This document shows, in pieces, positions 1-64,000 of a stretch of 64,000 bases of DNA. The notes below the pieces were generated by a model. That model saw only the letters and a list, made by a program, of their open reading frames with translations. It had not been told where the DNA came from and ran no database searches. The position numbers and the translations under genes were made by a program. The stretch is from Nitrobacteraceae bacterium AZCC 2146 (GTDB lineage: Bacteria; Pseudomonadota; Alphaproteobacteria; Rhizobiales; Xanthobacteraceae). How positions within the stretch are numbered: the first letter of the stretch is position 1; each line of letters opens with the position of its first letter. The stretch lies in NCBI GenBank assembly GCA_036924855.1, contig JBAGRP010000001.1, positions 6,436,001 through 6,500,000 of the forward strand, written 5' to 3'.

Positions 1-629
1 GGCGCGTATTGGCCGAGGTAATTTCCCTCCGGTCCGAAGTGATTGTAGACCACGTCGAGAAATACCATCAGCCCGCGCAGATGCGCTTCGTCGATCAGTG
101 CTTTCAGATCCTCGGGGCGACCGAAGGCGCAGTCGGGCGCATACCACAGCACGCCGTCATAGCCCCAGTTGTGCCGGCCGGCGAAATCCGCCAGCGGCAT
201 CAATTCCAGCGCGGTGATCCCCGTCGCCACCAGGTGATCGAGCTTGTCGATCATGGCGCGATAGGTGCCCTCCGGAGTGAACGTGCCGGCATGGGTCTCG
301 ATCAGCACGGTCTCCTGCCACGGCCGGCCGCGCCAGTCGGTGGCGCGCCAGGCATAGGCAGCGTGATCGATTACTTCGCTGGGTCCGGCGATGTCCTGCG
401 GCTGAAACGCCGAGCCGGGGTCGGGCACGTTGCCGACGCCGTCGATATGGAAGCGATAGGTCGCGCCGGCCCTGACGCCGGGAATCTCGGCGGAAAACCA
501 GCCGTCCTCGCCACGCGTCAACGGATAGATCTTGTCGAGCATCACATCGACACGGTTGGCGGCCGGCGCCCACAGCCGGAAGATGGTGCCGGTCTTGGTC
601 AGCCGGGGCCCGAAGCTCCGGTCGCTCAC
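1..629 (-). CDS. treZ: Malto-oligosyltrehalose trehalohydrolase, N-terminal part (runs off window)
   Basis: Releases trehalose from maltooligosyl-trehalose, the second step of the TreY/TreZ route from glucans. I translated it from the minus strand: 209 codons are present and the C-terminal part lies beyond base 1. The N-terminal beta-sandwich (about residues 1-95, with LWAPAANRVDVML) is followed by the start of a GH13 barrel with NWGYDGV (154-160) and DVVYNHFGPEGNYL (192-205). The FGPEGNYL form is characteristic of TreZ. The GTG start at 629 overlaps the glgX stop as GTGA, so the gene is the last visible member of the glgE operon. No treY is in the window, so the partner enzyme must lie outside it. 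Confidence 0.88.
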   Translation of the reverse strand, partial: MSDRSFGPRLTKTGTIFRLWAPAANRVDVMLDKIYPLTRGEDGWFSAEIPGVRAGATYRFHIDGVGNVPDPGSAFQPQDIAGPSEVIDHAAYAWRATDWRGRPWQETVLIETHAGTFTPEGTYRAMIDKLDHLVATGITALELMPLADFAGRHNWGYDGVLWYAPDCAFGRPEDLKALIDEAHLRGLMVFLDVVYNHFGPEGNYLGQYA

Positions 630-2704
630 GACGCCGATCCGGCGAAAGCCAGCACCGAACGCGGCGGCGCATCGATGTCGCTGCCCGGCGGCAGAATCGC
701 GATCGAGAGTTTGTCGTCGGCGGTGTTGAGCACCTGCCGCCAATGCTTGTATTCCGGCATTCTCGGCAGCTTGAACGCGATGCCTTCGGGGGCCGAGTTC
801 AGCACGATGAAGATTGGATTCGTGTTGTCCTCGCTGGGGCTCAGCACATAAGCGAGAAACCGCCCGTCCGGGAAGGCCCAGTCCTGTTCGGTCATCTCCT
901 CGGCCGTCGGCGTCAGCCACAGCACGCCATAGCTGCCGTCGGCACGGCGGCCATCGAGCCAGTGCTGTACGCGGATCTGCGGAAAACGCTGCCGCAGCTG
1001 CGTCATGTAGCCGACGAACTCGGTGAGGTCGTCTTCCTTGTGGCCGAGATTCTCCCAGCCGACCCAGCCGATCTCGTTGTCCTGGCAATAGGCGTTGTTG
1101 TTGCCGCCCTGGGTGTTGCCGACCTCATCGCCGGCGAGCAGCAGCGGCACGCCCTGCGCCAGCATCAGGCAGGCCAGCTGGTTCTTGCGCAGCTGCCGCC
1201 GCAGCGCCTGCAGGTCGGGATCGTCGGTCGGGCCTTCGACGCCAAAGTTGTTGCTGAGGTTGTCGCTGGAGCCGTCGCGGTTGTCCTCGCCATTGGCCTC
1301 GTTGTGCTTCTCATTGTAGGCGAACAGATCGGCCAGCGGGAATCCGTCATGCACGGTGACGTGGTTGATGCCGGCACGCTGCTTGCGGCCGTCATGATGG
1401 AAGACATCGGAGGAGCCGGTCATGCGGCTGGAGACTTCGCCGATCAGGCTGCCTTCGCCGCTCCAGTAGCGCCGCATGGCGCTGCGGTACTTGTCGTTCC
1501 ACTCCGACCATTGCGACGGAAACGCGCCGACCTGATAGCCGCCCATGCCGAGATCCCAGGGCTCGGCGATCAGTTTGACCGACGCCAGCACCGGATCCTG
1601 CCGGATCGCGGTGAGGAAGCCGCTGTTGCGGCCGAAACCGTTCGGCCCGCGCGCCAGCGTGGTGGCAAGGTCAAAGCGGAAGCCATCGACGTGGCAGACC
1701 TCGACCCAGTAACGCAGCGAGTCCATCACCATCTGCAGCACGCGGGGATGGGTGAGGTTGACCGAACTGCCGCAGCCGGTGAAGTCGTCATAGAAGCGCG
1801 GATTGTCCGGCATCAGCCAGTAATAGGAGGAATTGTCGATGCCGCGATAGGACAGCGTGGGACCGAGGTGATTGCCTTCGGCGGTATGGTTGTAGACCAC
1901 ATCGAGGATCACCTCGATGCCGGCGTCGTGCAGGCGGGCCACGGTGGTGCGGAACGAATCCAGCGGATTGTCCTGTCCGTAGCGCGCTTCCGGCGCGAAG
2001 AACGACAGCGAATTGTAGCCCCAGTAGTTTACGAGCTTGAGTTCGACCAGGCGGCGGTCATCGACGAAGCTGTGGACCGGCAGCAGTTCGACCGCGGTGA
2101 CGCCGAGCCGCTTGAGATGGTCGATCATCGCTGGCGACGACAACCCGCGATAGGTGCCGCGCAGGCCCGGCGGCACGTCCTTGCGGGTCTGGGTCAGGCC
2201 CTTGACGTGGGCTTCGTAGATGATGGTGTCTTCCCAAGGCACGCTCGGTCGGGATTCCTTGCGGCCCCAGTTGAACGTCTCGTCGACCACGACGGCCTTC
2301 GGCATGCCGCGGGCGTTGTCGCGGCGATCGAAAGACAGATCCTCACGGGCGCTGCCGGTGCGGTAGCCGAAATGCGCATCGCTCCACACCAGCCGCCCCG
2401 CCAGCTTCTTGGCATAGGGATCGAGCAGCAGCTTGTGCGCATTGAAGCGATGGCCATGCTCGGGTTCATAAGGGCCATGGACGCGGTAACCGTAGAGCTG
2501 CCCTGGCGAGACGTCGTTGAGATAACCGTGCCAGACGTCTTCGTTGCGCTCCGGCAGCGCGATGCGTTCCAGCTCGCGGCGGCCCTGGCTGTCGAACAGG
2601 CAAAGTTCGACCTTCTGCGCGGTCGCGGAAAACAACGCAAAGTTGGTTCCCCTGCCGTCCCAGCTTGCACCGAGGCGAGAGGGCGTGCCGGCGGATACTC
2701 TCAT
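626..2704 (-). CDS. glgX: Glycogen debranching enzyme GlgX
   Basis: Hydrolyses alpha-1,6 branches of limit-dextrin glycogen and frees maltotetraose-type chains for trehalose or phosphorylase routes. The 692 residues match full-length GlgX. A CBM48-like N-terminal domain (about 10-110) precedes a GH13 barrel with the HVDGFRFDLA nucleophile motif (D345) and the LIAEPWD acid/base motif (E381). It starts three bases after the glgB stop and its own stop overlaps the treZ GTG, so translation is probably coupled. GlgX beside TreZ is a common arrangement in trehalose/glycogen clusters. Confidence 0.95.
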   Translation of the reverse strand: MRVSAGTPSRLGASWDGRGTNFALFSATAQKVELCLFDSQGRRELERIALPERNEDVWHGYLNDVSPGQLYGYRVHGPYEPEHGHRFNAHKLLLDPYAKKLAGRLVWSDAHFGYRTGSAREDLSFDRRDNARGMPKAVVVDETFNWGRKESRPSVPWEDTIIYEAHVKGLTQTRKDVPPGLRGTYRGLSSPAMIDHLKRLGVTAVELLPVHSFVDDRRLVELKLVNYWGYNSLSFFAPEARYGQDNPLDSFRTTVARLHDAGIEVILDVVYNHTAEGNHLGPTLSYRGIDNSSYYWLMPDNPRFYDDFTGCGSSVNLTHPRVLQMVMDSLRYWVEVCHVDGFRFDLATTLARGPNGFGRNSGFLTAIRQDPVLASVKLIAEPWDLGMGGYQVGAFPSQWSEWNDKYRSAMRRYWSGEGSLIGEVSSRMTGSSDVFHHDGRKQRAGINHVTVHDGFPLADLFAYNEKHNEANGEDNRDGSSDNLSNNFGVEGPTDDPDLQALRRQLRKNQLACLMLAQGVPLLLAGDEVGNTQGGNNNAYCQDNEIGWVGWENLGHKEDDLTEFVGYMTQLRQRFPQIRVQHWLDGRRADGSYGVLWLTPTAEEMTEQDWAFPDGRFLAYVLSPSEDNTNPIFIVLNSAPEGIAFKLPRMPEYKHWRQVLNTADDKLSIAILPPGSDIDAPPRSVLAFAGSAS

Positions 2705-2707
2705 GCT

Positions 2708-4852
2708 TCAGAATTCCGGTACGAGAAAGATAGCGGCCAGCGGCGGAAGCGTGAGATTGAGTTCAGGCACCAGACCCGACGTCGCGACCTCGCCGGAATT
2801 GCCGACATTGCTGCCGCCGTAATGCGCGGCGTCGGAATTCAGCACCTCACGCCACTTGCCGGGGAACGGCACGCGGACGCGGTAGTTGCGATAGACGTTG
2901 GGCGAGAAGTTCACCACCACGAGGCACTGCGAGCGCGGATTGGCGCCCTTGCGCAGCCACGCAAAGACGTTGCTGGCGGCGTCCTCGGTAATCACCCACT
3001 CGAAGCCGGCGGGATCGCAATCCAGCTCGTGCAGCGCCGGCTGATTGCGGTACAGTTTGTTGAGGTCGCGGATCAGCGAATGGATGCCGGCATGCTTGTC
3101 CTGCTCCAGCAAATGCCAGTCCAGCGAACGGTCGTGATTCCACTCGCGCTCCTGGGCAAATTCGCAGCCCATGAACATCAGCTTCTTGCCGGGATGGCCG
3201 AACATGAAGGCGTAGTAGGCGCGCAGGTTTGCAAAACGCTGCCAGTCGTCGCCGGGCATCCGGCCGAGGAGCGAGCGCTTGCCGTGCACGACTTCGTCGT
3301 GCGACAGCGGCAGCACGAAGTTTTCCGAAAACGCGTATTGCAGCCCGAACAGGATGTCGCCGTGGTGGAATTTGCGGTGGATCGGATCCTTGCTGATGTA
3401 GTTCAGCGTGTCGTGCATCCAGCCCATGTTCCACTTGTAGCCAAAGCCGAGCCCGCCGAATTCCACCGGACGCGAGACCTGCGGCCACGCGGTCGATTCC
3501 TCCGCCGCCGTGGTGGCGTTGGGAAAGCGCGCGAATACTTCGGTGTTGAAGCGGCGCAGGAAGCCGATGGCCTCGATGTTTTCGCGGCCGCCATATTTGT
3601 TGGGAATCCAGGCGCCGGCGTCGCGGCTGTAGTCGAGATACAGCATCGAGGCCACCGCATCGACGCGCAGCCCGTCGACGGCGTAGCGCTCCAGCCAGAA
3701 CAACGCGTTCGACACCAGGAAGTTCACCACTTCGGTGCGGCCGTAATTATAGATCAGCGTGCCCCAGTCCATGTGCCGGCCCTGCAGCGGGTTGGCATGT
3801 TCATAAAGCGCGGTGCCGTCGAAATTGCCGAGGCCGTGCGGATCGTCCGGGAAATGCCCGGGCACCCAGTCCAGCAGCACGGCCAGGCCTTCGGCGTGGC
3901 AGGCGTCGACCAGCGCGCAAAAATCTTCCGGCGTGCCGAAGCGGCTGGTCGGCGCATACATGCCGGTGGGCTGATAGCCCCACGAGCCGTCGAACGGGTG
4001 TTCGTTGACCGGCAGGAATTCCACATGGGTGAAGCCGAGATCGCGGGCGTAGCGTGGCAGCAGCTCCGCCAGCTCGCGATAGGTCAGCCATTCGTTGTCG
4101 CCCTTGCGGCGCCATGAGCCGAGATGCACCTCATAGACTGACATCGGTCTGTTCAGCGCGTTGACGCCGGCCGGCGCCGGCCGCGGATGCGGCAATCTGG
4201 TTTCGTCGAGCACGATCGAGGCGGTGCTGGGGCGCAGCTCCGCCGCGAAGGCCATCGGATCGGACTTCAGCGGCAGCTGCTGGCCGTGCGGGTCGATGAT
4301 GTCAAACTTGTAGTGATCGCCGGCGATGGCGGCGGGCACGAACAATTCCCAGTAGCCGACCCCGCGCACCCGCATCGGATGCCGCCGCGGATCCCAGAAA
4401 TTGAAGTCGCCGACCAGGCTGACGCGCCGCGCGTTGGGTGCGAACACCACGAAGCCGACGCCGGCGACGCCTTCCAGCGTCATCGGATGCGCACCGAGCT
4501 TGTCATAGAGCCGCTGATGGCTGCCTTCGCCGAGCAAATAGAGATCGAAGTCGGTCAGGATCGGCGGAAAGCGATAGGGATCGTCGAGATCGACGGACTT
4601 GTCGCCATAGCGCGCGCGCAGCTGATAGCTGGTCGAGCCATTGGCCAGCGTGCCGACGAACAGGCCGGCATCATGGACGCGCTCCAGCGACGTCGTTGCG
4701 CCGTGTTCGTCGATGGCATCGACATTGATGGCTTCCGGCAGGAAGGCGCGCACGACGGTCTTGCCGTCCTCCTTGTGGGGGCCGAGATAGTGAAACGGGT
4801 CGGAATGGCGGCCTTCGACGATCGCGTAAGCCTCCGCGGATAACTTGGTCAT
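2708..4852 (-). CDS. glgB: 1,4-alpha-glucan branching enzyme
   Basis: Makes alpha-1,6 branches in the alpha-glucan elongated by GlgE. It has 714 residues with an N-terminal N1 module, a CBM48 module (about 110-225) and a GH13 barrel. The catalytic triad is visible as D398 ([12 protein letters not shown]), E451 (AAEESTAW) and D519 ([11 protein letters not shown]). The ATG overlaps the treS-maltokinase stop by four bases (ATGA), which supports co-translation within the GlgE pathway operon. There is no sign of truncation. Confidence 0.96.
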
Positions 4853-7800
4853 GCGACCTCCTCAGAGTGCTGATTCAAAATGCGAAGCGCGCCGGCCAGC
4901 GGAATCCGCAGCCAGTCGGGTCGGTAGGCGAGTTCATACTCGATCTCATAGAACGCCTTTTCCAGAAGAAAGAAATTCAACATTCCCTCCGCAGCTCCGG
5001 AATTGGCAGGCCACAGCCGCGCATCGGTCATGGTATCACGATAGGCACCAACGAATGCCGCCGTCGCACGTTCCCGCCAGCCGTCCAGCGCGGTGGCGAG
5101 CTTGCCGTTTTCGTCGGGCGCGACCTTGAGTGCGCGTTCCAGCGCCGCGGTCACGGAATAATCGATCGAGCGGACCAGGCCGGCGACGTCGCGTGCGGCG
5201 GGCGCCTTGCGGCGGCGCTCGGCGATCGGACGGCGCGGTTCGCCCTCGAAGTCGATGATGAAGATGTCGTCCTTGACGATCAGCATCTGGCCAAGATGGA
5301 AGTCGCCGTGGTGGCGGATCTTCAGCCCGTCGATGTTGTCCGGCAGCAGCGCGACCAGCCGGTCGCGCAGGCCGACGCGCAGCGCCAGTAGCTCGTCGAT
5401 CAGCGCGCGGTCGGACTCCTTGGCCGCGCCACGGCGGTGCTCCAGACCTTCGAAGGCCAGTTCGGCACGTACGGCAACCTCGTTGACCCAGACCTTGATA
5501 TCCTCCGGCGCTGTCGGCTCCGGCTTGAAATCGGCGATGTTATCGCGGCTGGCGAGCGCCATCTGCATTTCGGCGACGCGGCGGCCGGTCTGTGCCATGT
5601 AGCGCAGGTAGGGCACCTGTTCCTCGCTCTCCGCAAGCTCGGTGCCGCTGGCAAGTAGCCTTTGCTCCTCGACGAAACGGTCGAGATAGGCGGCAGTGAC
5701 GGTCCAGGCGTCGCCCTGGTTCTGCACAAAGGCATGGACGATGGCGATCGCGCTGGTTTGGTCGCCTTCGACCAGTTCGACGCTGCCGAGCAATGCAGGC
5801 GTGTTGGCATAGCCGGCGATCTCGGTGAGGAAGCGGCCAATCTCGATCTCCGGATTGATGCCGGCCTGGAGCTTGCGATAGACCTTCACGACGTAGTCGC
5901 CGTCGACCAGCGCGGTGCTGTTGGATTGTTCGGTTTCCACCGCGCGGATGTTGACCGGATGCTTGAACGGCTTTTCCGCGAGTTTGGCGGTCGGTCTGAA
6001 TTCAAGCCGTGCCCCTTCCTCCTCGACGGTGAGGGAATTGCGCAGATTGTGCAGCAGCAGGGCGATGAATATCTGTTCGCTGGCCACATCCAGCAGGGTG
6101 CCTTCGCGCGCGCCCTGGCGAACCGCGGCAAAAGCGTGGGGATTGTAGCGTTCGCGGTCGAAACGCACCCATTCGATCCGCATCGGCAGAACGTAACGCG
6201 TTGTCACATCGCGTTGCGTCGCTTCAAAAAATGCCAGCCAGGGCCTGTTGTCGCCGATGTTGCAAAACGGGATCGCGGATGTCAGGTGAGCCTGGATCGC
6301 CTTGGGCGAACGCTCGGGATACCAGCGCGTCCGCGCCAGATGCGCCGGCAGCACGTCGCGCTCGAACACGCCGCGGGTGCGGGCGAGCGACATCCAGGTG
6401 GCACCAAGCGGCACCACCAGCGTTTCGAATTCCGGTATCGCGGTCGGCACGACACGCTCGGAGACGTCGCGTTCCTTCAGCTGGAACCAGTAGAAGCCGT
6501 AGGGCGCCAGCGTAATCATGTAGGGCAGCTCGCCGATCGCCGGGAAGGTGGTGCGGCCGAGCATTTCCAGCGGCACGCGTTCCTTCCAGGGTGATAGATC
6601 CAGTTCGGTGGCCTGCGCCGAGCGCGACAGGTTGGCCACACAGAGGATCACCTCGTCGCCATATTGCCGGACATAACACAGCACCGAACGATTGCTCGGG
6701 CGAATGAAGGTCATGGTGCCGCGGCCGAAGGCCAGCGTCGATTTGCGCACGGAAATCAGCCGCTTGGTGGCAGACAGCTGTGACGAAAGGCTGCGCGACT
6801 GCGCCTCGACATTGACGGACTCGTAGCCGTAGACCGGGTCCATGATGGTCGGTGCGTAGAGCCGAGCGGGATCGGCGCGGGAGAAGCCGCCATTGCGGTC
6901 CGGCGTCCACTGCATCGGTGTTCGGACGCCATTGCGGTCGCCGAGATAGATGTTGTCGCCCATGCCGATTTCGTCACCGTAGTAGATGATCGGCGTGCCC
7001 GGAAAGGACAGCAACAGCGAGTTCATCAGCTCGATCTTGCGGCGATCATTGTCCATCAGCGGCGCGAGGCGGCGGCGGATGCCGACATTGATGCGGGCGC
7101 GGGGATCGTGGGCGTAGGTCGACCACAGGTAATCGCGCTCGACGTCGGTGACCATTTCCAGCGTCAGTTCATCGTGGTTGCGCAGGAACATCGCCCACTG
7201 GCAGTCCGCGGGAATGTCAGGCGTCTGCCGGAGGATGTCGGTGATCGGGAAGCGGTCTTCCTGCGCGATCGCCATGTAGATGCGCGGCATCAGTGGGAAA
7301 TGATAGGCCATGTGACATTCGTCACTGTCGCCGAAATATTGCTGGACGTCCTCCGGCCACTGGTTGGCTTCGGCGAGTAGCAATTTGCCCGGCGCATAGG
7401 CGTCAAGCTCGGCGCGCAGTTTCTTGATGACGGCGTGGGTCTCCGGCAGGTTTTCGTTGTTGGTGCCGTCGCGTTCGCAAAGATAGGGAATGGCATCCAG
7501 CCGGAATCCGTCGACGCCGGCATCGAGCCAGCGCTTCATCACCTGCACGACCGCGCTGACGACGCGCGGATTGTCGAAATTCAGGTCGGGCTGGTGCGAG
7601 AAGAAGCGGTGCCAGTAATAGGCATTGGCCTCGGGGTCCCAGGCCCAGTTCGACTTTTCCGTGTCGGTGAAGATGATTCGTGTGCCCTGGTACTTCTGGT
7701 CGGTGTTGCTCCAGACATACCAATTGCGCGCGCTCGAACCGGCGGGGCTGCGCCGCGCGCGCTTGAACCAGTTGTGCTGGTCGGAGGTGTGATTGATGAC

Positions 7801-8148
7801 AAGTTCAGTGATGACCCGCAGGCCGCGTCGCTTCGCTTCCAGAATGAAGCGACGGAAATCCTTCATCGTCCCGTAGTCCGGGCTGATGGAGCCGTAATCC
7901 GCGATGTCGTAGCCGTCATCGCGGCCGGGCGAGGGGTAGAATGGCATCAGCCACAGTGCGGTGACGCCGAGTTCCTGCAGGTAATCCAGCTTCTCGGTGA
8001 GCCCCGCAAAGTCGCCAATGCCGTCATTGTTGCTGTCCGCAAACGCCTTGACGTGCAGCTGATAGATGATGGCATCCTTGTACCAGAGGTGATCAACCTT
8101 GGCGTCGCCCGGCGAAACTGTCGAGTGGATGGTTCGCATCACGTGCAT
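4849..8148 (-). CDS. treS: Trehalose synthase-maltokinase fusion (TreS-Mak)
   Basis: The N-terminal half interconverts trehalose and maltose; the C-terminal half phosphorylates maltose to maltose-1-phosphate, the GlgE donor. With the ATG at 8148 it is 1099 residues. TreS triad: D218 (GFRLDAIPY), E260 (LLAEANQW) and D326 (RNHDELTLE). The maltokinase part occupies about the last 450 residues, with the kinase loop HGDFHLGQ (947-954) and IIDFEGEP (D966). A longer frame reaches 8232 but would run 70 bases into glgE. The ATG at 8148 lies just after the glgE stop (8159), so I chose it; 8139 is also possible. Fusions of this type are known from GlgE-pathway genomes. Confidence 0.94.
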
Positions 8149-8158
8149 TTGAGGGCTT

Positions 8159-10111
8159 TCAGGCGAGACAGCGGAAGAAAATGGCGGGATCGCGCATCGG
8201 ATCGATGCGGACGCGGACGCCGCCCCATTCAACGGGGTGGCGTTCCCCCGTGATCAGGTTTTCGACCGCCGCAATGTCGCGGCGTTGGCCCTCGACCATC
8301 ACCTGGCTATTGATCGGCAGCCAGACCTCATGCGGATCGCGCGACAGCGAGATCGCACCGGCGACCATGTTGGTCTGATCGACGGACTCCTTGACGAAGC
8401 CGATGACGTTGTCGTCGTCGACCGCCATGAAACGCAGGTTGCTGGTCTGCTGCAGGGCGCCGTTGGAGCGGCGGGCCATGTTGAGGTCGCGGATATAGGA
8501 CTTGATGTTGCCCGGCTGGTCCCAGTCGCGCGTCCTGATCTCGTATTTTTCCGAGTTCAAATATTCTTCCCGGCCCGGAATGGGCTCATGCTCGAGCAAT
8601 TCAAACCCGTTATAGATGCCGTAGGTGCTGGACAGCGCCGCCGCCAGCGCCACACGCGCCTTGAACATCCAGGCTTCGCCGCTCTGCAGGTGAAACGGCA
8701 GGATGTCCGGGGTGTTGACGAAGAAGTTCGGCCGATAGAAGTCGCGCTCCGGATAGCCGCAGAGTTCGTTGAGATATTGCTCGATCTCCCACTTCTGTGT
8801 CCGCCACGTGAAGTAGGTGTAGCTCTGCGAGAAGCCGAGCTTGGCGAGGCCCTTCATCAGCTTCGGCTTGGTGAAAGCCTCGGCGAGAAACAGCACGTCG
8901 GGATGCTTCAGCTGCACTTCGTGGATCATCCACTCCCAGAACCGCAACGGCTTGGTGTGCGGATTGTCGACGCGAAAGATCTTCACGCCCTGGTCGACCC
9001 AGAACAGGATCACATCGCGCAGCGCATTCCATAGCGATCCCGCGTCGTCGCAGGTAAAGTCAGGATTGACGATGTCCTCGTACTTCTTCGGCGGATTCTC
9101 CGCATATTTCATAGAGCCGTCAGGACGACGCCTGAACCAGTCGGGATGCTCGGCGATCCAGGGATGATCCGGCGAGCACTGCACGGCGACGTCGATGGCG
9201 ACTTCCATGTCGAACTGCTTGCAGGCCGCGATCAAGGCGTGAAAGTCGTCCATGGTGCCGAGTTCGGGATGCAGCGCGTCGTGGCCGCCTTCGATGCCGC
9301 CGATGGCATAGGGACTGCCGACATCGCCAGGCTCCGCGATCAGCGCATTGTTGCGGCCCTTGCGGTTCGTCACGCCGATCGGGTGGATCGGCGTGAAATA
9401 CACCACATCAAACCCCATCGCCGCGACATCGGGCAGCCGCGCGATGCAATCGCGGAACGTGCCGTGCTGGCCGGGCACCGTGCTCTGGCTGCGCGGCATC
9501 ATCTCGTACCAGGCGCCGTGGCGGGCGCGTTTGCGGTCGACCATCAGCGGCAGCAGCGGCGACCGCGTCAGATCCGGGCGCAACTGGGCCTCGGACATGG
9601 CGTTGCGCAGTTCGGGCGTCAGCAGCGGCTCGGTTTCGCCGGTCTGCAGATAATCTTCGCATTGCTTGACGATGACGGCCGAGGCTTCCAGCCCGCCTGA
9701 TTGCGCCTTGGTCATCAGCCCCGCGCCTTCCAGCGCGTCCAGCGTGACGTCCTGTCCGGCCTTCAGCTTCAGCTCGAAGCCGTGGCGCCAGCTGGCGAAT
9801 TCGTCGGTCCAGGCCTCGATGGCATAGACATAGCGGCCGATGGCGTCGGGCGTGAACGAGCCGCCCCAGCGGTCGTTGACCTCCAGGGTCATGGGCACGC
9901 GATTCCAGTCGCGGTCCTGCTCGCGGCGCCAGACGATGGCGGCGGCGATGATCTCGTGGCCGTCGCGATAGAGGTCGGCGTAGACATCGATGCGCTCGCC
10001 GACGATCCGCTTGATTGGAAATCGGCCACCGTCGATGATCGGGTAGATGTTTTCGATGTGGAAGGCGCCGCCGGCGGCGACGCTTTCCACGATTTGGGAG
10101 GTTTTGTTCAC
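8159..10111 (-). CDS. glgE: Alpha-1,4-glucan:maltose-1-phosphate maltosyltransferase
   Basis: Transfers maltosyl units from maltose-1-phosphate to growing alpha-1,4-glucan. From the GTG at 10111 it is 650 residues: an N-terminal beta-sandwich (ENIYPIIDGGRFPIKRIVGE), a helical insert, and a GH13 barrel with nucleophile D382 (FRVDNPHTKP) and acid E411 (LFLAEAFTKPK), the GlgE signature. Its place directly upstream of treS-mak and glgB completes the trehalose > maltose > maltose-1-phosphate > glucan route. The start is uncertain. No ATG is in frame near the end; TTG at 10144 is the alternative, and neither has a good Shine-Dalgarno sequence. Confidence 0.94.
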   Translation of the reverse strand: MNKTSQIVESVAAGGAFHIENIYPIIDGGRFPIKRIVGERIDVYADLYRDGHEIIAAAIVWRREQDRDWNRVPMTLEVNDRWGGSFTPDAIGRYVYAIEAWTDEFASWRHGFELKLKAGQDVTLDALEGAGLMTKAQSGGLEASAVIVKQCEDYLQTGETEPLLTPELRNAMSEAQLRPDLTRSPLLPLMVDRKRARHGAWYEMMPRSQSTVPGQHGTFRDCIARLPDVAAMGFDVVYFTPIHPIGVTNRKGRNNALIAEPGDVGSPYAIGGIEGGHDALHPELGTMDDFHALIAACKQFDMEVAIDVAVQCSPDHPWIAEHPDWFRRRPDGSMKYAENPPKKYEDIVNPDFTCDDAGSLWNALRDVILFWVDQGVKIFRVDNPHTKPLRFWEWMIHEVQLKHPDVLFLAEAFTKPKLMKGLAKLGFSQSYTYFTWRTQKWEIEQYLNELCGYPERDFYRPNFFVNTPDILPFHLQSGEAWMFKARVALAAALSSTYGIYNGFELLEHEPIPGREEYLNSEKYEIRTRDWDQPGNIKSYIRDLNMARRSNGALQQTSNLRFMAVDDDNVIGFVKESVDQTNMVAGAISLSRDPHEVWLPINSQVMVEGQRRDIAAVENLITGERHPVEWGGVRVRIDPMRDPAIFFRCLA

Positions 10112-10313
10112 GGTGATGCCGTCGACATTTGGATGTCGTCCCAATTCGAGTTGCGGAAAAGAGACGGTGCGATCATATACAAAGCCCCGTGACAGGCGTT
10201 TGGTTCCCTCGGGAACCCAGCTTAGATAGAAGCGTTGAAAACGGCTATCCTCTTCCTAAAATTCACAAATTTCGCAGCAACTCCCGATTGTTGCGTTGCA
10301 AACAGCGTGCCGT
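10112..10313. promoter_or_regulatory. Divergent control region of the glgE operon and malQ
   Basis: Only region between the outward-facing glgE and malQ operons, so it must hold both promoters. It is visibly AT-richer than its neighbours near 10235-10290. A short dyad, GCAAC then eight bases then GTTGC (10277-10294), lies just before malQ and could be an operator. No regulator gene is adjacent, and the factor is unknown. Confidence 0.5.
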
Positions 10314-12263
10314 ATGGACCTTTTCACCAAAGCTGCCGAACTCGGAATCCAGACCGGTTTTCACGACGGACAGGGGCACTGGCACACCACCGACGCAGGC
10401 GCCCTGCAGATCATCCTCGCCGCCATGCCGATGCGAACGCCGCACCGGTTTCTGGAGCGGCCGGTGGTGGTGCGCGTCGGCGAGGCTTGCCGGACCGTCC
10501 TGACGGAGGCTGCCACGTTCCCGTTGCGGTGGAAAATTCTCAGCGGCGTTAAGGTTATCGCCGAGGGAACGACCGGCGAGCGCGGCATCGATTGGCCGGC
10601 CGATCTGCCGCTTGGCATGCACCGCCTGCACCTCACCGACGCGTCGCTGTTCTCTGAAGAGGCGCCGTTCATCGTCGCGCCGGCCAAGGCGTTTCGCGGC
10701 GAGTTCGACCGCTCCTGGATCCTGGCGGTGCAGCTTTACGGTGTGCGTTCCGCGCGCAACTGGGGCATCGGCGACTTCACCGATTTGCAGAGCCTGATCG
10801 CGATGGCGGCGAGCATCGGCGCCGGCGGCGTCGGCCTCAATCCGCTGCATGCGCTGTTCGACGACCGCCCGGCCGAATGCAGCCCGTATTCGCCGAACAG
10901 CCGGCTGTTTCTCAACCCGCTCTATATCGATGTCGAGCAACTGCCGGAATTCGCCGCCAACGATAGCGGCGATGCGCTGGAAGAGCTGCGCTCGGGCACT
11001 TTCGTCGATTACGTCGCGGTGGCCGCGGCGAAATCAGCTGCGCTGCGCGCGGCGTTCGAGGAGTTTTATGCCAACCCGAAGTCGCCGCGGCAAAAGGCCT
11101 TTGCGGCTTTTCGTGCCGAGCGCGCGCCATTGCTGACGCGCTTTGCCTGCTTCGAGGTGCTGCGGCACAAATTCCAGACCGCCTGGTGGGACTGGCCGGA
11201 GCAATGGCAGCACCCCGACGATATCCAATGCGAAGAACTCCGTGCCGGGCCCGATGGCAAGGAAGTCGCTTATATCGAATATGTGCAGTGGAATGCCGAT
11301 CTGCAGCTCAAGGCTTGCCACGACCTCACCGCCAAGCTCGGCATGAGCGTCGGGCTCTATCTCGACGTCGCCGTCGGCGTGCAGAGCGGCGGCTTCGATG
11401 CCTGGAACGAGCAGATCGCGATTTCGCGGCATCTGTCGATCGGCGCGCCGCCAGATGCGTTGCAGCCTGCCGGGCAGAACTGGGGCCTTGCCGGCTTCAA
11501 CGGCGCCGGCCTGGAAATGCAGTCCTTCGCGCCGTTCAAGGAGATGCTGCGGGCGTCGATGCGCTATGCCGGCGCGGTGCGGCTCGATCACGTGCTCGGG
11601 CTGAACCGGCTTTATGTGGTGCCGCACGGCTATGCCGCCGACAACGGCGCCTATGTGAAGATGCCGCTGCAAGCCCTGCTGGCGGTGACGGCGCAGGAAA
11701 GCGTCGCCAATCGCTGCGTGGTGATCGGCGAAGACCTCGGCACCGTGCCGGAAGGGTTTCGCGATGAACTCGCGGCGTGGGGCATCTGGTCGTATCTGGT
11801 GATGATGTTCGAGCGCGACGATCGCGGCGCGTTCCGCGGCGTCGAGCATTACGCGCCCGATGCGCTGGTCACCTTCAACACCCACGACCTGCCGACCTAT
11901 GCCGGCTGGCGCAGCCTCAGCGATCTCGTGCTGAAGCGCTCGCTTGGCATCGATCCCGGCGAGAGCGATGATTCCCGCCGCTACGCCATTGCCATGCTCG
12001 GCGAAACGTTGCGCTATCAGGCGATCTCTACCGAGGATCTCTACGCCGTGACGCAGTTCCTTGCGCGCACCCGCACGCGCCTGCTGGCGATTGCGATGGA
12101 GGATCTGCTGGGCGTCACCAACCAGCCCAACATCCCCGGCACCATCGACGAGCACCCGAACTGGCGGCAGCGGCTCCCGGTTGCGGTCGACAAGATCGTC
12201 GACGTCATCGATCTCGCCTCGCTGAAGATTGCCACCGCCGACCGCTCGACGCAGGTGGCCTGA
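10314..12263 (+). CDS. malQ: 4-alpha-glucanotransferase (amylomaltase)
   Basis: Moves glucan segments between maltodextrins, recycling the short chains left by GlgX and hydrolases. It is 649 residues from the ATG at 10314; a TTG six codons upstream is possible but less likely. A beta-rich N-terminal extension (to about 130) is followed by the GH77 barrel with ARNWGIGDFTD, AVRLDHVLGL (nucleophile Asp), VIGEDLGTVPEG (acid Glu) and FNTHDLPTY. It faces away from glgE and is followed after three bases by the GH15 gene, so the two form a small glucan-processing operon. Confidence 0.95.
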   Translation: MDLFTKAAELGIQTGFHDGQGHWHTTDAGALQIILAAMPMRTPHRFLERPVVVRVGEACRTVLTEAATFPLRWKILSGVKVIAEGTTGERGIDWPADLPLGMHRLHLTDASLFSEEAPFIVAPAKAFRGEFDRSWILAVQLYGVRSARNWGIGDFTDLQSLIAMAASIGAGGVGLNPLHALFDDRPAECSPYSPNSRLFLNPLYIDVEQLPEFAANDSGDALEELRSGTFVDYVAVAAAKSAALRAAFEEFYANPKSPRQKAFAAFRAERAPLLTRFACFEVLRHKFQTAWWDWPEQWQHPDDIQCEELRAGPDGKEVAYIEYVQWNADLQLKACHDLTAKLGMSVGLYLDVAVGVQSGGFDAWNEQIAISRHLSIGAPPDALQPAGQNWGLAGFNGAGLEMQSFAPFKEMLRASMRYAGAVRLDHVLGLNRLYVVPHGYAADNGAYVKMPLQALLAVTAQESVANRCVVIGEDLGTVPEGFRDELAAWGIWSYLVMMFERDDRGAFRGVEHYAPDALVTFNTHDLPTYAGWRSLSDLVLKRSLGIDPGESDDSRRYAIAMLGETLRYQAISTEDLYAVTQFLARTRTRLLAIAMEDLLGVTNQPNIPGTIDEHPNWRQRLPVAVDKIVDVIDLASLKIATADRSTQVA

Positions 12264-12266
12264 GCC

Positions 12267-14069
12267 GTGCCCGGCCATATCGAAGACTATGCCCTGATCG
12301 GCGACTGCGAGACAGCCGCATTGGTCAATCGCAATGGCTCGATCGACTGGCTGTGCTGGCCGACCTTCGATTCCGACGCCTGCTTTACCGCGCTGCTGGG
12401 CGGCAAAGAGTACGGCCGCTGGCAGATCGCGCCGGTGGCCGAAGTCACCAGTTGCTCGAGAAAGTATCGCGGCGACACGCTGATTTTGGAGACCCGGCTG
12501 GAAACAGTCGATGGCGCGATCACGCTGATCGACTTCATGCCGCCACGCGGCGCTGCCTCCGACGTGGTGCGTATCGTTCGTGGCGAGAGCGGCAGCGTCA
12601 AGCTGCGGATGGAGCTGGTGATCCGCTTCGGTTTCGGCGTCGACGTTCCCTGGGTCAAGCGTACCGGGGATGGCGCGCTGCTGGGGATCTGTGGGCCGGA
12701 TATGGCGGTGCTGCGCACGCCGATCGAGACCCATGGCGAAGACCTGACCACAGTGGCGGAGTTCGTCGTGAGCGCCGGCGACAGCGTGCCGTTCGTGCTG
12801 ACCTACGGGCCGTCGCACCTGAAAGTGCCGGCGCCGATCGATCCCGACCGTGCCTTGAAGGACACCGAAGAATTCTGGTCCGAATGGAGTGGCCGCTGCA
12901 CCTATGACGGCGAGGGCCGCGATCTCGTCATGCGCTCGCTGATCACCCTGAAGGCGCTGACCTATGCGCCCTCCGGCGGCATCGTCGCCGCGCCGACCAC
13001 CTCGTTGCCGGAAAAGCTCGGTGGTGCCAGAAACTGGGACTACCGCTTCTGCTGGCTGCGCGACGCCACCTTCACGTTGCTGGTGCTGATGAACAGCGGC
13101 TACACCGAGGAAGCCCTGGCGTGGCACAACTGGCTGTTGCGTGCTGCCGCGGGATCTCCGGTCGACATGCAGATCATGTACGGCATCATGGGCCAGCGTC
13201 GCCTGCTGGAATGGGAAGCCGGCTGGCTACCGGGTTACGAAGGTGCACAGCCGGTCCGCGTCGGCAATGCCGCGCACGCGCAGCTGCAGCTCGACGTCTA
13301 TGGCGAATTGATCGACGCGTTTCACCAGTCACGCGTGGCGAAGCTTCAACTCGACGACAGAAGCTGGGCGGTGGAGCGCCTGGTGCTGGAGCATCTCGCC
13401 TCGGTCTGGGACCAGCCAGACCACGGCATCTGGGAACTCCGCGGCGACGGCGCGCATTACGTGTTCTCGAAGGTGATGTGCTGGGTGGCGTTCGACCGCG
13501 GCATCAAGAGCGCGGAGACATTCGGCCTCAAGGCACCGCTGGACGATTGGCGCAGCTTGCGCGCCACCATTCACCGCGATGTCTGCGAAAAAGGCTTCAA
13601 CCCTGCGATGAATGCCTTCGTTGAATATTACGGCGCCGACGTGCTCGACGCCAGTATCCTGCTGCTGCCGGCCGTGGGCTTCCTGCCGTCCTCCGATCCC
13701 CGCGTGCAGGGCACGCTCGCGGCCATTGAACAGCACATGATGCGCGACGGCTTCGTGCTGCGTCACGATCCGCGCAAGCAGACCGGCGAGAAGCAGCCGA
13801 TCGAAGGCGCCTTTCTCGCCTGCAGCCTGTGGCTCGCCGACGCCTACATTCTGGCGGGGGAGATCGCCAAGGCGCAAGCGCTGTTTGACCGCGTCGTCGG
13901 CATCGCCAACGATGTCGGATTGTTGGCGGAAGAATACGACTCCATCGCGGATCGCCAGACCGGCAATTTTCCGCAGGCATTAACGCATATCGCGCTGGTC
14001 AACACCGCGCATAATCTGTGCGACGCGAAGCGGCAGGCGAAAAAACCGGTGATGCAGCGGGCGAAATAA
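12267..14069 (+). CDS. Glycoside hydrolase family 15 protein (glucoamylase/trehalase-like)
   Basis: An (alpha/alpha)6-barrel hydrolase expected to release glucose from maltodextrin, isomaltose-type ends or trehalose. The family does not settle which. The 600 residues show the usual start IEDYALIGDCETAALV-NGSIDWLCWP and the core GGARNWDYRFCWLRDA, then barrel segments to the end. There is no signal peptide, so it is cytoplasmic. The GTG start lies three bases after the malQ stop. With trehalose made and used next door, a trehalase role is as likely as a glucoamylase role; I leave the symbol open. Confidence 0.9.
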   Translation: MPGHIEDYALIGDCETAALVNRNGSIDWLCWPTFDSDACFTALLGGKEYGRWQIAPVAEVTSCSRKYRGDTLILETRLETVDGAITLIDFMPPRGAASDVVRIVRGESGSVKLRMELVIRFGFGVDVPWVKRTGDGALLGICGPDMAVLRTPIETHGEDLTTVAEFVVSAGDSVPFVLTYGPSHLKVPAPIDPDRALKDTEEFWSEWSGRCTYDGEGRDLVMRSLITLKALTYAPSGGIVAAPTTSLPEKLGGARNWDYRFCWLRDATFTLLVLMNSGYTEEALAWHNWLLRAAAGSPVDMQIMYGIMGQRRLLEWEAGWLPGYEGAQPVRVGNAAHAQLQLDVYGELIDAFHQSRVAKLQLDDRSWAVERLVLEHLASVWDQPDHGIWELRGDGAHYVFSKVMCWVAFDRGIKSAETFGLKAPLDDWRSLRATIHRDVCEKGFNPAMNAFVEYYGADVLDASILLLPAVGFLPSSDPRVQGTLAAIEQHMMRDGFVLRHDPRKQTGEKQPIEGAFLACSLWLADAYILAGEIAKAQALFDRVVGIANDVGLLAEEYDSIADRQTGNFPQALTHIALVNTAHNLCDAKRQAKKPVMQRAK

Positions 14070-14076
14070 CGCTGTC

Positions 14077-14158
14077 CGTCATTGCGGGGAGCCCTTGCGA
14101 CGAAGCAATCCAGTCTTGCTTGCGGCCTCTGGATTGCTTCGCTCCGCTCGCAATGACG
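14077..14158. repeat. Dispersed palindrome, family A copy 1
   Basis: Starts CGTCATTGCGGGGAGC and ends with the complement-like CGCTCGCAATGACG; the middle contains GAAGCAATCCAG and its mirror GGATTGCTTCG. The same unit recurs at 36667, 41587, 55374 and 55996. Here it lies just after the GH15 stop, between convergent genes. Confidence 0.85.
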
Positions 14159-14182
14159 ATGTTGACGCTGGGCATCACATCC

Positions 14183-14220
14183 CAACGAGTCGTCCCGGCG
14201 TTCGCCGGGACGACTCGTTG
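14183..14220. terminator. Perfect 18-bp hairpin between convergent genes
   Basis: Two perfect 18-base arms (CAACGAGTCGTCCCGGCG and its reverse complement) are separated by TT. It lies between the 3' end of the GH15 gene and the 3' end of the HAD gene, so it could end transcription from both sides. It has no T-run, and it may instead be a short member of a dispersed palindrome family. Confidence 0.55.
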
Positions 14221-14234
14221 AGAGGAGGTGCGCT

Positions 14235-15047
14235 CTATGCGCCCGCTTTCTTCTTCAAAATAATCTCGACCGCCCCCGCAAAACCCTCGTCCTCATTCGA
14301 TGCCGTCACGTCGGTCGCCTGCTTCTTCACATCGTCGGTGGCGTTGCCCATGGCGACCGACATGCCGCTGACCTTGAACATCGCCAGATCGTTGCGCATG
14401 TCGCCGATGGTGGCGATGGCGTCGGTGGAAATGTTCAGGCGCTTCGCCATCGCGGCCACGAAGGTCCCCTTGTCCTGGCCGGGCGGGGTGATGTCGAGGT
14501 AGTAGTTCTGCGAGCGCACCGCGACGGCCTGGTCGCCGAGCGCCTTCTGCATCGCGGCCTCGCAGCGCTCCAGCCGCGCGAAGTCGGCGCTGGCGCCGAC
14601 GATCTTGCAGGCTTTCGCCAGGAACGGCGTGAAATCATCGACGAAAACCGGATCGTGCTGGATGGTGTCGCGCTCGTGCGGCACATATTTGCCGTCGTCG
14701 CGCTTGATGATCCATTCTTCATTGGTGAACAGCCAGATATCGACGCCGAATTCGTTCAGCACTTCAAGGCTGCGCTGCGCGGCGGCGGCCGGGATCAGAT
14801 GCTGCTCGATCGGCTTCAGATTGCCGTCCACCATCGAGCTGCCGTTGAACGGCCCGATCGGCAGCGTGATGCCGAGCGGTGCGACCAGAAACCGCATCCC
14901 GACCGGCGGCCGGCTCGACGTGATGGTGAAGCCTATGCCGGCATCGTGCAGCTTCTGCACCGCCGCCTTGGCCTTGTCAGTGAGCCGCTTGTCGTGGGTT
15001 ACCAGCGTGCCATCGACATCGGAGACGACCAGGGCAATGCGGGTCAT
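14235..15047 (-). CDS. Cof-type HAD phosphatase
   Basis: HAD-superfamily hydrolase of the Cof/IIB type, 270 residues, probably a sugar-phosphate or small phosphorylated metabolite phosphatase. Motif I is SDVDGTLV (D10, D12), motif II is near ITSSRPPVG, and motif IV is GDMRNDLAMF near the C-terminus. Its ATG overlaps the gntK stop (ATGA), so it is the last gene of the zwf-pgl-gntK group. That context suggests a phosphosugar substrate, but the sequence does not show which one. Confidence 0.88.
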   Translation of the reverse strand: MTRIALVVSDVDGTLVTHDKRLTDKAKAAVQKLHDAGIGFTITSSRPPVGMRFLVAPLGITLPIGPFNGSSMVDGNLKPIEQHLIPAAAAQRSLEVLNEFGVDIWLFTNEEWIIKRDDGKYVPHERDTIQHDPVFVDDFTPFLAKACKIVGASADFARLERCEAAMQKALGDQAVAVRSQNYYLDITPPGQDKGTFVAAMAKRLNISTDAIATIGDMRNDLAMFKVSGMSVAMGNATDDVKKQATDVTASNEDEGFAGAVEIILKKKAGA

Positions 15048-15571
15048 GAGGTTTTCCTGTTCTGCATTTGGCCGACGATAGCATCGATGATCGCTTCGAC
15101 CGAAGCATCAATCGATACCGTGATTGGATTTTCGTCGGCGCCGGGCGGTTCCAGCGTCTTGAACTGGCTATCCAGCAGCGCCGGCGGCATGAAGTGATCT
15201 TTTCGCGCGGCAAGGCGCGCGGCAATCAGCTCCCTGGTGCCGTCGAGATAGACCATGCGGACGTCGCCACGGCCATGCACCAGAACATTGCGATAGACGC
15301 GCTTCAGCGCGGAGCAGGCGATCACGACGTGCCCGCCGGCCTTGCCGACGCGATCGATCTCGTCGGCAATGGCCTGCAGCCACGGCCAACGGTCGTCGTC
15401 GGTAAGGGGATGGCCGGCGCTCATCTTGGCGACATTGCTGGCCGGATGAAATTTGTCGCCGTCTTCAAAGGTCCAGCCGAGGCGGGCTGCCAGGTTCTCG
15501 GCGATGGTGCTCTTGCCGGAGCCGGAGACGCCCATCACGATCAGCGCGCAAAGCTGGCTCTGTTCAGCCAC
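15044..15571 (-). CDS. gntK: Gluconokinase
   Basis: Phosphorylates gluconate to 6-phosphogluconate. From the GTG at 15571 it is 175 residues, the usual size of short GntK. The P-loop is GVSGSGKST (14-22), followed by the family motifs DGDKFHPASNVAKM, PLTDDDRWPWL, ACSALKRVYR and KDHFMPPALLDSQ. An upstream in-frame start would overlap pgl by 60 bases. The GTG overlaps the pgl stop region (CGTGGCTGA) and gives the normal family N-terminus, so I chose it. Product and substrate pools are shared with the neighbouring zwf, pgl and gnd. Confidence 0.94.
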   Translation of the reverse strand: MAEQSQLCALIVMGVSGSGKSTIAENLAARLGWTFEDGDKFHPASNVAKMSAGHPLTDDDRWPWLQAIADEIDRVGKAGGHVVIACSALKRVYRNVLVHGRGDVRMVYLDGTRELIAARLAARKDHFMPPALLDSQFKTLEPPGADENPITVSIDASVEAIIDAIVGQMQNRKTS

Positions 15572-16307
15572 GATAGTTTTCCGGCAGCGCCGCGCTGTCG
15601 CACAGCCAGACCGTTTCACCCTCATACGCACGGGCGCGGTTTGCCGGCAGATCTTCTCCGGTGAGGACGCGCGTCAGGATCGCCCGCTTGTCGGCGCCGC
15701 TCAATTCAAACAGCATCTCGTGGCAGGATCCGAGCGCGGGCAGGGTCAGGCTGACACGTGGCACGAACGGCGCCACGTGCGCTTCGGAAACGCCGACCAC
15801 CCATTGATCGGTCACATTGATCGCCGGATAGCCGGGAAACAGCGAAGCGATGTGGCCGTCGGGGCCGACGCCGAGCAGCACGAGATCGAACAGCGGCTGC
15901 GGCGGGTCGAGGACGTTGGCTCCGTAGAAGGTTTTCAGCTCCGTCTCATACAGATGAGCGGCCTCGTAAGGGCTGTGAGATTCGGTTGCGATCGGATGGA
16001 TGTTGCCGGCGGGCGCGCATCGATCGAGAAAGATGCGGCGCGCCATGCTCATATTGTTCAAGGGATCGGTGGCTTTGACAAAACGGTCGTCGCCGATGAA
16101 CCAGTGCACGCGATTCCATGGAATTCGGCCGGCATAGGGCTCTTGTCCGAGCAGCTCGTACAGCTGCTTGGGGCTGGAGCCGCCAGTGAGGCAGATCGCG
16201 ATCCGGCCCGGGTTACTTTCCATGCGCGCAATGACACGTTCCGCTGCGGCCTTGGCCAGCGCCGCGGCGTCGGCGACCTCGATGATCTCGCGGTGAAAAG
16301 TCGCCAT
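15564..16307 (-). CDS. pgl: 6-phosphogluconolactonase
   Basis: Hydrolyses 6-phosphogluconolactone made by Zwf. It has 247 residues of the DevB/NagB-like fold, with LTGGSSPKQLYELL, VHWFIGDDRFV, DLVLLGVGPDGHIASLFPG and PRVSLTLPAL in the expected order. It sits four bases after the zwf stop and overlaps the gntK start, so zwf, pgl and gntK are likely one transcript. Confidence 0.95.
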   Translation of the reverse strand: MATFHREIIEVADAAALAKAAAERVIARMESNPGRIAICLTGGSSPKQLYELLGQEPYAGRIPWNRVHWFIGDDRFVKATDPLNNMSMARRIFLDRCAPAGNIHPIATESHSPYEAAHLYETELKTFYGANVLDPPQPLFDLVLLGVGPDGHIASLFPGYPAINVTDQWVVGVSEAHVAPFVPRVSLTLPALGSCHEMLFELSGADKRAILTRVLTGEDLPANRARAYEGETVWLCDSAALPENYRG

Positions 16308-16311
16308 CGCC

Positions 16312-17823
16312 CTAGCTCAGTTTCCGCCAGCTTCGGCCGTCGCGCGTCAGCAACTCGTCGGCTTCCGCCGGGCCTTCGCTGCCGGCCTGATAAGTCTTCA
16401 GGCCATTGGCACCGGCCTTCTTCCAGGCATCGAGGAACGGCTGCACCGCGCACCAGCCGGCTTCGACGCCGTCGGCGCGCTGGAACAGGATATTGTCGCC
16501 GATCATGCAGTCGTAGATCAGCGTCTCATAGCCGGTAGAGGGCTCGGCCTTGAAGTAATCCTTGTAGCGAAACTTCATCTCGACGCCATCGATCCGGATC
16601 GAGGGGCCGGGAATCTTGGTGTTGAACTGCAGCGCGATGCCCTCGGTGGGCTCGACGCCGATCACCAGATAGTTTTGCGACAGTCTTTCCACCGCGGTGT
16701 CGCGGAACATCGCGAACGGCGCCTGCTTGAACTTGATCGCCACCTCGGTGCGCTTGATGCCAAGCGCCTTGCCGGTGCGCAGATAGAACGGCACGCCGGC
16801 CCAGCGCCAGTTATCGATGGCCAGCTTCAGCGCCGCATAGGTCTCGATGGTGCTGCCCGGCTTGACGTCCTCGGTCTTGAGGTAGTCGATAATCTCGGTA
16901 TCGCCGACCTGGCCGCCGAGATATTGCCCGCGCACGGAATTCTGCAGCGCCTCGGCTTCGCTCTGGATCGTGATAGCGCCCAGCACCTCAGCTTTTTCAG
17001 AACGCACCGCATGGGCCTCGAATTTCGCCGGTGGCTCCATTGCCACCAGCGACAGCAGCTGGAACAGATGGTTCGGCACCATGTCGCGCAGCGCACCGGT
17101 GGCGTCATAGAAACTGCCGCGGTGGCCGACGCCGAGTTTCTCATCGACGGTGATCTGGACGTGGTCGATGTGGTTGCGATTCCAGATCGGCTCGAACATG
17201 CCGTTGGCGAAGCGCAGCACCAGGATATTCTGGACGGTTTCCTTGCCGAGATAATGATCGATCCGATAAATCTGCTTCTCTTCGACGATGCTGAGCAGTT
17301 CGGCGTTCAGCCTCCTTGCGGATTCGATATCGGTGCCGAACGGCTTTTCGACGACGAGGCGTCGCCAGGAACCGTTCTCCTGCAGCATGCCGGTGCGGCC
17401 GAGCTGGCGCGCGATCGGCGCGAAGGCGCTGGGCGGCGTCGCCAGATAGAACAACCGGTTGCCGGTGGTTTCGCGCTTGGCTTCGAGCTTGTCGAGCTGC
17501 TCACGCATCTTGTCGAACGACGCCGGGTTCTTTGGATCGGCTTCGATGCTGGTGACGCATTCCAGCAGCCGCTGCGCGATGGCCTCATCGACTGGGCGGG
17601 TCGCAAACTGCTTCAGGCCCTTCAGCATGTCGTCGCGCAATTCCTCGCTCGACATGCTCTGGCGGGCGATGCCGACGACGCAGAACTTGTCCGGCAGCAG
17701 GTTCGCTGCCGCGAGATTATACAGCGCCGGAATCACCAGCCGATGGGCGAGATCGCCGGTGACGCCGAAGATGACGAAGGAGCAGGGATCTGGCTTTTTG
17801 GTGGGGATCAGGGAATCTATCAC
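16312..17823 (-). CDS. zwf: Glucose-6-phosphate 1-dehydrogenase
   Basis: Oxidises glucose-6-phosphate to the lactone with NAD(P)+, feeding the Entner-Doudoroff and pentose-phosphate routes. It has 503 residues with the nucleotide-binding start [11 protein letters not shown] (about 19-29) and the active-site peptide RIDHYLGKE (187-195, H190). The GTG start overlaps the gnd stop (GTGA), showing close coupling with gnd upstream. Length and motifs are normal. Confidence 0.97.
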
Positions 17824-18857
17824 GTGCGGTCGGCCTTCGGCTTGAGGATGTCGGGCGCATCCTGACGCTTGGGGTCGGGATGCTGGTCCGGCTCCTTGTG
17901 GCCGCCGAAGCCGGCGCGCATCGCCGAGAGAATTTTTTCGGCGAAGGTGTGCTGTTTGCGCGACCGGAAGCGCGCGAACAATGCGGCGGTGAGAACTTCG
18001 GCCGGCACGGCTTCGTCAATGGCGGCATTGACGGTCCAGCGGCCTTCGCCGGAATCTTCGACGAAGCCGGAATAGGTATCGAGGGTTTCGTTCTTGGCCA
18101 GCGCGGAGGAGGTGAGGTCGAGCAGCCAGGACGGGATCACGCTGCCGCGACGCCACACTTCGGCGATATCAGGCAGGTTGAGATCGAAGCGGTGCCCCTC
18201 CGGCAGTGCGTCGATATTGGCATTCTTCAGAATGTCAAAACCCTCGGCATAGGCCTGCATCAACCCGTATTCGATGCCATTGTGAATCATCTTGACGAAA
18301 TGTCCGGCGCCGACCGGGCCGGAATGGATGTAGCCTTGCTCGATGCGCGGGTCGCGGCCGTCGCGGCCGGGGGTGCGCGGGATGTCGCCGATGCCCGGCG
18401 CGAGCGTCGCGAAGATCGGGTCGAGCCGGTCGACCACCTTCTTGTCGCCGCCGATCATCATGCAGTAGCCGCGGTCGATGCCCCAGACGCCGCCGGAGGT
18501 GCCGACATCGATGTAGTGGATGCCCTTTTCCTTCAGCGCCTTGCCGCGGCGGACATCGTCCTGCCAGAACGTATTGCCGCCGTCGATGATGACGTCATCC
18601 GGTTCGAGCAGCTTCGACAGAGTGTCGATGGTGGTCTCGGTGATCTTGCCAGCCGGCAGCATCACCCACACGGCGCGAGGTTTGCTGAGCTTGCCAACGA
18701 ATTCCTCCAGAGATCCGCCGCCGACCGAGCCATCCGCCGCCAGTGCTGCGACGGCCTTCGGGTCCTTGTCGTAGACCACCGTGGTGTGGCCGTTCTTCAT
18801 CAGGCGGCGGACAATATTGCCGCCCATCCGGCCAAGGCCGATCATGCCGAGCTGCAT
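17820..18857 (-). CDS. gnd: 6-phosphogluconate dehydrogenase, short (YqeC/GndA-like) form
   Basis: Oxidative decarboxylation of 6-phosphogluconate to ribulose-5-phosphate. The 345 residues fit the short decarboxylating family rather than the about 470-residue enterobacterial Gnd. Visible parts are the Rossmann start [23 protein letters not shown], and the substrate-binding [21 protein letters not shown]. The short form is often NAD-preferring, but that cannot be read here. It is the first gene of the gnd-zwf-pgl-gntK-HAD group. Confidence 0.93.
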
Positions 18858-18880
18858 TGGTTCAGTCCCCTAATTGATGG

Positions 18881-18927
18881 CGCATGATCTGATCCGAAAA
18901 CCGGTATCCACTTTTCGGGATCATGCG
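18881..18927. repeat. Short imperfect palindrome between gnd and tal-pgi
   Basis: CGCATGATCTGATCCGAAAA is mirrored by TTTTCGGGATCATGCG across a CCGGTATCCAC centre. This type is commonly seen in intergenic gaps of this group of bacteria (from memory). It is the only copy found in the window and fills most of the 70-base gap. Confidence 0.75.
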
Positions 18928-21780
18928 CTAATTGAGTGCAGCGAGGATCGCTTTGTCGAGCATCGCGAGGCCGGCCTTGAGGTCGCCCTTGAGATGCACG
19001 CGCAGTGCGCGGCGGCCGCGGTCGGTCAGCACGCCGAAATCGCCGCGCGCCTGCGCGGCCTTGATGACGCCGAAAGAGGCGCGGTAATCGGGGATCGCGA
19101 GATCCTTGGCGTCATCCGTGGTGATCTGCAGGAACACGCCGCTGGCGGGGCCGCCCTTGTAGGCCTGCCCGGTGGAATGCAGGAAGCGCGGCCCGAATTC
19201 GGCGCAGGTCGCCACGTGCTTCTTGTCGCGCACCGCCATCCGCATGTGCTGCAGCGTGTCGATGTTGGCGCGGTCGCGCTCGACATAGCCGAGCAGGGCG
19301 ACGTAGTCGCCAATGCCGGCGCGGCTAAAATGTGCCTTCAGCCAGGAGCCGAGATCGCCATTGGCGCCGGCCTTGCGCAGCGCCGCCGCGTTCTTGTCGT
19401 CGGTGTAGAGATCGGCTGTGCCGGTGGAGATGACCGGCGTTTCCGGCGGCAGCGATCCGGTCTTTTCAAAGGACTCTGTGAGCTCGCGGGTCTTGATCTT
19501 GGCGGCCTCGACATCGGGCTGGTTGAACGGGTTGATGCCGAGGACGGAGCCCGCCACGGCCGTCGCCATCTCGAAGCGGAAGAACTCCTGGCCGAGGTGG
19601 TCGATCGATTTCATCACGATGTGCGCGACCGGATGTCCGGCCGTCTCGAGTGCGGCAAGTTTTGCGTCGTGCATCGCATCGTTCTCGCCGTCGGTGCGCA
19701 GGTCGATGAAGAAGCGATCCTTGCCATAGACCGCGGGATCGCCAAGCGTCTCGCTGTCGATCGGGATCAGGCCCTTGCCGTCCTTGCCGGTGGATTCGGC
19801 GATCAGCTGTTCCGCCCAGGCGCCGAAATCGGCGATCTTCCTCGACGAGAGAATGGTGACCTTGTCGCGGCCATCGAGGCCGGCGGCACCCATCGCGAGG
19901 CCGAGCTGCACGCCGGGATTTTCATGCGGCGGCACGTCCGGTCCGCAGGAGCGCACCATCGAGAGCGTGAGATCGAGCAGTTTTGTCAGATCGACGCCGG
20001 CTGCTGCGGCCGGCACCAGGCCGAACGGCGACAGCACGGAGTAGCGCCCGCCGATAGTGGGATCGCCATGGAAGATGCGCGCAAATTTTTGCGCCTTCGC
20101 CACCTTCTCCAGTGACGAACCGGGATCGGTGACGGCAACGAAATGCCCGCCCGCCTTGTCGGCGCCGACCGCTTCACTCACCTGCGCGAAGAAATAGTTC
20201 TTCATCACGTTGGGTTCGGTGGTGCCGCCGGATTTACTGGAGACGATGAACAGCGTTTTGGCGATGTTCACCGCGGCGCCCATGGCGCGGACCTGCGCGG
20301 GATCGGTGGAATCCAGCACATGCAGTTTCGGAAAGCCCGAGACTTGCGAAAAGGTCTGCGCCAGCACCTCGGGCCCGAGGCTGGAGCCGCCCATGCCGAG
20401 CACGACGGCGTCCGTGAAGCCCTGGCTCTTCACCCACTTCGCGAAGTCGCCATAGTCGGCCAGCTTGGCCTTCTCGTCGGACGGGCTGTTCAGCCAGCCC
20501 AGCCACTTGTCTTCGTCAGAGCCGGTCCAGACCGACTTGTCCTTCTGCCAAAGCCGGCGGATTTTCGCCGCCGCGCGCCATTCCTCCGTGCCGGTCTCGA
20601 CCGATTTGGCGATGCCGGCGCCGAGCGCCAGTTTCTGCGCGTCGATGCTCCCGGCCAAGGAGGCCGCGCGCTTGTGCGCCACCGCGCCATACAGCTTGTC
20701 GGCGGCATCGGCGAACAGCTTGACGCCATCCTTCACCAGCTCGGTGGTGATGGCATCGAGCGAGACGCCGGTCTTGGCGAGATCGGCGAGCACCTGTTTG
20801 GCGGCTTCGACATTCTCCTCAAGGCTGTCGCGTACTTCGCCATGATCGCGGAACGCATCGAGCGTCGCCGGTGGCACGGTGTTGACGGTGTTCTTGCCGA
20901 TCAGCTCCTCGACATAGAGCGTATCGCGATATTCCTTGCTCTTGGTGCCGGTGGATGCCCACAGCAACCGTTGCGGCTTGGCGCCCTTGGCCACGAGCTT
21001 CTCCCAGCGCGGGCCGGAAAACAGCTTGAGATATTCCTGATACGCCAGCTTGGCATTGGCGATGGCGACCTTGCCCTTCAGCGCGGCGAGCCGTGCCTTC
21101 TCGGTGGGGTCGTTGGCTTTGGCGATCTTCTCGTCGAGCTGCTTGTCGACCTGCGCATCGATGCGGCTGACGAAGAAGCTGGCGACGCTGGCCACATGGG
21201 ATGGATCGCCGCCGCTGGCGACGTATTTCTCAAGACCTTTCAGATAGGCCTCGGCGACCTCGATATAGACCTTCTGCGCAAACAGCAGCGTGATGTTGAT
21301 GCTGATGCCTTCGCCGATCAGGTGCTCGATGGCCGGCAGGCCCTGCGGCGTCGCCGGCACCTTCACCATCAGGTTCTTGCGGCCGACGCTCTTCCACAGC
21401 CGCTCGGCCTCGTTGATGGTGCCCTTGGTGTCGAGCGCCAGATAGGGCGATACTTCGAGACTGACGAAACCATCGCCGCCCTTGAGCTGATCGTAGACCG
21501 GCTTCAGCACATCGGCCGCATGCTGGATGTCTTCCACCGCGAGATGCTCGAACAGCTCGGCGACCGACGTGTCGCCGGATTTCAGCGCCTCGGAAATCGC
21601 GCCGTCATATTCGTCCGAACTGCCGATCGCCTTTTCGAAGATCGACGGGTTCGACGTGACGCCTTTGACGGCATCGCTGTCGATCAGCTTCTTGAGGTCG
21701 CCCTTGGCGACGAAGCCGCGGGCCAGGAAGTCCAGCCAGACGGCCTGACCATGAGATTCAAGTGCTTTGACAGGATTCAT
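18928..21780 (-). CDS. tal-pgi: Bifunctional transaldolase / glucose-6-phosphate isomerase
   Basis: A single 950-residue protein joins two enzymes of the same sugar-phosphate network. Residues 1 to about 370 are a transaldolase with VTSNPSIFEKAI and Schiff-base lysine K140 (NLMVKVPATPQG). Residues about 390-950 are a phosphoglucose isomerase with VVLGMGGSSLGPEV, SSKSGGTTEPN and a C-terminal GGRYSVLSPFG region. Such fusions are known in Bradyrhizobium relatives and some cyanobacteria. The ATG overlaps the stop of an upstream transketolase fragment (ATGA), so this was the second gene of a tkt-tal-pgi pair. Confidence 0.96.
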   Translation of the reverse strand: MNPVKALESHGQAVWLDFLARGFVAKGDLKKLIDSDAVKGVTSNPSIFEKAIGSSDEYDGAISEALKSGDTSVAELFEHLAVEDIQHAADVLKPVYDQLKGGDGFVSLEVSPYLALDTKGTINEAERLWKSVGRKNLMVKVPATPQGLPAIEHLIGEGISINITLLFAQKVYIEVAEAYLKGLEKYVASGGDPSHVASVASFFVSRIDAQVDKQLDEKIAKANDPTEKARLAALKGKVAIANAKLAYQEYLKLFSGPRWEKLVAKGAKPQRLLWASTGTKSKEYRDTLYVEELIGKNTVNTVPPATLDAFRDHGEVRDSLEENVEAAKQVLADLAKTGVSLDAITTELVKDGVKLFADAADKLYGAVAHKRAASLAGSIDAQKLALGAGIAKSVETGTEEWRAAAKIRRLWQKDKSVWTGSDEDKWLGWLNSPSDEKAKLADYGDFAKWVKSQGFTDAVVLGMGGSSLGPEVLAQTFSQVSGFPKLHVLDSTDPAQVRAMGAAVNIAKTLFIVSSKSGGTTEPNVMKNYFFAQVSEAVGADKAGGHFVAVTDPGSSLEKVAKAQKFARIFHGDPTIGGRYSVLSPFGLVPAAAAGVDLTKLLDLTLSMVRSCGPDVPPHENPGVQLGLAMGAAGLDGRDKVTILSSRKIADFGAWAEQLIAESTGKDGKGLIPIDSETLGDPAVYGKDRFFIDLRTDGENDAMHDAKLAALETAGHPVAHIVMKSIDHLGQEFFRFEMATAVAGSVLGINPFNQPDVEAAKIKTRELTESFEKTGSLPPETPVISTGTADLYTDDKNAAALRKAGANGDLGSWLKAHFSRAGIGDYVALLGYVERDRANIDTLQHMRMAVRDKKHVATCAEFGPRFLHSTGQAYKGGPASGVFLQITTDDAKDLAIPDYRASFGVIKAAQARGDFGVLTDRGRRALRVHLKGDLKAGLAMLDKAILAALN

Positions 21781-21908
21781 GATGCCTTGTTCTGTTCGAT
21801 CCGGGTGAGCGCGGCTTCCATCACCTTTTCAGGCGTGAAGCCGAATTTTGTCAACAGGTCCTTCCGCGGCGTCGACGACCCATAGCCCGTCGTCGTCGCG
21901 GAAAGCGC
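21777..21908 (-). pseudogene. Transketolase C-terminal remnant
   Basis: Reading the minus strand to the TGA at 21777-21779 gives ATTTGYGSSTPRKDLL followed by TKFGFTPEKVMEAALTRI and ending IEQNKAS. It lines up with the end of transketolases (TTFGESAPAELLFEEFGFT type). Upstream of about 21908 the frame loses any similarity (PFLLLYVGTSP), so some 620 residues are missing. The stop still overlaps the tal-pgi ATG as in an intact operon. I infer a deletion that joined foreign upstream DNA to the last 40 codons. It has no start codon of its own. Confidence 0.7.
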
Positions 21909-22030
21909 CGGTGACGTCCCTACGTATAGCGCAGCAAAGGGTTCCATTTGTGACGGCCGCTGTCCATCGCAATCGCGTGTTCGCGGAAGGCGGTGGCAGG
22001 ATGACGTTTGCGCAAATTTTGGGCGGCGAT

Positions 22031-22483
22031 TTACGGCCGCAAATACAGATATCCCTGAGACTGCAACTCCGCGAGCCTGACAACACCGCCTCGGTCGGCG
22101 ATGACAAAGCCCGGCTGCAGCTCGCCGAGCGTGACGCTCTGCGCCTTCATGGTATTGCCGCAGGCGGCCATCTCAAGACCCGCTTTGGAAAAATGGCCGA
22201 GACGCCCGGTGATGTCGGGATTGGCCGAGGCCAGATGAAACGCACGCAGCGCCGGGCCGTGTACCACGAGCGCGAGCGTCACATGGTCAGGGCCGCCGAC
22301 GCCGTCAAAGTGGTTCTGGATGTTGCCGAGCACGAAATTGACCCGGTCGAGATCGCTGAGGTGATAGACCACCTTCAACTTCGGAGATGGCTTTTCCTCC
22401 GGCGCCGTGGCGCTGGCGCGGGAGGCTGCGAAACCTGCGCCGATGGACGACACCGCTGCCCACAACATGCTGCGTCTGTTCAT
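22031..22483 (-). CDS. Exported DsrE/DsrF-like protein
   Basis: 150 residues from the ATG at 22483, which has a strong GGGAGGG ribosome site; longer in-frame starts lie inside the upstream gene. The N-terminus NRRSMLWAAVSSIGAGFAA looks like a Tat-type signal, with processing near SRASA. The rest is a DsrE-type alpha/beta domain (KVVYHLSDLDRVNFVLGNI; LVVHGPALRAF; MAACGNTM). It contains a single conserved-looking Cys in ACGNTM. Exported DsrE proteins occur in sulfur-related settings, but no sulfur gene is nearby. Its start overlaps the stop of the preceding gene, so the two form a pair. Confidence 0.8.
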   Translation of the reverse strand: MNRRSMLWAAVSSIGAGFAASRASATAPEEKPSPKLKVVYHLSDLDRVNFVLGNIQNHFDGVGGPDHVTLALVVHGPALRAFHLASANPDITGRLGHFSKAGLEMAACGNTMKAQSVTLGELQPGFVIADRGGVVRLAELQSQGYLYLRP

Positions 22484-23145
22484 GGCACCCTCCCGCTTGC
22501 GATCGATCGAACCTGTCGCTTGTGGCGCATCGCCACGAGTTCTTCGCGCTCGGTGATCAGCGACTCGCATTCCTTCAGGTTGGTACGGTCGAGCCGGAAG
22601 ATCTTGTCGTCGGCGCCGGCCTGCAGTGCGTCGCCGTCTTCCTCGTCGGGCTTGTTGTTCTGCCAGATCCGCACCCGCTCCAGCCGGACCAGCGTCGCAT
22701 CGGCATTCTTCGACAGGCCGATCTCGATGCCGCCGCCGTCGCAATCGACGCCGCAGTTCATCCGCACTTCATAACCGGTGTCCTTGTCCTGCAGATGGGC
22801 GCAGAAGCCGCTGGAATCGAAATCGCCCTTGCGGTGGCGATATTTGAAGCCGAGCCGGAACGAATAGGGATAGCTGTTTTCCGCCGACGGCGTTTCCGCT
22901 GTGACCAGCAGCTTCATGGCGCTGACCTTCTGCTGCGGATGCCGCGCCAGATGTTCGGCGTCGTAGCGCCGGATAAAGCAGGCATAGGCCTTCTTGTCGC
23001 CGAGCGGGCCGGCGAACAGTTTTGTGTTGAATTCGGCGGCCTTGGCGGCATCGACCTTGTTGGGCTCGTCCTCGGCGCGGGCGCCGCCGCCGCCCAGCGC
23101 GACGAGCAAGGCGGCGGCGAGGGCAATGGAGAAGGTACGCGACAT
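22480..23145 (-). CDS. Exported protein of unknown function
   Basis: 221 residues from the ATG at 23145. SRTFSIALAAALLVALGG with a cleavage site near GARA-EDE is a clear Sec signal peptide. The mature part has five cysteines (YACF, FCAHL, NCGVDC, ECES), possibly disulfide-bonded in the periplasm, and no cofactor motif that I recognise. It ends with a basic tail. It overlaps the DsrE-like gene by four bases (ATGA), so both probably act together in the periplasm. The longer start at 23184 would spoil the signal peptide. Confidence 0.75.
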   Translation of the reverse strand: MSRTFSIALAAALLVALGGGGARAEDEPNKVDAAKAAEFNTKLFAGPLGDKKAYACFIRRYDAEHLARHPQQKVSAMKLLVTAETPSAENSYPYSFRLGFKYRHRKGDFDSSGFCAHLQDKDTGYEVRMNCGVDCDGGGIEIGLSKNADATLVRLERVRIWQNNKPDEEDGDALQAGADDKIFRLDRTNLKECESLITEREELVAMRHKRQVRSIASGRVP

Positions 23146-23230
23146 GTCAATATTTCCAAGGGAGCGGCTGAGGAGCCATTTCACCTTTGTCGCAAGAGAT
23201 GCGAGACTCGTTCAATCAACGCAAAACCCC

Positions 23231-23368
23231 GTGTCCCGGGCGCGGTGCAGCGCCGTCGCGCAGCGATGGTGGTGCGCCGCAGACCCGGGACCCATTCTGT
23301 TAAAGCGCGCCAAGATGGGTCCCGGATCTGCGGAGCAGCGCTATGCGCTGCGCCGCGTCCGGGACACG
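23231..23368. repeat. Dispersed palindrome, family B copy 1
   Basis: Bounded by GTGTCCCGGG and GTCCGGGACAC, with internal GACCCGGGACCCAT and ATGGGTCCCGGATCTGCGG as mirrored parts. Related copies lie at 45491 and, shortened, at 51521. It fills the gap between the exported-protein gene and the end of the pqq operon. Confidence 0.85.
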
Positions 23369-23382
23369 ATCACCTACGTTTG

Positions 23383-24051
23383 TCAGAGATCGCTCTTCGC
23401 CAGATCCCACATCAGCCGATACGTCCCGCTGGAGATCAGCGTCGCCGATGTCGCTGATATGGGCGCATCGAAGCGGCCCTTCATCGTGGCCGCCACTGCG
23501 TCCACATCGGTGCCGTCGATCATCACATACCAGTCGCGGGCAGCGGGATTGGGGGCCGCGGGATCGTCGGTGAGCGGCTTTGACAGTCTGGGATCGCTCT
23601 CCATCAGATGCATCGAGATGATGCCGTGGAGCATGCCGGGATCGAGCTGCGCCTCGATGCCGCCGCGCAGCGCGTCAGCGCCATCGACCGGCGGCCGGAT
23701 GCGGACCAGGCCCAGCGCGGCGCCGCGACCCTGGCCGCGGCTAATGGTGATCCGCGCCACCGAGCGCAGCATGTTCTGGAAGCGGCCGATATTGCTCTTC
23801 GACCACGCGGTCTGGTTCGCCAGCGCGGTGCGATAGGCCGGGCTGTCCAGCACGTCGAAGGTTTTGGTCGAATACAGACCGAGATATTTCGGGCTGGCCT
23901 CAACGGCGACATAGCGCCGGGCTTCCAGAAAACCATTGATGGCGACGCGTTCGGCGAGATGTTCGCGGTCGTACCACTGGTTGAATTCGCGCTCATGGGC
24001 GGCGTCGATATCCATCGACGTCATCAGCATGCCCGTTCCGGCCATCGGCAT
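23383..24051 (-). CDS. DUF4286-like dimeric alpha/beta-barrel protein
   Basis: 222 residues with a tandem ferredoxin-like/EthD-type look. The first half has FNQWYDREHLAERVAINGF and RRYVAVEASPKYLGLYSTK, the pattern of DUF4286 proteins. The function is unknown in the family. The gene starts 12 bases after the prolyl aminopeptidase stop and has an AGGAA site, so it is the last gene of the pqq operon. No link to PQQ chemistry can be read from the sequence; it may be a passenger. Confidence 0.75.
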   Translation of the reverse strand: MPMAGTGMLMTSMDIDAAHEREFNQWYDREHLAERVAINGFLEARRYVAVEASPKYLGLYSTKTFDVLDSPAYRTALANQTAWSKSNIGRFQNMLRSVARITISRGQGRGAALGLVRIRPPVDGADALRGGIEAQLDPGMLHGIISMHLMESDPRLSKPLTDDPAAPNPAARDWYVMIDGTDVDAVAATMKGRFDAPISATSATLISSGTYRLMWDLAKSDL

Positions 24052-24063
24052 TTCAAGAAATTC

Positions 24064-25047
24064 CTACTTCAGTTTCGAGGCGAGGTCGGCGATGGCTTTC
24101 ATCACGGCATCGCGCACACCGGGGTCGTACAGGCTGTGGCCGGCGCCTTCAACGATTCGTATTTCTGCCGCCGGCCATTGTGCGGCGAGCGCATGCGAGG
24201 TGGCGGGCGGGCAGAGGAAATCGAAGCGGCCCTGCACGATGATGCCGGGAATGTCTTGCAGCCTTCCGGCTTCCGCCAGCAATTGCCCAGGCCGCATGAA
24301 GCAATCGTGCTGGAAGTAATGCGCTTCCATGAACGGCGTCGCGGGCAGCGATTTCGTCGAATTGGCGAGCGACGCCAGATCGAGCCTTGTGCGGTTCGGC
24401 GCATGCTCGGACAGAGTGCTTTCGGTGCCGTGCCAGGCGCGCGCGACCGATGTGTGGATCGCGGCGTCGGGATCGAGGATACGGCGATAGTAGTTTTGCA
24501 GCGGCGCTGCGCGCTCCGACGCGGGCAGGGTGCTGAGGAAATCCTCGTGCAGGCCGGGATAATGCCGCGGCAGCAGGTCGAGGAAAGCGCCGTCGAGTTC
24601 TTCCGATGTGCCGAGAAAGGTCGCGCGAAGCACGATGCCGCTGACGCGGTCCGGATACGCCTGCGCGTAAGCCAGCGCCAGCGTCGCGCCCCAGGAGCCG
24701 CCGACAACGAGCCATTTCTCGAAACCGAATTTTTCGCGGATCGTCTCCATGTCCGCGATCAGATGCGGCAGGGTGTTGGCCTCGCGAGAACCTTTCGGGC
24801 GGCTGCGGCCGGCGCCGCGCTGGTCGAACAGCACGGTGTGAAAACGCTGCGGATCGAACAGCCGGCGATGGTCGGGCTGGCAGCCGCTGCCGGGGCCGCC
24901 ATGCAGATACACGGCCGGTATGCCGTCGGCGCGGCCAACGCTCTCGACATAGATCTCGTGGCCGTCGCCGACATCGAGATGTGCTGTGGTCAGTGGTGCG
25001 AAGGGATCGGCGTTGATAGCTTTGCCGGCATCGGCGTCAGGCGCCAT
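24064..25047 (-). CDS. pip: Prolyl aminopeptidase (proline iminopeptidase)
   Basis: Removes N-terminal proline from peptides; alpha/beta hydrolase fold. It is 327 residues from the ATG at 25047, which lies inside the last codons of pqqE (11-base overlap). Motifs are HGGPGSG (49-55, oxyanion), FDQRGAGRS, the nucleophile elbow GGSWG (S118), GRFDFLCPP and a GAGHSLYD histidine region. A longer frame upstream has no family similarity. Its coupling to pqqE is notable because PqqA must be cut by peptidases after crosslinking. A PQQ-related role is an inference only. Confidence 0.92.
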   Translation of the reverse strand: MAPDADAGKAINADPFAPLTTAHLDVGDGHEIYVESVGRADGIPAVYLHGGPGSGCQPDHRRLFDPQRFHTVLFDQRGAGRSRPKGSREANTLPHLIADMETIREKFGFEKWLVVGGSWGATLALAYAQAYPDRVSGIVLRATFLGTSEELDGAFLDLLPRHYPGLHEDFLSTLPASERAAPLQNYYRRILDPDAAIHTSVARAWHGTESTLSEHAPNRTRLDLASLANSTKSLPATPFMEAHYFQHDCFMRPGQLLAEAGRLQDIPGIIVQGRFDFLCPPATSHALAAQWPAAEIRIVEGAGHSLYDPGVRDAVMKAIADLASKLK

Positions 25048-26245
25048 GATCGTCGCCCGTCTCCAGCGTGCCACCGGCAAAGTTGCGATAGATGAAGCGG
25101 CGCTCGCCCAGCGCGGCTTCCGTTTGGGCCATCTTGAAGATCTGTTCGTGCATTGGCGACAGCGTGCAGGCCGGGTCGGTATTGCCGGCATTGCCGGTCA
25201 GCGCAAAGGCCTGGCAGCGGCAGCCGCCGAAATCGACTTCCTTGAAGGCGCAGCTCTGGCACGGCTCCGGCATCCAGCCGGTGCCGCGATAGCGGTTGAA
25301 GGCCTCGGAGTTCTGCCAGATCCAGGCGATCGAATGGTTGGAGCGGACCGACTCGAATTCCAGCCCGGTGATGGTTTCCGCGGCATGGCAGGGCAGGATC
25401 TTGCCTGATGGAGAGATGTTGAAGAACTGCCGGCCCCAGCCGCCCATGCATTTCTTCGGCCGCAGCGCGTAGTAATCCGGCACAACGTAGTCGATGTCGA
25501 GAATGCCCTTCAGCCGGAGAGTGGCGTCCTCGACGATACGGCTGCTCTCCTCGATCTGCTCGACGGTCGGCATCAAGGCGGCGCGGTTCTTCAGCGCCCA
25601 GCCGTAATATTGCACATTGGCGACTTCGAGCCGGTCGGCGTCGAGATCGACGGCCATCTGGATGATGTCTTCGAGCTGATGCAGGTTCTGCCGGTGCATC
25701 ACCGCGTTGACGGTGAGTGGCATGTCGAGCTCGCGGGTCCACTTCGCGACCTCGATTTTCCTGGCATGGGCATTCCTGAAACCGGCGACGCGGTCGGCGA
25801 CCACGGGCTCGTTGCCCTGGAAACTGATCTGCACATGGCACAGCCCGGCGTCGGCCAAGGCGCCGAGCTTTTCGCGCGTCAGCAGCACCGCGGAGGTGAT
25901 GAGGTTGGAATACAGCCCCACGTCGGTCGCGTGCTGCACCAGTTCGACGAGGTCCTTGCGCGCCGTCGGCTCGCCGCCGGAGAAATGGATCTGCAGCACG
26001 CCGATCTCGGCGAGTTCGGATAGTACCTTCTTCCATTCCGCGGTGGTCAATTCGGCGCCGCTGCGCTCGAGCTCCACCGGATTGGAGCAATACGGGCATT
26101 GCAGCGGGCAGCGATGGGTCAGTTCGGCCAGCACCGCCAGTGGAATCCCGAACGTCTCCGCGGTCGAGCGGCGCTGCTCCATGATCGCCAGCCCATCGGA
26201 GGGATCGGCAAAGACGGGACTGGCATCGGTGAGGGTCGGGCTCAT
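25037..26245 (-). CDS. pqqE: PqqA peptide cyclase (radical SAM)
   Basis: Radical SAM enzyme that forms the Glu-Tyr carbon-carbon bond in PqqA. It has 402 residues. The SAM cluster motif C46xxxC50xxC53 lies in THRCPLQCPYCSNP, followed by HFSGGEPTARKDL. The C-terminal SPASM region has CMGGWG, CHAAE, CQSCAFK and GGCRCQAF cysteines for the auxiliary clusters. The ATG overlaps the pqqD stop (ATGA), fitting the known PqqD-PqqE partnership. Confidence 0.97.
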   Translation of the reverse strand: MSPTLTDASPVFADPSDGLAIMEQRRSTAETFGIPLAVLAELTHRCPLQCPYCSNPVELERSGAELTTAEWKKVLSELAEIGVLQIHFSGGEPTARKDLVELVQHATDVGLYSNLITSAVLLTREKLGALADAGLCHVQISFQGNEPVVADRVAGFRNAHARKIEVAKWTRELDMPLTVNAVMHRQNLHQLEDIIQMAVDLDADRLEVANVQYYGWALKNRAALMPTVEQIEESSRIVEDATLRLKGILDIDYVVPDYYALRPKKCMGGWGRQFFNISPSGKILPCHAAETITGLEFESVRSNHSIAWIWQNSEAFNRYRGTGWMPEPCQSCAFKEVDFGGCRCQAFALTGNAGNTDPACTLSPMHEQIFKMAQTEAALGERRFIYRNFAGGTLETGDDHGA

Positions 26246-26559
26246 GCCGTCTTCTCCCGCGCTTGCGTCAAAAATCCCTTGTCGGCGAGGTCCTGCAGCA
26301 TGGCGAGGACATCGGTGCCGATCGCCTCGCGCGGGGCCGCGTACTTCGCCGATAGCAGATCGATCATGTCCGACACACTGCGCGCGCCATCGCAGAGCTG
26401 CAAGATTTCCACCGAGATATCGTCTGGCGCCAGCACGCGCTCCGGCGCCAGGATCACCCAGCGCTGTCTCACATCGTCGAATTTCAGCCGGGCATGGCGA
26501 GGCAACACCGGCCGGCTGGCCTCTTCGACGCTCATTCGGCGGCTTCGCAATTCAGCCAT
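26242..26559 (-). CDS. pqqD: PQQ biosynthesis peptide chaperone
   Basis: Binds PqqA and presents it to PqqE. It is 105 residues from the ATG at 26559, which has an AGAGGCG ribosome site; an in-frame ATG at 26535 would give a 97-residue form nearer the usual length. The RiPP recognition fold is visible as RPVLPRHARLKFDDVRQRW, LAPERVLAPDDISVEILQLC and a C-terminal helix. It lies between pqqC and pqqE with an ATGA overlap to pqqE. Confidence 0.95.
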   Translation of the reverse strand: MAELRSRRMSVEEASRPVLPRHARLKFDDVRQRWVILAPERVLAPDDISVEILQLCDGARSVSDMIDLLSAKYAAPREAIGTDVLAMLQDLADKGFLTQAREKTA

Positions 26560-26569
26560 CGGTTCGCCT

Positions 26570-27334
26570 CTAGACTGCCGCAGGCACGAAAGCGCCCGGC
26601 GGGACGTGGCCATCGACATAGGCATGATACAGCGCGTCGAGCTGCACCCAAAGAACATTGGTCTTGAAGATCAGCGCATTGCAAACCGCCTCGCGCTCCG
26701 CCGGCGTATTGGCGTGCCGCTTGACGTAGTCCAGCGCGAAATTGGCGTCGCGCGGCGCCTGCGTCATGCGGCGGCTGAAATAGCTCATGATGTCCGGATT
26801 GACGAAATCATAATGCGCCAGCATGCCGGAGATGCGCTCTTCATGCAGGTTCGGCGCGAACAGTTCGGTCAGCGACGACGCGATGGCTTCAAGCGGAGTC
26901 TTGTCGCGGACGAAGTGCACATAGGCATCCACCGCAAAGCGCGTCGCCGGCAGAATGCCTTCGGCGGATTCCACATAGGCGCTGTCGAGGCCGAGGCCTT
27001 CGGTCAGCTTCAGCCAGCGCTCGATACCGCCTTCGCTACCGATGTCGCCGTCGTGGTCCTCGATACGGTGCCGCCATTCCAGCCTTGTGGCGCGGTCGCG
27101 AAACCGCGAGATCACCACCGCATCCTTGATCGGGATGGTGCTCTGGTAATAATAGCGGTTCAGCGCCCAGGCCTGCACCTGGCCCTTGTTCAGTTTGCCG
27201 CCATGCAGCAAACGGTGGAACGGATGCAGGTTGTGATAGCGCGTTGCGCCGATGTGACGCAGCGTCGCCTCGAGCTGCTCGGCTGTCTCGAGCGGCGTGC
27301 TGGCGGCGAGCGAAAAGGCGGTGGTGGCGTTCAC
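26570..27334 (-). CDS. pqqC: Pyrroloquinoline-quinone synthase
   Basis: Cofactor-free oxidase that performs the last ring closure and eight-electron oxidation to PQQ. It has 254 residues of haem-oxygenase-like fold with YHNLHPFHRLLHGG, WALNRYYYQSTIPIKDA, RIEDHDGD and ELFAPNLHEERI, all well conserved in the family. The start is GTG at 27334, overlapping the pqqB TGA (GTGA). Confidence 0.97.
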   Translation of the reverse strand: MNATTAFSLAASTPLETAEQLEATLRHIGATRYHNLHPFHRLLHGGKLNKGQVQAWALNRYYYQSTIPIKDAVVISRFRDRATRLEWRHRIEDHDGDIGSEGGIERWLKLTEGLGLDSAYVESAEGILPATRFAVDAYVHFVRDKTPLEAIASSLTELFAPNLHEERISGMLAHYDFVNPDIMSYFSRRMTQAPRDANFALDYVKRHANTPAEREAVCNALIFKTNVLWVQLDALYHAYVDGHVPPGAFVPAAV

Positions 27335-28260
27335 AGCGTGATCTCCATACCATCGTGAGGCATCTGCCAGCCGGCGCTTTGCAGCTTCGCGCGCTCGGGC
27401 GAATCGTGCAGCAGCGCGGGGTTCGAATTGTTGATGTGCAGAAAAAACTTCCGCTCGATGTCAGCGTCGGCCAGCGCGGCGATCGCGCCGTCGGCACCTG
27501 ACATCGAGATATGCCCCATGCCCTGGCCGGTCTTGGTTCCCAAGCCAGCCGCGACCAATTCGTCGTCGCGCCAGACCGTGCCGTCGAAGAACACCAGCGG
27601 CGCGCCGGTGAGGCGTTCCTTCAACTCCGGCGTGACGCGGGCGCAGGCCGCGACAAAGTAAAAATACTGCCCGGTGGCCTTGTCGCCGATCCGCAGCCCG
27701 AGCGTATCGCCGTCGTCCTCGTCGCCGGCCGGATGCGCCTGGCCTTCGAGATACCACGCGCCTTTGCCTGGCACGACGAACGGCAAAACTTCGAGGCCCG
27801 AGGGCGCGCCATCCGGCAATCTCGGCTCGAAATTTTGGTCGACGGCAATGGCTTCGCGGCGCACGTTTTTCTCACTGAGCACGTTGAAGATGCTGTTGGT
27901 TTTCAGGATCGCGAGCACCCTTTGGTGCGCGTAGACAGTAAATGGCGAGCCTTCGCGCATCGACAAGAGCCCGGCGACGGCATCGACCTCGCCATTGGTC
28001 AGGATCACGCCGGCGATCGGCGTGTAGCGAAGCTGGCCGGTTTCAGGATGAAGTCTTGGCGTCGCAATCAATTGCTGACGCAAATCCGGCGAGGCGTTGA
28101 TCAAAAACCAATGCTCGTTATCGGCGCTGATTGCGATCGAGGCTTGCGTGCTTTGCAATTCAGGCCGGTCGCTGCGTGCCGCACAACAAATCATGCATCC
28201 GCAATTCCATTGCGGTATGCCGCCGCCAGCCGCGGCTCCAAGAACGATAACACGCAACAT
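27331..28260 (-). CDS. pqqB: PQQ biosynthesis protein PqqB
   Basis: Metallo-beta-lactamase-fold protein thought to hydroxylate the crosslinked Tyr of the PqqA-derived substrate. It has 309 residues, with the family start VIVLGAAAGGGIPQWNCGC, then INASPDLRQQL, LTNGEVDAVAGLLSLRE-type and FFDGTVWRDDEL segments. The ribosome site CAGGAGCG precedes the ATG. It is separated from pqqA by a gap with tandem repeats and a hairpin. Confidence 0.97.
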   Translation of the reverse strand: MLRVIVLGAAAGGGIPQWNCGCMICCAARSDRPELQSTQASIAISADNEHWFLINASPDLRQQLIATPRLHPETGQLRYTPIAGVILTNGEVDAVAGLLSMREGSPFTVYAHQRVLAILKTNSIFNVLSEKNVRREAIAVDQNFEPRLPDGAPSGLEVLPFVVPGKGAWYLEGQAHPAGDEDDGDTLGLRIGDKATGQYFYFVAACARVTPELKERLTGAPLVFFDGTVWRDDELVAAGLGTKTGQGMGHISMSGADGAIAALADADIERKFFLHINNSNPALLHDSPERAKLQSAGWQMPHDGMEITL

Positions 28261-28286
28261 GACATCGCTCCTGAACCCCGGCAGAG

Positions 28287-28317
28287 CGAGGCGCCTTCAT
28301 CGCGCGAAGACGCCTCG
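28287..28317 (-). terminator. Attenuator-like hairpin between pqqA and pqqB
   Basis: CGAGGCG and CTTC pair with GAAG and CGCCTCG around a seven-base loop, with one internal mismatch. It lies after pqqA and before the pqqB ribosome site and is not followed by a T-run. It could stabilise a short pqqA transcript or cause partial termination, which would let the peptide be made in excess of the enzymes. Confidence 0.55.
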
Positions 28318-28332
28318 TAAGCCAAGTCTTAG

Positions 28333-28362
28333 TCTGGTCTTACTTGGTCTGGTCTTACTTGC
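28333..28362. repeat. 15-bp tandem duplication at the pqqA stop
   Basis: Two near-identical 15-base units (TCTGGTCTTACTTGG and TCTGGTCTTACTTGC) lie head to tail. The second contains the pqqA stop codon on the minus strand, so the end of pqqA has been locally duplicated. The coding frame is not affected. Confidence 0.85.
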
Positions 28363-28435
28363 GTGCCGCGCAGGCGTACATGTTGATTTCCATGCCGACC
28401 GCGACTTCCACGATCTTTGGTGCTTTCCAAGCCAT
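28355..28435 (-). CDS. pqqA: PQQ precursor peptide PqqA
   Basis: A 26-residue peptide, translated here from the minus strand and short enough to be missed by gene finders. It begins MAWKAPKIVEV and ends CAARK; the conserved Glu and Tyr that become PQQ are E16 and Y20 (EINMY). Ribosome site GGAGA lies eight bases before the ATG. It stands at the head of pqqBCDE, the normal order. PqqE crosslinks E16 to Y20 and the product is then cut out by proteases. Confidence 0.96.
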   Translation of the reverse strand: MAWKAPKIVEVAVGMEINMYACAARK

Positions 28436-28655
28436 TTTGGTCTCCCACGAATTTGCAGCCAGAACGCTGCTACCGGTAACTCTAATCCCTGCTCAAAGGT
28501 TCGCCAACTGCTTCGTGAACACAATCTGCTTGTTAGAGTGCGGTGCACAATGGATTTGCGTTGCAGCATTGCAAAGAGTTGAACGTTCCACATATAGCGA
28601 AAGCGCGGTTCCGTTGCCGCTGTTCGTCGCTCCGCCATTGCCAGAGATTACCGAC
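28436..28655. promoter_or_regulatory. Divergent pqqA / DUF6894 upstream region
   Basis: 220 bases between the divergent starts of pqqA and the DUF6894 gene. It is less GC-rich than its surroundings and must hold the pqq promoter. I see no clear -35/-10 pair or dyad that I would defend. Confidence 0.4.
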
Positions 28656-28931
28656 ATGCCCCGTTATTTTTTCAACACGCGCCTCGGCACCGACCTGGTC
28701 GTCGATCCTGACGGCCAGCAGCTGCGCGATCCCGATCAGGCTTGGGAAACGGCGCGCGCCATGATTCAGCAGTTGTTGAAAACCGAAGGCACGCAGGCGG
28801 GTTTGTTGACGGCCGCGCTGGAAGTGACGGACGAGGCCGGCGAGATTGTGCTGGAATTTCCGTTCAGCGAAGCCTTGCTTGAAGAGGAAGCCTTGCTTGA
28901 AGAGACCGACATCTCTGCAACCAGGCATTGA
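28656..28931 (+). CDS. DUF6894 family small protein
   Basis: 91 residues. PRYFFNTRLGTDLVVDPDGQ and a DPDQAWETARAMIQQLL helix are the usual DUF6894 pattern of rhizobia-like genomes; the function is unknown. Near the C-terminus an 18-base unit is exactly duplicated in frame (28869-28904), giving EALLEE twice, so the acidic tail is longer than it would otherwise be. No partner is evident. Confidence 0.8.
   Translation: MPRYFFNTRLGTDLVVDPDGQQLRDPDQAWETARAMIQQLLKTEGTQAGLLTAALEVTDEAGEIVLEFPFSEALLEEEALLEETDISATRH
28869..28904 (+). repeat. In-frame 18-bp exact tandem repeat
   Basis: GAAGCCTTGCTTGAAGAG occurs twice without a gap and encodes EALLEE-EALLEE in the DUF6894 protein. This is a recent slippage or duplication. 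Confidence 0.9.
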
Positions 28932-29084
28932 TAGCATCGCTCCCGGGCATGTCTGCCCTGCGCACCCTCTAGATGTTTTCATTGTGCACGCAGCGCAAAA
29001 TACCACAAAGTGGAATCAGGAAGCCTTGGGGGCGTCGCATCGTTGCGGTCGCAAAGTAAGGAGCTTCCACATCAGGAGGAATTC

Positions 29085-30359
29085 ATGAAAACTTATGCGT
29101 CCGCACGGCAGGCTTTGCTTGCCGGAGCCTTTCTCAGTGCCTTCACGCTTGGCGCTGCCGCGCAGCAGCCCGCCAGTCCGCCCGCAGCACCGGCTCCTGC
29201 TGCCGCGCCCGCATTGCCGCCGGGTTCGCCCCTGATCGGCCGTCCCGCCGACAGCCCGGCCGCCGCAAAACTTGCGCCGGTGGCCGCGCCGCCGATCGCA
29301 TCCGCCGCCGACAAGCTGCCCACCGCAAAGCTCAAACTGCCGCCGGGATTCAACATCGAGGTCTATGCGGCCGGCATGGCCAATGCGCGCTCGATGCGTG
29401 AAGGCGACAAGGGCACCGTGTTCGTTGGCAGCCGCCTCGTCGACAAGGTCTATGCGGTCATCAACAAGGACGGCAAGCGATCGGTGAAGGTGCTGGCGTC
29501 GGGCCTCTATCGCCCGAATGGTCTCGCCTTCAAGGACGGCACGCTCTACATCGCCGAATTGTCGAAAATCTCCAAGATCGACAAGGTCGAGGACAATCTC
29601 GACAATCCGCCGAAGCCGACGATGATCTACGACAACCTGCCGAAGGACGAGGCCCACGGCTGGAAGTTCATCGGCATCGGCCCCGACAACAAGCTCTACA
29701 TTCCTGTCGGCCAGCCCGGCAACAACGTGCTGCATGACGACGCGCACGGCCAGATTCGCCGTATCAATCTCGACGGCTCGGGCGCTGAGGTGGTGGCGAA
29801 GGGCGTTCGCAACACCGTTGGCTTCGACTGGAATCCGGAGACCAAGCAGTTGTACTTCACCGACAACGGCCGCGACTGGCTGTCGGAGAGCGTGCCGGAG
29901 GACGAACTCAACCGCGTCAGCAAGGTCGGCGAGGATTTCGGCGCGCCCTATTGCTACCAGGGCACGGTGCTCGATGCCGACTTCGGCTGGGGCAAGTCCT
30001 GTGCCGATTACACCGCACCGGTCGGCTTGATGGGGCCGCACACCGCAGCACTCGGCATGCGCTTCTACACCGGCAAGATGTTCCCGGCCGCCTACAAGAA
30101 TGTGATCTTCGTGGCGCGTCACGGCTCCTGGAACAAGTCGGCGAAGATGGGCGGCGATATCGTGGTCGTGAAGCTGAACAAGGACGGCACCGTGAAATCG
30201 ACCGAACCGTTCCTGACCGGCTTCATCGAGAACAACAACTATGTCGGCCGCCCGGTCGATGTGCTGCCGATGAAGGATGGATCGTTGCTGGTGTCCGACG
30301 ACTGGAACGGCGCGGTCTATCGCATCACCTACGGCAAGCCGAAGGTGGCTGTTAACTAA
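29085..30359 (+). CDS. PQQ-type sugar dehydrogenase (L-sorbosone dehydrogenase-like)
   Basis: Periplasmic six-bladed beta-propeller of the glucose/sorbosone dehydrogenase family, expected to oxidise an aldose or sorbosone with PQQ and pass electrons to a c-type cytochrome. It is 424 residues from the ATG at 29085 behind a perfect AGGAGG. Residues 1-26 are a signal peptide, followed by a Pro/Ala-rich linker to about 70. The propeller includes LKLPPGFNIEVYA, GLYRPNGLAFKDGTLYIAEL, GVRNTVGFDWNP, FTDNGRDWL and FVARHGSWNKS. The pqq operon and a cytochrome gene beside it support the PQQ assignment; the substrate is not known. Confidence 0.88.
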   Translation: MKTYASARQALLAGAFLSAFTLGAAAQQPASPPAAPAPAAAPALPPGSPLIGRPADSPAAAKLAPVAAPPIASAADKLPTAKLKLPPGFNIEVYAAGMANARSMREGDKGTVFVGSRLVDKVYAVINKDGKRSVKVLASGLYRPNGLAFKDGTLYIAELSKISKIDKVEDNLDNPPKPTMIYDNLPKDEAHGWKFIGIGPDNKLYIPVGQPGNNVLHDDAHGQIRRINLDGSGAEVVAKGVRNTVGFDWNPETKQLYFTDNGRDWLSESVPEDELNRVSKVGEDFGAPYCYQGTVLDADFGWGKSCADYTAPVGLMGPHTAALGMRFYTGKMFPAAYKNVIFVARHGSWNKSAKMGGDIVVVKLNKDGTVKSTEPFLTGFIENNNYVGRPVDVLPMKDGSLLVSDDWNGAVYRITYGKPKVAVN

Positions 30360-30370
30360 GCGTCCTTCGC

Positions 30371-30500
30371 TGTCATTCCGGGGCAGGTCGAACCGCGAAG
30401 CGGGTCGGCCTGAACCCGGAATCCGGAAGTGCCCTATCACATCGAGATTCCGGGTTCGCGATGCGCCGCCTACGGCGTCGCCTCGCGCCCCGGAATGACG
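30371..30500. repeat. Dispersed palindrome, family C copy 1
   Basis: Bounded by GTCATTCCGGGG and CCCCGGAATGAC, with GAACCCGGAATCCGG and GATTCCGGGTTCG as internal mirrored parts. It fills the gap between the sugar dehydrogenase and cytochrome genes. A second copy lies at 31186. Confidence 0.85.
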
Positions 30501-30525
30501 AGCAGAAAGTCGAAAGAAGCAGACG

Positions 30526-31092
30526 ATGCGCCGACTTGCCATCATCGTGTTATCGCTCTTCATCACCTCACCACTATCCGCCGAGACCATCGCCGAGCGC
30601 GCCGCGCCTTGCCTCGCTTGCCACGGCGAAAAGGGCCAGTCCGAAACCGAGAACATTCCCTCGCTTGGCGCCCAGCAGCCGGCCTATGCACTGATTCAGC
30701 TGTTCATGTTTCGCGAGAAGCTGCGCACCTTCGAGCCGATGAACGAGATGGCGAAGGATCTCACCGACGACGACCTGCGGACGTTCTCGGATTATCTCGG
30801 GACGCTGCCGAAGCCGGCGCCGCCGACGGAGGCCGGCGATCCCGCGCGGATGGCGAGCGCGAAGGCGCTCACCGCGCAGTTTCGCTGCGACTCCTGTCAC
30901 AACGCCGATTTCTCCGGCCGCGACAACATTCCGCGCATCGCCAATCAGCGCGAGGACTACCTCGTCAAGACGATGAAGGAATACAAGGACAACTCCCGCC
31001 ACGGCTACGACGCCACCATGGCGGACGTGCTGCAGTCGGTCACCGAGGCGCAGATCGGCGACCTCGCTTATTTCCTCGCCCGCGTGCACTAG
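30526..31092 (+). CDS. Dihaem cytochrome c (c4-like)
   Basis: 188 residues with a signal peptide ([19 protein letters not shown]) and two class I haem sites, CLACH (C29, C32, H33) and CDSCH (C121, C124, H125), each in a separate half. It resembles periplasmic cytochrome c4/c553 proteins. Following the PQQ-type dehydrogenase, it is the obvious electron acceptor for it, passing electrons to a terminal oxidase. That pairing is inferred from position. Confidence 0.9.
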
Positions 31093-31185
31093 AGCGCCGG
31101 GCCTTAGCGTCGCAGTTTCGTAGTTTCGCAGCCCGGATGGAACGAAGCGAAATCCGGAATTCGCGTAACGGCACAGCCCCTCGCT

Positions 31186-31312
31186 TGTCATTCCGGGACG
31201 CGCCTTGGTCGGCGATAGCCGACCAAGGCGCGGGCCCGGAATCCATAACCACCGTCGAGAATATGGATTCCGGGCTCGCTCGCAGCTGGCGCTGCTCGCG
31301 CCCCGGAATGAC
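31186..31312. repeat. Dispersed palindrome, family C copy 2
   Basis: Bounded by TGTCATTCCGGG and CCCCGGAATGACA. It contains a strong inner hairpin, GCGCCTTGGTCGGC mirrored by GCCGACCAAGGCGC around GATA, and GGAATCCATA mirrored by TATGGATTCC. It is the same family as 30371-30500 with a different centre. Confidence 0.85.
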
Positions 31313-31375
31313 AACCGGGGATGTCGAAGAAAAATCCTATCAGTTCATTGACAACAATCCTATCTTGATTATATT

Positions 31376-31768
31376 CCCCTGCATCCCGTTCGCGAGGGGC
31401 GCTTCATGAGGCGTCTTGCGGTGGAATTGGGAATGCGGCGCCTGCGGGCGTGGGGAGGACGTATCCCTGCGCACCCGGGAGGCCCTGGGTAGCCGTCCGA
31501 CCCCGCTACGGGGGTCTGCTCTTCGTGAGCTGGACGGGTGCGGGTGAAGGCGGGCGAAAGCCGGCCGGATAGATGCCCAGTACCCGGAAGCACGGCCCCA
31601 GGGACAGAAATCGCCCATAGCAGCCGCAGGCTGCGTAAACTTGCCTGCGATGTGGCGCGCCGAAAGGCGTTGCGCGGTCTCAGCTTTGTCGCCGATGCGG
31701 CGGAGCGGATCGCGACACTATTACGCCGCGCCTTTCGGCGCGCTGCCACCCCTCATGGTTTCGAGGGG
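31376..31768. repeat. Structured non-coding block with mirrored ends
   Basis: Both ends carry a CCCCT...AGGGG stem (31376-31399 and 31749-31768). Inside, GTGGCGCGCCGAAAGGCG (31652-31669) is mirrored by CGCCTTTCGGCGCGCTGCCAC (31729-31749). The left end, CATCCCGTTCGCGAGGGGCG, resembles the start of a dispersed element I recall from Bradyrhizobium genomes. It could be a degenerate mobile or structured RNA element; no transposase is present. Confidence 0.5.
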
Positions 31769-31813
31769 AAACCACCCGCAAAACTCGGGCTCGATGAGCC
31801 GCGAGAATGCGGT

Positions 31814-31847
31814 GGCTTGGCAGTTTGAAGAGGCTTGGCTGTTTGAA
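31814..31847 (+). repeat. 16-bp direct repeat before the amidase gene
   Basis: GGCTTGGCAGTTTGAA and GGCTTGGCTGTTTGAA differ by one base and are 18 bases apart, about 70 bases before the amidase ATG. They could be a tandem activator site or a local duplication. Confidence 0.5.
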
Positions 31848-31918
31848 TCTGCCGATTGGGGCACATTGGCCTTATCGCTCCGGCTGCGATAACAAGCGGG
31901 CGACCCATGGAGTGATGC

Positions 31919-33322
31919 ATGAACGATCTCTGGCGTTTGTCGGCCGCCGACCTGGCCGCGCTGATTCGAGACCGCAAGGTTTCGGCGAAGGAAGCTGCCG
32001 TCGCAGGGCTCGAGCGGCTTGACGCCGTCAATCCGGCGATCAATGCGGTGGTCGATTATCGGTCCGAGGACGTGTTGGCGCAGGCTGGCGTCATCGATGC
32101 TGCTATCGCGCGCGGCGATAATGTCGGGCCGCTCGGCGGCGTGCCGGTGACCGTGAAGGTCAATATCGATTACGAAGGTTATGCCACCAGCAATGGCGTG
32201 AAGATTCAGAGCGAGATCATCGCCAAGCATAACAGCCCGGTGATCGACAATCTGCGCAAGGCCGGCGCGGTGATTCTCGGCCGCACCAATTGCCCGGCCT
32301 TTTCCTATCGCTGGTTCACCACCAACCTTTTGTATGGCGACACCAGAAATCCGCGCGATCCCGGCCTGACGCCGGGCGGCTCGTCCGGCGGCGCGGCATC
32401 GTCGGTGGCCGCCGGCATCGGCCATATCGCCCATGGCACCGACATCGCCGGCTCGATCCGCTATCCCGCTTATGCCTGCGGCGTGCACGGCCTGCGCCCG
32501 ACGGTGGGGCGCATCGCCGCCTACAACGCCGCGCTGCCGGAACGCATCATCTCCGGACAGATCACCGCAGTCTCAGGTCCGCTGGCGCGCACCATCGGCG
32601 ATATCCGGCTTGGCCTCGCGGCGATGTCGCAGCCGGATGTGCGCGATCCCTGGTGGGTGCCGGCGCCGCTGGAGGGGCCGCCGATGCCGAAGCGCGCAGC
32701 TTTGTGCTTGCGGCCCGATGGTCTTGAGATTTCCGCCGAGGTGGAAGCCGCGGTGCGCGACGCCGGCAAGCGGCTGGAGCGGGCAGGGTGGATCGTCGAG
32801 GAGATCGAGAACACGCCAGCACTGCGCGAGGCCGCCGATCTGCAGACGCAGATCTGGTTCGGCGATGGTTTTCAGGGAATGATGGACGCGGCCGAACGCG
32901 AAGGCGATCCCGGCGCGCTGGCTTGTTTGCGCGGCAACAAGCGCAAGCTGGCGGGTTTCGAGGACGGAGGTCTCTCCAGGGCGCTGGTGCGCCGCTCCAC
33001 CTTTGTCCGCGACTGGCAATTGTTTCTGCAGACCTATGCGGTGGTGCTGATGCCGGTGTCCGGCGAATTGCCGTTCGCCGATGGTCTGGATATGCGCGAC
33101 GAGGAATCATTCGAACGCGTCTGGCGGGCGCAGATGCCGCAGATCGGAATTCCCTTCATGGGGCTGCCGGCTCTGGTAGTCTCCACCGGACTGGTCGGGC
33201 GCACGCCGACCGGCGTACAGATCGTCGCCGGCCGCTACCGCGAGGATCTGTGCCTGCTGGCAGGCGAGGCGATCGAGGCTGGCGGCACGCCGGTGTCGCC
33301 GATCGATCCCGCCACGGCGTGA
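31919..33322 (+). CDS. Amidase signature family protein
   Basis: Amide hydrolase of the Ser-cisSer-Lys type, 467 residues, cytoplasmic. The triad is K80 (PVTVKVNID), S155 (TPGGSSGGAASS) and S179 (GTDIAGSIRYPA). The substrate is unknown; relatives are often labelled GatA-like or indoleacetamide hydrolase-like, and there is no gatB/gatC nearby, so it is not the tRNA amidotransferase. It ends 20 bases before the peroxidase gene. It lies outside the operator-marked region that follows, so I do not assign it to that pathway. Confidence 0.88.
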   Translation: MNDLWRLSAADLAALIRDRKVSAKEAAVAGLERLDAVNPAINAVVDYRSEDVLAQAGVIDAAIARGDNVGPLGGVPVTVKVNIDYEGYATSNGVKIQSEIIAKHNSPVIDNLRKAGAVILGRTNCPAFSYRWFTTNLLYGDTRNPRDPGLTPGGSSGGAASSVAAGIGHIAHGTDIAGSIRYPAYACGVHGLRPTVGRIAAYNAALPERIISGQITAVSGPLARTIGDIRLGLAAMSQPDVRDPWWVPAPLEGPPMPKRAALCLRPDGLEISAEVEAAVRDAGKRLERAGWIVEEIENTPALREAADLQTQIWFGDGFQGMMDAAEREGDPGALACLRGNKRKLAGFEDGGLSRALVRRSTFVRDWQLFLQTYAVVLMPVSGELPFADGLDMRDEESFERVWRAQMPQIGIPFMGLPALVVSTGLVGRTPTGVQIVAGRYREDLCLLAGEAIEAGGTPVSPIDPATA

Positions 33323-33342
33323 TCGCGAGCGAGGCAACAGCA

Positions 33343-33819
33343 ATGGCAGGCATTTACGATTTCTCCGCGAAGACCTTGGCTGGCGAGGATGTCTCGCTGC
33401 GGCAGTTCGAGGGCAAGGTGCTGCTGATCGTCAACACCGCCAGCGCCTGCGGATTCACGCCGCAATACAGCGGCCTTGAGGAGCTGCATGAAATGCTGGC
33501 GCCAAGGGGCTTTGCGGTGCTCGGATTCCCGTGCAACCAGTTCGGCGGCCAGGAGCCGGGCGATTCCCGGCAGATCGAAGCCTTCTGCGAGACCAACTAC
33601 AGCGTTACCTTCCCGATGTTCGAGAAGATCGACGTCAATGGAAGCAACGCACATCCATTGTATAATTTCCTGAAATCTGAAAAGTCGGGATTGCTGGGTT
33701 CGGCGATCAAATGGAATTTCACCAAGTTCCTGATCGACCGTTCCGGCCGGGTCGTCGCGCGGTATGCGCCGACCGCCAAACCTGAATCGCTAAAAGAAGA
33801 AATCGAGGCGCTGCTATGA
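33343..33819 (+). CDS. Glutathione peroxidase family protein
   Basis: Thiol peroxidase of 158 residues that reduces hydroperoxides, probably with thioredoxin or glutathione. The family catalytic residues are visible: C36 in NTASACGFTP, the Gln in FPCNQFGGQEPG and the Trp in KWNFTKFLID. It is a Cys-type enzyme, not a selenoprotein. A second Cys lies in FCETNYS, as in thioredoxin-dependent members. Its stop overlaps the next ATG. Confidence 0.93.
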   Translation: MAGIYDFSAKTLAGEDVSLRQFEGKVLLIVNTASACGFTPQYSGLEELHEMLAPRGFAVLGFPCNQFGGQEPGDSRQIEAFCETNYSVTFPMFEKIDVNGSNAHPLYNFLKSEKSGLLGSAIKWNFTKFLIDRSGRVVARYAPTAKPESLKEEIEALL

Positions 33820-34076
33820 CTGACAACAACGACGCGATCACCGAATTGCCCGATCGTCTTTCCACCGATCCGCGCAGTCCCTTTTACAACGCCGAAGTGC
33901 TGCAGCGCGATGTCGGGATTCGCTTCAAGGGCGCCGAGAAGACCAATGTCGAAGAATATTGCGTCAGCGAAGGCTGGGTGAAGGTGCCCGCCGGCGCGGC
34001 GAAGGACCGGTTCGGCAACCCGCTGATGATCAAATTGACCGGTCCGGTCGAGCCTTATTTCCGTCCCAAGGCCTGA
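33816..34076 (+). CDS. DUF3297 family protein
   Basis: 86 residues. LPDRLSTDPRSPFYNAEVL, GIRFKGAEKTNVEEYCVSEGW and a GNPLMIKL-GPVEPYF end make the DUF3297 pattern, with no known function. The ATG overlaps the peroxidase stop (ATGA), so the two are co-translated; a stress role is only a guess from that neighbour. Confidence 0.88.
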   Translation: MTDNNDAITELPDRLSTDPRSPFYNAEVLQRDVGIRFKGAEKTNVEEYCVSEGWVKVPAGAAKDRFGNPLMIKLTGPVEPYFRPKA

Positions 34077-34157
34077 AAACGGGGCGAAATGCTTGCGGCG
34101 AACCCGTGGCGGGATCGCGGCAGGGGCTGACTAGCAAAAAGGCGCTCTCCGCATAAA

Positions 34158-34180
34158 TTTGAAGCTTAAAACAATTGCGG
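34158..34180 (+). promoter_or_regulatory. Putative operator a (importer operon)
   Basis: TTTGAAGCTTAAAACAATTG, then CGG. The first 14 bases form a near-perfect dyad (TTTgAAGCTTaAAA). It lies 88 bases before the ATPase ATG. It is nearly the same as the site at 38185 before the matching binding protein. Confidence 0.65.
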
Positions 34181-34267
34181 TTTGCCGCTATGCTTTAGGG
34201 GTGAGCAGGATGGACTCGGCCGAGCCGTCGTGGTTGCAATGCGTTCATGGCCAATGAAGGACCGGGA

Positions 34268-35119
34268 ATGAAGGTGGTGTCGCTGCGATCGGACGCTCTC
34301 GCCGAGTCAGAACCGCTGTCCGGCCTCAAGCCGGCGTCGGCGATGATCCACATCGACCAGGTCTCGCAACGATTCCAGACCTCCGGCCGGCAAAGCCATC
34401 TGGCGCTGTCGGATATTTCGCTGACCATCGACGATGGCGCTTTCGTTTCGATCCTCGGCCCGTCCGGCTGCGGCAAGTCCACGCTGCTTTATATCGTCGG
34501 CGGCTTCGTCAGCCCGAGCGACGGCGTCGCCAAGGTCAAGGGCAAGGCGATCACGGGTCCGGGTCCGGATCGCGGTCCGGTGTTTCAGGAATTCGCGCTG
34601 TTTCCCTGGAAGAACGTGCTCGGCAATGTGATGTACGGCTTGCGCCAGCAGGGCGTGAAGCGCTCCGAGGCGGAAGCCAAAAGCCGCAAGCTGCTCGAAA
34701 TGGTCGGGCTCAAGGGCTACGAGAATTTTTATCCGAAGGAACTCTCCGGCGGCATGAAGCAGCGCGTCGCGATCGCGCGCACGCTGGCCTACAATCCCGC
34801 CGTCCTCCTGATGGACGAGCCGTTCGGTGCGCTCGATGCGCATACCCGCACCCGGCTGCAGAACGATCTGCTCAGCATCTGGGAGCGCGACCGCAAGACC
34901 GTTCTGTTCGTCACCCACTCGGTCGAGGAAGCCGTGTTCCTGTCCGACAAGGTGGTGGTGATGACCCGCTCGCCGGGCCGCATCAAGGTGGTGGTCGATA
35001 TCGACCTGCCGCGGCCGCGCAAACGCGCCGAACTGCTGCTCGATGCGCGTTACCAGAAATACGTCGTCGATATCGAGAAGTTGATCGACGACACCGGCGA
35101 AGACGAGATCCACGCATGA
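34268..35119 (+). CDS. ABC transporter ATPase, SsuB/TauB type
   Basis: Energy subunit of an importer for organic anions such as sulfonates or aromatic acids. From the ATG at 34268 (AAGGA ribosome site) it has 283 residues; an ATG seven codons upstream lacks such a site. Motifs are Walker A GPSGCGKS (64-71), signature LSGGMKQR (159-166), Walker B LLMDEP (180-185) and H217. Its stop overlaps the first permease gene. The substrate is inferred from the aromatic cluster, not from the sequence. Confidence 0.93.
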   Translation: MKVVSLRSDALAESEPLSGLKPASAMIHIDQVSQRFQTSGRQSHLALSDISLTIDDGAFVSILGPSGCGKSTLLYIVGGFVSPSDGVAKVKGKAITGPGPDRGPVFQEFALFPWKNVLGNVMYGLRQQGVKRSEAEAKSRKLLEMVGLKGYENFYPKELSGGMKQRVAIARTLAYNPAVLLMDEPFGALDAHTRTRLQNDLLSIWERDRKTVLFVTHSVEEAVFLSDKVVVMTRSPGRIKVVVDIDLPRPRKRAELLLDARYQKYVVDIEKLIDDTGEDEIHA

Positions 35120-35901
35120 TCACGCCGCGCGCGCTGCTGCAGAAATCGGCGCCGCTGTTCGCCTGCATCGGCCTGTTGTGCGCCTGGCAGGTGGCGTCGC
35201 TGCTGCTCAACACCGAAAGCTTTCCGACCGCGCTGGAGGCGATCCGCGCGGTGCCGTCGATCCTTGGCGACAAGGAGTCGCTGGTGAATATCGGCGCCTC
35301 GATCCGCCGCATGACGATCGGCCTGAGCCTTGCAGTCGTGTTCGCGATTCCGCTGGGTCTGCTGATGGGCCGCATCAAGGGCGTCGCGTCGTTCTTCAAT
35401 CCGCTCTTGATGGTGATCTATCCGGTGCCGAAGGCAGCCTTGATGCCGATCATCATGCTGTGGCTCGGCGTCGGCGATGTCTCCAAGACGCTGGTGATCT
35501 TCCTCGGTGTCAGCCTGCCGATCATCTATCACAGCTTCCAGGGCGGCAAGGCGGTGGAAGAGAAGATGCTGTGGTCGGGCGCTGCGATGGGCCTGTCATC
35601 GGCGCAGCGGATGTTTCGCATCGTACTCCCTGCGGCACTGCCGGAAATCCTCACGGGATGCCGCACCGGCCTGGTGCTGGCGCTGATCACCATGGTGACC
35701 TCCGAAATGATCGCGCGGCAGTCCGGCGCCGGCAACATCCTGTTCAACGCGCTCGACATGGCGCAGTACGACACCGTGTTCGCGATGATCATGATCATCG
35801 GTGCGCTCGGCATCTTCCTCGATGCCGCCTTCGAGAAACTGCGCGGCTCGCTGGTGCGCTGGTCGAAGCCGCAGCATGACATTCCCTTGAGCTTCTCATG
35901 A
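35116..35901 (+). CDS. ABC transporter permease, SsuC/TauC type (1)
   Basis: Inner-membrane channel subunit, 261 residues, with about six hydrophobic segments and the EAA-type cytoplasmic loop near EEKMLWSGAAMGLSSAQRMF-IVLPAALPEI. It is coupled to the ATPase before it (ATGA) and to the second permease after it. The two permeases probably form a heterodimer, unlike the homodimer of SsuC. Confidence 0.93.
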   Translation: MITPRALLQKSAPLFACIGLLCAWQVASLLLNTESFPTALEAIRAVPSILGDKESLVNIGASIRRMTIGLSLAVVFAIPLGLLMGRIKGVASFFNPLLMVIYPVPKAALMPIIMLWLGVGDVSKTLVIFLGVSLPIIYHSFQGGKAVEEKMLWSGAAMGLSSAQRMFRIVLPAALPEILTGCRTGLVLALITMVTSEMIARQSGAGNILFNALDMAQYDTVFAMIMIIGALGIFLDAAFEKLRGSLVRWSKPQHDIPLSFS

Positions 35902-36659
35902 GCGCAACCGTCAACAAGGTCCTGCTGGGCATTACCCCGATCGCGCTGTTCATCGCGGTGTGGCAATCGCTGATCAGCTTCGGCTATGCGCCCGTGACAT
36001 TGCTGCCGCCGCCCGGCGCGGTGTTCCTTCGTCTCGGGCAGCAGCTCTTCACCAGCGATTTTCTGCATGAGATCGCCGCGACGCTGTTTCGGTTGTTCGC
36101 GGGATTCGCGATCGCGGTGGTGCTCGGTGTCGTCATTGGTCTCGCTGCAGCGATCAGCCCGGCGATCAATGCGGTGGTGAAGCCGGTGGTGCGCGTATTG
36201 GCGCCGATCCCGAAAGTGGCGCTGTATCCGGCGCTGTTGTTGATCCTGGGTTTCGACCACGCTTCGAAAATCACGCTGGTCGCCGCGGATGCTTTGTTTC
36301 CGATTCTGCTGTCGACCTATTACGGCGCCTCGATGGTCGAGCAGAAGCTGATCTGGTCGGCGATGGCGGCCGGTACGCCGCGCGCGCAAATCCTGTTCAA
36401 GGTGGTGCTGCCGGCGGCGATGCCGTCGATCCTCACCGGCTGCCGCATCGGTCTCGTCATCTCCTGCATCGTGGTGTTCCTCGCCGAGATGATCACCTCC
36501 ACCGACGGCCTCGGCCACATGCTGGTGCAGGCCGCGCGCACCTTCCAGACCGTGGACATGTTTGTCCCGCTGATCACGATTTCGCTGCTCGGACTGATCC
36601 TCAACAGCCTGCTGCACGGGCTGCGGACGTATCTGTTGCGGGGCTTTCCGGAGGTTTGA
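35898..36659 (+). CDS. ABC transporter permease, SsuC/TauC type (2)
   Basis: Second channel subunit, 253 residues, with the EAA loop near EQKLIWSAMAAGTPRAQILF-VVLPAAMPSIL. The start overlaps the preceding permease stop by four bases. The expected binding-protein gene does not follow directly; it comes about 1.6 kb later after an inverted malonyl-CoA decarboxylase gene. Confidence 0.93.
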   Translation: MSATVNKVLLGITPIALFIAVWQSLISFGYAPVTLLPPPGAVFLRLGQQLFTSDFLHEIAATLFRLFAGFAIAVVLGVVIGLAAAISPAINAVVKPVVRVLAPIPKVALYPALLLILGFDHASKITLVAADALFPILLSTYYGASMVEQKLIWSAMAAGTPRAQILFKVVLPAAMPSILTGCRIGLVISCIVVFLAEMITSTDGLGHMLVQAARTFQTVDMFVPLITISLLGLILNSLLHGLRTYLLRGFPEV

Positions 36660-36666
36660 CGAAGTT

Positions 36667-36742
36667 CGTCATTGCGAGCGTAGCGAAGCAATCCAGCAAG
36701 CGAAGACTGGATTGCTTCGTCGCTTCGCTCCTCGCAATGACG
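36667..36742. repeat. Dispersed palindrome, family A copy 2
   Basis: CGTCATTGCGAGCG at the left is mirrored by CTCGCAATGACG at the right, with GAAGCAATCCAG and TGGATTGCTTC inside. It lies between the convergent permease and malonyl-CoA decarboxylase genes, and may act as a two-way terminator. Confidence 0.85.
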
Positions 36743-36752
36743 GTTGCGAGCG

Positions 36753-38108
36753 TTACCCCAGCCGCATATCCAGCAGTCGTCTTCCTTCCGTCTTGAGCAG
36801 CTTCTTCACTGCGCTGGACGCTGCGATCTCGTAATTGTTGGCATAGGCCTCGTGGTTTTTCTCGATATCGTCGAGCCGATAGAGATAGTTCACCATCAGG
36901 CCGGCGGATTCACGCAGGCCTTTCGTGGAGACGTCGCCGAGCCAGTCAATGCGCTCCAGCCTTGCGCCGTTGCCGAGATGGAAGCGGGCGACGGAATCTA
37001 CCGGGCCGCCGCGCGGCGTCTTGGCTTTCAGAAAATAATGCGCGGCGAGCGGCTCGACCACGGCGCGCAGTTGGGCTGCGAGCGTGGCGTCGTTGATCCA
37101 GTCAGTACTGTCGAGATGTGCGAGCAGCGCGCGTTCGTCTTCCGAGATCGGCAGATCCGGCGTGCGTTTCAGCCACGTCATGAAGCCGGGCACCGGCGAC
37201 AGCGTGACGAAGGTGTCCAGCTTCGGCAGTTCGCGTCGGAGTTCCTCGACCACCTGCTTGATCAGGAAATTGCCGAAGGAGATGCCGCCGAGGCCACGCT
37301 GGCAGTTGGAGATCGAATAGAACACCGCGGTGCGGGCGCGCGCGATGGCCACCGCCTGGCGGTCTTCGGCGAGCAGCGGAGCGATGGCGCCGGGAATGGT
37401 TTCCGTCAGCGCCACTTCGACGAAGATCAGCGGCTCATCGACGAGGGCGGGGTGGAAGAAGGCGTAGCAGCGCCGATCGACCGGATCGATGCGGCGGCGC
37501 AGGTCGTCCCAATCGTGGATCTCATGCACCGCCTCGTACTTGATGACCTTTTCCAGAATGATGGCGGGTGTCGACCAGTCGATTTTGCGCAGCACCAGAA
37601 ACCCCCTGTTGAACCACGATGCCAATAGATGCACGACGTCGCGATCGACGGCGGCGAGATCCTTATTGCTGCTCTTGAGGTCGAGCAGATCGGCGCGCAT
37701 TTTCACCAACTCGCTGGTGGCGCCCGGCGCGCGGTTGAGCCGGCGAAACAGTTCCTGCCGCTGCGGCTCCGAGGCAAAGTGCAACTCGCCGGCGCCGTCG
37801 CCGGTAGGCTTGGCGCGCCAGGCCTCGATGGCTTTTTCAAGCTTGTCGGGGTCGGGGCCGTATTTCTGCGCCAGCGTCTCGAAGAAGCTGAACCGTCCGG
37901 CCTCGTCCAGCTGATGATAGCGATCCAGTACGCCGCGTGCGATGGCGGTGCCGGACGCTTCGCCGCGGCCGGACAACAGCTCGCCGCAGAGCTCGATCAG
38001 GTCGGAGGCGTTTTGCTTGGCGTCGACCGAGGCCGGACCGAGCCGCAACAGATTGCGGCCGCGTTCGGAGATGGAAGCGAGGAGGTCGGAGAAGAAGTCG
38101 TTGCTCAT
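36753..38108 (-). CDS. Malonyl-CoA decarboxylase
   Basis: Converts malonyl-CoA to acetyl-CoA and CO2. It has 451 residues: a helical N-terminal domain (to about 190) and a GNAT-like catalytic domain with SISNCQRGLGGISFGNFL (catalytic Ser region) and ARFHLGNGA (catalytic His region). It is the MatA-type enzyme, but no matB or matC is adjacent. It points away from the binding-protein gene and shares with it the intergenic region holding operator b. It may clear malonyl-CoA produced or tied up by the aromatic pathway, which is my inference. Confidence 0.94.
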   Translation of the reverse strand: MSNDFFSDLLASISERGRNLLRLGPASVDAKQNASDLIELCGELLSGRGEASGTAIARGVLDRYHQLDEAGRFSFFETLAQKYGPDPDKLEKAIEAWRAKPTGDGAGELHFASEPQRQELFRRLNRAPGATSELVKMRADLLDLKSSNKDLAAVDRDVVHLLASWFNRGFLVLRKIDWSTPAIILEKVIKYEAVHEIHDWDDLRRRIDPVDRRCYAFFHPALVDEPLIFVEVALTETIPGAIAPLLAEDRQAVAIARARTAVFYSISNCQRGLGGISFGNFLIKQVVEELRRELPKLDTFVTLSPVPGFMTWLKRTPDLPISEDERALLAHLDSTDWINDATLAAQLRAVVEPLAAHYFLKAKTPRGGPVDSVARFHLGNGARLERIDWLGDVSTKGLRESAGLMVNYLYRLDDIEKNHEAYANNYEIAASSAVKKLLKTEGRRLLDMRLG

Positions 38109-38184
38109 GGTGAATCAATTCCCGGCTGGCAGCCCGATCCAGTCGCGACCAATATAGGACATCCCGGGACATATTGCGCGATCA

Positions 38185-38207
38185 TTTGAAGCATGAAACA
38201 ATTATGC
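38185..38207 (+). promoter_or_regulatory. Putative operator b (binding protein / malonyl-CoA decarboxylase)
   Basis: TTTGAAGCATGAAACAATTA then TGC. It matches operator a at nearly every position in its first 19 bases. It lies about 58 bases before the binding-protein ATG and about 77 bases before the divergent malonyl-CoA decarboxylase start. Confidence 0.65.
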
Positions 38208-38264
38208 GCGGCAGGGTCTCGGCAAGAGAATTGCTACGAGGCCCGCGATACAGGGGATTTCAGA

Positions 38265-39254
38265 ATGAAGCGGATCGCATCGAAACGTGGGGTTGTGGCG
38301 GCTCTGGCCTTGGGCGCGCTGCTCAGCGCGAGTTCGGCCTACGCCCAGCAAACCATCAAGGTCGGCTGGACCATTCCGGCGGAAGAATCCAAATACTGGA
38401 TGATGAAGCGGCCGCAGGAATTTCCCGACATCGGCAAGAAATACAACATCGAATGGGTGCAGTTTCAGGGCACCGCGCCGATGACACAGGCGCTCGCCGC
38501 CGGCGCGCTGGACTGCGCGACGCAGTCGCCGCTGGCGCTGGCACAGGGTGTGGTCGGCGGCGGGCTGAAGGCCTACATCGTCGCCCAGCATGTGTTCGAG
38601 AAGCCGGGCAGCTTCTCAGTCTATTGGGCGGTGAAGGATGACTCGCCGATCAAGACTATTGCCGACCTCAAGGGCAAGACGCTGTCGATCAACACGCTCG
38701 GCTCCGGCATCTATGGACCGATGGCGATCCTGCTGAAGCAGGCCGGCCTCGATGCCGCCAAGGACATCAAGCTGGTCGAAGTCGGCTTTGCCCTGTCGGA
38801 AGAAGCGCTGCGTTCCGGCCGCGTCGATTCGGCGGTGATGAACCAGCCGTTCGCCGCGCGCATGGAAGCCAAGGGCGGCACGCGAAAGCTGTTCTCGCTC
38901 TCCGAGCAGCAGCCGGGCATCGTTCACATTCTCGAAGCCTGCCGTGCGGATTTCGTCGACAAGAATCCGGAACTGGCCAAGGCCTATGTGCATGACGTCA
39001 CGCTGGCCATGGGCAAGGCGCTGGCGAACCGCGATGAGACCCTGAAGGTCGTCAACGAAGTGATGAAGGCGCCGATCCCGGTGCTGGAAACCTATCTGCT
39101 GAAGGAAAACGACTTCGCCAGGGATCCCGGTGCCGCGCCGAATTTCGACGCGATCCAGAAGATGCTCGACGTCTATGTCGAAACCGGCATGCTGCCGAAG
39201 AAGATCGACGTCTCGCAGTGGAAGCACCCGACCATCGTCGCGCCGATCAAGTAA
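38265..39254 (+). CDS. ABC transporter substrate-binding protein, NMT1/TauA type
   Basis: Periplasmic binding protein of 329 residues from the ATG at 38265. Signal peptide KRGVVAALALGALLSASSAYA precedes the mature start QQTIKVGWTIP. The fold is a two-lobed NMT1/SsuA-like domain (DLKGKTLSINTLGSGIYGPMAILL; RVDSAVMNQPFAARM). It most likely serves the ATPase and permeases at 34.3-36.7 kb, since no other importer of this class is present and both loci carry almost the same operator. The ligand cannot be read from the sequence; an aromatic carboxylate is likely from context. Confidence 0.9.
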   Translation: MKRIASKRGVVAALALGALLSASSAYAQQTIKVGWTIPAEESKYWMMKRPQEFPDIGKKYNIEWVQFQGTAPMTQALAAGALDCATQSPLALAQGVVGGGLKAYIVAQHVFEKPGSFSVYWAVKDDSPIKTIADLKGKTLSINTLGSGIYGPMAILLKQAGLDAAKDIKLVEVGFALSEEALRSGRVDSAVMNQPFAARMEAKGGTRKLFSLSEQQPGIVHILEACRADFVDKNPELAKAYVHDVTLAMGKALANRDETLKVVNEVMKAPIPVLETYLLKENDFARDPGAAPNFDAIQKMLDVYVETGMLPKKIDVSQWKHPTIVAPIK

Positions 39255-39310
39255 AGGGCGGTTCCCGAGCTTCCGCAAATTCGCGGTCTCGTTAAACAGC
39301 GACCTATCCA

Positions 39311-39392
39311 CGTCATGGCCGGGCTTGTCCCGGCCATCTACGTTTGTGTTCGCGGAAAGACGTGGATGCCCGGCACAAGGCCGGGCATGACG
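39311..39392. repeat. Dispersed palindrome, family D copy 1
   Basis: CGTCATGGCCGGGCTTGTCC at the left and GGCCGGGCATGACGCGG at the right enclose ATCTACGT and ACGTGGATG. Another copy is at 43780. It sits between the convergent binding-protein and flavin reductase genes. Confidence 0.85.
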
Positions 39393-39415
39393 CGGAGAGA
39401 GTGCCTGAATCCCGA

Positions 39416-40387
39416 CTATTCGCTTGCTGTGCCAGACATCCGGCTATCGATCAGCAGATCCAGCGCATATTTGATGGTGGCGCGTTCGTCGTCGCTGAAC
39501 TGCTTCAGCAGTTCCGCCTCGTGCTTCATCGCAGCGGCTTGCACCGGTTTGACGCGGGCGCGGCCCTTGGCGGTGAGGTGCAGGGTGACGCGGCGGCGGT
39601 CGTTCGATGTGCTCTGGCGCTTCAGCAGTCCGTCGCGCTCCATGCGGTCGAGCACTTTTGTCAGGCCCGGCTGCTTCATCAGCGCCATCGCCGCGAGTTC
39701 GCCGACTGACAGGCCTTCGACATCCATCAGACAGGCCAGTACGCGCCATTCCGGCACCGTCAGATCCCAGTCCTTCAGCTTGGCGTGAAATTCGCCGGAG
39801 ACGTTGAAGCTCGCGCGCGCCAGCAAATAGGAGAGATAGTTGCGGGCGAAGCTGTTGCTGGCCAGCGGCGGCGCGCGGCGCAGGGCATGGTCGATCCGCC
39901 TGAGTTCGCCGGAATGAAAAATCAGCGGATCGTGATTGCGCTCGACGAAACGCACGACTTCGCCGACCAGGATGGTGTGATCGCCGCCGGGATAGCGCGC
40001 CCAGGTCCTGCATTCGAAGATCGGCGCCAGGCCATCTATCAGCGGCGCGCCGGTAACGCCGGGCGTGTGCTTGATATCGGCGAACTTGTCGGAGCCGCGG
40101 CGGCCGAACCGCATCGCCAGCTCGCCGTGATCGGCACCGAGGAAGTGCACCGCGAAGGCCTCGGCCTCGACGAAGGGATCGTGGCTCGGCGACGATTTGG
40201 CGACGCTCCACAGCACCAAAGGTGGATCAAGCGAGACCGACGAAAATGAATTCGCGGTCATGCCCACCGGACGATCGCCGTGGGTCGCGGTGACCACGGT
40301 GACGCCGGTGGGAAACTGGCCGAGCGCCTGGCGAAACGGCACCGGGCTGACAACCTGGGCAGCATTCGCGTTCCTGTCATCCGCCAT
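39416..40387 (-). CDS. Flavin reductase fused to a MarR domain (HPAH C1-like)
   Basis: From the ATG at 40387 it is 323 residues. The N-terminal half (about 15-170) is an FMN/FAD reductase domain (FRQALGQFPTGVTVVTA; GMTANSFSSVSLDPPLVLWSV; HDPFVEAEAFAVHFL). The C-terminal half (about 185-320) is a MarR winged helix with LTVPEWRVLACL, MKQPGLTKVLDRMERDGLL and SNDRRRVTLHLT. This is the architecture of the reductase component (C1) of Acinetobacter p-hydroxyphenylacetate hydroxylase, where the MarR-like part senses the substrate. A longer start at 40471 exists but would cover operator i. No oxygenase gene is adjacent, so its partner is open. Confidence 0.88.
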   Translation of the reverse strand: MADDRNANAAQVVSPVPFRQALGQFPTGVTVVTATHGDRPVGMTANSFSSVSLDPPLVLWSVAKSSPSHDPFVEAEAFAVHFLGADHGELAMRFGRRGSDKFADIKHTPGVTGAPLIDGLAPIFECRTWARYPGGDHTILVGEVVRFVERNHDPLIFHSGELRRIDHALRRAPPLASNSFARNYLSYLLARASFNVSGEFHAKLKDWDLTVPEWRVLACLMDVEGLSVGELAAMALMKQPGLTKVLDRMERDGLLKRQSTSNDRRRVTLHLTAKGRARVKPVQAAAMKHEAELLKQFSDDERATIKYALDLLIDSRMSGTASE

Positions 40388-40443
40388 GGGGTCGCCCGCT
40401 CTGAGGTCGCTGCAACCGCTTAAAATAGCGGCGCCGCGCTGTC

Positions 40444-40464
40444 CTTTAACATTAAAAATATTCC
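40444..40464 (+). promoter_or_regulatory. Putative operator i (flavin reductase-MarR / NicX-like)
   Basis: CTTTAACATTAAAAATATTC, then C. It lies between the divergent starts of the flavin reductase-MarR gene (40387) and the NicX-like gene (40529), in the only AT-rich patch of that gap. It fits the motif less well than operators a and b. Confidence 0.5.
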
Positions 40465-40528
40465 TTTTCATATAACACGACCGCTCTTATGATCCAACGA
40501 TAATAGCTTTAAACGCAGGAGAAACCGC

Positions 40529-41575
40529 ATGCTGGCAGATCGCATCGAGGCGAAATGGATCGACGCGTTCTGCGAGATCTTCGAGCGCTGCGCGGTGAAG
40601 CCGGGCGATACCGCGGCGATCCTTTCGGAGACGCAATCGCGTGCGCTCAACGTCCACATCGCCGAACTGGCGCTGCTGCGGATGGGCGCACGGCCGTTCC
40701 ACGTCATCGTGCCTACCCCGCGCAACAAGCAGATCGTGCCGGTGCGCTCGACCGGCGCGTCGGAAGCGATCCAGCAGCTCGGGCCGGTGGTATCGGCGCT
40801 GCAGCAGGCCGGTTTTGTGGTCGACTGCACCATCGAAGGTCTGATGCATGCCAAGGAAACGCCGGAAATTCTGAAGGCCGGCGCGCGCATCCTGGTGATC
40901 TCCAACGAACATCCCGAAGCGCTGGAGCGCATGGTGCCGGACAGCGCGCTCGAAAAGCGCGTCCGCGCGGCGGCGAAGATGTTGCGCGGGACCAAGCGGA
41001 TGCGCGTGACGTCCGCGGCGGGTACCGATCTCGACGTCGACATGGTCGGCGCTGCCACGGTCGGCGTCTGGGGCTGGACCGACAAGCCGGGTACGCTGGC
41101 GCACTGGCCGGGCGGCATCGTGGTGAGTTTTCCGAAGAGCAGCACCATCAACGGCACGCTGGTGATGGACGCCGGCGATATCAACCTGACCTTCAAGCGC
41201 TACCTGACCTCGCCGGTGCGAATGACGCTGAAGGACGACTATGTGGTTGATCTGCAAGGCGAGGGTGCTGATGCCGAGATGATGAAGCGTTATCTCGCCG
41301 CCTGGGGCGACCGCGAGGCCTATGCGGTCTCTCATGTCGGCTGGGGCATGAACCCCGCCGCGCGCTACGAGTCGCTGGCGATGTACGACCAGCGCGATAC
41401 CAACGGCACCGAAATCCGCGCGGTGGCGGGCAATTTCCTGTTCTCCACCGGCGCCAACGAATTCGCCGGCCGCTATACCGCCGGGCATTTCGATCTGCCT
41501 GTCATGAACACCACGATCGAACTCGACGGCGTTGCGGTGGTGAAAGCCGGCGTATTGCAGGATGTGTTTGGGTAA
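40529..41575 (+). CDS. NicX-like Fe(II) ring-cleavage dioxygenase (2,5-dihydroxypyridine dioxygenase family)
   Basis: 348 residues, the length of NicX. NicX opens 2,5-dihydroxypyridine to N-formylmaleamate in nicotinate breakdown. The iron triad of that enzyme (two His and one Asp) matches H269 (YAVSHVGWGM), H320 and D322 (AGHFDLPVMN), all at nearly the same spacing. Other shared blocks are GTLVMDAGDINLTF and GNFLFSTGAN. It is often mislabelled as an M29 peptidase. No other nic gene is present, so the real substrate could be another hydroxylated N-heteroaromatic or aminophenol. It is divergent from the flavin reductase fusion. Confidence 0.85.
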   Translation: MLADRIEAKWIDAFCEIFERCAVKPGDTAAILSETQSRALNVHIAELALLRMGARPFHVIVPTPRNKQIVPVRSTGASEAIQQLGPVVSALQQAGFVVDCTIEGLMHAKETPEILKAGARILVISNEHPEALERMVPDSALEKRVRAAAKMLRGTKRMRVTSAAGTDLDVDMVGAATVGVWGWTDKPGTLAHWPGGIVVSFPKSSTINGTLVMDAGDINLTFKRYLTSPVRMTLKDDYVVDLQGEGADAEMMKRYLAAWGDREAYAVSHVGWGMNPAARYESLAMYDQRDTNGTEIRAVAGNFLFSTGANEFAGRYTAGHFDLPVMNTTIELDGVAVVKAGVLQDVFG

Positions 41576-41586
41576 AGGGGCCCCGG

Positions 41587-41670
41587 CGTCATTGCGAGGA
41601 GCGCAGCGACGAAGCAATCCAATCTTCTGCTTCTGCAAGACTAGATTGCTTCGCTTCGCTCGCAATGACG
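41587..41670. repeat. Dispersed palindrome, family A copy 3
   Basis: CGTCATTGCGAGGAGCGCAG is mirrored by CTTCGCTCGCAATGACG. It lies between the convergent NicX-like and 3-hydroxyacyl-CoA dehydrogenase genes. Confidence 0.85.
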
Positions 41671-41677
41671 GACATGG

Positions 41678-42670
41678 CTAGTTCCGGTCCAGCACCGGCG
41701 GTTTCGCCAAATCAAAGTGCCGCAGCAGATCGACGAATGCTGCCAGCCGCTGCTCGCGATAGGCATCGACATCCATCCCGGCGTAATCGAGAAAGCCTTC
41801 GCCGGATCGCAGTCCGACTTTGCCTTCGGCCATGTTGCGGCCGATGATCTCGGGTGCCGCGTAGCGATCGCTGTTCAGCGCGCCGGTCAGATACTGGCTG
41901 GCATAATGCAGGATATCGCCGCCGCCCCAGTCGATGAATTCCAAGAGGCCGAGCACGGCGAAGCGGAAGCCGAAGCCGTACTTGATCGCCTTGTCGATGT
42001 CGGCAGCGCTGGCGACGCCTTCCTCGACCATGCGCGCGGCTTCGTTCATGGCCAGCGCCTGGATTCGCGGCACGATGTAACCGGGCGTCGCAGCGCAGAC
42101 CACTGGCTTCTTGCCGATGCCTTCCAGTAGCTCGATCACGCGCGCGGTGATGGCGGGGTCGGTCGTAGCGCCGGGCGAGAGTTCGACCAGCGGCACGAGG
42201 TAAGCGGGATTGAGCCAGTGCGCGTTGAGGAAACGTTCGGGGTGTTCGACGGCGCTGGAAATATCATCCACGAGGATGGTGGAAGTCGTTGAAGCGATGA
42301 TCGGCGTTGGGCCGGCGAGCTTTGAGGCTTTTGCCAAAGCGTCGCGCTTGAGGTCGAGCACTTCCGGCACGCCCTCGAAGATAATCGCGGCGCCGCCCAG
42401 GGCCGCGCCGGCACCGGCTTCCGGCACCACGCTGACGCGGGCCATGAGGGTATCGACATCGGCCGATGTGAGCAGGCCGAGGCGCGACAGGCTCGCAAAC
42501 GTCTTTCTGATTTCGTCCAGCGCTTCGGCTTCCAGCGCCTTGAACTTGTCGGCGTCACGCGCCTTGAAATCGACGATGGCGACATGGTGGCCGGCATAGG
42601 CAAAGGCCACCGCAATGCCGCGGCCCATGCGGCCGGCGCCGAGGCAGGCGATCGCGGGGCGGGCGGTCAT
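41678..42670 (-). CDS. 3-hydroxyacyl-CoA dehydrogenase
   Basis: NAD-dependent oxidation of a 3-hydroxyacyl-CoA, the third step of beta-oxidation. It has 330 residues: Rossmann domain with GAGRMGRGIA (11-20), ASTTSTILVDDI, then the HWLNPAYLVPLVEL segment carrying the catalytic His and a helical C-terminal domain with TPGYIVPRIQALAMNEA. It is single-domain, without a hydratase part. Its ATG overlaps the opine-type dehydrogenase stop. A ring-derived hydroxyacyl-CoA is a likely substrate given the cluster. Confidence 0.92.
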   Translation of the reverse strand: MTARPAIACLGAGRMGRGIAVAFAYAGHHVAIVDFKARDADKFKALEAEALDEIRKTFASLSRLGLLTSADVDTLMARVSVVPEAGAGAALGGAAIIFEGVPEVLDLKRDALAKASKLAGPTPIIASTTSTILVDDISSAVEHPERFLNAHWLNPAYLVPLVELSPGATTDPAITARVIELLEGIGKKPVVCAATPGYIVPRIQALAMNEAARMVEEGVASAADIDKAIKYGFGFRFAVLGLLEFIDWGGGDILHYASQYLTGALNSDRYAAPEIIGRNMAEGKVGLRSGEGFLDYAGMDVDAYREQRLAAFVDLLRHFDLAKPPVLDRN

Positions 42671-43761
42671 GATTTGAAACCCTTGTGCAGCAGGGTCAGC
42701 AGCCCCTCGCGGTCGAGATCGCCGAAGCCGAGGCTTTGCAACGTGCGGCCGCCCTGCAAGAAGTTCTCACCACAGATCGCGCCGCCGATGGCGAGGAAGG
42801 ATTTTGCCAGCGGCGTCTCGACGCCGGCGAGTTTTGCGCAGGAGACGATGAAGGACAGGCCGACGCGGAGATCCTCGCGCATGTAGCGGTGCTCGCGCAG
42901 CACGATGTGTTCGCGCCAGTCGCCGGAGTCAGTGAGGCGGTCGTGGGAGCCGCGGCCATACATCCATTCCTCGCCATCCTTGGCGTAATGATGCGCCAGC
43001 GGGAAATGCGAGCCGCCATAACCGAAGGCTTCGCGCACTTTGATGCGTTCGTCGTCGAGCGCGTCGGTGACGCGGCGGATGGCCGGCTGGGTGCCTTCCT
43101 TGTGGATGTCCCAGGTCTCGAAATGTTCGAGCGGGCCAGCGTTCATCACGATCAGCGGCGGGTGAATGATCGGCCCGGCATTCATCAGCGCGCCGGACAA
43201 TGCATCGCCGCAGGCCTCGATCACGCCGGGGAAGGCCCGATCGATCACGGCGATGGCGTGATCGGAGAGGGTGAGCGGAAACACGCCGGTCGGCAGCCGC
43301 TTGGCGCGGATGGTGATGGCAACCTCGAACGGCCCATGCTTGCGCGCCAGCCAGGGCAGCGTGCCGGTCTCGGCAAAGGCGACGCTGGCGGTGTTGCCGA
43401 CCTCGTGGGCGGCCTTGGCGAAGATCATCGACCCGAAGGTCGCTGGCGGCAGATACACCACCTGGCCGTCCGTGAGATGCGGCGCCAGCTGGCGGGCGAT
43501 GTCGTGCTGGGCAAAGGCCGGCGCCGGGCACAGGATCAGCTCGGCGTCGCGGATCGCCTCGGCGATGTCGGTGGTTACCAAAGTGAGTTGGGTATCGTGG
43601 GTGCCTTGCGCATTCTTGACCACGATGCGCGAGCCGGCCTTGCGATGCTCGGCGACCGCCGCGGCATCGCGCCGCCACAGGCGGACATCATGGCCCTGCA
43701 GGGCAAAATCACCTGCCGCTGCAAACGAACCGTTGCCGCCGCCCAGAACTGCGATTTTCAT
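42667..43761 (-). CDS. Octopine/nopaline dehydrogenase family protein
   Basis: 364 residues. The N-terminal NAD(P) domain starts KIAVLGGGNGSFAAAGDFALQGHDV, and the C-terminal domain carries the NAD/NADP octopine/nopaline dehydrogenase fold with MNAGPIIHPPLIVMNAG, a GGSHFPLAHHYAKDGEEWMYG region and the expected His. Opine dehydrogenases reductively join an amino acid and a 2-oxo acid, or reverse this. Coupling to a 3-hydroxyacyl-CoA dehydrogenase (ATGA) is unusual. It may act on a secondary amine or an amino-carboxylate of the aminobenzoate route; that is a guess. Confidence 0.85.
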   Translation of the reverse strand: MKIAVLGGGNGSFAAAGDFALQGHDVRLWRRDAAAVAEHRKAGSRIVVKNAQGTHDTQLTLVTTDIAEAIRDAELILCPAPAFAQHDIARQLAPHLTDGQVVYLPPATFGSMIFAKAAHEVGNTASVAFAETGTLPWLARKHGPFEVAITIRAKRLPTGVFPLTLSDHAIAVIDRAFPGVIEACGDALSGALMNAGPIIHPPLIVMNAGPLEHFETWDIHKEGTQPAIRRVTDALDDERIKVREAFGYGGSHFPLAHHYAKDGEEWMYGRGSHDRLTDSGDWREHIVLREHRYMREDLRVGLSFIVSCAKLAGVETPLAKSFLAIGGAICGENFLQGGRTLQSLGFGDLDREGLLTLLHKGFKS

Positions 43762-43779
43762 AGTCTATCCTCTCTCAAC

Positions 43780-43918
43780 CGTCATGCCCGGGCGAGCGCG
43801 CGAAGCGAAGCCTCGTGCGCGATGTCCCGGGTATCCACGTCCTGTCGTTCGACAGTGAAGACGTGGATGGCCGGGACCACGGCGCGACGAGGTCGCGCCG
43901 CCTGCCCGGCCATGACGG
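43780..43918. repeat. Dispersed palindrome, family D copy 2
   Basis: CGTCATGCCCGGGCGAGC at the left is mirrored by GCCCGGCCATGACGGCG at the right, with ATCCACGTC and GACAGTGAAGACGTGGAT as the inner stem. It separates the acyl-CoA ligase from the opine-type dehydrogenase inside what may be one long operon. Confidence 0.85.
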
Positions 43919-43933
43919 CGTTTGTTGTTGGCA

Positions 43934-45457
43934 TCATGGTTTCAGAATGTCCGCACCCTGCTTCAACTTGAAATGCTGCACCTTGCCGAGCGCGGTGCGC
44001 GGCAGATCGGCGACGAAGATGATGTCGCGCGGCACCTTGTAGCGGGCGAGTTGCGTCAGCACGTGGGCCTTCAGCGCGTCGGCGCCGACGCTGCAGTCCG
44101 GCCGCAGGACGACATAGGCCACCGGCACTTCCTGCCATTTCGGATCTGGAAGGCCGACCACGCCGACATCGGCGACATCGGGATGTTCCAGCAGCACGCG
44201 CTCGACCTCGGCAGGATAGATGTTCTCGCCGCCGGAGATGATCATGTTCTTCTTGCGATCGTGGACCCAGAAATAGCCGTCGGCGTCGCGGGTGCCGATG
44301 TCGCCGGTGCGGTACCAGCCGTCATGCAACGCCTCGCGCGTGGCTTGCTCGTTGCCCCAGTATTCGAAGAACACGTTGGGGCCGCGGATCGCGATTTCGC
44401 CGGCGCTGTGTGCGGGAAGTTCGATGCCGGCGTCATTGATAATAGCGGCCTCGCAGCACAGGCCCGGCAATCCGGTCGAACCCGTGCGCGAAAGATCGCC
44501 GCCGAGGCGGGTATAGATCGAGATCGGGCAGGTTTCGGTGGAGCCATAGACCTGCAGCACGGGGATATCGCGCGCGGTGAAGCGCGCAATGAGATGCGGT
44601 GGCACGATGGTCGAGCCGGTGGAGACCGCCTTCAGCGAGGACAGGTCGGTGGTCGCCCAGGCCGGATGTTCGCTCACCGCCTGGATCGTCGCGGGCACCA
44701 GCACCGTCAGCGTCGGCTTGTCGTTGGCGATGGCGGCCAATGTGGAGTCCGGCGTGAAGCGGGCGTGGATGGTCACGGTGGCGCCGTGATGCAGCGCCGG
44801 CGTGGTCTGGATGTTGAGACCGCCGACATGGAAGAACGGCAGCACCGTCAGCACGTGATCGTCGGAGGTGAGGCCGTGCATGTGCTGGCTCATCACCCCG
44901 TTCCACAGCAGCGCCTCCTGGCGCAGCACGGCGCCTTTTGGGCGGCCGGTGGTGCCTGACGTGTAGACGATCAGCAGCGGGCAGGAGAGGTCGGTATGCG
45001 GATTGCGGCCATCGCCAGAGGCGCGCGCCAGCAGGGCCTTGAAGGTCTGCGCGGGGGAGGGCGGCGCAAAATCCAGCGCGACCACGCGGGTGTCGGGCAG
45101 GTCTTTCGCTAGCGACGGCAGGATGTCGGCAAAGGCTTTTTCCAGCACCAGCACTTTGACCGAAGCATCGGAGAGGATGAATAGCTGCTCAGCGACGGCG
45201 AGCCGCCAGTTCAGCGGCACCAGCATCGCGCCGAGCCGGGCGCAGGCGTAGAGCAGCACCAGATAATCCGGCCGGTTCAGGCTGAGGATCGCGACACGGT
45301 CGCCACGGCCGACGCCGCATTCGGCCTTCAGCGCCTTCGCCGTCGTCTCGATCTGCGCATTGAATGCGGCATAGCTGAGCGTGGTGCCCTCGAAATGGAT
45401 CGCGGGCTTGTCCGGCGTAAACGCCGCGTTGCGTGCGATGAGGTGCGAGAGATCCAA
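43934..45457 (-). CDS. Acyl-CoA / aryl-CoA synthetase (AMP-forming)
   Basis: 507-residue ANL enzyme that activates a carboxylic acid with ATP and CoA. Visible motifs are LLIVYTSGTTGRPKG (P-loop), QVYGSTETCP, GWYRTGDIG and RKKNMIISGGENIYPAEVE, with the catalytic lysine region PRTALGKVQ at the end. The start must be TTG at 45457, because an in-frame TAA lies three codons upstream and no other start gives the family N-terminus. Medium-chain, aryl or ring-opened acids are all possible substrates. It lies downstream of the acyl-CoA dehydrogenase-like gene. Confidence 0.9.
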   Translation of the reverse strand: MDLSHLIARNAAFTPDKPAIHFEGTTLSYAAFNAQIETTAKALKAECGVGRGDRVAILSLNRPDYLVLLYACARLGAMLVPLNWRLAVAEQLFILSDASVKVLVLEKAFADILPSLAKDLPDTRVVALDFAPPSPAQTFKALLARASGDGRNPHTDLSCPLLIVYTSGTTGRPKGAVLRQEALLWNGVMSQHMHGLTSDDHVLTVLPFFHVGGLNIQTTPALHHGATVTIHARFTPDSTLAAIANDKPTLTVLVPATIQAVSEHPAWATTDLSSLKAVSTGSTIVPPHLIARFTARDIPVLQVYGSTETCPISIYTRLGGDLSRTGSTGLPGLCCEAAIINDAGIELPAHSAGEIAIRGPNVFFEYWGNEQATREALHDGWYRTGDIGTRDADGYFWVHDRKKNMIISGGENIYPAEVERVLLEHPDVADVGVVGLPDPKWQEVPVAYVVLRPDCSVGADALKAHVLTQLARYKVPRDIIFVADLPRTALGKVQHFKLKQGADILKP

Positions 45458-45490
45458 GTTGGCTTATCCGTGTTGAATATCAGCTTTGCT

Positions 45491-45622
45491 CGTGTCCCGG
45501 ATGCGGTGCGGCATTCTTCATGCCGCTCCGCAGATCCGGGACCCATGCGGCAAGAAGATGGGCCCCGGATCTGCAGCGCACCACGCCGCAAACGCGCCGC
45601 GTGCGCTGCGTCCGGGGCACGA
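45491..45622. repeat. Dispersed palindrome, family B copy 2
   Basis: CGTGTCCCGGATGCGGTGCG at the left and GCGCTGCGTCCGGGGCACG at the right, with GATCCGGGACCCAT and ATGGGCCCCGGATCTGC inside. It fills the gap between the acyl-CoA dehydrogenase-like and ligase genes. Confidence 0.85.
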
Positions 45623-45628
45623 TGAACT

Positions 45629-46915
45629 TTACTCGTCTTTCTCGCCTGTCTCGTACAGCACTTCGCGGCCGATGCGGTCGAGGCAGAGTTCGGCGGTCCA
45701 GGGCAGCATCAGCGAGCCGCAGCGGCTGTCGCGATAGATCCGCTCCAGCGGCAGCGACTTCAGCATCGCCTGGCCGCCGCAGGTGCGGATCGCCAGCGTC
45801 GCAATCTCGTTGGCGCCTTCCATCACGGAATACTGCGCGGCATAGGCGCGCAGCACCTGCTCCTTGGTCGGATTGGCGCAGGCCTCGGTGATTGCCTGAA
45901 ACCAGATGCCCTTGATCTGCTCCAGCTTGATCTGCATCTGCGCCACCGCGATCTGCTTGGTCGGGTACATCCGGCGCTTCACCGGCGGCGTGCCCGGCAC
46001 TTCGCCGCGCAGATATTTGACGGTGAAATCATAGGCCGCCTGCGCGAGGCCGACATAGGTCGGCGACAGCGTCAGGAACATATGCGGCCAGCGCATCGCG
46101 GCCTGGAAGTAGACGCCGCGCGGCATCAGCGCCGCGTCATACGGCACGAACACGTCCTTGAAGATCAGCGTGCGCGAGACCGTACCGCGCATGCCCAGGG
46201 GATCCCAGTCGCCGACCACCGAGACGCCGTCGGCCTTGGCAGGCAAAGCGAGATACAGCGTGTTGCGGCGCGAGGCCTTTTCGCCTTCGGCGACCTCGGT
46301 GCACAGCACGCCGTAGTAATCGGCGTGGCCGGAGAGCGAGGCAAAGATCTTCTTGCCATTGACCAGCCAGCCGCCGTCGACCGGTTTGGCCTCGGTGCCG
46401 AACGCGACACCGCCGGCGGCAGCGGCGCCGCCTTCCGAGAACGGCTGCGAATAGATCGCGCCGTCTTCGACGATGCGCTTGTAGTGAATGGCGCGGCGGC
46501 GTTCCTGATCGGCGCGGGTGGCGTCGTCCATGTCGAGATCGTCGGCCAGCGGGCCGGACCACAGCGTCGAGCAGACGTGCATGTTCCAGGTCAGCGCGGT
46601 AGCGCCGCAATAGCGGCCAATCTCGGCGGCGGTCATGGCGTAGGTCTGGTAGTTGGCGCCGAGGCCGCCATGCTTCTTCGGAATCGCAATGCCCAAAAGG
46701 CCGGCGCGATGCAGGTCCTTGTAATTCTCCGCCGGGAATTTTGCTTCCTTGTCCCAGGTCGCGGCGCGGCCGGCGAACACGGTCTGGCCGAGCGTCCGCG
46801 CACGCGTCATGATTTCGGCCTGCTCGTCGGTAAGCCCGTAGGCTTTCGGATCGAAGATCGGCTTGTCGAGCACGATCGCGTCGAGATCGAGGGCTTTGGC
46901 GGCTGGCATGGTCAT
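45629..46915 (-). CDS. Acyl-CoA dehydrogenase-fold flavoprotein without the usual catalytic Glu
   Basis: 428 residues with the full dehydrogenase fold: a helical N-terminal domain, FSEGGAAAAGGVAFG and GGWLVNGKKIFASLSGHADYYG in the beta domain, and WDPLGMRGTVSRTL. At the place where short-chain acyl-CoA dehydrogenases have IYEGTxEIQ with the catalytic Glu, this protein has SLMLPWTAELCLDRIG. The base is therefore absent there. It could use another Glu, as isovaleryl-type enzymes do, or be a flavin-dependent hydroxylase of the HpaH/DszC kind, which share the fold. It overlaps the upstream hydrolase gene (ATGA). Confidence 0.85.
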   Translation of the reverse strand: MTMPAAKALDLDAIVLDKPIFDPKAYGLTDEQAEIMTRARTLGQTVFAGRAATWDKEAKFPAENYKDLHRAGLLGIAIPKKHGGLGANYQTYAMTAAEIGRYCGATALTWNMHVCSTLWSGPLADDLDMDDATRADQERRRAIHYKRIVEDGAIYSQPFSEGGAAAAGGVAFGTEAKPVDGGWLVNGKKIFASLSGHADYYGVLCTEVAEGEKASRRNTLYLALPAKADGVSVVGDWDPLGMRGTVSRTLIFKDVFVPYDAALMPRGVYFQAAMRWPHMFLTLSPTYVGLAQAAYDFTVKYLRGEVPGTPPVKRRMYPTKQIAVAQMQIKLEQIKGIWFQAITEACANPTKEQVLRAYAAQYSVMEGANEIATLAIRTCGGQAMLKSLPLERIYRDSRCGSLMLPWTAELCLDRIGREVLYETGEKDE

Positions 46916-47739
46916 GATGAGGACCCCGATAGATTGTGGCTGGTGGACAGAAAGTCTGCGAGCACTTCATTGAATTCGAGCGGGCGCTCGAGATTGGCGA
47001 GGTGGCCGACGCCTTCGAGCTCAACATAGGTCGAGCCGGGCACATAGGTCGCCATCTTCGCCATCATCGGCGCCGGGGCATTGTTGTCCTTGGAGCCGGA
47101 CAGCAGCAGCGTCGGCACCGTTATGTCCTTGAGATGCGTGCGCAGATCGAAGCCGAACATCGACATCATCGAGGAACGATAGGTGGCGGGCGGGACCGAT
47201 GCCATGCAGTCGCGCGCAAGCGCCATGCCGGCGGGGGAGGGATCGTCGCCGACCAGGTCCTGCACCAGCTTTGGCGCCATCGATGCCATGGTCTCGCCGC
47301 GGTCGAGCGGGCCGAGCCGCGCGTCGATAAAGGTCTTTTGCCATTCGCCATCGGCCTTGCCGAAGGCCGGGCTGGTCTGCGCCAGTACGACGGCGCTGGC
47401 GAGATCGGGATACTTCACCAGAAACTGCTGCACGATCATGCCGCCGATCGAGTGGCCGACGAGAACCGGCTTGCGCGCGCCGACCTGCTGCAGGAAATCC
47501 TTCAACGCTTCCGCAATGGTGGAGATGCTGACTTGAGGCAGCTGCACCGAGCCGCCATAGCCCGGCATGTCCCAGGCGATGGCATAATAGCGGTTGCTGA
47601 AGGCGTCGATCTGATGGCGCCATCCACGCGCGGCGCCGCCGATCCCGTGCAGGAACACCAGCGGCGGCAAGCTCGCATCGCCCGCCGCCTCGTAGCCGAA
47701 GCGGCCGTCCTTCGTCGTCATGGCTGCAAGATCTGGCAC
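46912..47739 (-). CDS. Alpha/beta hydrolase (enol-lactonase / ring-opening hydrolase-like)
   Basis: 275 residues. LVFLHGIGGAARGWRHQI, the nucleophile elbow GHSIG (95-99, S97), LLLSGSKDNNAPA (Asp) and EGVGHLANLERP (His) give a complete triad. Relatives include 3-oxoadipate enol-lactonases and C-C bond hydrolases of aromatic pathways. The GTG start has AGGAGG five bases before it. It is the first gene of the minus-strand run that continues to the 3-hydroxyacyl-CoA dehydrogenase, and operator c lies about 67 bases upstream. Confidence 0.88.
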   Translation of the reverse strand: MPDLAAMTTKDGRFGYEAAGDASLPPLVFLHGIGGAARGWRHQIDAFSNRYYAIAWDMPGYGGSVQLPQVSISTIAEALKDFLQQVGARKPVLVGHSIGGMIVQQFLVKYPDLASAVVLAQTSPAFGKADGEWQKTFIDARLGPLDRGETMASMAPKLVQDLVGDDPSPAGMALARDCMASVPPATYRSSMMSMFGFDLRTHLKDITVPTLLLSGSKDNNAPAPMMAKMATYVPGSTYVELEGVGHLANLERPLEFNEVLADFLSTSHNLSGSSS

Positions 47740-47804
47740 TTACGCCTCCTGTGCTGTCGGACACGGGTAATCCTAGCATGTCCGAGATATATGAAAAGCG
47801 ATAG

Positions 47805-47827
47805 TTTTAGACTTAAAACGTTACCCG
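47805..47827 (-). promoter_or_regulatory. Putative operator c (hydrolase operon)
   Basis: TTTTAGACTTAAAACGTTAC, then CCG on the plus strand. The core TTTTAGACTTAAAA is a dyad. The site lies upstream of the minus-strand hydrolase operon and about 170 bases from the divergent acyl-CoA dehydrogenase gene. Confidence 0.6.
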
Positions 47828-47952
47828 CTGCCTAGTCGGCAGGCAGGCGTGGTCTGGGTTTATCGGATGCCATGGGACGGGATCTGCCGTCACCGTCAAT
47901 TCGTGCGGCACAGGCGACCAAGCTCCGGAGCGAACGCTATTGTTCCAAATCT

Positions 47953-47974
47953 CTTTAGGTTTAAAACAATCCGG
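47953..47974 (+). promoter_or_regulatory. Putative operator d (acyl-CoA dehydrogenase)
   Basis: CTTTAGGTTTAAAACAATCC, then GG. It lies 28 bases before the ATG of the plus-strand acyl-CoA dehydrogenase, so a bound protein would sit over the promoter or leader. It shares the TTAAAACAAT block with operator a. Confidence 0.6.
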
Positions 47975-48001
47975 TTGCCTGGCGAACACAGGGAGGAAGC
48001 C

Positions 48002-49180
48002 ATGTCCGATATATCATTTTTGTCCTGGCCATTTTTCGACGATCATCATCGCAAGCTGGCCACGGACCTGTCGCACTGGGCTGCTGCCACCTTGCCGGCT
48101 TTGGTCGACCATCACGATGTCGATGGATCATGCAAACGGCTGGTCCGGGCCATGGGAGACGCCGGATGGCTGCGCGTGGCAGTGCCTGCAAGCCATGGCG
48201 GGCTGTATCCGACATTCGACGTGCGTGCGCTTTGCCTGGTTCGTGAAACGCTGGCCTATCAAAGCGGCCTGGCGGACTTCGCCTTCGCGATGCAGGGACT
48301 TGGCACGGGCCCGATCAGCCTGTTCGGTTCGGATGAGTTGAAGGCGCGTTACTTGCCGCGCGTCGCCAAAGGCGAGGCGATCGCGGCCTTTGCCTTGTCG
48401 GAGCCCGATGCGGGGTCCGATGTCGCGGCGATGACCACCACCGCAGTGCCGGACGGTCCGGACCACGTCCGCATCTCCGGGCTCAAGACCTGGATTTCCA
48501 ACGGCGGCATCGCCGACCATTACGTTGTGTTCGTTCGTACCGGCGAGGCCGGCAGCCGTGGTATCAGCGCCTTCGTCGTGGATGCAGACACGCCCGGTCT
48601 CAAGATCGCGGAGCGCATCGACGTGATCGCACCGCATCCCCTCGCGACATTGCAATTCGAGGATTGCCGCGTGCCAGTTGCCCGCCGCATTGGTCGCGAC
48701 GGCGAGGGCTTCAAGGTGGCGATGGCGACGCTCGACGTGTTTCGCTCGACTGTCGGCGCGGCGGCCCTGGGGCTTGGCCGGCGCGCCCTCGACGAAGCGC
48801 TCGATCGCTCCGTCAATCGCAAGATGTTCGGCAAGACCCTCGGCGACCTTCAACTCACGCAAGCCGGGCTTGCCGAAATGGCAACGGGTATCGATGCGTC
48901 GGCGCTGCTGGTCTATCGCTCCGCGTGGACGAAGGACCAGGGCGCCCCGCGCATTACGCGAGAGGCGGCCATGGCCAAGATGTTTGCGACGGAAGCAGCG
49001 CAGAATGTCATCGACCGGGCCGTCCAGATATTCGGCGGGCTGGGCGTCCGGAACGGCGTCAAGGTCGAAGAGCTTTACCGCGAAATCCGCGCATTGCGGA
49101 TCTACGAAGGCGCGACCGAGGTGCAGAAGGTCATCATCGGCCGCGAACTGATCAAGACCGCGCAGGCGGCTGTCTCATAA
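48002..49180 (+). CDS. Acyl-CoA dehydrogenase
   Basis: Flavin-dependent alpha,beta-desaturation of an acyl-CoA. It is 392 residues from the ATG at 48002, which has a GGGAGGAAG site. Motifs are [65 protein letters not shown] and [16 protein letters not shown], the last with the catalytic Glu intact. In this cluster it probably oxidises a reduced ring-derived or ring-opened CoA ester. Operator d stands directly before it. Confidence 0.93.
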
Positions 49181-49197
49181 AGTGTAAGTGCGGTGTG

Positions 49198-49247
49198 CTT
49201 CCCTCGCCCCGCCGCGCGAAGCAAAGCTTCGCTAGGCGGGGAGAGGT
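49198..49247. repeat. Dispersed palindrome, family E copy 1
   Basis: TTCCCTCGCCCCGCC is mirrored by GGCGGGGAGAGG around GCGCGAAGCAAAGCTTCGC. Relatives lie at 54033 and 59554. It separates the acyl-CoA dehydrogenase from the convergent cupin gene. Confidence 0.8.
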
Positions 49248-49284
49248 AAGGTCCGCGTTTGTTGCGAGGTCGATCAAACGCCTT

Positions 49285-49734
49285 CTACTCGTTCGCTTCC
49301 GGCGGCAGGAAGTTCACTTCATGCTCGGCGGAGATGCGGACGATTTCGGCGACGTCGCTGAGATTGTGCAACTGCTTGAACAGCGCTTCCAGCTTTTGCG
49401 TCGGCGACACCCAGAACAGGGCCCGCGCCGGCTTGTCTGACTTGTTGAAGTAGCCGTGCGGAATGCCGCGCGGCAGCCTGACGAGATCGCCGGCATTGGC
49501 GCGGACCCAGACGCCGTCGAGTTTCAGATCCAGAATGCCCTCCTGCACCAGGATGAATTCTTCCTGGGTGGGATGCACATGCACCGGGACGAACTGGCCG
49601 GGATCGCTGTTGGTTTCGAAGGCGAAGGTGGAATCGGTGACCGCTTTGGGGAAATACACCTGGCCGAGAATATTCCAGCTGGTGCCGCCATAGCCCGTGC
49701 CGCTGGGGGTGATGCCTTTTTCGAGCGTCGCCAT
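49285..49734 (-). CDS. Small cupin protein (1)
   Basis: 149 residues from the ATG at 49734; an AAGG site nine bases before it favours it over the ATG at 49743. It is a single cupin: VPVHVHPTQEEFILVQEG carries the His-x-His and Glu metal ligands, and RLPRGIPHGYFNKS carries the second-motif His. The ending HEVNFLPP is shared with its sister at 55496. The proteins are too short for gentisate dioxygenases and resemble quercetinase-type single cupins. The reaction is unknown. It diverges from the SDR gene across operator e. Confidence 0.88.
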   Translation of the reverse strand: MATLEKGITPSGTGYGGTSWNILGQVYFPKAVTDSTFAFETNSDPGQFVPVHVHPTQEEFILVQEGILDLKLDGVWVRANAGDLVRLPRGIPHGYFNKSDKPARALFWVSPTQKLEALFKQLHNLSDVAEIVRISAEHEVNFLPPEANE

Positions 49735-49810
49735 GATGTCCATCCTTCTGCTGCCGGTCGAACGCTACCTGCGGCGCTCCGGCTGTCAAGCGGGCCATTT
49801 GTTGCAAAAG

Positions 49811-49833
49811 CTTGAAGTCTAAAATATATCCAT
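49811..49833 (+). promoter_or_regulatory. Putative operator e (SDR / cupin 1)
   Basis: CTTGAAGTCTAAAATATATC, then CAT. The ATATC extension resembles operators g and h. It lies 32 bases before the SDR ATG and about 77 bases from the divergent cupin start. Confidence 0.6.
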
Positions 49834-49864
49834 ATGGCTCATTTCGGGCTCATGGAGGCTGCGC

Positions 49865-50623
49865 ATGTCCACCCTGTCAGGCTCCCATGCGCTGGTCACC
49901 GGTGGCGGCCGCGGCATCGGCCGCGCCATCGCCGCGTCGCTGGTGCAGGCCGGCGCGACGGTGACGATCATGGGTCGCAATCTCGCCACGCTCGATGAAG
50001 TCATCGCCGCGGGTGAGGGGCATCACGCCATTGCTGCCGACGTTTCCGATCAGGGCGCTTTGTCGGCCGCGGTTGCGGAAGCCGCGAAGCGGCAGCCGAT
50101 CGATATTCTGGTGGCCAATGCAGGTGCGGCTGAATCCGCGCCGTTCGGCCGCTCCGATGCCGCGCTGTTCCAACGCATGATGGATGTCAATTTCATGGGC
50201 GTGGTCTATGCGGCGCAGGCGGTGCTGCCCGACATGGTCGCCCGCAAGCGCGGTCGCATCGTCGCCATTGCATCGACCGCGGGGCTCAAGGGATACTCTT
50301 ATGTCAGCGCCTACGCGGCTGCGAAGCACGCCGTCATTGGCCTGGTGCGCTCGCTGGCGCTGGAAGTGGCGAAGAGCGGTGTCACCGTGAATGCGGTTTG
50401 TCCGGGGTTTACCGAAACCGATTTGCTCGCCGGCAGCATCGACAACATCATGAGCAAGACCGGCCGCAGCCGTGAGCAGGCAGTGGCGGAACTGGCAAAA
50501 CATAATCCGCAAGGGCGGCTCGTCACGCCAAACGAAGTTGCCGACGCGGTCTTGTGGCTGTGTGGCGCGGGCGCGAGCTCGATTACCGGCCAGAGCATCG
50601 CGGTGGCCGGCGGCGAGATTTGA
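49865..50623 (+). CDS. Short-chain dehydrogenase/reductase
   Basis: 252-residue classical SDR with GGGRGIGRA (13-21), NAG at 85-87 and the triad S137, Y150, K154 (YAAAK). It resembles 3-hydroxyacyl-CoA or cyclic-alcohol dehydrogenases of aromatic routes. The [11 protein letters not shown] loop is complete. It opens a plus-strand run with the enoyl-CoA hydratase and the aminobenzoyl-CoA monooxygenase/reductase. It could oxidise or reduce the ring ketone/alcohol made by the latter. Confidence 0.92.
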
Positions 50624-50669
50624 TCCAGCTCATTCAATAACAATGAACGTCAAGTTACAGGGAGTTCTC

Positions 50670-51506
50670 ATGAACAAATTCGCCAACCCCGTTACGCTGC
50701 CGCTGATCGACTATTCGCCGCAGCATTTTCTGCTCGCGGTGGTCGACGGCATCGCCACGGTGACGCTGAACCGGCCGGAGCGGAAAAATCCGCTGACTTT
50801 CCAGAGCTACCGCGAACTGACGGATTTCTTCCGCGCCTGTGCGATGGATGACGAGGTCAAGACTATCGTCGTCACCGGCGCCGGCGGTAATTTTTCGTCG
50901 GGCGGCGACGTGTTCGAGATCATCGGCCCGCTGGTGCAGATGAACACCAAAGACCTCACGGCCTTCACGCGGATGACCGGCGATCTCGTCAAGGCGATGC
51001 GCGCCTGCCCGCAACCGATCGTCGCAGCGGTGGAAGGCATCTGCGCCGGCGCCGGCGCGATCATGGCGATGGCATCCGATCTGCGGCTGGCGGCGACGAC
51101 GGCCAAAGTCGGTTTCCTTTTTAATAAAGTCGGCCTCGCCGGCTGCGACATGGGGGCGTGTGCGATCCTGCCTCGCATCATCGGCCAGTCGCGCGCCTCG
51201 GAGCTGCTCTATACCGGCCGCTTCATGACCGCCGAGGAGGGGGAGCGCTGGGGTTTCTTCAGCCGCATCGTGGCGCCGGAACATGTGCTGAGCCAGGCGC
51301 AGCTCTTGGCAAAACAGATTTCCGAAGGCCCGACCTTCGCCAATACCATGACCAAGCGGATGCTGGCGATGGAATGGGCGATGTCGGTGGAGGAAGCGAT
51401 CGAAGCCGAGGCCGTGGCCCAGGCGCTGTGCATGACTACCGAGGACTTTGCGCGGGCGTTCGAGGCGTTTTCGAAGAAGCTGAAGCCACAGTTTCAGGGG
51501 AATTGA
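50670..51506 (+). CDS. Enoyl-CoA hydratase/isomerase family protein
   Basis: 278 residues from the ATG at 50670 (GGAG seven bases before). It has the crotonase fold with [15 protein letters not shown] (first oxyanion region), [22 protein letters not shown] (second oxyanion region) and [23 protein letters not shown]. The loop GCDMGACA takes the position of the catalytic Glu regions, and E/D residues there suit hydratase or ring-hydrolase chemistry. It lies 46 bases after the SDR gene and before the ring-attacking monooxygenase. Confidence 0.92.
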
Positions 51507-51520
51507 GGATTGCGGTAAGC

Positions 51521-51567
51521 TCGTGTCCCGGCTCTGCGGCGCACCACGCCGCATCCGGGGGCACGAG
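51521..51567. repeat. Dispersed palindrome, family B, short copy
   Basis: CTCGTGTCCCGGCTCTGCGG is mirrored by CCGCATCCGGGGGCACGAG. It keeps only the outer arms of the family B units at 23231 and 45491. Confidence 0.75.
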
Positions 51568-51597
51568 TTGCCCGGCAAACGGGCTTGCGCGAAATTG

Positions 51598-51619
51598 CTT
51601 TAGGGTTAAAATATCTCGG
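51598..51619 (+). promoter_or_regulatory. Putative operator f (aminobenzoyl-CoA monooxygenase/reductase)
   Basis: CTTTAGGGTTAAAATATCTC, then GG. It lies 27 bases before the ATG of the monooxygenase/reductase gene, as operator d does for the acyl-CoA dehydrogenase. Confidence 0.6.
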
Positions 51620-51645
51620 TTGAAGCACACCCTGCGGAGGCTTGC

Positions 51646-53997
51646 ATGAAGATCGCGATCATCGGTGGCGGACCCGCGGGGCTGTATTCCGCGATCCTGC
51701 TGAAGAAGCAGCGGCCGCAGGCTGACATCACCGTCTACGAGCGCAACCGGCCGGACGATACCTTCGGCTTCGGCGTGGTGTTCTCCGACGCCACCCTCGA
51801 CAACTTCGAAAAATACGACCTGCCGAGCTACCGGCGCATCACCCAGGAATTCGCTTACTGGGACGACATCGCCGTGCATTTCCGCGGCACCGTACACCGC
51901 GTCGGCGGCAATGGTTTCTGCGGCTGCTCGCGCCGCACGCTGCTGATGATCCTGCAGGAGCGCGCCCGCGAACTCGGCGTCCATCTGATGTTTGAAGCCG
52001 ACGTCGACGACGAGAGCCGCTTCGCCGATGCCGATCTGATCGTGCTGGCCGACGGCATCAACAGTCACTTCCGCAACAAGTACATCGAGCACTTCGAGCC
52101 CGAAGTCGACCTGCGCTCCAACAAGTTCACCTGGATGGGCTCGACCCGGCCGCTCGACGCCTTCACCTTCCTGTTCGAGGAAACCGAGTGGGGCCCGTTC
52201 ATCGCCCACGCCTATCAGTATGAAGCGGGACGTTCGACCTGGATCTTCGAGACCGACCCGGAGACCTTCAAGCGCGCCGGGCTGGAAGGTCTGAGCGAGC
52301 AGGAATCCGCCGATCGCATGGCGGAAATTTTTGGTTGGTTCCTCGAGGGCCACAAGCTGCTGATCAATCGTTCGATGTGGCGCAATTTCCCGATGATCCG
52401 CAACAAGCGCTGGGTCAAGGACAACATGGTGCTGCTCGGCGACGCCAAGGCGACGGCGCATTTCTCGATCGGCTCCGGCACCAAGCTGGCGATGGAAGAT
52501 GCCATCGCGCTGTACGAGTCGATGGCGCGCGCCCCGACGGTGGACGCCGCGCTGCTGGACTACGAGCACGGCCGCCGCGAGGAGACCGAGAAGATCCAGC
52601 ACTCCGCCGATGTCTCGCTGGTCTGGTTCGAGCACGTCGATAGGTTCTGGGATTTCGACCCCGTGCAGTTCGCCTTCGGCGTCATGACGCGAGCAAAAGC
52701 CATCACCTACGACAACCTCACTTTGCGCGCGCCGGAGTTCGTGCGCGAAGTCGACAAGGCCTTTGCGCAGCAGGTCCGCGCCAAGGGATTTGATGTCGAT
52801 GTCGACAAGCCGGCGGCGCCGATGTTCCAGCCGCTGAAACTGCGCGAAATGACGCTGGCGAACCGCGCGGTGGTGTCGCCGATGTGCATGTATTCGGCGA
52901 AAGAGGGCGTGCCCGGCGATTTCCATCTGGTGCATTACGGCTCGCGCGCCATCGGCGGCGCGGGACTGGTGTTCACCGAAATGGTCTGTGTCGGCCGCGA
53001 CGCTCGTATCACGCCCGGCTGCGCCGGCCTGTGGACCGACAAGCAGCAAGCCGCGTGGAAGCGCATCGTCGATTTCGTGCATGAGAATTCGGCAGCAAAG
53101 ATTTGTTTGCAGCTCGGCCATGCAGGCCGCAAGGGCGCTACCAAGCTGATGTGGGATGGTATGGACCGTCCGCTGGCCGAGGGCGGCTGGGATGTGCTGT
53201 CGGCCTCGCCGATTCCCTATTATCCGGACAGCCAGGTGCCGCGCGAAATAGACCGCGCCGCGATGGATGCCGTGAAGGCCGAGTTCGTCGCCGCCGTCAT
53301 GCGCGGCGATGCCTGCGGCTTCGACATGCTGGAGCTGCACTCGGCCCACGGTTATCTGCTCGCCAGCTTCATCTCGCCGCTGACCAACAAGCGCACAGAT
53401 GAATATGGCGGCGTGCTTGCCAATCGGCTGCGCTTCCCGCTGGAAGTGTTCGAGGCGATGCGCGCGGCGTGGCCGTCGCACAAGCCGATGTCGGTGCGCA
53501 TCTCCGCCACCGATTGGGCCGAGGGCGGCATCACCGGCGATGATGCGGTGAAGATAGCGCGCGCCTTTGCTGAACTGGGCGTCGATCTCGTCGATATCTC
53601 CACCGGCCAAACCGTGCGTGATGCGCAGCCGATCTACGGCCGCATGTTCCAGACGCCGTTCTCCGAACAGGTCCGCAACGAAGGCCGCGTCGCCACCATG
53701 TGCGTCGGCAACATCACCACGGCCGATCAGGTCAACACAATCCTGGCCGCCGGCCGCGCCGATCTCGTCGCGCTCGGCCGCCCGCATCTGGTCGATCCGT
53801 CCTTTACGCTGAAGGCCGCGGCCTGGTATGGCGCGAAAGACGCCTATTGCCCGCCGCAATACATGCCCGGCAAGGAGCAGATCTTCCGCAACAGCATCCG
53901 CGACCGGCAGGATTTCGACGACCTGAAAATTAAGGCTAAGCCGAAGACCCGTGCCGAGTTGCGCGCCGAGGCCACGAAGCCGCTTGCGGCGGAATAG
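51646..53997 (+). CDS. Fused 2-aminobenzoyl-CoA monooxygenase/reductase (or salicylyl-CoA 5-hydroxylase/oxidoreductase)
   Basis: 783 residues with two flavin parts. Residues 1 to about 390 are an FAD monooxygenase of the hydroxylase class (GGGPAG at 7-12; [39 protein letters not shown]). From about 394 it is an old-yellow-enzyme reductase ([24 protein letters not shown]565 and H568 in [25 protein letters not shown]). In Azoarcus evansii this fusion hydroxylates 2-aminobenzoyl-CoA at C5 and then reduces the ring, giving a non-aromatic 2-amino-5-oxo-cyclohexenecarboxyl-CoA. The aminobenzoate-CoA ligase at 62.7 kb would supply the substrate. Salicylyl-CoA remains an alternative. Confidence 0.93.
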
Positions 53998-54032
53998 TGT
54001 GGGTGGCAGGCTGAAAGTGAGCGCACAGTCTG

Positions 54033-54063
54033 CTCCCTGGCCCCGCTCTTGCGGGGAGAGGTG
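54033..54063. repeat. Dispersed palindrome, family E copy 2
   Basis: CTCCCTGGCCCCGC is mirrored by GCGGGGAGAGG around TCTT. It is the short form of the family at 49198 and 59554. Confidence 0.75.
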
Positions 54064-54109
54064 AAGAACGCCAAACAGCGTTGTGTTGTAACTGAGTGGA
54101 GTTGGGCTG

Positions 54110-55360
54110 ATGAAGGCGATCATCGTCGGGGGCGGAATCGGCGGCCTCACCACCGCATTGATGCTGCGGGCGCGGGGCATCGGCTGCGAGCTTTATGAGC
54201 AGTCGGAAACCATCCGCGAACTCGGCGTCGGCATCAACACGTTGCCGCATGCGATCCGCGAACTGGCCGGGCTCGGTCTCTTAGACAGGCTCGACGCTAT
54301 CGCGATCCGTACCGACGAGTTGCACTATCTCAATCGCCACGGTCAGGAAGTCTGGCGTGAATCCCGCGGCGTCAATGCCGGCCATGATGTGCCGCAGTTC
54401 TCGATCCATCGCGGCCGGCTGCAGAGCGTGATTCACAAGGCCGTCGAGGAGCGCCTCGGCGTGGACGCAATCCATACCGGACGCCGTCTTGGTGCATTCA
54501 CCCAGGACGAGGGCGGCGTCACCGCGCATTTCTTCGACCGCTCCGGCGCCCATGTGGAAACCGCGCGCGGCGACATTCTGATCGGCGCCGATGGCATTCA
54601 CTCCAAGGTGCGCAGCACGCTGTTTCCCGAGGAAGGCCCGCCGTGCTGGAACGGGCTGATGTTGTGGCGCGGGGCCAGGGACTGGCCGATGTTCCTGACC
54701 GGCAACTCGATGATCGTCGCCGGCGGCCTGAACGCAAAAGTCGTGGTGTATCCGATCGCCGAGGGCTCCAGCCCGTCCAGCCGTCTCACCAACTGGGCGG
54801 TGCTCGTGAAGGTCGGCGATGCCAACCAGCCGCCGCCGCGCCGCGAGGACTGGTCGCGCCCCGGCAAGCGTGAGGATCTGATGCCGCATGTGGCCCGGTT
54901 CTCGGTGCCGCATGTCGATGTGCCCGCGTTGATCACGGCGACGCCTGAGTTTTACGAGTATCCGACCTGCGACCGCGATCCCTTGCCGTACTGGTCGAGC
55001 GGCCGCGTCACGCTGCTCGGCGACGCCGCGCATCCGATGTATCCGGTCGGCTCCAACGGCGCCTCACAGGCGATCCTGGATGCCCGCGCGCTGGCCGACG
55101 CGCTGGCCTATGCCGAACATCCGCGCCACGCGCTGGTAGCCTATGAGAAGAAGCGCCTGCCGATGACCGCGGAGATCGTCCGCTCCAACCGCCGTGGCGG
55201 CCCCGAAGGCGTCATCGACGCCGTCGAGCAGCTGGCGCCGGATGGTTTCGATAATGTCGATCACGTGCTCGGCTATGCCCAGCGCGAAGCCATCGTGCGC
55301 GGCTATGCCAGCAAGGCGGGCTTTGCGGCATTGCCGGGACTTTCGGTGGTCGGGGGATAG
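54110..55360 (+). CDS. PhzS-like FAD-dependent aromatic hydroxylase
   Basis: 416-residue group A flavin monooxygenase. It is closest to what I know of PhzS (5-methylphenazine-1-carboxylate monooxygenase): GVGINTLPHAIRELAGLGLL, DELHYLNRHGQEVWRE, PQFSIHRGRLQ, DILIGADGIHSKVR, MLWRGARDWPMFL and VTLLGDAAHPMYPVGSNGASQAI match in order. FAD site GGGIGG is at 7-12. It should hydroxylate an aromatic carboxylate, possibly with loss of CO2. No phenazine genes are present, so the substrate is probably another aromatic acid of this pathway. The start has GGAG nine bases before it. Confidence 0.87.
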   Translation: MKAIIVGGGIGGLTTALMLRARGIGCELYEQSETIRELGVGINTLPHAIRELAGLGLLDRLDAIAIRTDELHYLNRHGQEVWRESRGVNAGHDVPQFSIHRGRLQSVIHKAVEERLGVDAIHTGRRLGAFTQDEGGVTAHFFDRSGAHVETARGDILIGADGIHSKVRSTLFPEEGPPCWNGLMLWRGARDWPMFLTGNSMIVAGGLNAKVVVYPIAEGSSPSSRLTNWAVLVKVGDANQPPPRREDWSRPGKREDLMPHVARFSVPHVDVPALITATPEFYEYPTCDRDPLPYWSSGRVTLLGDAAHPMYPVGSNGASQAILDARALADALAYAEHPRHALVAYEKKRLPMTAEIVRSNRRGGPEGVIDAVEQLAPDGFDNVDHVLGYAQREAIVRGYASKAGFAALPGLSVVGG

Positions 55361-55373
55361 GCGTCGCTCCAAT

Positions 55374-55487
55374 CGTCATTGCGAGGAGCCGTTGCGACGA
55401 AGCAATCCAGCCTTCGCTTGCGGCCTCTGGATTGCTTCGCTCAGAGCAAAGTTGGCAAGCCAACTTTGCTAGAACTCGCAATGACGG
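55374..55487. repeat. Dispersed palindrome, family A copy 4, interrupted
   Basis: CGTCATTGCGAGGAGCC at the left is mirrored by CTCGCAATGACGG at the right, as in the other copies. Between GCTTCGCT and CTCGCAATGACG about 32 extra bases are present, containing the small hairpin at 55445-55470. Confidence 0.85.
55445..55470. repeat. 12-bp stem hairpin nested in family A repeat
   Basis: AGCAAAGTTGGC pairs perfectly with GCCAACTTTGCT over a two-base loop. It is absent at the same place in family A copies 1-3 and 5, so it is an insertion into the repeat. Confidence 0.8.
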
Positions 55488-55495
55488 CGTGCCGC

Positions 55496-55951
55496 TCACG
55501 CGCCCGGAGGCGGCGGCAGGAAGTGGATGTTGTATTCGGCGGCGAGTGCCACGACGTCGGCGGGATTCTGGTTCTTCATGTTGTGGATGCCCCAGAACAG
55601 ATCGTAGAGCCGGCGGCTCGGCGACACCCAGAACAAGACTTTCGCGGACTGATCCGACTTGTTGAAGATGCCGTGCGGAATACCGCGCGCCAGCCGCACC
55701 AGATCGCCCGGCGTCGCCTGGGCATCGGAGCCGGCCAGCATGAAGTCGAGCTTGCCTTCGAGGATGTAGAGATACTCGTCCTGGTCGGGATGGATGTGCG
55801 GCGGCACGAAGGTGCCGGGCGGAAACGTCGCGTGCCACGAGAACGAATCCTCGGTGCAGTTTTTCGGCACATAGGTCTGGCCCAGAATATTCCAGGAAAT
55901 TCCCTGCATGCCTTCATTGGCCCGGGTGATGCCGGCGATCTCTGTTTTCAT
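55496..55951 (-). CDS. Small cupin protein (2), sister of the one at 49285
   Basis: 151 residues; a single cupin with VPPHIHPDQDEYLYILEGKL and RLARGIPHGIFNKSDQSAK. It is clearly paralogous to the 49285 cupin: both share SWNILGQ near the start, the GIPHG-FNKSD segment, LFWVSP and an ending in FLPP. Both keep the two His and the Glu that hold the metal. Metal-bound small cupins can be ring-cleaving or decarboxylating; the reaction here is not known. It stands convergent to the PhzS-like gene. Confidence 0.88.
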   Translation of the reverse strand: MKTEIAGITRANEGMQGISWNILGQTYVPKNCTEDSFSWHATFPPGTFVPPHIHPDQDEYLYILEGKLDFMLAGSDAQATPGDLVRLARGIPHGIFNKSDQSAKVLFWVSPSRRLYDLFWGIHNMKNQNPADVVALAAEYNIHFLPPPPGA

Positions 55952-55995
55952 GGTGTTGGTTTCCTTCCTTGGGGTCGTCTCTGAGCTATCGTTTT

Positions 55996-56088
55996 GTCAT
56001 TGCGAGGAGCGAAGCGACGCGGCAATCCAGACAGCCGAACATTCGAAAGAACTGGATTGCTTCGTCGCAAGGGCTCCTCGCAATGACG
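55996..56088. repeat. Dispersed palindrome, family A copy 5
   Basis: GTCATTGCGAGGAGCGAAGC is mirrored by GGCTCCTCGCAATGACG; GGCAATCCAG and CTGGATTGCTTC are inside. It lies between the cupin 2 start and the end of the Liv operon. Confidence 0.85.
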
Positions 56089-56105
56089 GTTGTGAGGTCA
56101 TCGAA

Positions 56106-56804
56106 TTACACATGCAGAAAGCGATCCTTGATGGTTGGATCGCCCTTGAGTTCGGCCGACGTGCCGGTCCAGACCACGCGGCCCTTTTCGATGATCACGT
56201 GGCGATCGGCGAAGGCAGCCAGCGCATCGACGTTCTTGTCGATCACCAGAATCGACTGATGCTCGGCCTTGAGCTTCTTCAGGCAATTCCAGATCTCGAG
56301 CCGGATCAGCGGCGCGAGGCCTTCGGTGGCCTCGTCGAGGATCAGCAGCTTTGGATTGGTCATCAGCGCGCGGCCGACCGCCAGCATCTGCTGTTCGCCG
56401 CCGGACAGTTGCGTGCCGAAATTGCCGCGGCGTTCCTTCAGCCGCGGAAACAGCTCGTAGACGTCTTTCAGCGTCCAGCGCGCCGGCGGCCGGCGCACCG
56501 CGGCGGTGGCGATCAGGTTTTCTTCCACCGTGAGCGTCGGGAAAATCTGCCGGCCTTCCGGCACCAGTCCGATGCCCGCCTGCGCGATGCGATAGGAGGG
56601 CAGGCCAGTGAGTGGCTGGTCATCGAAGGTGACAGCGCCGCCGGTCGGATGGATCAGCCCCATGATGGCATTGATCGTCGTGGTCTTGCCCATGCCGTTG
56701 CGGCCGAGCAGGGTGACGACCTCGCCGGCGCCGATATTCAATGAAATATCGAACAGCACTTTTGCCGCGCCATAGGCTGCCTGCAGATTGGAGACGTTGA
56801 GCAT
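56106..56804 (-). CDS. livF: Branched-chain-type ABC transporter ATPase LivF
   Basis: 232-residue ATPase with Walker A GRNGMGKT (34-41), LSGGEQQMLAVGRAL and LLILDEATEGL. The start overlaps the livG stop by one base (TGATG). It is the last gene of a complete livKHMGF set in the order SBP > H > M > G > F. Liv-type importers in aromatic clusters commonly carry aromatic acids rather than amino acids; here that is inferred from context. Confidence 0.94.
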   Translation of the reverse strand: MLNVSNLQAAYGAAKVLFDISLNIGAGEVVTLLGRNGMGKTTTINAIMGLIHPTGGAVTFDDQPLTGLPSYRIAQAGIGLVPEGRQIFPTLTVEENLIATAAVRRPPARWTLKDVYELFPRLKERRGNFGTQLSGGEQQMLAVGRALMTNPKLLILDEATEGLAPLIRLEIWNCLKKLKAEHQSILVIDKNVDALAAFADRHVIIEKGRVVWTGTSAELKGDPTIKDRFLHV

Positions 56805-57556
56805 CAGGCCGCCTCCTCGCCGAGATAAGCGGCTCGCACTTCGGCGTTGTCGCGGATGCTCTGTGGCGTACCGGACGCGATGATACGGCCATAGACGAGT
56901 ACGGAGACGCGATCCGCCAGCGCGAACACTGCGTCCATGTCGTGCTCGATCAGCACGATCGGCAATTCGCGCCGCAACTCCTGCAGGGTGTTGATCAACC
57001 GCTGCGATTCGTCGTGGCTGGTACCGGCGAGTGGTTCGTCGAGCAGCAGCAGTTTTGGTTGGGCGGCGAGCGCGATGGCGATTTCGAGCTGGCGCTTTTC
57101 GCCATGGGACATCTGCCCGGCCGGCACGCTTGCACGCGCCGCAAGGCCGAAGCGCGCCAGCAGCGCCATCGCTGTATCGTTCAGCGTGGGCTCCGCTGCG
57201 GCGTTGCCGAAGAAAGAGAAGCTCGAGCCGCTGCGCGCCTGCACGGCGAGCGCGACATTTTCCAAAGCCGAGAAGCGCGGCAGGATCGAGGTGATCTGGA
57301 ACGAGCGTGCCAGCCCCAGCCGGGCGCGTTGCGACATCGGCAACTTCGTCACGTCCTGGCCATCGAAGATGATGCGGCCGGAGTCGGACGGCGCGAGGCC
57401 GGAGATCTGGTGGATCAGCGTGGTCTTGCCGGCGCCGTTAGGGCCGATGATGGCGTGCAGCTCGCCGGCCTCGATATTGACAGAGACGTCGTCGGTGACG
57501 CGCAGTGCGCCGTAATTCTTGCAGAGGTTCTGCAGCTGCAGCGGGGCGGTGCTCAT
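56804..57556 (-). CDS. livG: Branched-chain-type ABC transporter ATPase LivG
   Basis: 250 residues from the ATG at 57556; longer starts run far into livM. Walker A GPNGAGKT (38-45), SHGEKRQLEIAIAL signature and LLLLDEPLAG are present. The signature reads MSHGE instead of LSGGE, as in many LivG proteins. The ATG overlaps the livM stop (ATGA). Confidence 0.94.
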   Translation of the reverse strand: MSTAPLQLQNLCKNYGALRVTDDVSVNIEAGELHAIIGPNGAGKTTLIHQISGLAPSDSGRIIFDGQDVTKLPMSQRARLGLARSFQITSILPRFSALENVALAVQARSGSSFSFFGNAAAEPTLNDTAMALLARFGLAARASVPAGQMSHGEKRQLEIAIALAAQPKLLLLDEPLAGTSHDESQRLINTLQELRRELPIVLIEHDMDAVFALADRVSVLVYGRIIASGTPQSIRDNAEVRAAYLGEEAA

Positions 57557-58548
57557 GGCTTGCTCCCGAGCAGGCCGCCGATGCCGCCGCGGGCGTACAG
57601 CACCACCAGGATCAGGATCGGGCCGAAGATCAGCGCCCAATGTTCGGTGTAATGCGACAGGATATCCGCGAGCAGGCTGAACACCGCCGCGCCGATGATC
57701 GCGCCATGCAGCGAGCCGAGGCCGCCGAGCACGATCACGAAAATCAGATCGCCGGAGCGCTGCCAGGTGGTGAAGGCCGGGCTGACGAATTCGGTCTGGT
57801 TGGCGAGCAGGCATCCGGAAACGCCGGCGATCATGCCGGCGATGACATAGGCGGTCAGCTGGTAGCGATAGGGCGCAAAGCCGATCGCTTCCATGCGCAC
57901 CGGATTTTCGCGGATGCCGCGCAGCACCCGGCCGAAGCGCGAGGCGACGATGCCGCGCAGCAGCAGATAGGCACCGAGGAGGAAGCCGAACACGACATAG
58001 TACAGCACGATGTCGTTTTTCAGGATTCTGGAGCCGAACAGCGTGCTGCGCGAGGCCAGTGTCAGACCGTCGTCGCCGCCATAGGCCGCGAGCGAGGTGC
58101 CCAAGAAATACAGCATCTGGCCGAAGGCCAGGGTAATCATGATGAAATAGACGCCCTTGGTGCGCAGCGAGATCGCGCCGGTGAACAGGGCGAACAGGAA
58201 CGAGACGGCGAGCGCGACTGCGAGCTGGACGAAGCCGTCATTGATGCCGTGGCTGGACAGGATCGCCACGCTGTAGGCGCCGAGCCCGACGAAAGCGGCA
58301 TGGCCGAAAGAGATCATCGCGCCATAGCCGATCAAGAGATCGAGCGACATCGCGGCGAGCGCGAGGATCATGATCCGCGTCACCAGCGCGAGAATGAACG
58401 ACTGCGGCCCGTACAAGGCGAGCAGCGGCACCAGCGCGAACAGGGCGAAGACGACCAGCGGCAAGACGAACACGCGGCCGGGGCGCACGGGCGCGCTGAG
58501 GGCAGGCGAAACGGGAGTGTCGAGGTCGATGAGATTGTTCACGCTCAT
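57553..58548 (-). CDS. livM: Branched-chain-type ABC transporter permease LivM
   Basis: 331-residue inner-membrane permease with about nine hydrophobic segments, including SLDLLIGYGAMISFGHAAFVGLGAY and the coupling loop RGIRENPVRMEAIGF. It starts six bases after the livH stop and overlaps livG, as part of one operon. Confidence 0.94.
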   Translation of the reverse strand: MSVNNLIDLDTPVSPALSAPVRPGRVFVLPLVVFALFALVPLLALYGPQSFILALVTRIMILALAAMSLDLLIGYGAMISFGHAAFVGLGAYSVAILSSHGINDGFVQLAVALAVSFLFALFTGAISLRTKGVYFIMITLAFGQMLYFLGTSLAAYGGDDGLTLASRSTLFGSRILKNDIVLYYVVFGFLLGAYLLLRGIVASRFGRVLRGIRENPVRMEAIGFAPYRYQLTAYVIAGMIAGVSGCLLANQTEFVSPAFTTWQRSGDLIFVIVLGGLGSLHGAIIGAAVFSLLADILSHYTEHWALIFGPILILVVLYARGGIGGLLGSKP

Positions 58549-58554
58549 GTCCCG

Positions 58555-59475
58555 CTATTGCTTCGACGGGAACAGGCCGGATGGCCGGAAGAACAACACC
58601 GCGGCCATCAGGATATAGATCAGCATCGGCGCGATGGCGCGGCCGGTCTGGCTCGCCGTGGCGGGATCGAGCAGGACGCGCAGCAGCGTCGGCGCGAAGA
58701 AGCGCCCGAGCGTATCGACGAGGCCGATCAGCAGTGCCGCGATGAAAGCGCCGCGGATCGAGCCGATGCCGCCGATCACAATCACCACGAAAGCGAGGAT
58801 CAGCACGTTGTCGCCCATGCCGGGCTCGACCGAGAGGATCGGCGCCACCATGGCGCCGGCGAAACCCGCCAGCATGGCGCCGACGCCGAACACGATGGTG
58901 AAGAGGAAGCGGATGTTGACGCCGAGCGCGGAGACCATCGCCGCGTTGCTGGCGCCGGCGCGGACCAGCATGCCCAGGCGGGTCTTGTTGACGACGAAAT
59001 ACAGTGCGAGGCCGACAGCCAGGCCGACGGCAATGATGACGAGGCGATAGACCGGATACAGCATGCCGTCGGTGATCTCGATGGTGCCGGACAGCGCGTC
59101 GGGGATCGGCACGTTCAGCGGTGCCGCGCCCCAGACGAATTTCACGGCTTGATTGAGGAAGATGATGACGCCGAACGTCGCCAGTACCTGGTCGAGATGG
59201 CTGCGGTCGTAAAGGTGTCGAAAGATCAGCACTTCGAGCAGCAGCCCGAACGCCAGCGCCGTCGGCAAAGCGAGCGCCAGGCCGAGGAGGAAGCTGCCGG
59301 TCATGGCGGTGAAGGCCGCGACGAAATAGGCGCCGACCATATACTGCACGCCGTGGGCGAGATTGATGAAGTCCATCACGCCGAACACCAGCGTCAGCCC
59401 GGCGGCGATCAGGAACAGGATCAGCCCGAACTGCAGGCCGTTCAGGATCTGGACGAGGGCAAGTGTGAGGGTCAT
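58555..59475 (-). CDS. livH: Branched-chain-type ABC transporter permease LivH
   Basis: 306-residue permease with the usual LivH start LVQILNGLQFGLILFLIAAGLTLVFGVMDFINLAHG and the coupling region near RAGASNAAMVSALGVN. It lies 257 bases after the binding-protein gene, a gap filled largely by a family E repeat, and six bases before livM. Confidence 0.94.
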   Translation of the reverse strand: MTLTLALVQILNGLQFGLILFLIAAGLTLVFGVMDFINLAHGVQYMVGAYFVAAFTAMTGSFLLGLALALPTALAFGLLLEVLIFRHLYDRSHLDQVLATFGVIIFLNQAVKFVWGAAPLNVPIPDALSGTIEITDGMLYPVYRLVIIAVGLAVGLALYFVVNKTRLGMLVRAGASNAAMVSALGVNIRFLFTIVFGVGAMLAGFAGAMVAPILSVEPGMGDNVLILAFVVIVIGGIGSIRGAFIAALLIGLVDTLGRFFAPTLLRVLLDPATASQTGRAIAPMLIYILMAAVLFFRPSGLFPSKQ

Positions 59476-59553
59476 GCGGCCTGGTTACCAATCTTGCTGC
59501 CGCGGGCAATGAATCGCGGAGCTATACTCTGTAGCCGCAACTGGCCTTCTTAA

Positions 59554-59704
59554 CCTCGCCCCGCACTTGCGGGGGAGAGGTCGGATGTCGCGCGCAGCGC
59601 GATATCCGGGTGAGGGGCCGGGCATTGCGTATAAATCTTCTTCAGCATTCGCGGTTCGGAAGAGCCCCTCACTCCGACCCTCTCCCCGCAAGAGCGGGGG
59701 GAGG
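59554..59704. repeat. Dispersed palindrome, family E copy 3 (long form)
   Basis: CCTCGCCCCGCACTTGCGGG at the left and CTCTCCCCGCAAGAGCGGGG at the right, with GGTGAGGGGC and GCCCCTCACT as inner arms. It lies inside the liv operon between the binding-protein and livH genes and may lower expression of the membrane part. Confidence 0.85.
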
Positions 59705-59732
59705 AAGAAGCGAGCGGCCTTTGCGCAACGAC

Positions 59733-60908
59733 TTAATTGCTCGGCGTGCAGTCCTTGGCGTAGCGATCGGCGTAGTTGGTGAACACCTTTTCCACGATCT
59801 CGGTCTGGTACTTGCCGTCGGCGCGCTTGGCGACCTTGGTAAAATAGAAGTCCTGGATCGGGTAGCCGTTGGCGCTGTACTTGAACCCGCCGCGCAGCGA
59901 GGTGAAGTCGGCCTTCTTCATCGCCGCGGCCACCTTGGTCTTGTCGGAGAGATCGCCCTTCAGCGACGTGACGGCGCTGTTGATCAGCATCGCCGCGTCA
60001 TAGGACTGGAACGCGTAGGTGGCGGGTACGCTGTTGTAGGCGGCCTCGTAGGCGGCGACAAACTTCTTGTTCTGCGCCGTGTCGAGGTTAGGCGCCCAGT
60101 TCGAGCCGCCGAACATGCCGACCGCCGCATCCTGCTGTGCAGGCAGCGTCGATTCGTCGACGGTGAAGGCGGACAGGAACGGGATGCGGTCGGCGAGGCC
60201 GGCCTGCTTGTACTGCTTGACCAGGTTCACGCCCATGCCGCCGGGCATGAAGGTGAAGACCGCGTCGGGCTTCAGCGCGGCGATCTTGGAGAGTTCAGCC
60301 TGGAAATCCAGCGTGCCGAGCGGCATGTAGGATTCCTCGACGACCTCGCCCTTGAAGTCCATCTTGAAGCCGGCGACCGAATCCTTGCCGGCCTGATAGT
60401 TCGGCACCAGCAGATAGACGCGCTTGTAGCCGCGGTCCTGCGCGACCTTGCCGAGGATCTGGTGGATCTGGTCGTTCTGATACGAGGTGACGTAGAAGAA
60501 CGGGCTGCATTCCTTGCCGGCGTAGCTCGACGGACCGGCGTTCGGGCTGATCAGGAAGGTCTTGTTCTCGATCACCGGCTTGTGGATCGCCTGCAGGATG
60601 TTGGAGAAGATCGGGCCGACCACGAAGTCGACCTTGTCGCGCTCCAGCAGGCCCTTGACCTTGGTGACGGCGACGTCGGGCTTGAGCTCATCATCGACGA
60701 CGATGACTTCGACGTCCTTGCCACCCATCTTGCCGCCGAGGTCCTTGACCGCGAGGTTGAAGCCGTCGCGGGCCTGCTGGCCGAGCACGGCGCCGGCGCC
60801 GGACAGCGACACGATCACGCCGACCTTGATCTTTTCCTGCGCGACAGCCTGCCCGGCTGCGACGCTCATCAGGACGGCCAGGCCGGCCAATTTGATCTGC
60901 TGCTTCAT
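59733..60908 (-). CDS. livK: Periplasmic binding protein of the Liv-type importer
   Basis: 391 residues from the ATG at 60908, which has GAGGAGA seven bases before; a start 15 codons upstream has none. Signal peptide KLAGLAVLMSVAAGQAVAQ precedes EKIKVGVIVSLSGAGAVLGQQ. The two-lobed type I fold includes VDFVVGPIFSNILQAIHKPV and PSSYAGKECSPFFYV. This form resembles aromatic-acid binders of Rhodopseudomonas more than leucine binders, from my reading; the ligand needs testing. Operator g lies about 153 bases upstream. Confidence 0.9.
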   Translation of the reverse strand: MKQQIKLAGLAVLMSVAAGQAVAQEKIKVGVIVSLSGAGAVLGQQARDGFNLAVKDLGGKMGGKDVEVIVVDDELKPDVAVTKVKGLLERDKVDFVVGPIFSNILQAIHKPVIENKTFLISPNAGPSSYAGKECSPFFYVTSYQNDQIHQILGKVAQDRGYKRVYLLVPNYQAGKDSVAGFKMDFKGEVVEESYMPLGTLDFQAELSKIAALKPDAVFTFMPGGMGVNLVKQYKQAGLADRIPFLSAFTVDESTLPAQQDAAVGMFGGSNWAPNLDTAQNKKFVAAYEAAYNSVPATYAFQSYDAAMLINSAVTSLKGDLSDKTKVAAAMKKADFTSLRGGFKYSANGYPIQDFYFTKVAKRADGKYQTEIVEKVFTNYADRYAKDCTPSN

Positions 60909-61060
60909 GATCTCTCCTCTGTCGGCCGCTTTACGTGGCCGAAATCCCGCCAACCCAAATAGTGTCTCGCCTCAGCTTATTCTGAGGATGGCAGCCGCCG
61001 CAAGCAAAGGAGTCGCGCGAAAACCATCGCAAAAGCCCATGCAAGCGGCAGGCCAATTTG

Positions 61061-61084
61061 TTTGAACCTTAAAGAAATATCCGG
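61061..61084 (+). promoter_or_regulatory. Putative operator g (liv operon / marR)
   Basis: TTTGAACCTTAAAGAAATAT, then CCGG. It carries both the dyad and the ATATCCGG extension, and lies midway between the binding-protein and marR starts. Confidence 0.65.
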
Positions 61085-61136
61085 AATCCGGCAGTTGGCC
61101 GGCTGCGGCGTTTTGACTTGCGGTCGTCCCCAAATT

Positions 61137-61152
61137 CCTTGAAGGTCAAAGG
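61137..61152 (+). promoter_or_regulatory. Secondary dyad upstream of marR
   Basis: CCTTGAAGGTCAAAGG is nearly self-complementary and agrees with CTTGAAG..TnAAA of the operator family. It lies about 83 bases before the marR ATG. It could be a lower-affinity autoregulatory site. Confidence 0.4.
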
Positions 61153-61234
61153 ATTGGGCGTACCGGACGGTACGAAGCTGGGGATTTCCGGCCGCGTTGC
61201 TACCGTCGAAGTCTCAGGCAGGTAAGATTGCATC

Positions 61235-61729
61235 ATGATTCTCGATTCCGAGACCAAGGCCGTCGAACTTCCAGATGATCACGGCGATGAATTGCGCCTG
61301 TGGCTGCGGCTATTGACCTGCACCACCCTGATCGAGGGCGAGGTGCGCAGCCGGTTGCGCGAGCGCTTCGACGTCACTCTGCCGCGCTTTGACCTGATGG
61401 CACAGCTCGACAAGGTGCCGGACGGCATGACGCTGTCGGATGTCTCGAAGCGAATGATGGTGTCGAACGGCAACGTCACCGGCCTGGTCGAGCGCCTCGT
61501 CGAATCCGGCCACGTCGATCGCCGCACGTCCGAGACCGATCGCCGGGTCCAGGTGATCCGGCTGACGAAACTCGGCCGCGCCGAATTCCGCAAGATGGCC
61601 GAAGAACACGAGACCTGGATCGCCGAAATCTTCACCGATCTCGCGCCAAAAGATGTCCGCGAATTGATGCGGCTGCTGGCCAAGACCAAGGCCTCGGCGC
61701 AGAAAGCGGCGCAGGACAAGGCTCTGTGA
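61235..61729 (+). CDS. MarR-family transcriptional regulator
   Basis: 164 residues: winged helix-turn-helix with LPRFDLMAQLDKVPDGMTL, MMVSNGNVTGLVERLVESGHV (recognition helix) and a wing SETDRRVQVIRLT, plus dimerisation helices at both ends. MarR proteins usually repress catabolic genes and let go when an aromatic or aryl-CoA ligand binds. It is the strongest candidate reader of the operator family. Its stop overlaps the hydrolase start (GTGA). Confidence 0.92.
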   Translation: MILDSETKAVELPDDHGDELRLWLRLLTCTTLIEGEVRSRLRERFDVTLPRFDLMAQLDKVPDGMTLSDVSKRMMVSNGNVTGLVERLVESGHVDRRTSETDRRVQVIRLTKLGRAEFRKMAEEHETWIAEIFTDLAPKDVRELMRLLAKTKASAQKAAQDKAL

Positions 61730-62544
61730 GCACGGCGGTCGATCTCGAGGTCGAGTACAACAACCGCGCGCGGGTGCCCGGCCATCCCGCAGATATCGCC
61801 GGCTGGGCGCGCGACGCCAAGGTCTATCGCGAGACGCATCCTGGTTGGCGCGTCATCCCTTATGGCGCAGGCGCGCGCCATACCGTCGATTTCTTCCCCG
61901 CCGAGAATATTGGCCCGATCGTCGTCTTCATCCATGGCGGCTACTGGCAGGCGCTGGACAGTTCGTTCTTCAGCCATCTCGCCGGCGGCCTCAACGCCCA
62001 TGGCATCAGCGTCGCGATTCCCAGCTACGATCTCTGCCCGAACGTTTCGGTCGGTGACATTATCGAGCAGATGCGCGCCATGACGCGCGAGCTCGCAAAG
62101 CTCGGGCAGCGGCTGGTGATATCAGGCCATTCCGCCGGCGGCCATCTCGCCGCCTGCATGCTGGCGACGGAATGGCGCGCGCTCGACGCGGCCTTGCCGG
62201 CGGATCTGGTTATCGCGGCCTATACGATTTCCGGGCTGTTTGATCTGGTTCCATTGGTGCCGACTTCGGTCAATATTCCATTGCATCTGAATGACGTCAG
62301 CGCCCGCGAGGTCAGTCCGCTGTTCTGGCCCATGCCATCGCGCGGCAGTCTCGATGCCGTGGTTGGTGGCGACGAGAGTGCGGAGTATTTTCGGCAGAGC
62401 CAGACCATTGTGGACGCGTGGGGCGTCGGCATCGCGACGCGTTTCGAGGCGCTCGCGGGCGCCAACCATTTTACTGTGATCGCGCCGCTGGCCGATCCGC
62501 AGTCGCCGATGACGCTGCGTTTGAAGCAATTGGCGCAGCGTTAG
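61726..62544 (+). CDS. Arylformamidase-like alpha/beta hydrolase
   Basis: 272 residues from a GTG that overlaps the marR stop. Its motifs match animal and fungal kynurenine formamidases: HGGYWQ (70-75, oxyanion), GHSAG (134-138, S136), VVGGDESAEYFRQS (D216) and GANHFTVI (H248). Such enzymes remove a formyl group from N-formylkynurenine; the same chemistry would free anthranilate from N-formylanthranilate. It sits between the MarR gene and an aminobenzoate-type CoA ligase, which makes an anthranilate-releasing role attractive. The bacterial KynB family is different, so I give no symbol. Confidence 0.85.
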   Translation: MSTAVDLEVEYNNRARVPGHPADIAGWARDAKVYRETHPGWRVIPYGAGARHTVDFFPAENIGPIVVFIHGGYWQALDSSFFSHLAGGLNAHGISVAIPSYDLCPNVSVGDIIEQMRAMTRELAKLGQRLVISGHSAGGHLAACMLATEWRALDAALPADLVIAAYTISGLFDLVPLVPTSVNIPLHLNDVSAREVSPLFWPMPSRGSLDAVVGGDESAEYFRQSQTIVDAWGVGIATRFEALAGANHFTVIAPLADPQSPMTLRLKQLAQR

Positions 62545-62633
62545 GCGGTATTTGCCTAAACTTCCCGCGCCTCTATTCGCCCGCATTGCAAAAAATCCGT
62601 TGTGTGGCCGGTCCGGGCAGTTGCGCCAATATG

Positions 62634-62657
62634 TTTTAAGTCTAAAATGATATCCGG
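62634..62657 (+). promoter_or_regulatory. Putative operator h (CoA ligase)
   Basis: TTTTAAGTCTAAAATGATAT, then CCGG. The core TTTTAAGTCTAAAA is a dyad. It lies 40 bases before the ligase ATG, which has ACAGGAG upstream. Confidence 0.65.
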
Positions 62658-62696
62658 ATCGCGCTGCCGGGCGTGTTGAAGTGACAGGAGCATGCA

Positions 62697-64000
62697 ATGG
62701 CCACTGTTGAGGCTCACCTCACACAAGCTTACACCGCCCACGTCGATACCTTTGCGCGGGACAATCTGCCGCCGCACGACCAGTGGCCGGAGTTTCTCTT
62801 CACCCGGCCCGAGTATCAGTATCCGGCGCGGCTGAATTGCGTGGTGCCGTTTCTCGATCGCTGGGTCGAGGAAGGCCATGGCGACGCGCCCTGCATGTTC
62901 GGCCTTACCGAGAGCTACACCTATCGCGAGCTGCAGCAGTTGGTGAACCGGATCTGCAACGTGCTGGTCGGCAAACTCGGCCTCGTCACCGGCGGCCGCG
63001 TGTTGCTGCGCTCCGCCAACAATCCGATGATGGTCGCGACCTATCTCGCGGTACTGAAGGCGGGCGGCGTCTGCGTCGCGACGATGCCGTTGCTGCGCGC
63101 CAAGGAGCTGGCCTATCCGATTCAGAAAGCAAGAATTCCGCTGGCGCTGTGCGACGGCAAGCTCTCTGACGAAATGGAAAAGGCGAAGGCCGCAGCCCCC
63201 GAGTTGCAGCGCATCGTCTATTGGGGATCGAACGAGCCGGGCTCGCTGGAGTCGATGATCGCGGAAGCCAGTCCGGAATTCACCGCGGTCGATACCGCTT
63301 CCGACGACGTCTGCCTGATCGCCTTCACCTCGGGCACCACGGGCGAGCCCAAGGGCACCATGCATTTCCACCGCGACATGCTCGCGGTATGCGACGGCTT
63401 TGCCCATAACGTGCTGCGCGCCAGCCCGGAAGATCGCTTCATCGGCTCGGCGCCGTTGGCCTTCACCTTCGGCTTCGGCGGCGTGCTGTTTCCGCTGCAT
63501 ATCGGTGCGTCGTTCGTGGTGCTGGAAAAGGCCGGGCCGGACGATCTGCCGGTGGCAATCGAACGTTTCAAGGTTACGGTGTGTTTCACCGCGCCGACCT
63601 CCTACCGCGCCATGCTCGGCAAGATGGGTACCCACGACATCTCCTCCTTGCGCAAATGTGTTTCGGCCGGCGAGACCCTGCCGAAGGGCACTTTCGATGC
63701 CTGGCTGAAGGCGACCGGGATCAAGCTGATGGACGGCATCGGCGCCACCGAAATGCTGCACATCTTCATCAGCACGGTCGAAAACGAAATCCGCCCGGGC
63801 GCCACCGGCAAGCCGGTGCCGGGCTATGTCGCCAAGATTGTCGACGACGAGGGCAACGACCTGCCGCCGGGCACGATCGGCCGCCTCGCGGTGCGCGGCC
63901 CGACGGGATGCCGCTATCTCGCCGACGCGCGCCAGCTGAAATACGTCCAGAACGGCTGGAACGTTACCGGCGACACCTTTGTCATGGATGAGGATGGTTA
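62697..64000 (+). CDS. 2-aminobenzoate/benzoate-CoA ligase, N-terminal part (runs off window)
   Basis: ANL-family aryl-CoA ligase. From the ATG at 62697, 434 codons are open to the window end; the family is about 540 residues, so the C-terminal lid domain is missing. Motifs are TSGTTGEPKG (211-220) and GIGATE (347-352). The start with LPPHDQWPEFLF and YQYPARLNCVVPFLD matches aminobenzoate/benzoate-CoA ligases. It would make 2-aminobenzoyl-CoA, the substrate of the fused monooxygenase at 51.6 kb. Benzoate, salicylate or hydroxybenzoate are alternatives that sequence alone does not exclude. Confidence 0.92.
   Translation, partial: MATVEAHLTQAYTAHVDTFARDNLPPHDQWPEFLFTRPEYQYPARLNCVVPFLDRWVEEGHGDAPCMFGLTESYTYRELQQLVNRICNVLVGKLGLVTGGRVLLRSANNPMMVATYLAVLKAGGVCVATMPLLRAKELAYPIQKARIPLALCDGKLSDEMEKAKAAAPELQRIVYWGSNEPGSLESMIAEASPEFTAVDTASDDVCLIAFTSGTTGEPKGTMHFHRDMLAVCDGFAHNVLRASPEDRFIGSAPLAFTFGFGGVLFPLHIGASFVVLEKAGPDDLPVAIERFKVTVCFTAPTSYRAMLGKMGTHDISSLRKCVSAGETLPKGTFDAWLKATGIKLMDGIGATEMLHIFISTVENEIRPGATGKPVPGYVAKIVDDEGNDLPPGTIGRLAVRGPTGCRYLADARQLKYVQNGWNVTGDTFVMDEDG

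Follow-up and report, generated by a model that had tools for sequence, protein, structure and literature searches.

A 14-bp palindrome as the putative operator of a MarR-family repressor in a probable anthranilate (2-aminobenzoyl-CoA) degradation cluster

In the DNA of Nitrobacteraceae bacterium AZCC 2146 analysed here (64,000 nucleotides, called the window), the 14-bp palindrome YTTKARNNYTMAAR precedes the genes of an aromatic degradation cluster. What was observed directly is the palindrome itself, where it lies, how far it is conserved and that it co-occurs with the MarR-family gene at 61235. Its sites are quite likely the operators of a single repressor, the MarR protein 61235, acting on an anthranilate cluster and released by a CoA thioester.

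The first-pass annotation had proposed nine sites with a dyad core as one operator family. Eight of them match YTTKARNNYTMAAR, which was fitted to the listed sites, exactly; the ninth (38185) turned out to be a different, invariant element. The pattern YTTKAANNYTAAAA is exact at five listed sites (34158, 40444, 47805 on the minus strand, 49811 and 62634), and has one mismatch at 47953, 51598 and 61061 and two at 38185; the window contains 5 exact and 15 one-mismatch oriented matches to it, compared with means of 0.00 and 0.14 in dinucleotide shuffles of the window. The tail ATATCCGG, described as often following the sites, was rejected as part of the operator: it is exact only at 61061 and 62634 and is not conserved in relatives. 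A scan at up to one mismatch gave eight exact sites and 61138 between 34158 and 64000, and none in positions 1-34157, as had been stated. With our gene models the sites lie 34-160 bp before the starts of the flanking genes (27 to about 155 bases in the first-pass annotation).

In the 7.64-Mb genome YTTKARNNYTMAAR occurs 14 times, and 8 of these sites fall within 28.5 kb (0.4% of the genome), all of them before genes of the aromatic cluster; the idea survived a search for the motif being equally common elsewhere. From the remaining six sites, about 0.02 matches per 28.5 kb would be expected as background. Over the region, 359 column-permuted palindromes gave a mean of 0.13 matches and a maximum of 5, compared with 8 for the true pattern. 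The permuted palindromes that scored best are near-copies of it. The reversed control occurs 12 times genome-wide, and the 18 genomes of the genus contain 4-15 sites versus 3-14 for the control (10-15 versus 3-14 in genomes at least 94% complete). Site counts alone are weak within the genus; the signal is position. Surroundings were fetched for five of the six exact sites outside the window and contained no convincing regulon member: 2496975, 2504183 and 5917799 are within open reading frames, 940688 is more than 500 bp from any listed start, and 5734903 is ambiguous, lying within minus-strand frames and 20 bp before a plus-strand frame.

Table 1. Putative operators and neighbouring genes (window numbering)
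Feature	Position	Strand	Remark
Operator TTTGAAGCTTAAAA	34158..34171		before ABC importer operon
ABC importer operon	34247-36659	+	ATPase and two permeases
Fixed element TTTGAAGCATGAAA	38185..38198	+	before substrate-binding protein gene
Substrate-binding protein gene	start 38265	+	
Flavin reductase-MarR fusion	39416..40390	-	HPAH C1 reductase architecture; likely target, not regulator
Operator CTTTAACATTAAAA	40444..40457		between divergent fusion and NicX-like genes
NicX-like protein	40529..41575	+	2,5-dihydroxypyridine 5,6-dioxygenase family; PDB 7cn3, E 1.9e-52
Hydrolase operon (probable)	41678..47739	-	alpha/beta hydrolase, acyl-CoA dehydrogenase, AMP-forming ligase, opine-dehydrogenase-like, 3-hydroxyacyl-CoA dehydrogenase; called from common strand and spacing
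Operator TTTTAGACTTAAAA	47805..47818		before hydrolase operon
Operator CTTTAGGTTTAAAA	47953..47966		before acyl-CoA dehydrogenase 2
Acyl-CoA dehydrogenase 2	48002-49180	+	
Cupin gene	49300-49734	-	
Operator CTTGAAGTCTAAAA	49811..49824		between cupin gene and SDR/enoyl-CoA hydratase
SDR/enoyl-CoA hydratase	49865-51506	+	
Operator CTTTAGGGTTAAAA	51598..51611		before monooxygenase/reductase
ACMR (name used here)	51646..53997	+	fused monooxygenase/old-yellow-enzyme reductase, 2-aminobenzoyl-CoA monooxygenase/reductase type; NCBIfam PRK08255
Importer operon (probable)	55496..60953	-	branched-chain-type ABC importer LivK, H, M, G, F and cupin
Operator TTTGAACCTTAAAG	61061..61074		between LivK (minus) and MarR (plus)
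Second, one-mismatch site CTTGAAGGTCAAAG	61138..61151		83 bp before MarR; absent from first-pass list
MarR-family regulator	61235..61729	+	proposed operator binder
Alpha/beta hydrolase	61726..62544	+	likely operon with MarR
Operator TTTTAAGTCTAAAA	62634..62647		before CoA ligase gene
Benzoate-CoA-ligase-like protein	62697..64000	+	runs off window; full length 555 aa, end in L029

An aryl-CoA ligase, a fused FAD monooxygenase/OYE reductase and beta-oxidation enzymes, all recognized by family-level matches, are present in the same cluster. ACMR scored 1125.8 against PRK08255 (cut-off 1078), a family named bifunctional salicylyl-CoA 5-hydroxylase/oxidoreductase, and this name speaks against taking anthranilate as the certain substrate. 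A true operator and MarR regulator serving a salicylate (salicylyl-CoA) route, or that of another aromatic acid, would agree with it; this is nevertheless rather unlikely, as the fused reductase half of ACMR has what we take to be the architecture of 2-aminobenzoyl-CoA monooxygenase/reductase, and close relatives of the ligase (363 bits with TIGR02262, just below the 375.25 cut-off) are named 2-aminobenzoate-CoA ligase, by source annotation and not by assay. The family matches fit the activation and dearomatization of anthranilate, including the monooxygenase/reductase reaction, as given in the available portions of PMC4539516 and PMC3534580. Degradation of anthranilate via 2-aminobenzoyl-CoA is, on these matches, most likely the pathway encoded.

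In related genomes the corresponding genes are again preceded by sites, with few promoter exceptions in the same-genus stretches read. This conservation, in sequences that the first-pass annotation had not used, lends strong support to the proposal that a shared operator defines a regulon. An exact site was present in 7 of 8 ABC importer promoters (34158) and in 19 of 19 hydrolase-operon promoters (47805), window included in both cases; a site with at most one mismatch was present in 27 of 32 SDR (49811), 52 of 60 ACMR (51598), 31 of 32 LivK (61061) and 25 of 41 ligase promoters (62634). A one-mismatch site stood at the 61138 position in 16 of the 18 MarR loci from the genus, counting the window. 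TTGC was found exactly 13 bp before the operator in 22/22 ligase promoters, 9 bp before it in 26/27 SDR promoters and at a fixed distance in 28/48 ACMR promoters; it was at no fixed distance in the hydrolase, LivK, MarR, ABC and NicX promoter sets. The spacing in ligase and SDR promoters would fit an operator that overlaps the core promoter. That the motif, which overlaps likely -35/-10 positions, is itself an AT-rich core-promoter element of the cluster and the site of no regulator is very unlikely: it is two-fold symmetric with two central bases that vary among the same-genus stretches read, it has only 14 genome sites and none with up to one mismatch in the first 34 kb, the fixed TTGC is limited to some promoter sets, and it co-occurs with one MarR across orders.

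MarR 61235 has a MarR winged-helix domain (PF12802, 1.4e-12; PF01047, 1.1e-9) and two sites of the symmetric type, 61061 and 61138, in its own promoter. We surveyed 80 ACMR loci, counting as a site at most one mismatch within 250 bp upstream of ACMR, and as an orthologue of MarR 61235 a protein of at least 49% identity. A site preceded ACMR in 32 of 41 MarR-bearing loci, where about 0.7 were expected, and in 11 of the 39 loci where the retrieved sequence contained no close MarR, several of which were cut by contig ends (Fisher p 1.4e-5, relatedness not corrected). In loci with nearly full flanks, the proportions were 26/29 with MarR and 5/23 without (p 6.8e-7, likewise uncorrected for relatedness). 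Six of seven more distant whole genomes with MarR near ACMR had the site (G019, G020, G021, G022, G034 and G037); in G024, where the MarR protein is 87% identical and encoded downstream of ACMR, only a two-mismatch site precedes ACMR. Nine MarR-bearing loci had no site before ACMR; in L124 the site is found instead upstream of the ligase gene, which there precedes ACMR, L168 holds a second ACMR copy whose sibling has the sites, and betaproteobacterial-type orthologues (L153, L154, L167 and L183, about 51-53% identity) were accompanied by a one-mismatch site in one case of four. MarR proteins from loci that retain the operator also retain most of the recognition helix VSNGNVTGLV. Judged from these associations, MarR 61235 is the likely binder of the operators; a description of it may exist in print, since our literature search excluded most subscription journals.

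The fusion at 39416-40390 also has a MarR domain, adjoins the 40444 operator and is present in 16 of 18 genus genomes (several clusters without it belong to genomes that carry it elsewhere); that it is a DNA-binding regulator, alone or with MarR 61235, is still highly improbable. A search at E 1e-40 in the whole genomes G019, G020, G021 and G022 (92-99% complete) found no match to the fusion, and all four keep MarR and ACMR; upstream of ACMR, G019 and G021 have an exact site, and G020 and G022 have one with a single mismatch. Furthermore, its helix MKQPGLTKVLD bears no resemblance to VSNGNVTGLVE of MarR 61235. Its domain order, flavin reductase then MarR-like, is that of HPAH C1-type reductases, in which the MarR-like domain serves ligand control of the reductase; the score against NF045919 (187.9 bits, below the 340 cut-off) indicates shared architecture without implying the same enzyme. 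The fusion is not supported as a general operator binder, given its absence from the four genomes and its different helix, and is likely a target of the regulon rather than its regulator. Binding by another regulator, such as the AraC-type protein just past the ligase (64873-66072, window numbering, L029), is scarcely credible, even though its gene adjoins the cluster and is found in 12 of 13 same-genus stretches: at E 1e-20 it had no match in seven other-genus stretches or in the 80 ACMR loci (up to 10 kb from ACMR, so that a remoter gene would be missed), many ACMR loci lacking it keep the operator, and AraC binding sites are as a rule direct repeats.

The element at 38185 shows two fixed departures from the dyad and is invariant. 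The 23 matches to it are spread over 17 of the 18 genus genomes and all precede a copy of the binding-protein gene; 2 of 25 copies of that gene lack the element. It is also found at a binding-protein paralogue beside unrelated genes; no malonyl-CoA decarboxylase gene was found near that paralogue. We rejected 38185 as a member of the operator family on the basis of these fixed departures, its invariance and its tracking of the binding-protein gene, paralogue included; it is probably a different element and not the same operator. Consequently, it does not support malonyl-CoA decarboxylase as a regulon member, a gene that had entered the list only through this site. The other members proposed (main operons of the importers, ligases, monooxygenase/reductase, dehydrogenases, a cupin and the NicX-like gene) adjoin an operator or lie in a likely operon with one.

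The NicX-like protein aligns with NicX over residues 20-341, and both have SH(V/I)GWG and H-x-D (HFDLP/HLDIP) motifs, presumably iron ligands. Eighteen copies of the gene were collected, one of them unread at a contig end; in all 17 copies read the operator is 85 or 89 bp upstream (12 exact, 5 one-mismatch). At least six relatives carry the NicX module apart from the main cluster, and the operator is kept there too. It is conceivable, though on balance doubtful, that one repressor commands a genome-split regulon in which the 2-aminobenzoyl-CoA pathway is coupled to a ring-cleaving branch not described before. In that branch a hydroxylated intermediate, for example 5-hydroxyanthranilate, would be removed by the NicX-like dioxygenase and the fusion, and the MarR domain of the fusion would be a ligand-sensing brake on the reductase and not a DNA binder.

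We infer that MarR 61235 binds the operators and represses rather than activates. As long as inducer is absent, a dimer of the protein would occupy the 14-bp palindrome within each promoter, blocking transcription of the 2-aminobenzoyl-CoA pathway, its importers and accessory modules, and would limit its own expression via 61061/61138. It would be released by a pathway intermediate, for which the substrate's CoA thioester is the most plausible candidate.

CouR is a CoA-thioester-sensing MarR repressor local to a CoA-dependent aromatic route; MarR 61235 has these two settings in common with it, a local MarR repressor and a CoA-dependent aromatic route, and differs in pathway and operator. The 2-aminobenzoyl-CoA pathway of Azoarcus evansii was reportedly described by Schuhle et al. 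in 2001. It shares with the present cluster a 2-aminobenzoate-CoA ligase, the fused monooxygenase/reductase and beta-oxidation enzymes, and its descriptions, in the portions available, mention no regulator or operator (PMC4539516, PMC3534580); importers, cupins, the NicX-like enzyme and the reductase-MarR fusion are additional here. In quinaldine degradation by Arthrobacter Rue61a, regulators also lie next to a CoA-dependent anthranilate route, but they are PaaX-related and not MarR, and the available part of the source describes no operator (PMC3534580). IadR (MarR_73) controls auxin degradation in Variovorax, and the accessible text presents a MarR repressor beside an aromatic catabolic locus, with a short operator before the operon and release by substrate, as proposed here (PMC9613470). 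However, MarR 61235 matches IadR only at family level (PDB 7kfo, E 4.3e-06, 30.2 bits) and not as close kin, its best PDB match being 3boq (83.4 bits); the enzymes of the two systems differ, and one binding site is reported for IadR in that text (PMC9613470), compared with eight exact sites in the cluster here and one more in a module that can lie apart from it.

The iad loci yield anthranilate, which could feed the pathway studied here, and auxin, a plant hormone, is broken down to anthranilate by B. japonicum USDA110, according to the same portion of PMC9613470. For the CoA-dependent, probably anthranilate, route of many alphaproteobacteria, Bradyrhizobium species included, our analysis would supply a regulator, its operator and a list of genes. 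Accessory genes of unknown role (the NicX-like enzyme, the reductase-MarR fusion, the cupins and the second monooxygenase) become testable members of the pathway, and the 14-bp operator may be used to find unlinked genes of the regulon in other genomes.

Nine sites had been assigned to one pattern in the first-pass annotation; five matched it exactly and three with one mismatch, and the element at 38185 fell outside it. A single palindrome, YTTKARNNYTMAAR, fitted to these same eight sites, covers them all. The motif proved concentrated here in a whole-genome scan: of 14 exact YTTKARNNYTMAAR matches, 8 were within 34158-62647 (reversed control, 12). For 359 palindromes with permuted half-site columns, the mean was 0.13 matches in the region versus 8 for the real one; the best controls, which reached 5, were near-copies of YTTKARNNYTMAAR. 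With one mismatch allowed, the first 34 kb still held none, and the sole additional site at this tolerance in the 34-64 kb region was 61138, 83 bp upstream of the MarR gene (61235, + strand).

Candidate operators and the element at 38185, with adjoining genes (window positions)
Site	Adjoining genes
34158	ABC importer operon
38185-38198 (G000:C1:3805631-3805644)	Fixed 14-mer TTTGAAGCATGAAA, upstream of a nitrate/sulfonate-type substrate-binding protein (SBP) gene
40444	Between divergent flavin reductase-MarR fusion and NicX-like genes
47805	Five-gene minus-strand operon including acyl-CoA dehydrogenase, ligase and 3-hydroxyacyl-CoA dehydrogenase
47953	Acyl-CoA dehydrogenase 2
49811	Cupin; SDR/enoyl-CoA hydratase pair
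51598	Fused monooxygenase/reductase (ACMR) and second monooxygenase
61061, 61138	LivKHMGF-cupin operon; MarR plus hydrolase
62634	Benzoate-type CoA ligase

Genes were identified by Pfam, NCBIfam and PDB comparisons. With operon membership taken from spacing and strand, we infer that the operator-bearing units total about 25 genes. The two cupin genes of the regulon (49300-49734 and 55499-55951) are about 50% identical to each other.

Stretches fetched from other members of the genus bore the operator at these promoters too, with few exceptions, its two central bases being variable; an exact site was absent ahead of SDR in G017 and G005, and ahead of LivK/MarR in G017. Promoters of genes at least 60% identical were then counted, allowing one mismatch, in 21 joined stretches (window included) and in 80 ACMR loci, two genomes being present in both sets. 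A site was found at 19/19 hydrolase, 31/32 LivK, 27/32 SDR, 52/60 ACMR, 7/8 ABC ATPase and 3/3 fusion promoters, at 29/48 MarR, 25/41 ligase, 14/49 acyl-CoA dehydrogenase 2 and 3/9 NicX promoters, at 4/19 cupin promoters (matches of 44-56% identity), and at none of three SBP or three malonyl-CoA decarboxylase (MCD) promoters. Several low-count genes are placed, in distant clusters, behind other genes in a likely operon, and part of the sites counted for acyl-CoA dehydrogenase 2 and hydrolase are common to both, their upstream windows overlapping.

TTGC was found exactly 13 bp upstream of the operator in all 22 distinct ligase promoters, and at 13 bp also in 5/13 acyl-CoA dehydrogenase 2 promoters. 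The distance was 13 or 14 bp in 28/48 ACMR promoters and 9 bp in 26/27 SDR promoters; the hydrolase, LivK, MarR, ABC ATPase and NicX sets had no TTGC at such a fixed distance. If TTGC starts the -35 box, the -10 region would be the dyad's right arm (TAAAAT) or the sequence directly 3' of it. Such a placement would be in keeping with steric repression at the TTGC-bearing promoters.

The 80 loci were the best of at least 586 confirmed with the ACMR gene as query, and were scored positive when a site, one mismatch being tolerated, lay within 250 bp upstream of ACMR. This was the case in 11/12 loci with a MarR at least 85% identical (0.23 expected from shuffles), 21/29 with 49-79% identity (0.44), 1/12 with weaker matches (0.42) and 10/27 whose fetched stretch contained no MarR match (0.69). 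Kinship being ignored, the association of MarR and site gave a Fisher p of 1.4e-5 over the 80 loci, and of 6.8e-7 for those with nearly full flanks. The TTTTAAGCTTAAAA form was found again in Microvirga, Stappia and Pseudorhodoplanes loci. Exact sites were also seen in L162, L163 and L166 (Jiella, Aurantimonas, Fulvimarina), where the sequence fetched held nothing matching MarR; their regulator may lie further away.

Four more distant genomes, G019-G022, all have MarR and a site ahead of ACMR. This site is exact in G019 and G021 and has one mismatch in G020 and in G022. No match to the fusion was found in these whole genomes at E 1e-40. Three other distant genomes have MarR near ACMR; the site ahead of ACMR has one mismatch in G034 and G037, and nothing better than two mismatches in G024. 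The recognition helix is largely kept among alphaproteobacterial MarR orthologues, and that of the fusion is unlike it. Betaproteobacterial-type orthologues have TGG in place of SNG in the helix and mostly lack the site; the correspondence is not strict, because two Roseomonas-type orthologues have the TGG helix and yet retain the site. None of the 80 loci yielded a match to the neighbouring AraC-type gene.

The 14-mer at 38185 had 23 exact matches in 17 of the 18 genus genomes, every one upstream of SBP copies; two of the 25 SBP copies lack it, and one paralogue that bears it adjoins dihydroxy-acid dehydratase and 3-hydroxyisobutyrate-dehydrogenase-like genes. TTTGAAGCATGAAA is a real, separate conserved regulatory element, possibly serving another regulator. 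Since its first eight bases resemble the 34158 site, the same MarR may bind it too.

NicX is present in 17/18 genus genomes and the fusion in 16/18. MCD, SBP, fusion and NicX form one block (36753-41575). G000 and G017 have it within the main cluster, as does G006 without SBP. It is outside the main cluster in G011, G013 and G016, as read from sequence, and in G001 and G010, as judged by the spacing of flanking sites; in G012 the main cluster lacks it and copies are on another contig. Each of the 17 copies read retained the fusion/NicX operator 85 or 89 bp upstream of NicX; the site was exact in 12 of them and had one mismatch in the other 5. Six Bradyrhizobium loci instead have NicX inside the main cluster, after importer permease genes. 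NicX is tied to the pathway because the unlinked module keeps its operator and the Bradyrhizobium gene sits in the main cluster. In G016 (L296, 3506-8073), an RND efflux pair of HlyD-type and AcrB-type proteins adjoins the unlinked module.

By sequence comparison, the fused FAD monooxygenase/old-yellow-enzyme protein, the ligase and the beta-oxidation enzymes match the aerobic 2-aminobenzoyl-CoA route, as outlined in excerpts of PMC4539516 and PMC3534580, and close relatives of the ligase are annotated by a source as 2-aminobenzoate-CoA ligase. Salicylate is a less likely but possible substrate, since the matched NCBIfam model carries the name salicylyl-CoA 5-hydroxylase. 5-Hydroxyanthraniloyl-CoA is reported to arise when NADH is limiting (earlier work cited in PMC3534580), and we speculate that the NicX-type enzyme acts on a derivative of this compound.

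CTTTAGGCTTAAAG or a close variant was seen in five same-genus genomes (L194, L195, L196, L197 and L210, from G011, G012, G001, G010 and G013, around position 4000) between efflux-adaptor-like and exonuclease III-like genes, named from sequence starts alone; this locus is a possible further regulon member. Exact TTTTAAGCCTAAAA occurs in L204 and L205 (G010, G001) at position 4001, about 313 bp ahead of a gene that is RND-pump-like by its sequence start.

No description of this regulator or operator was recognised in a literature search. Local MarR repressors that control aromatic pathways are well known as a kind; the new parts are the size of the regulon, its genome-split form and the recruited NicX module.
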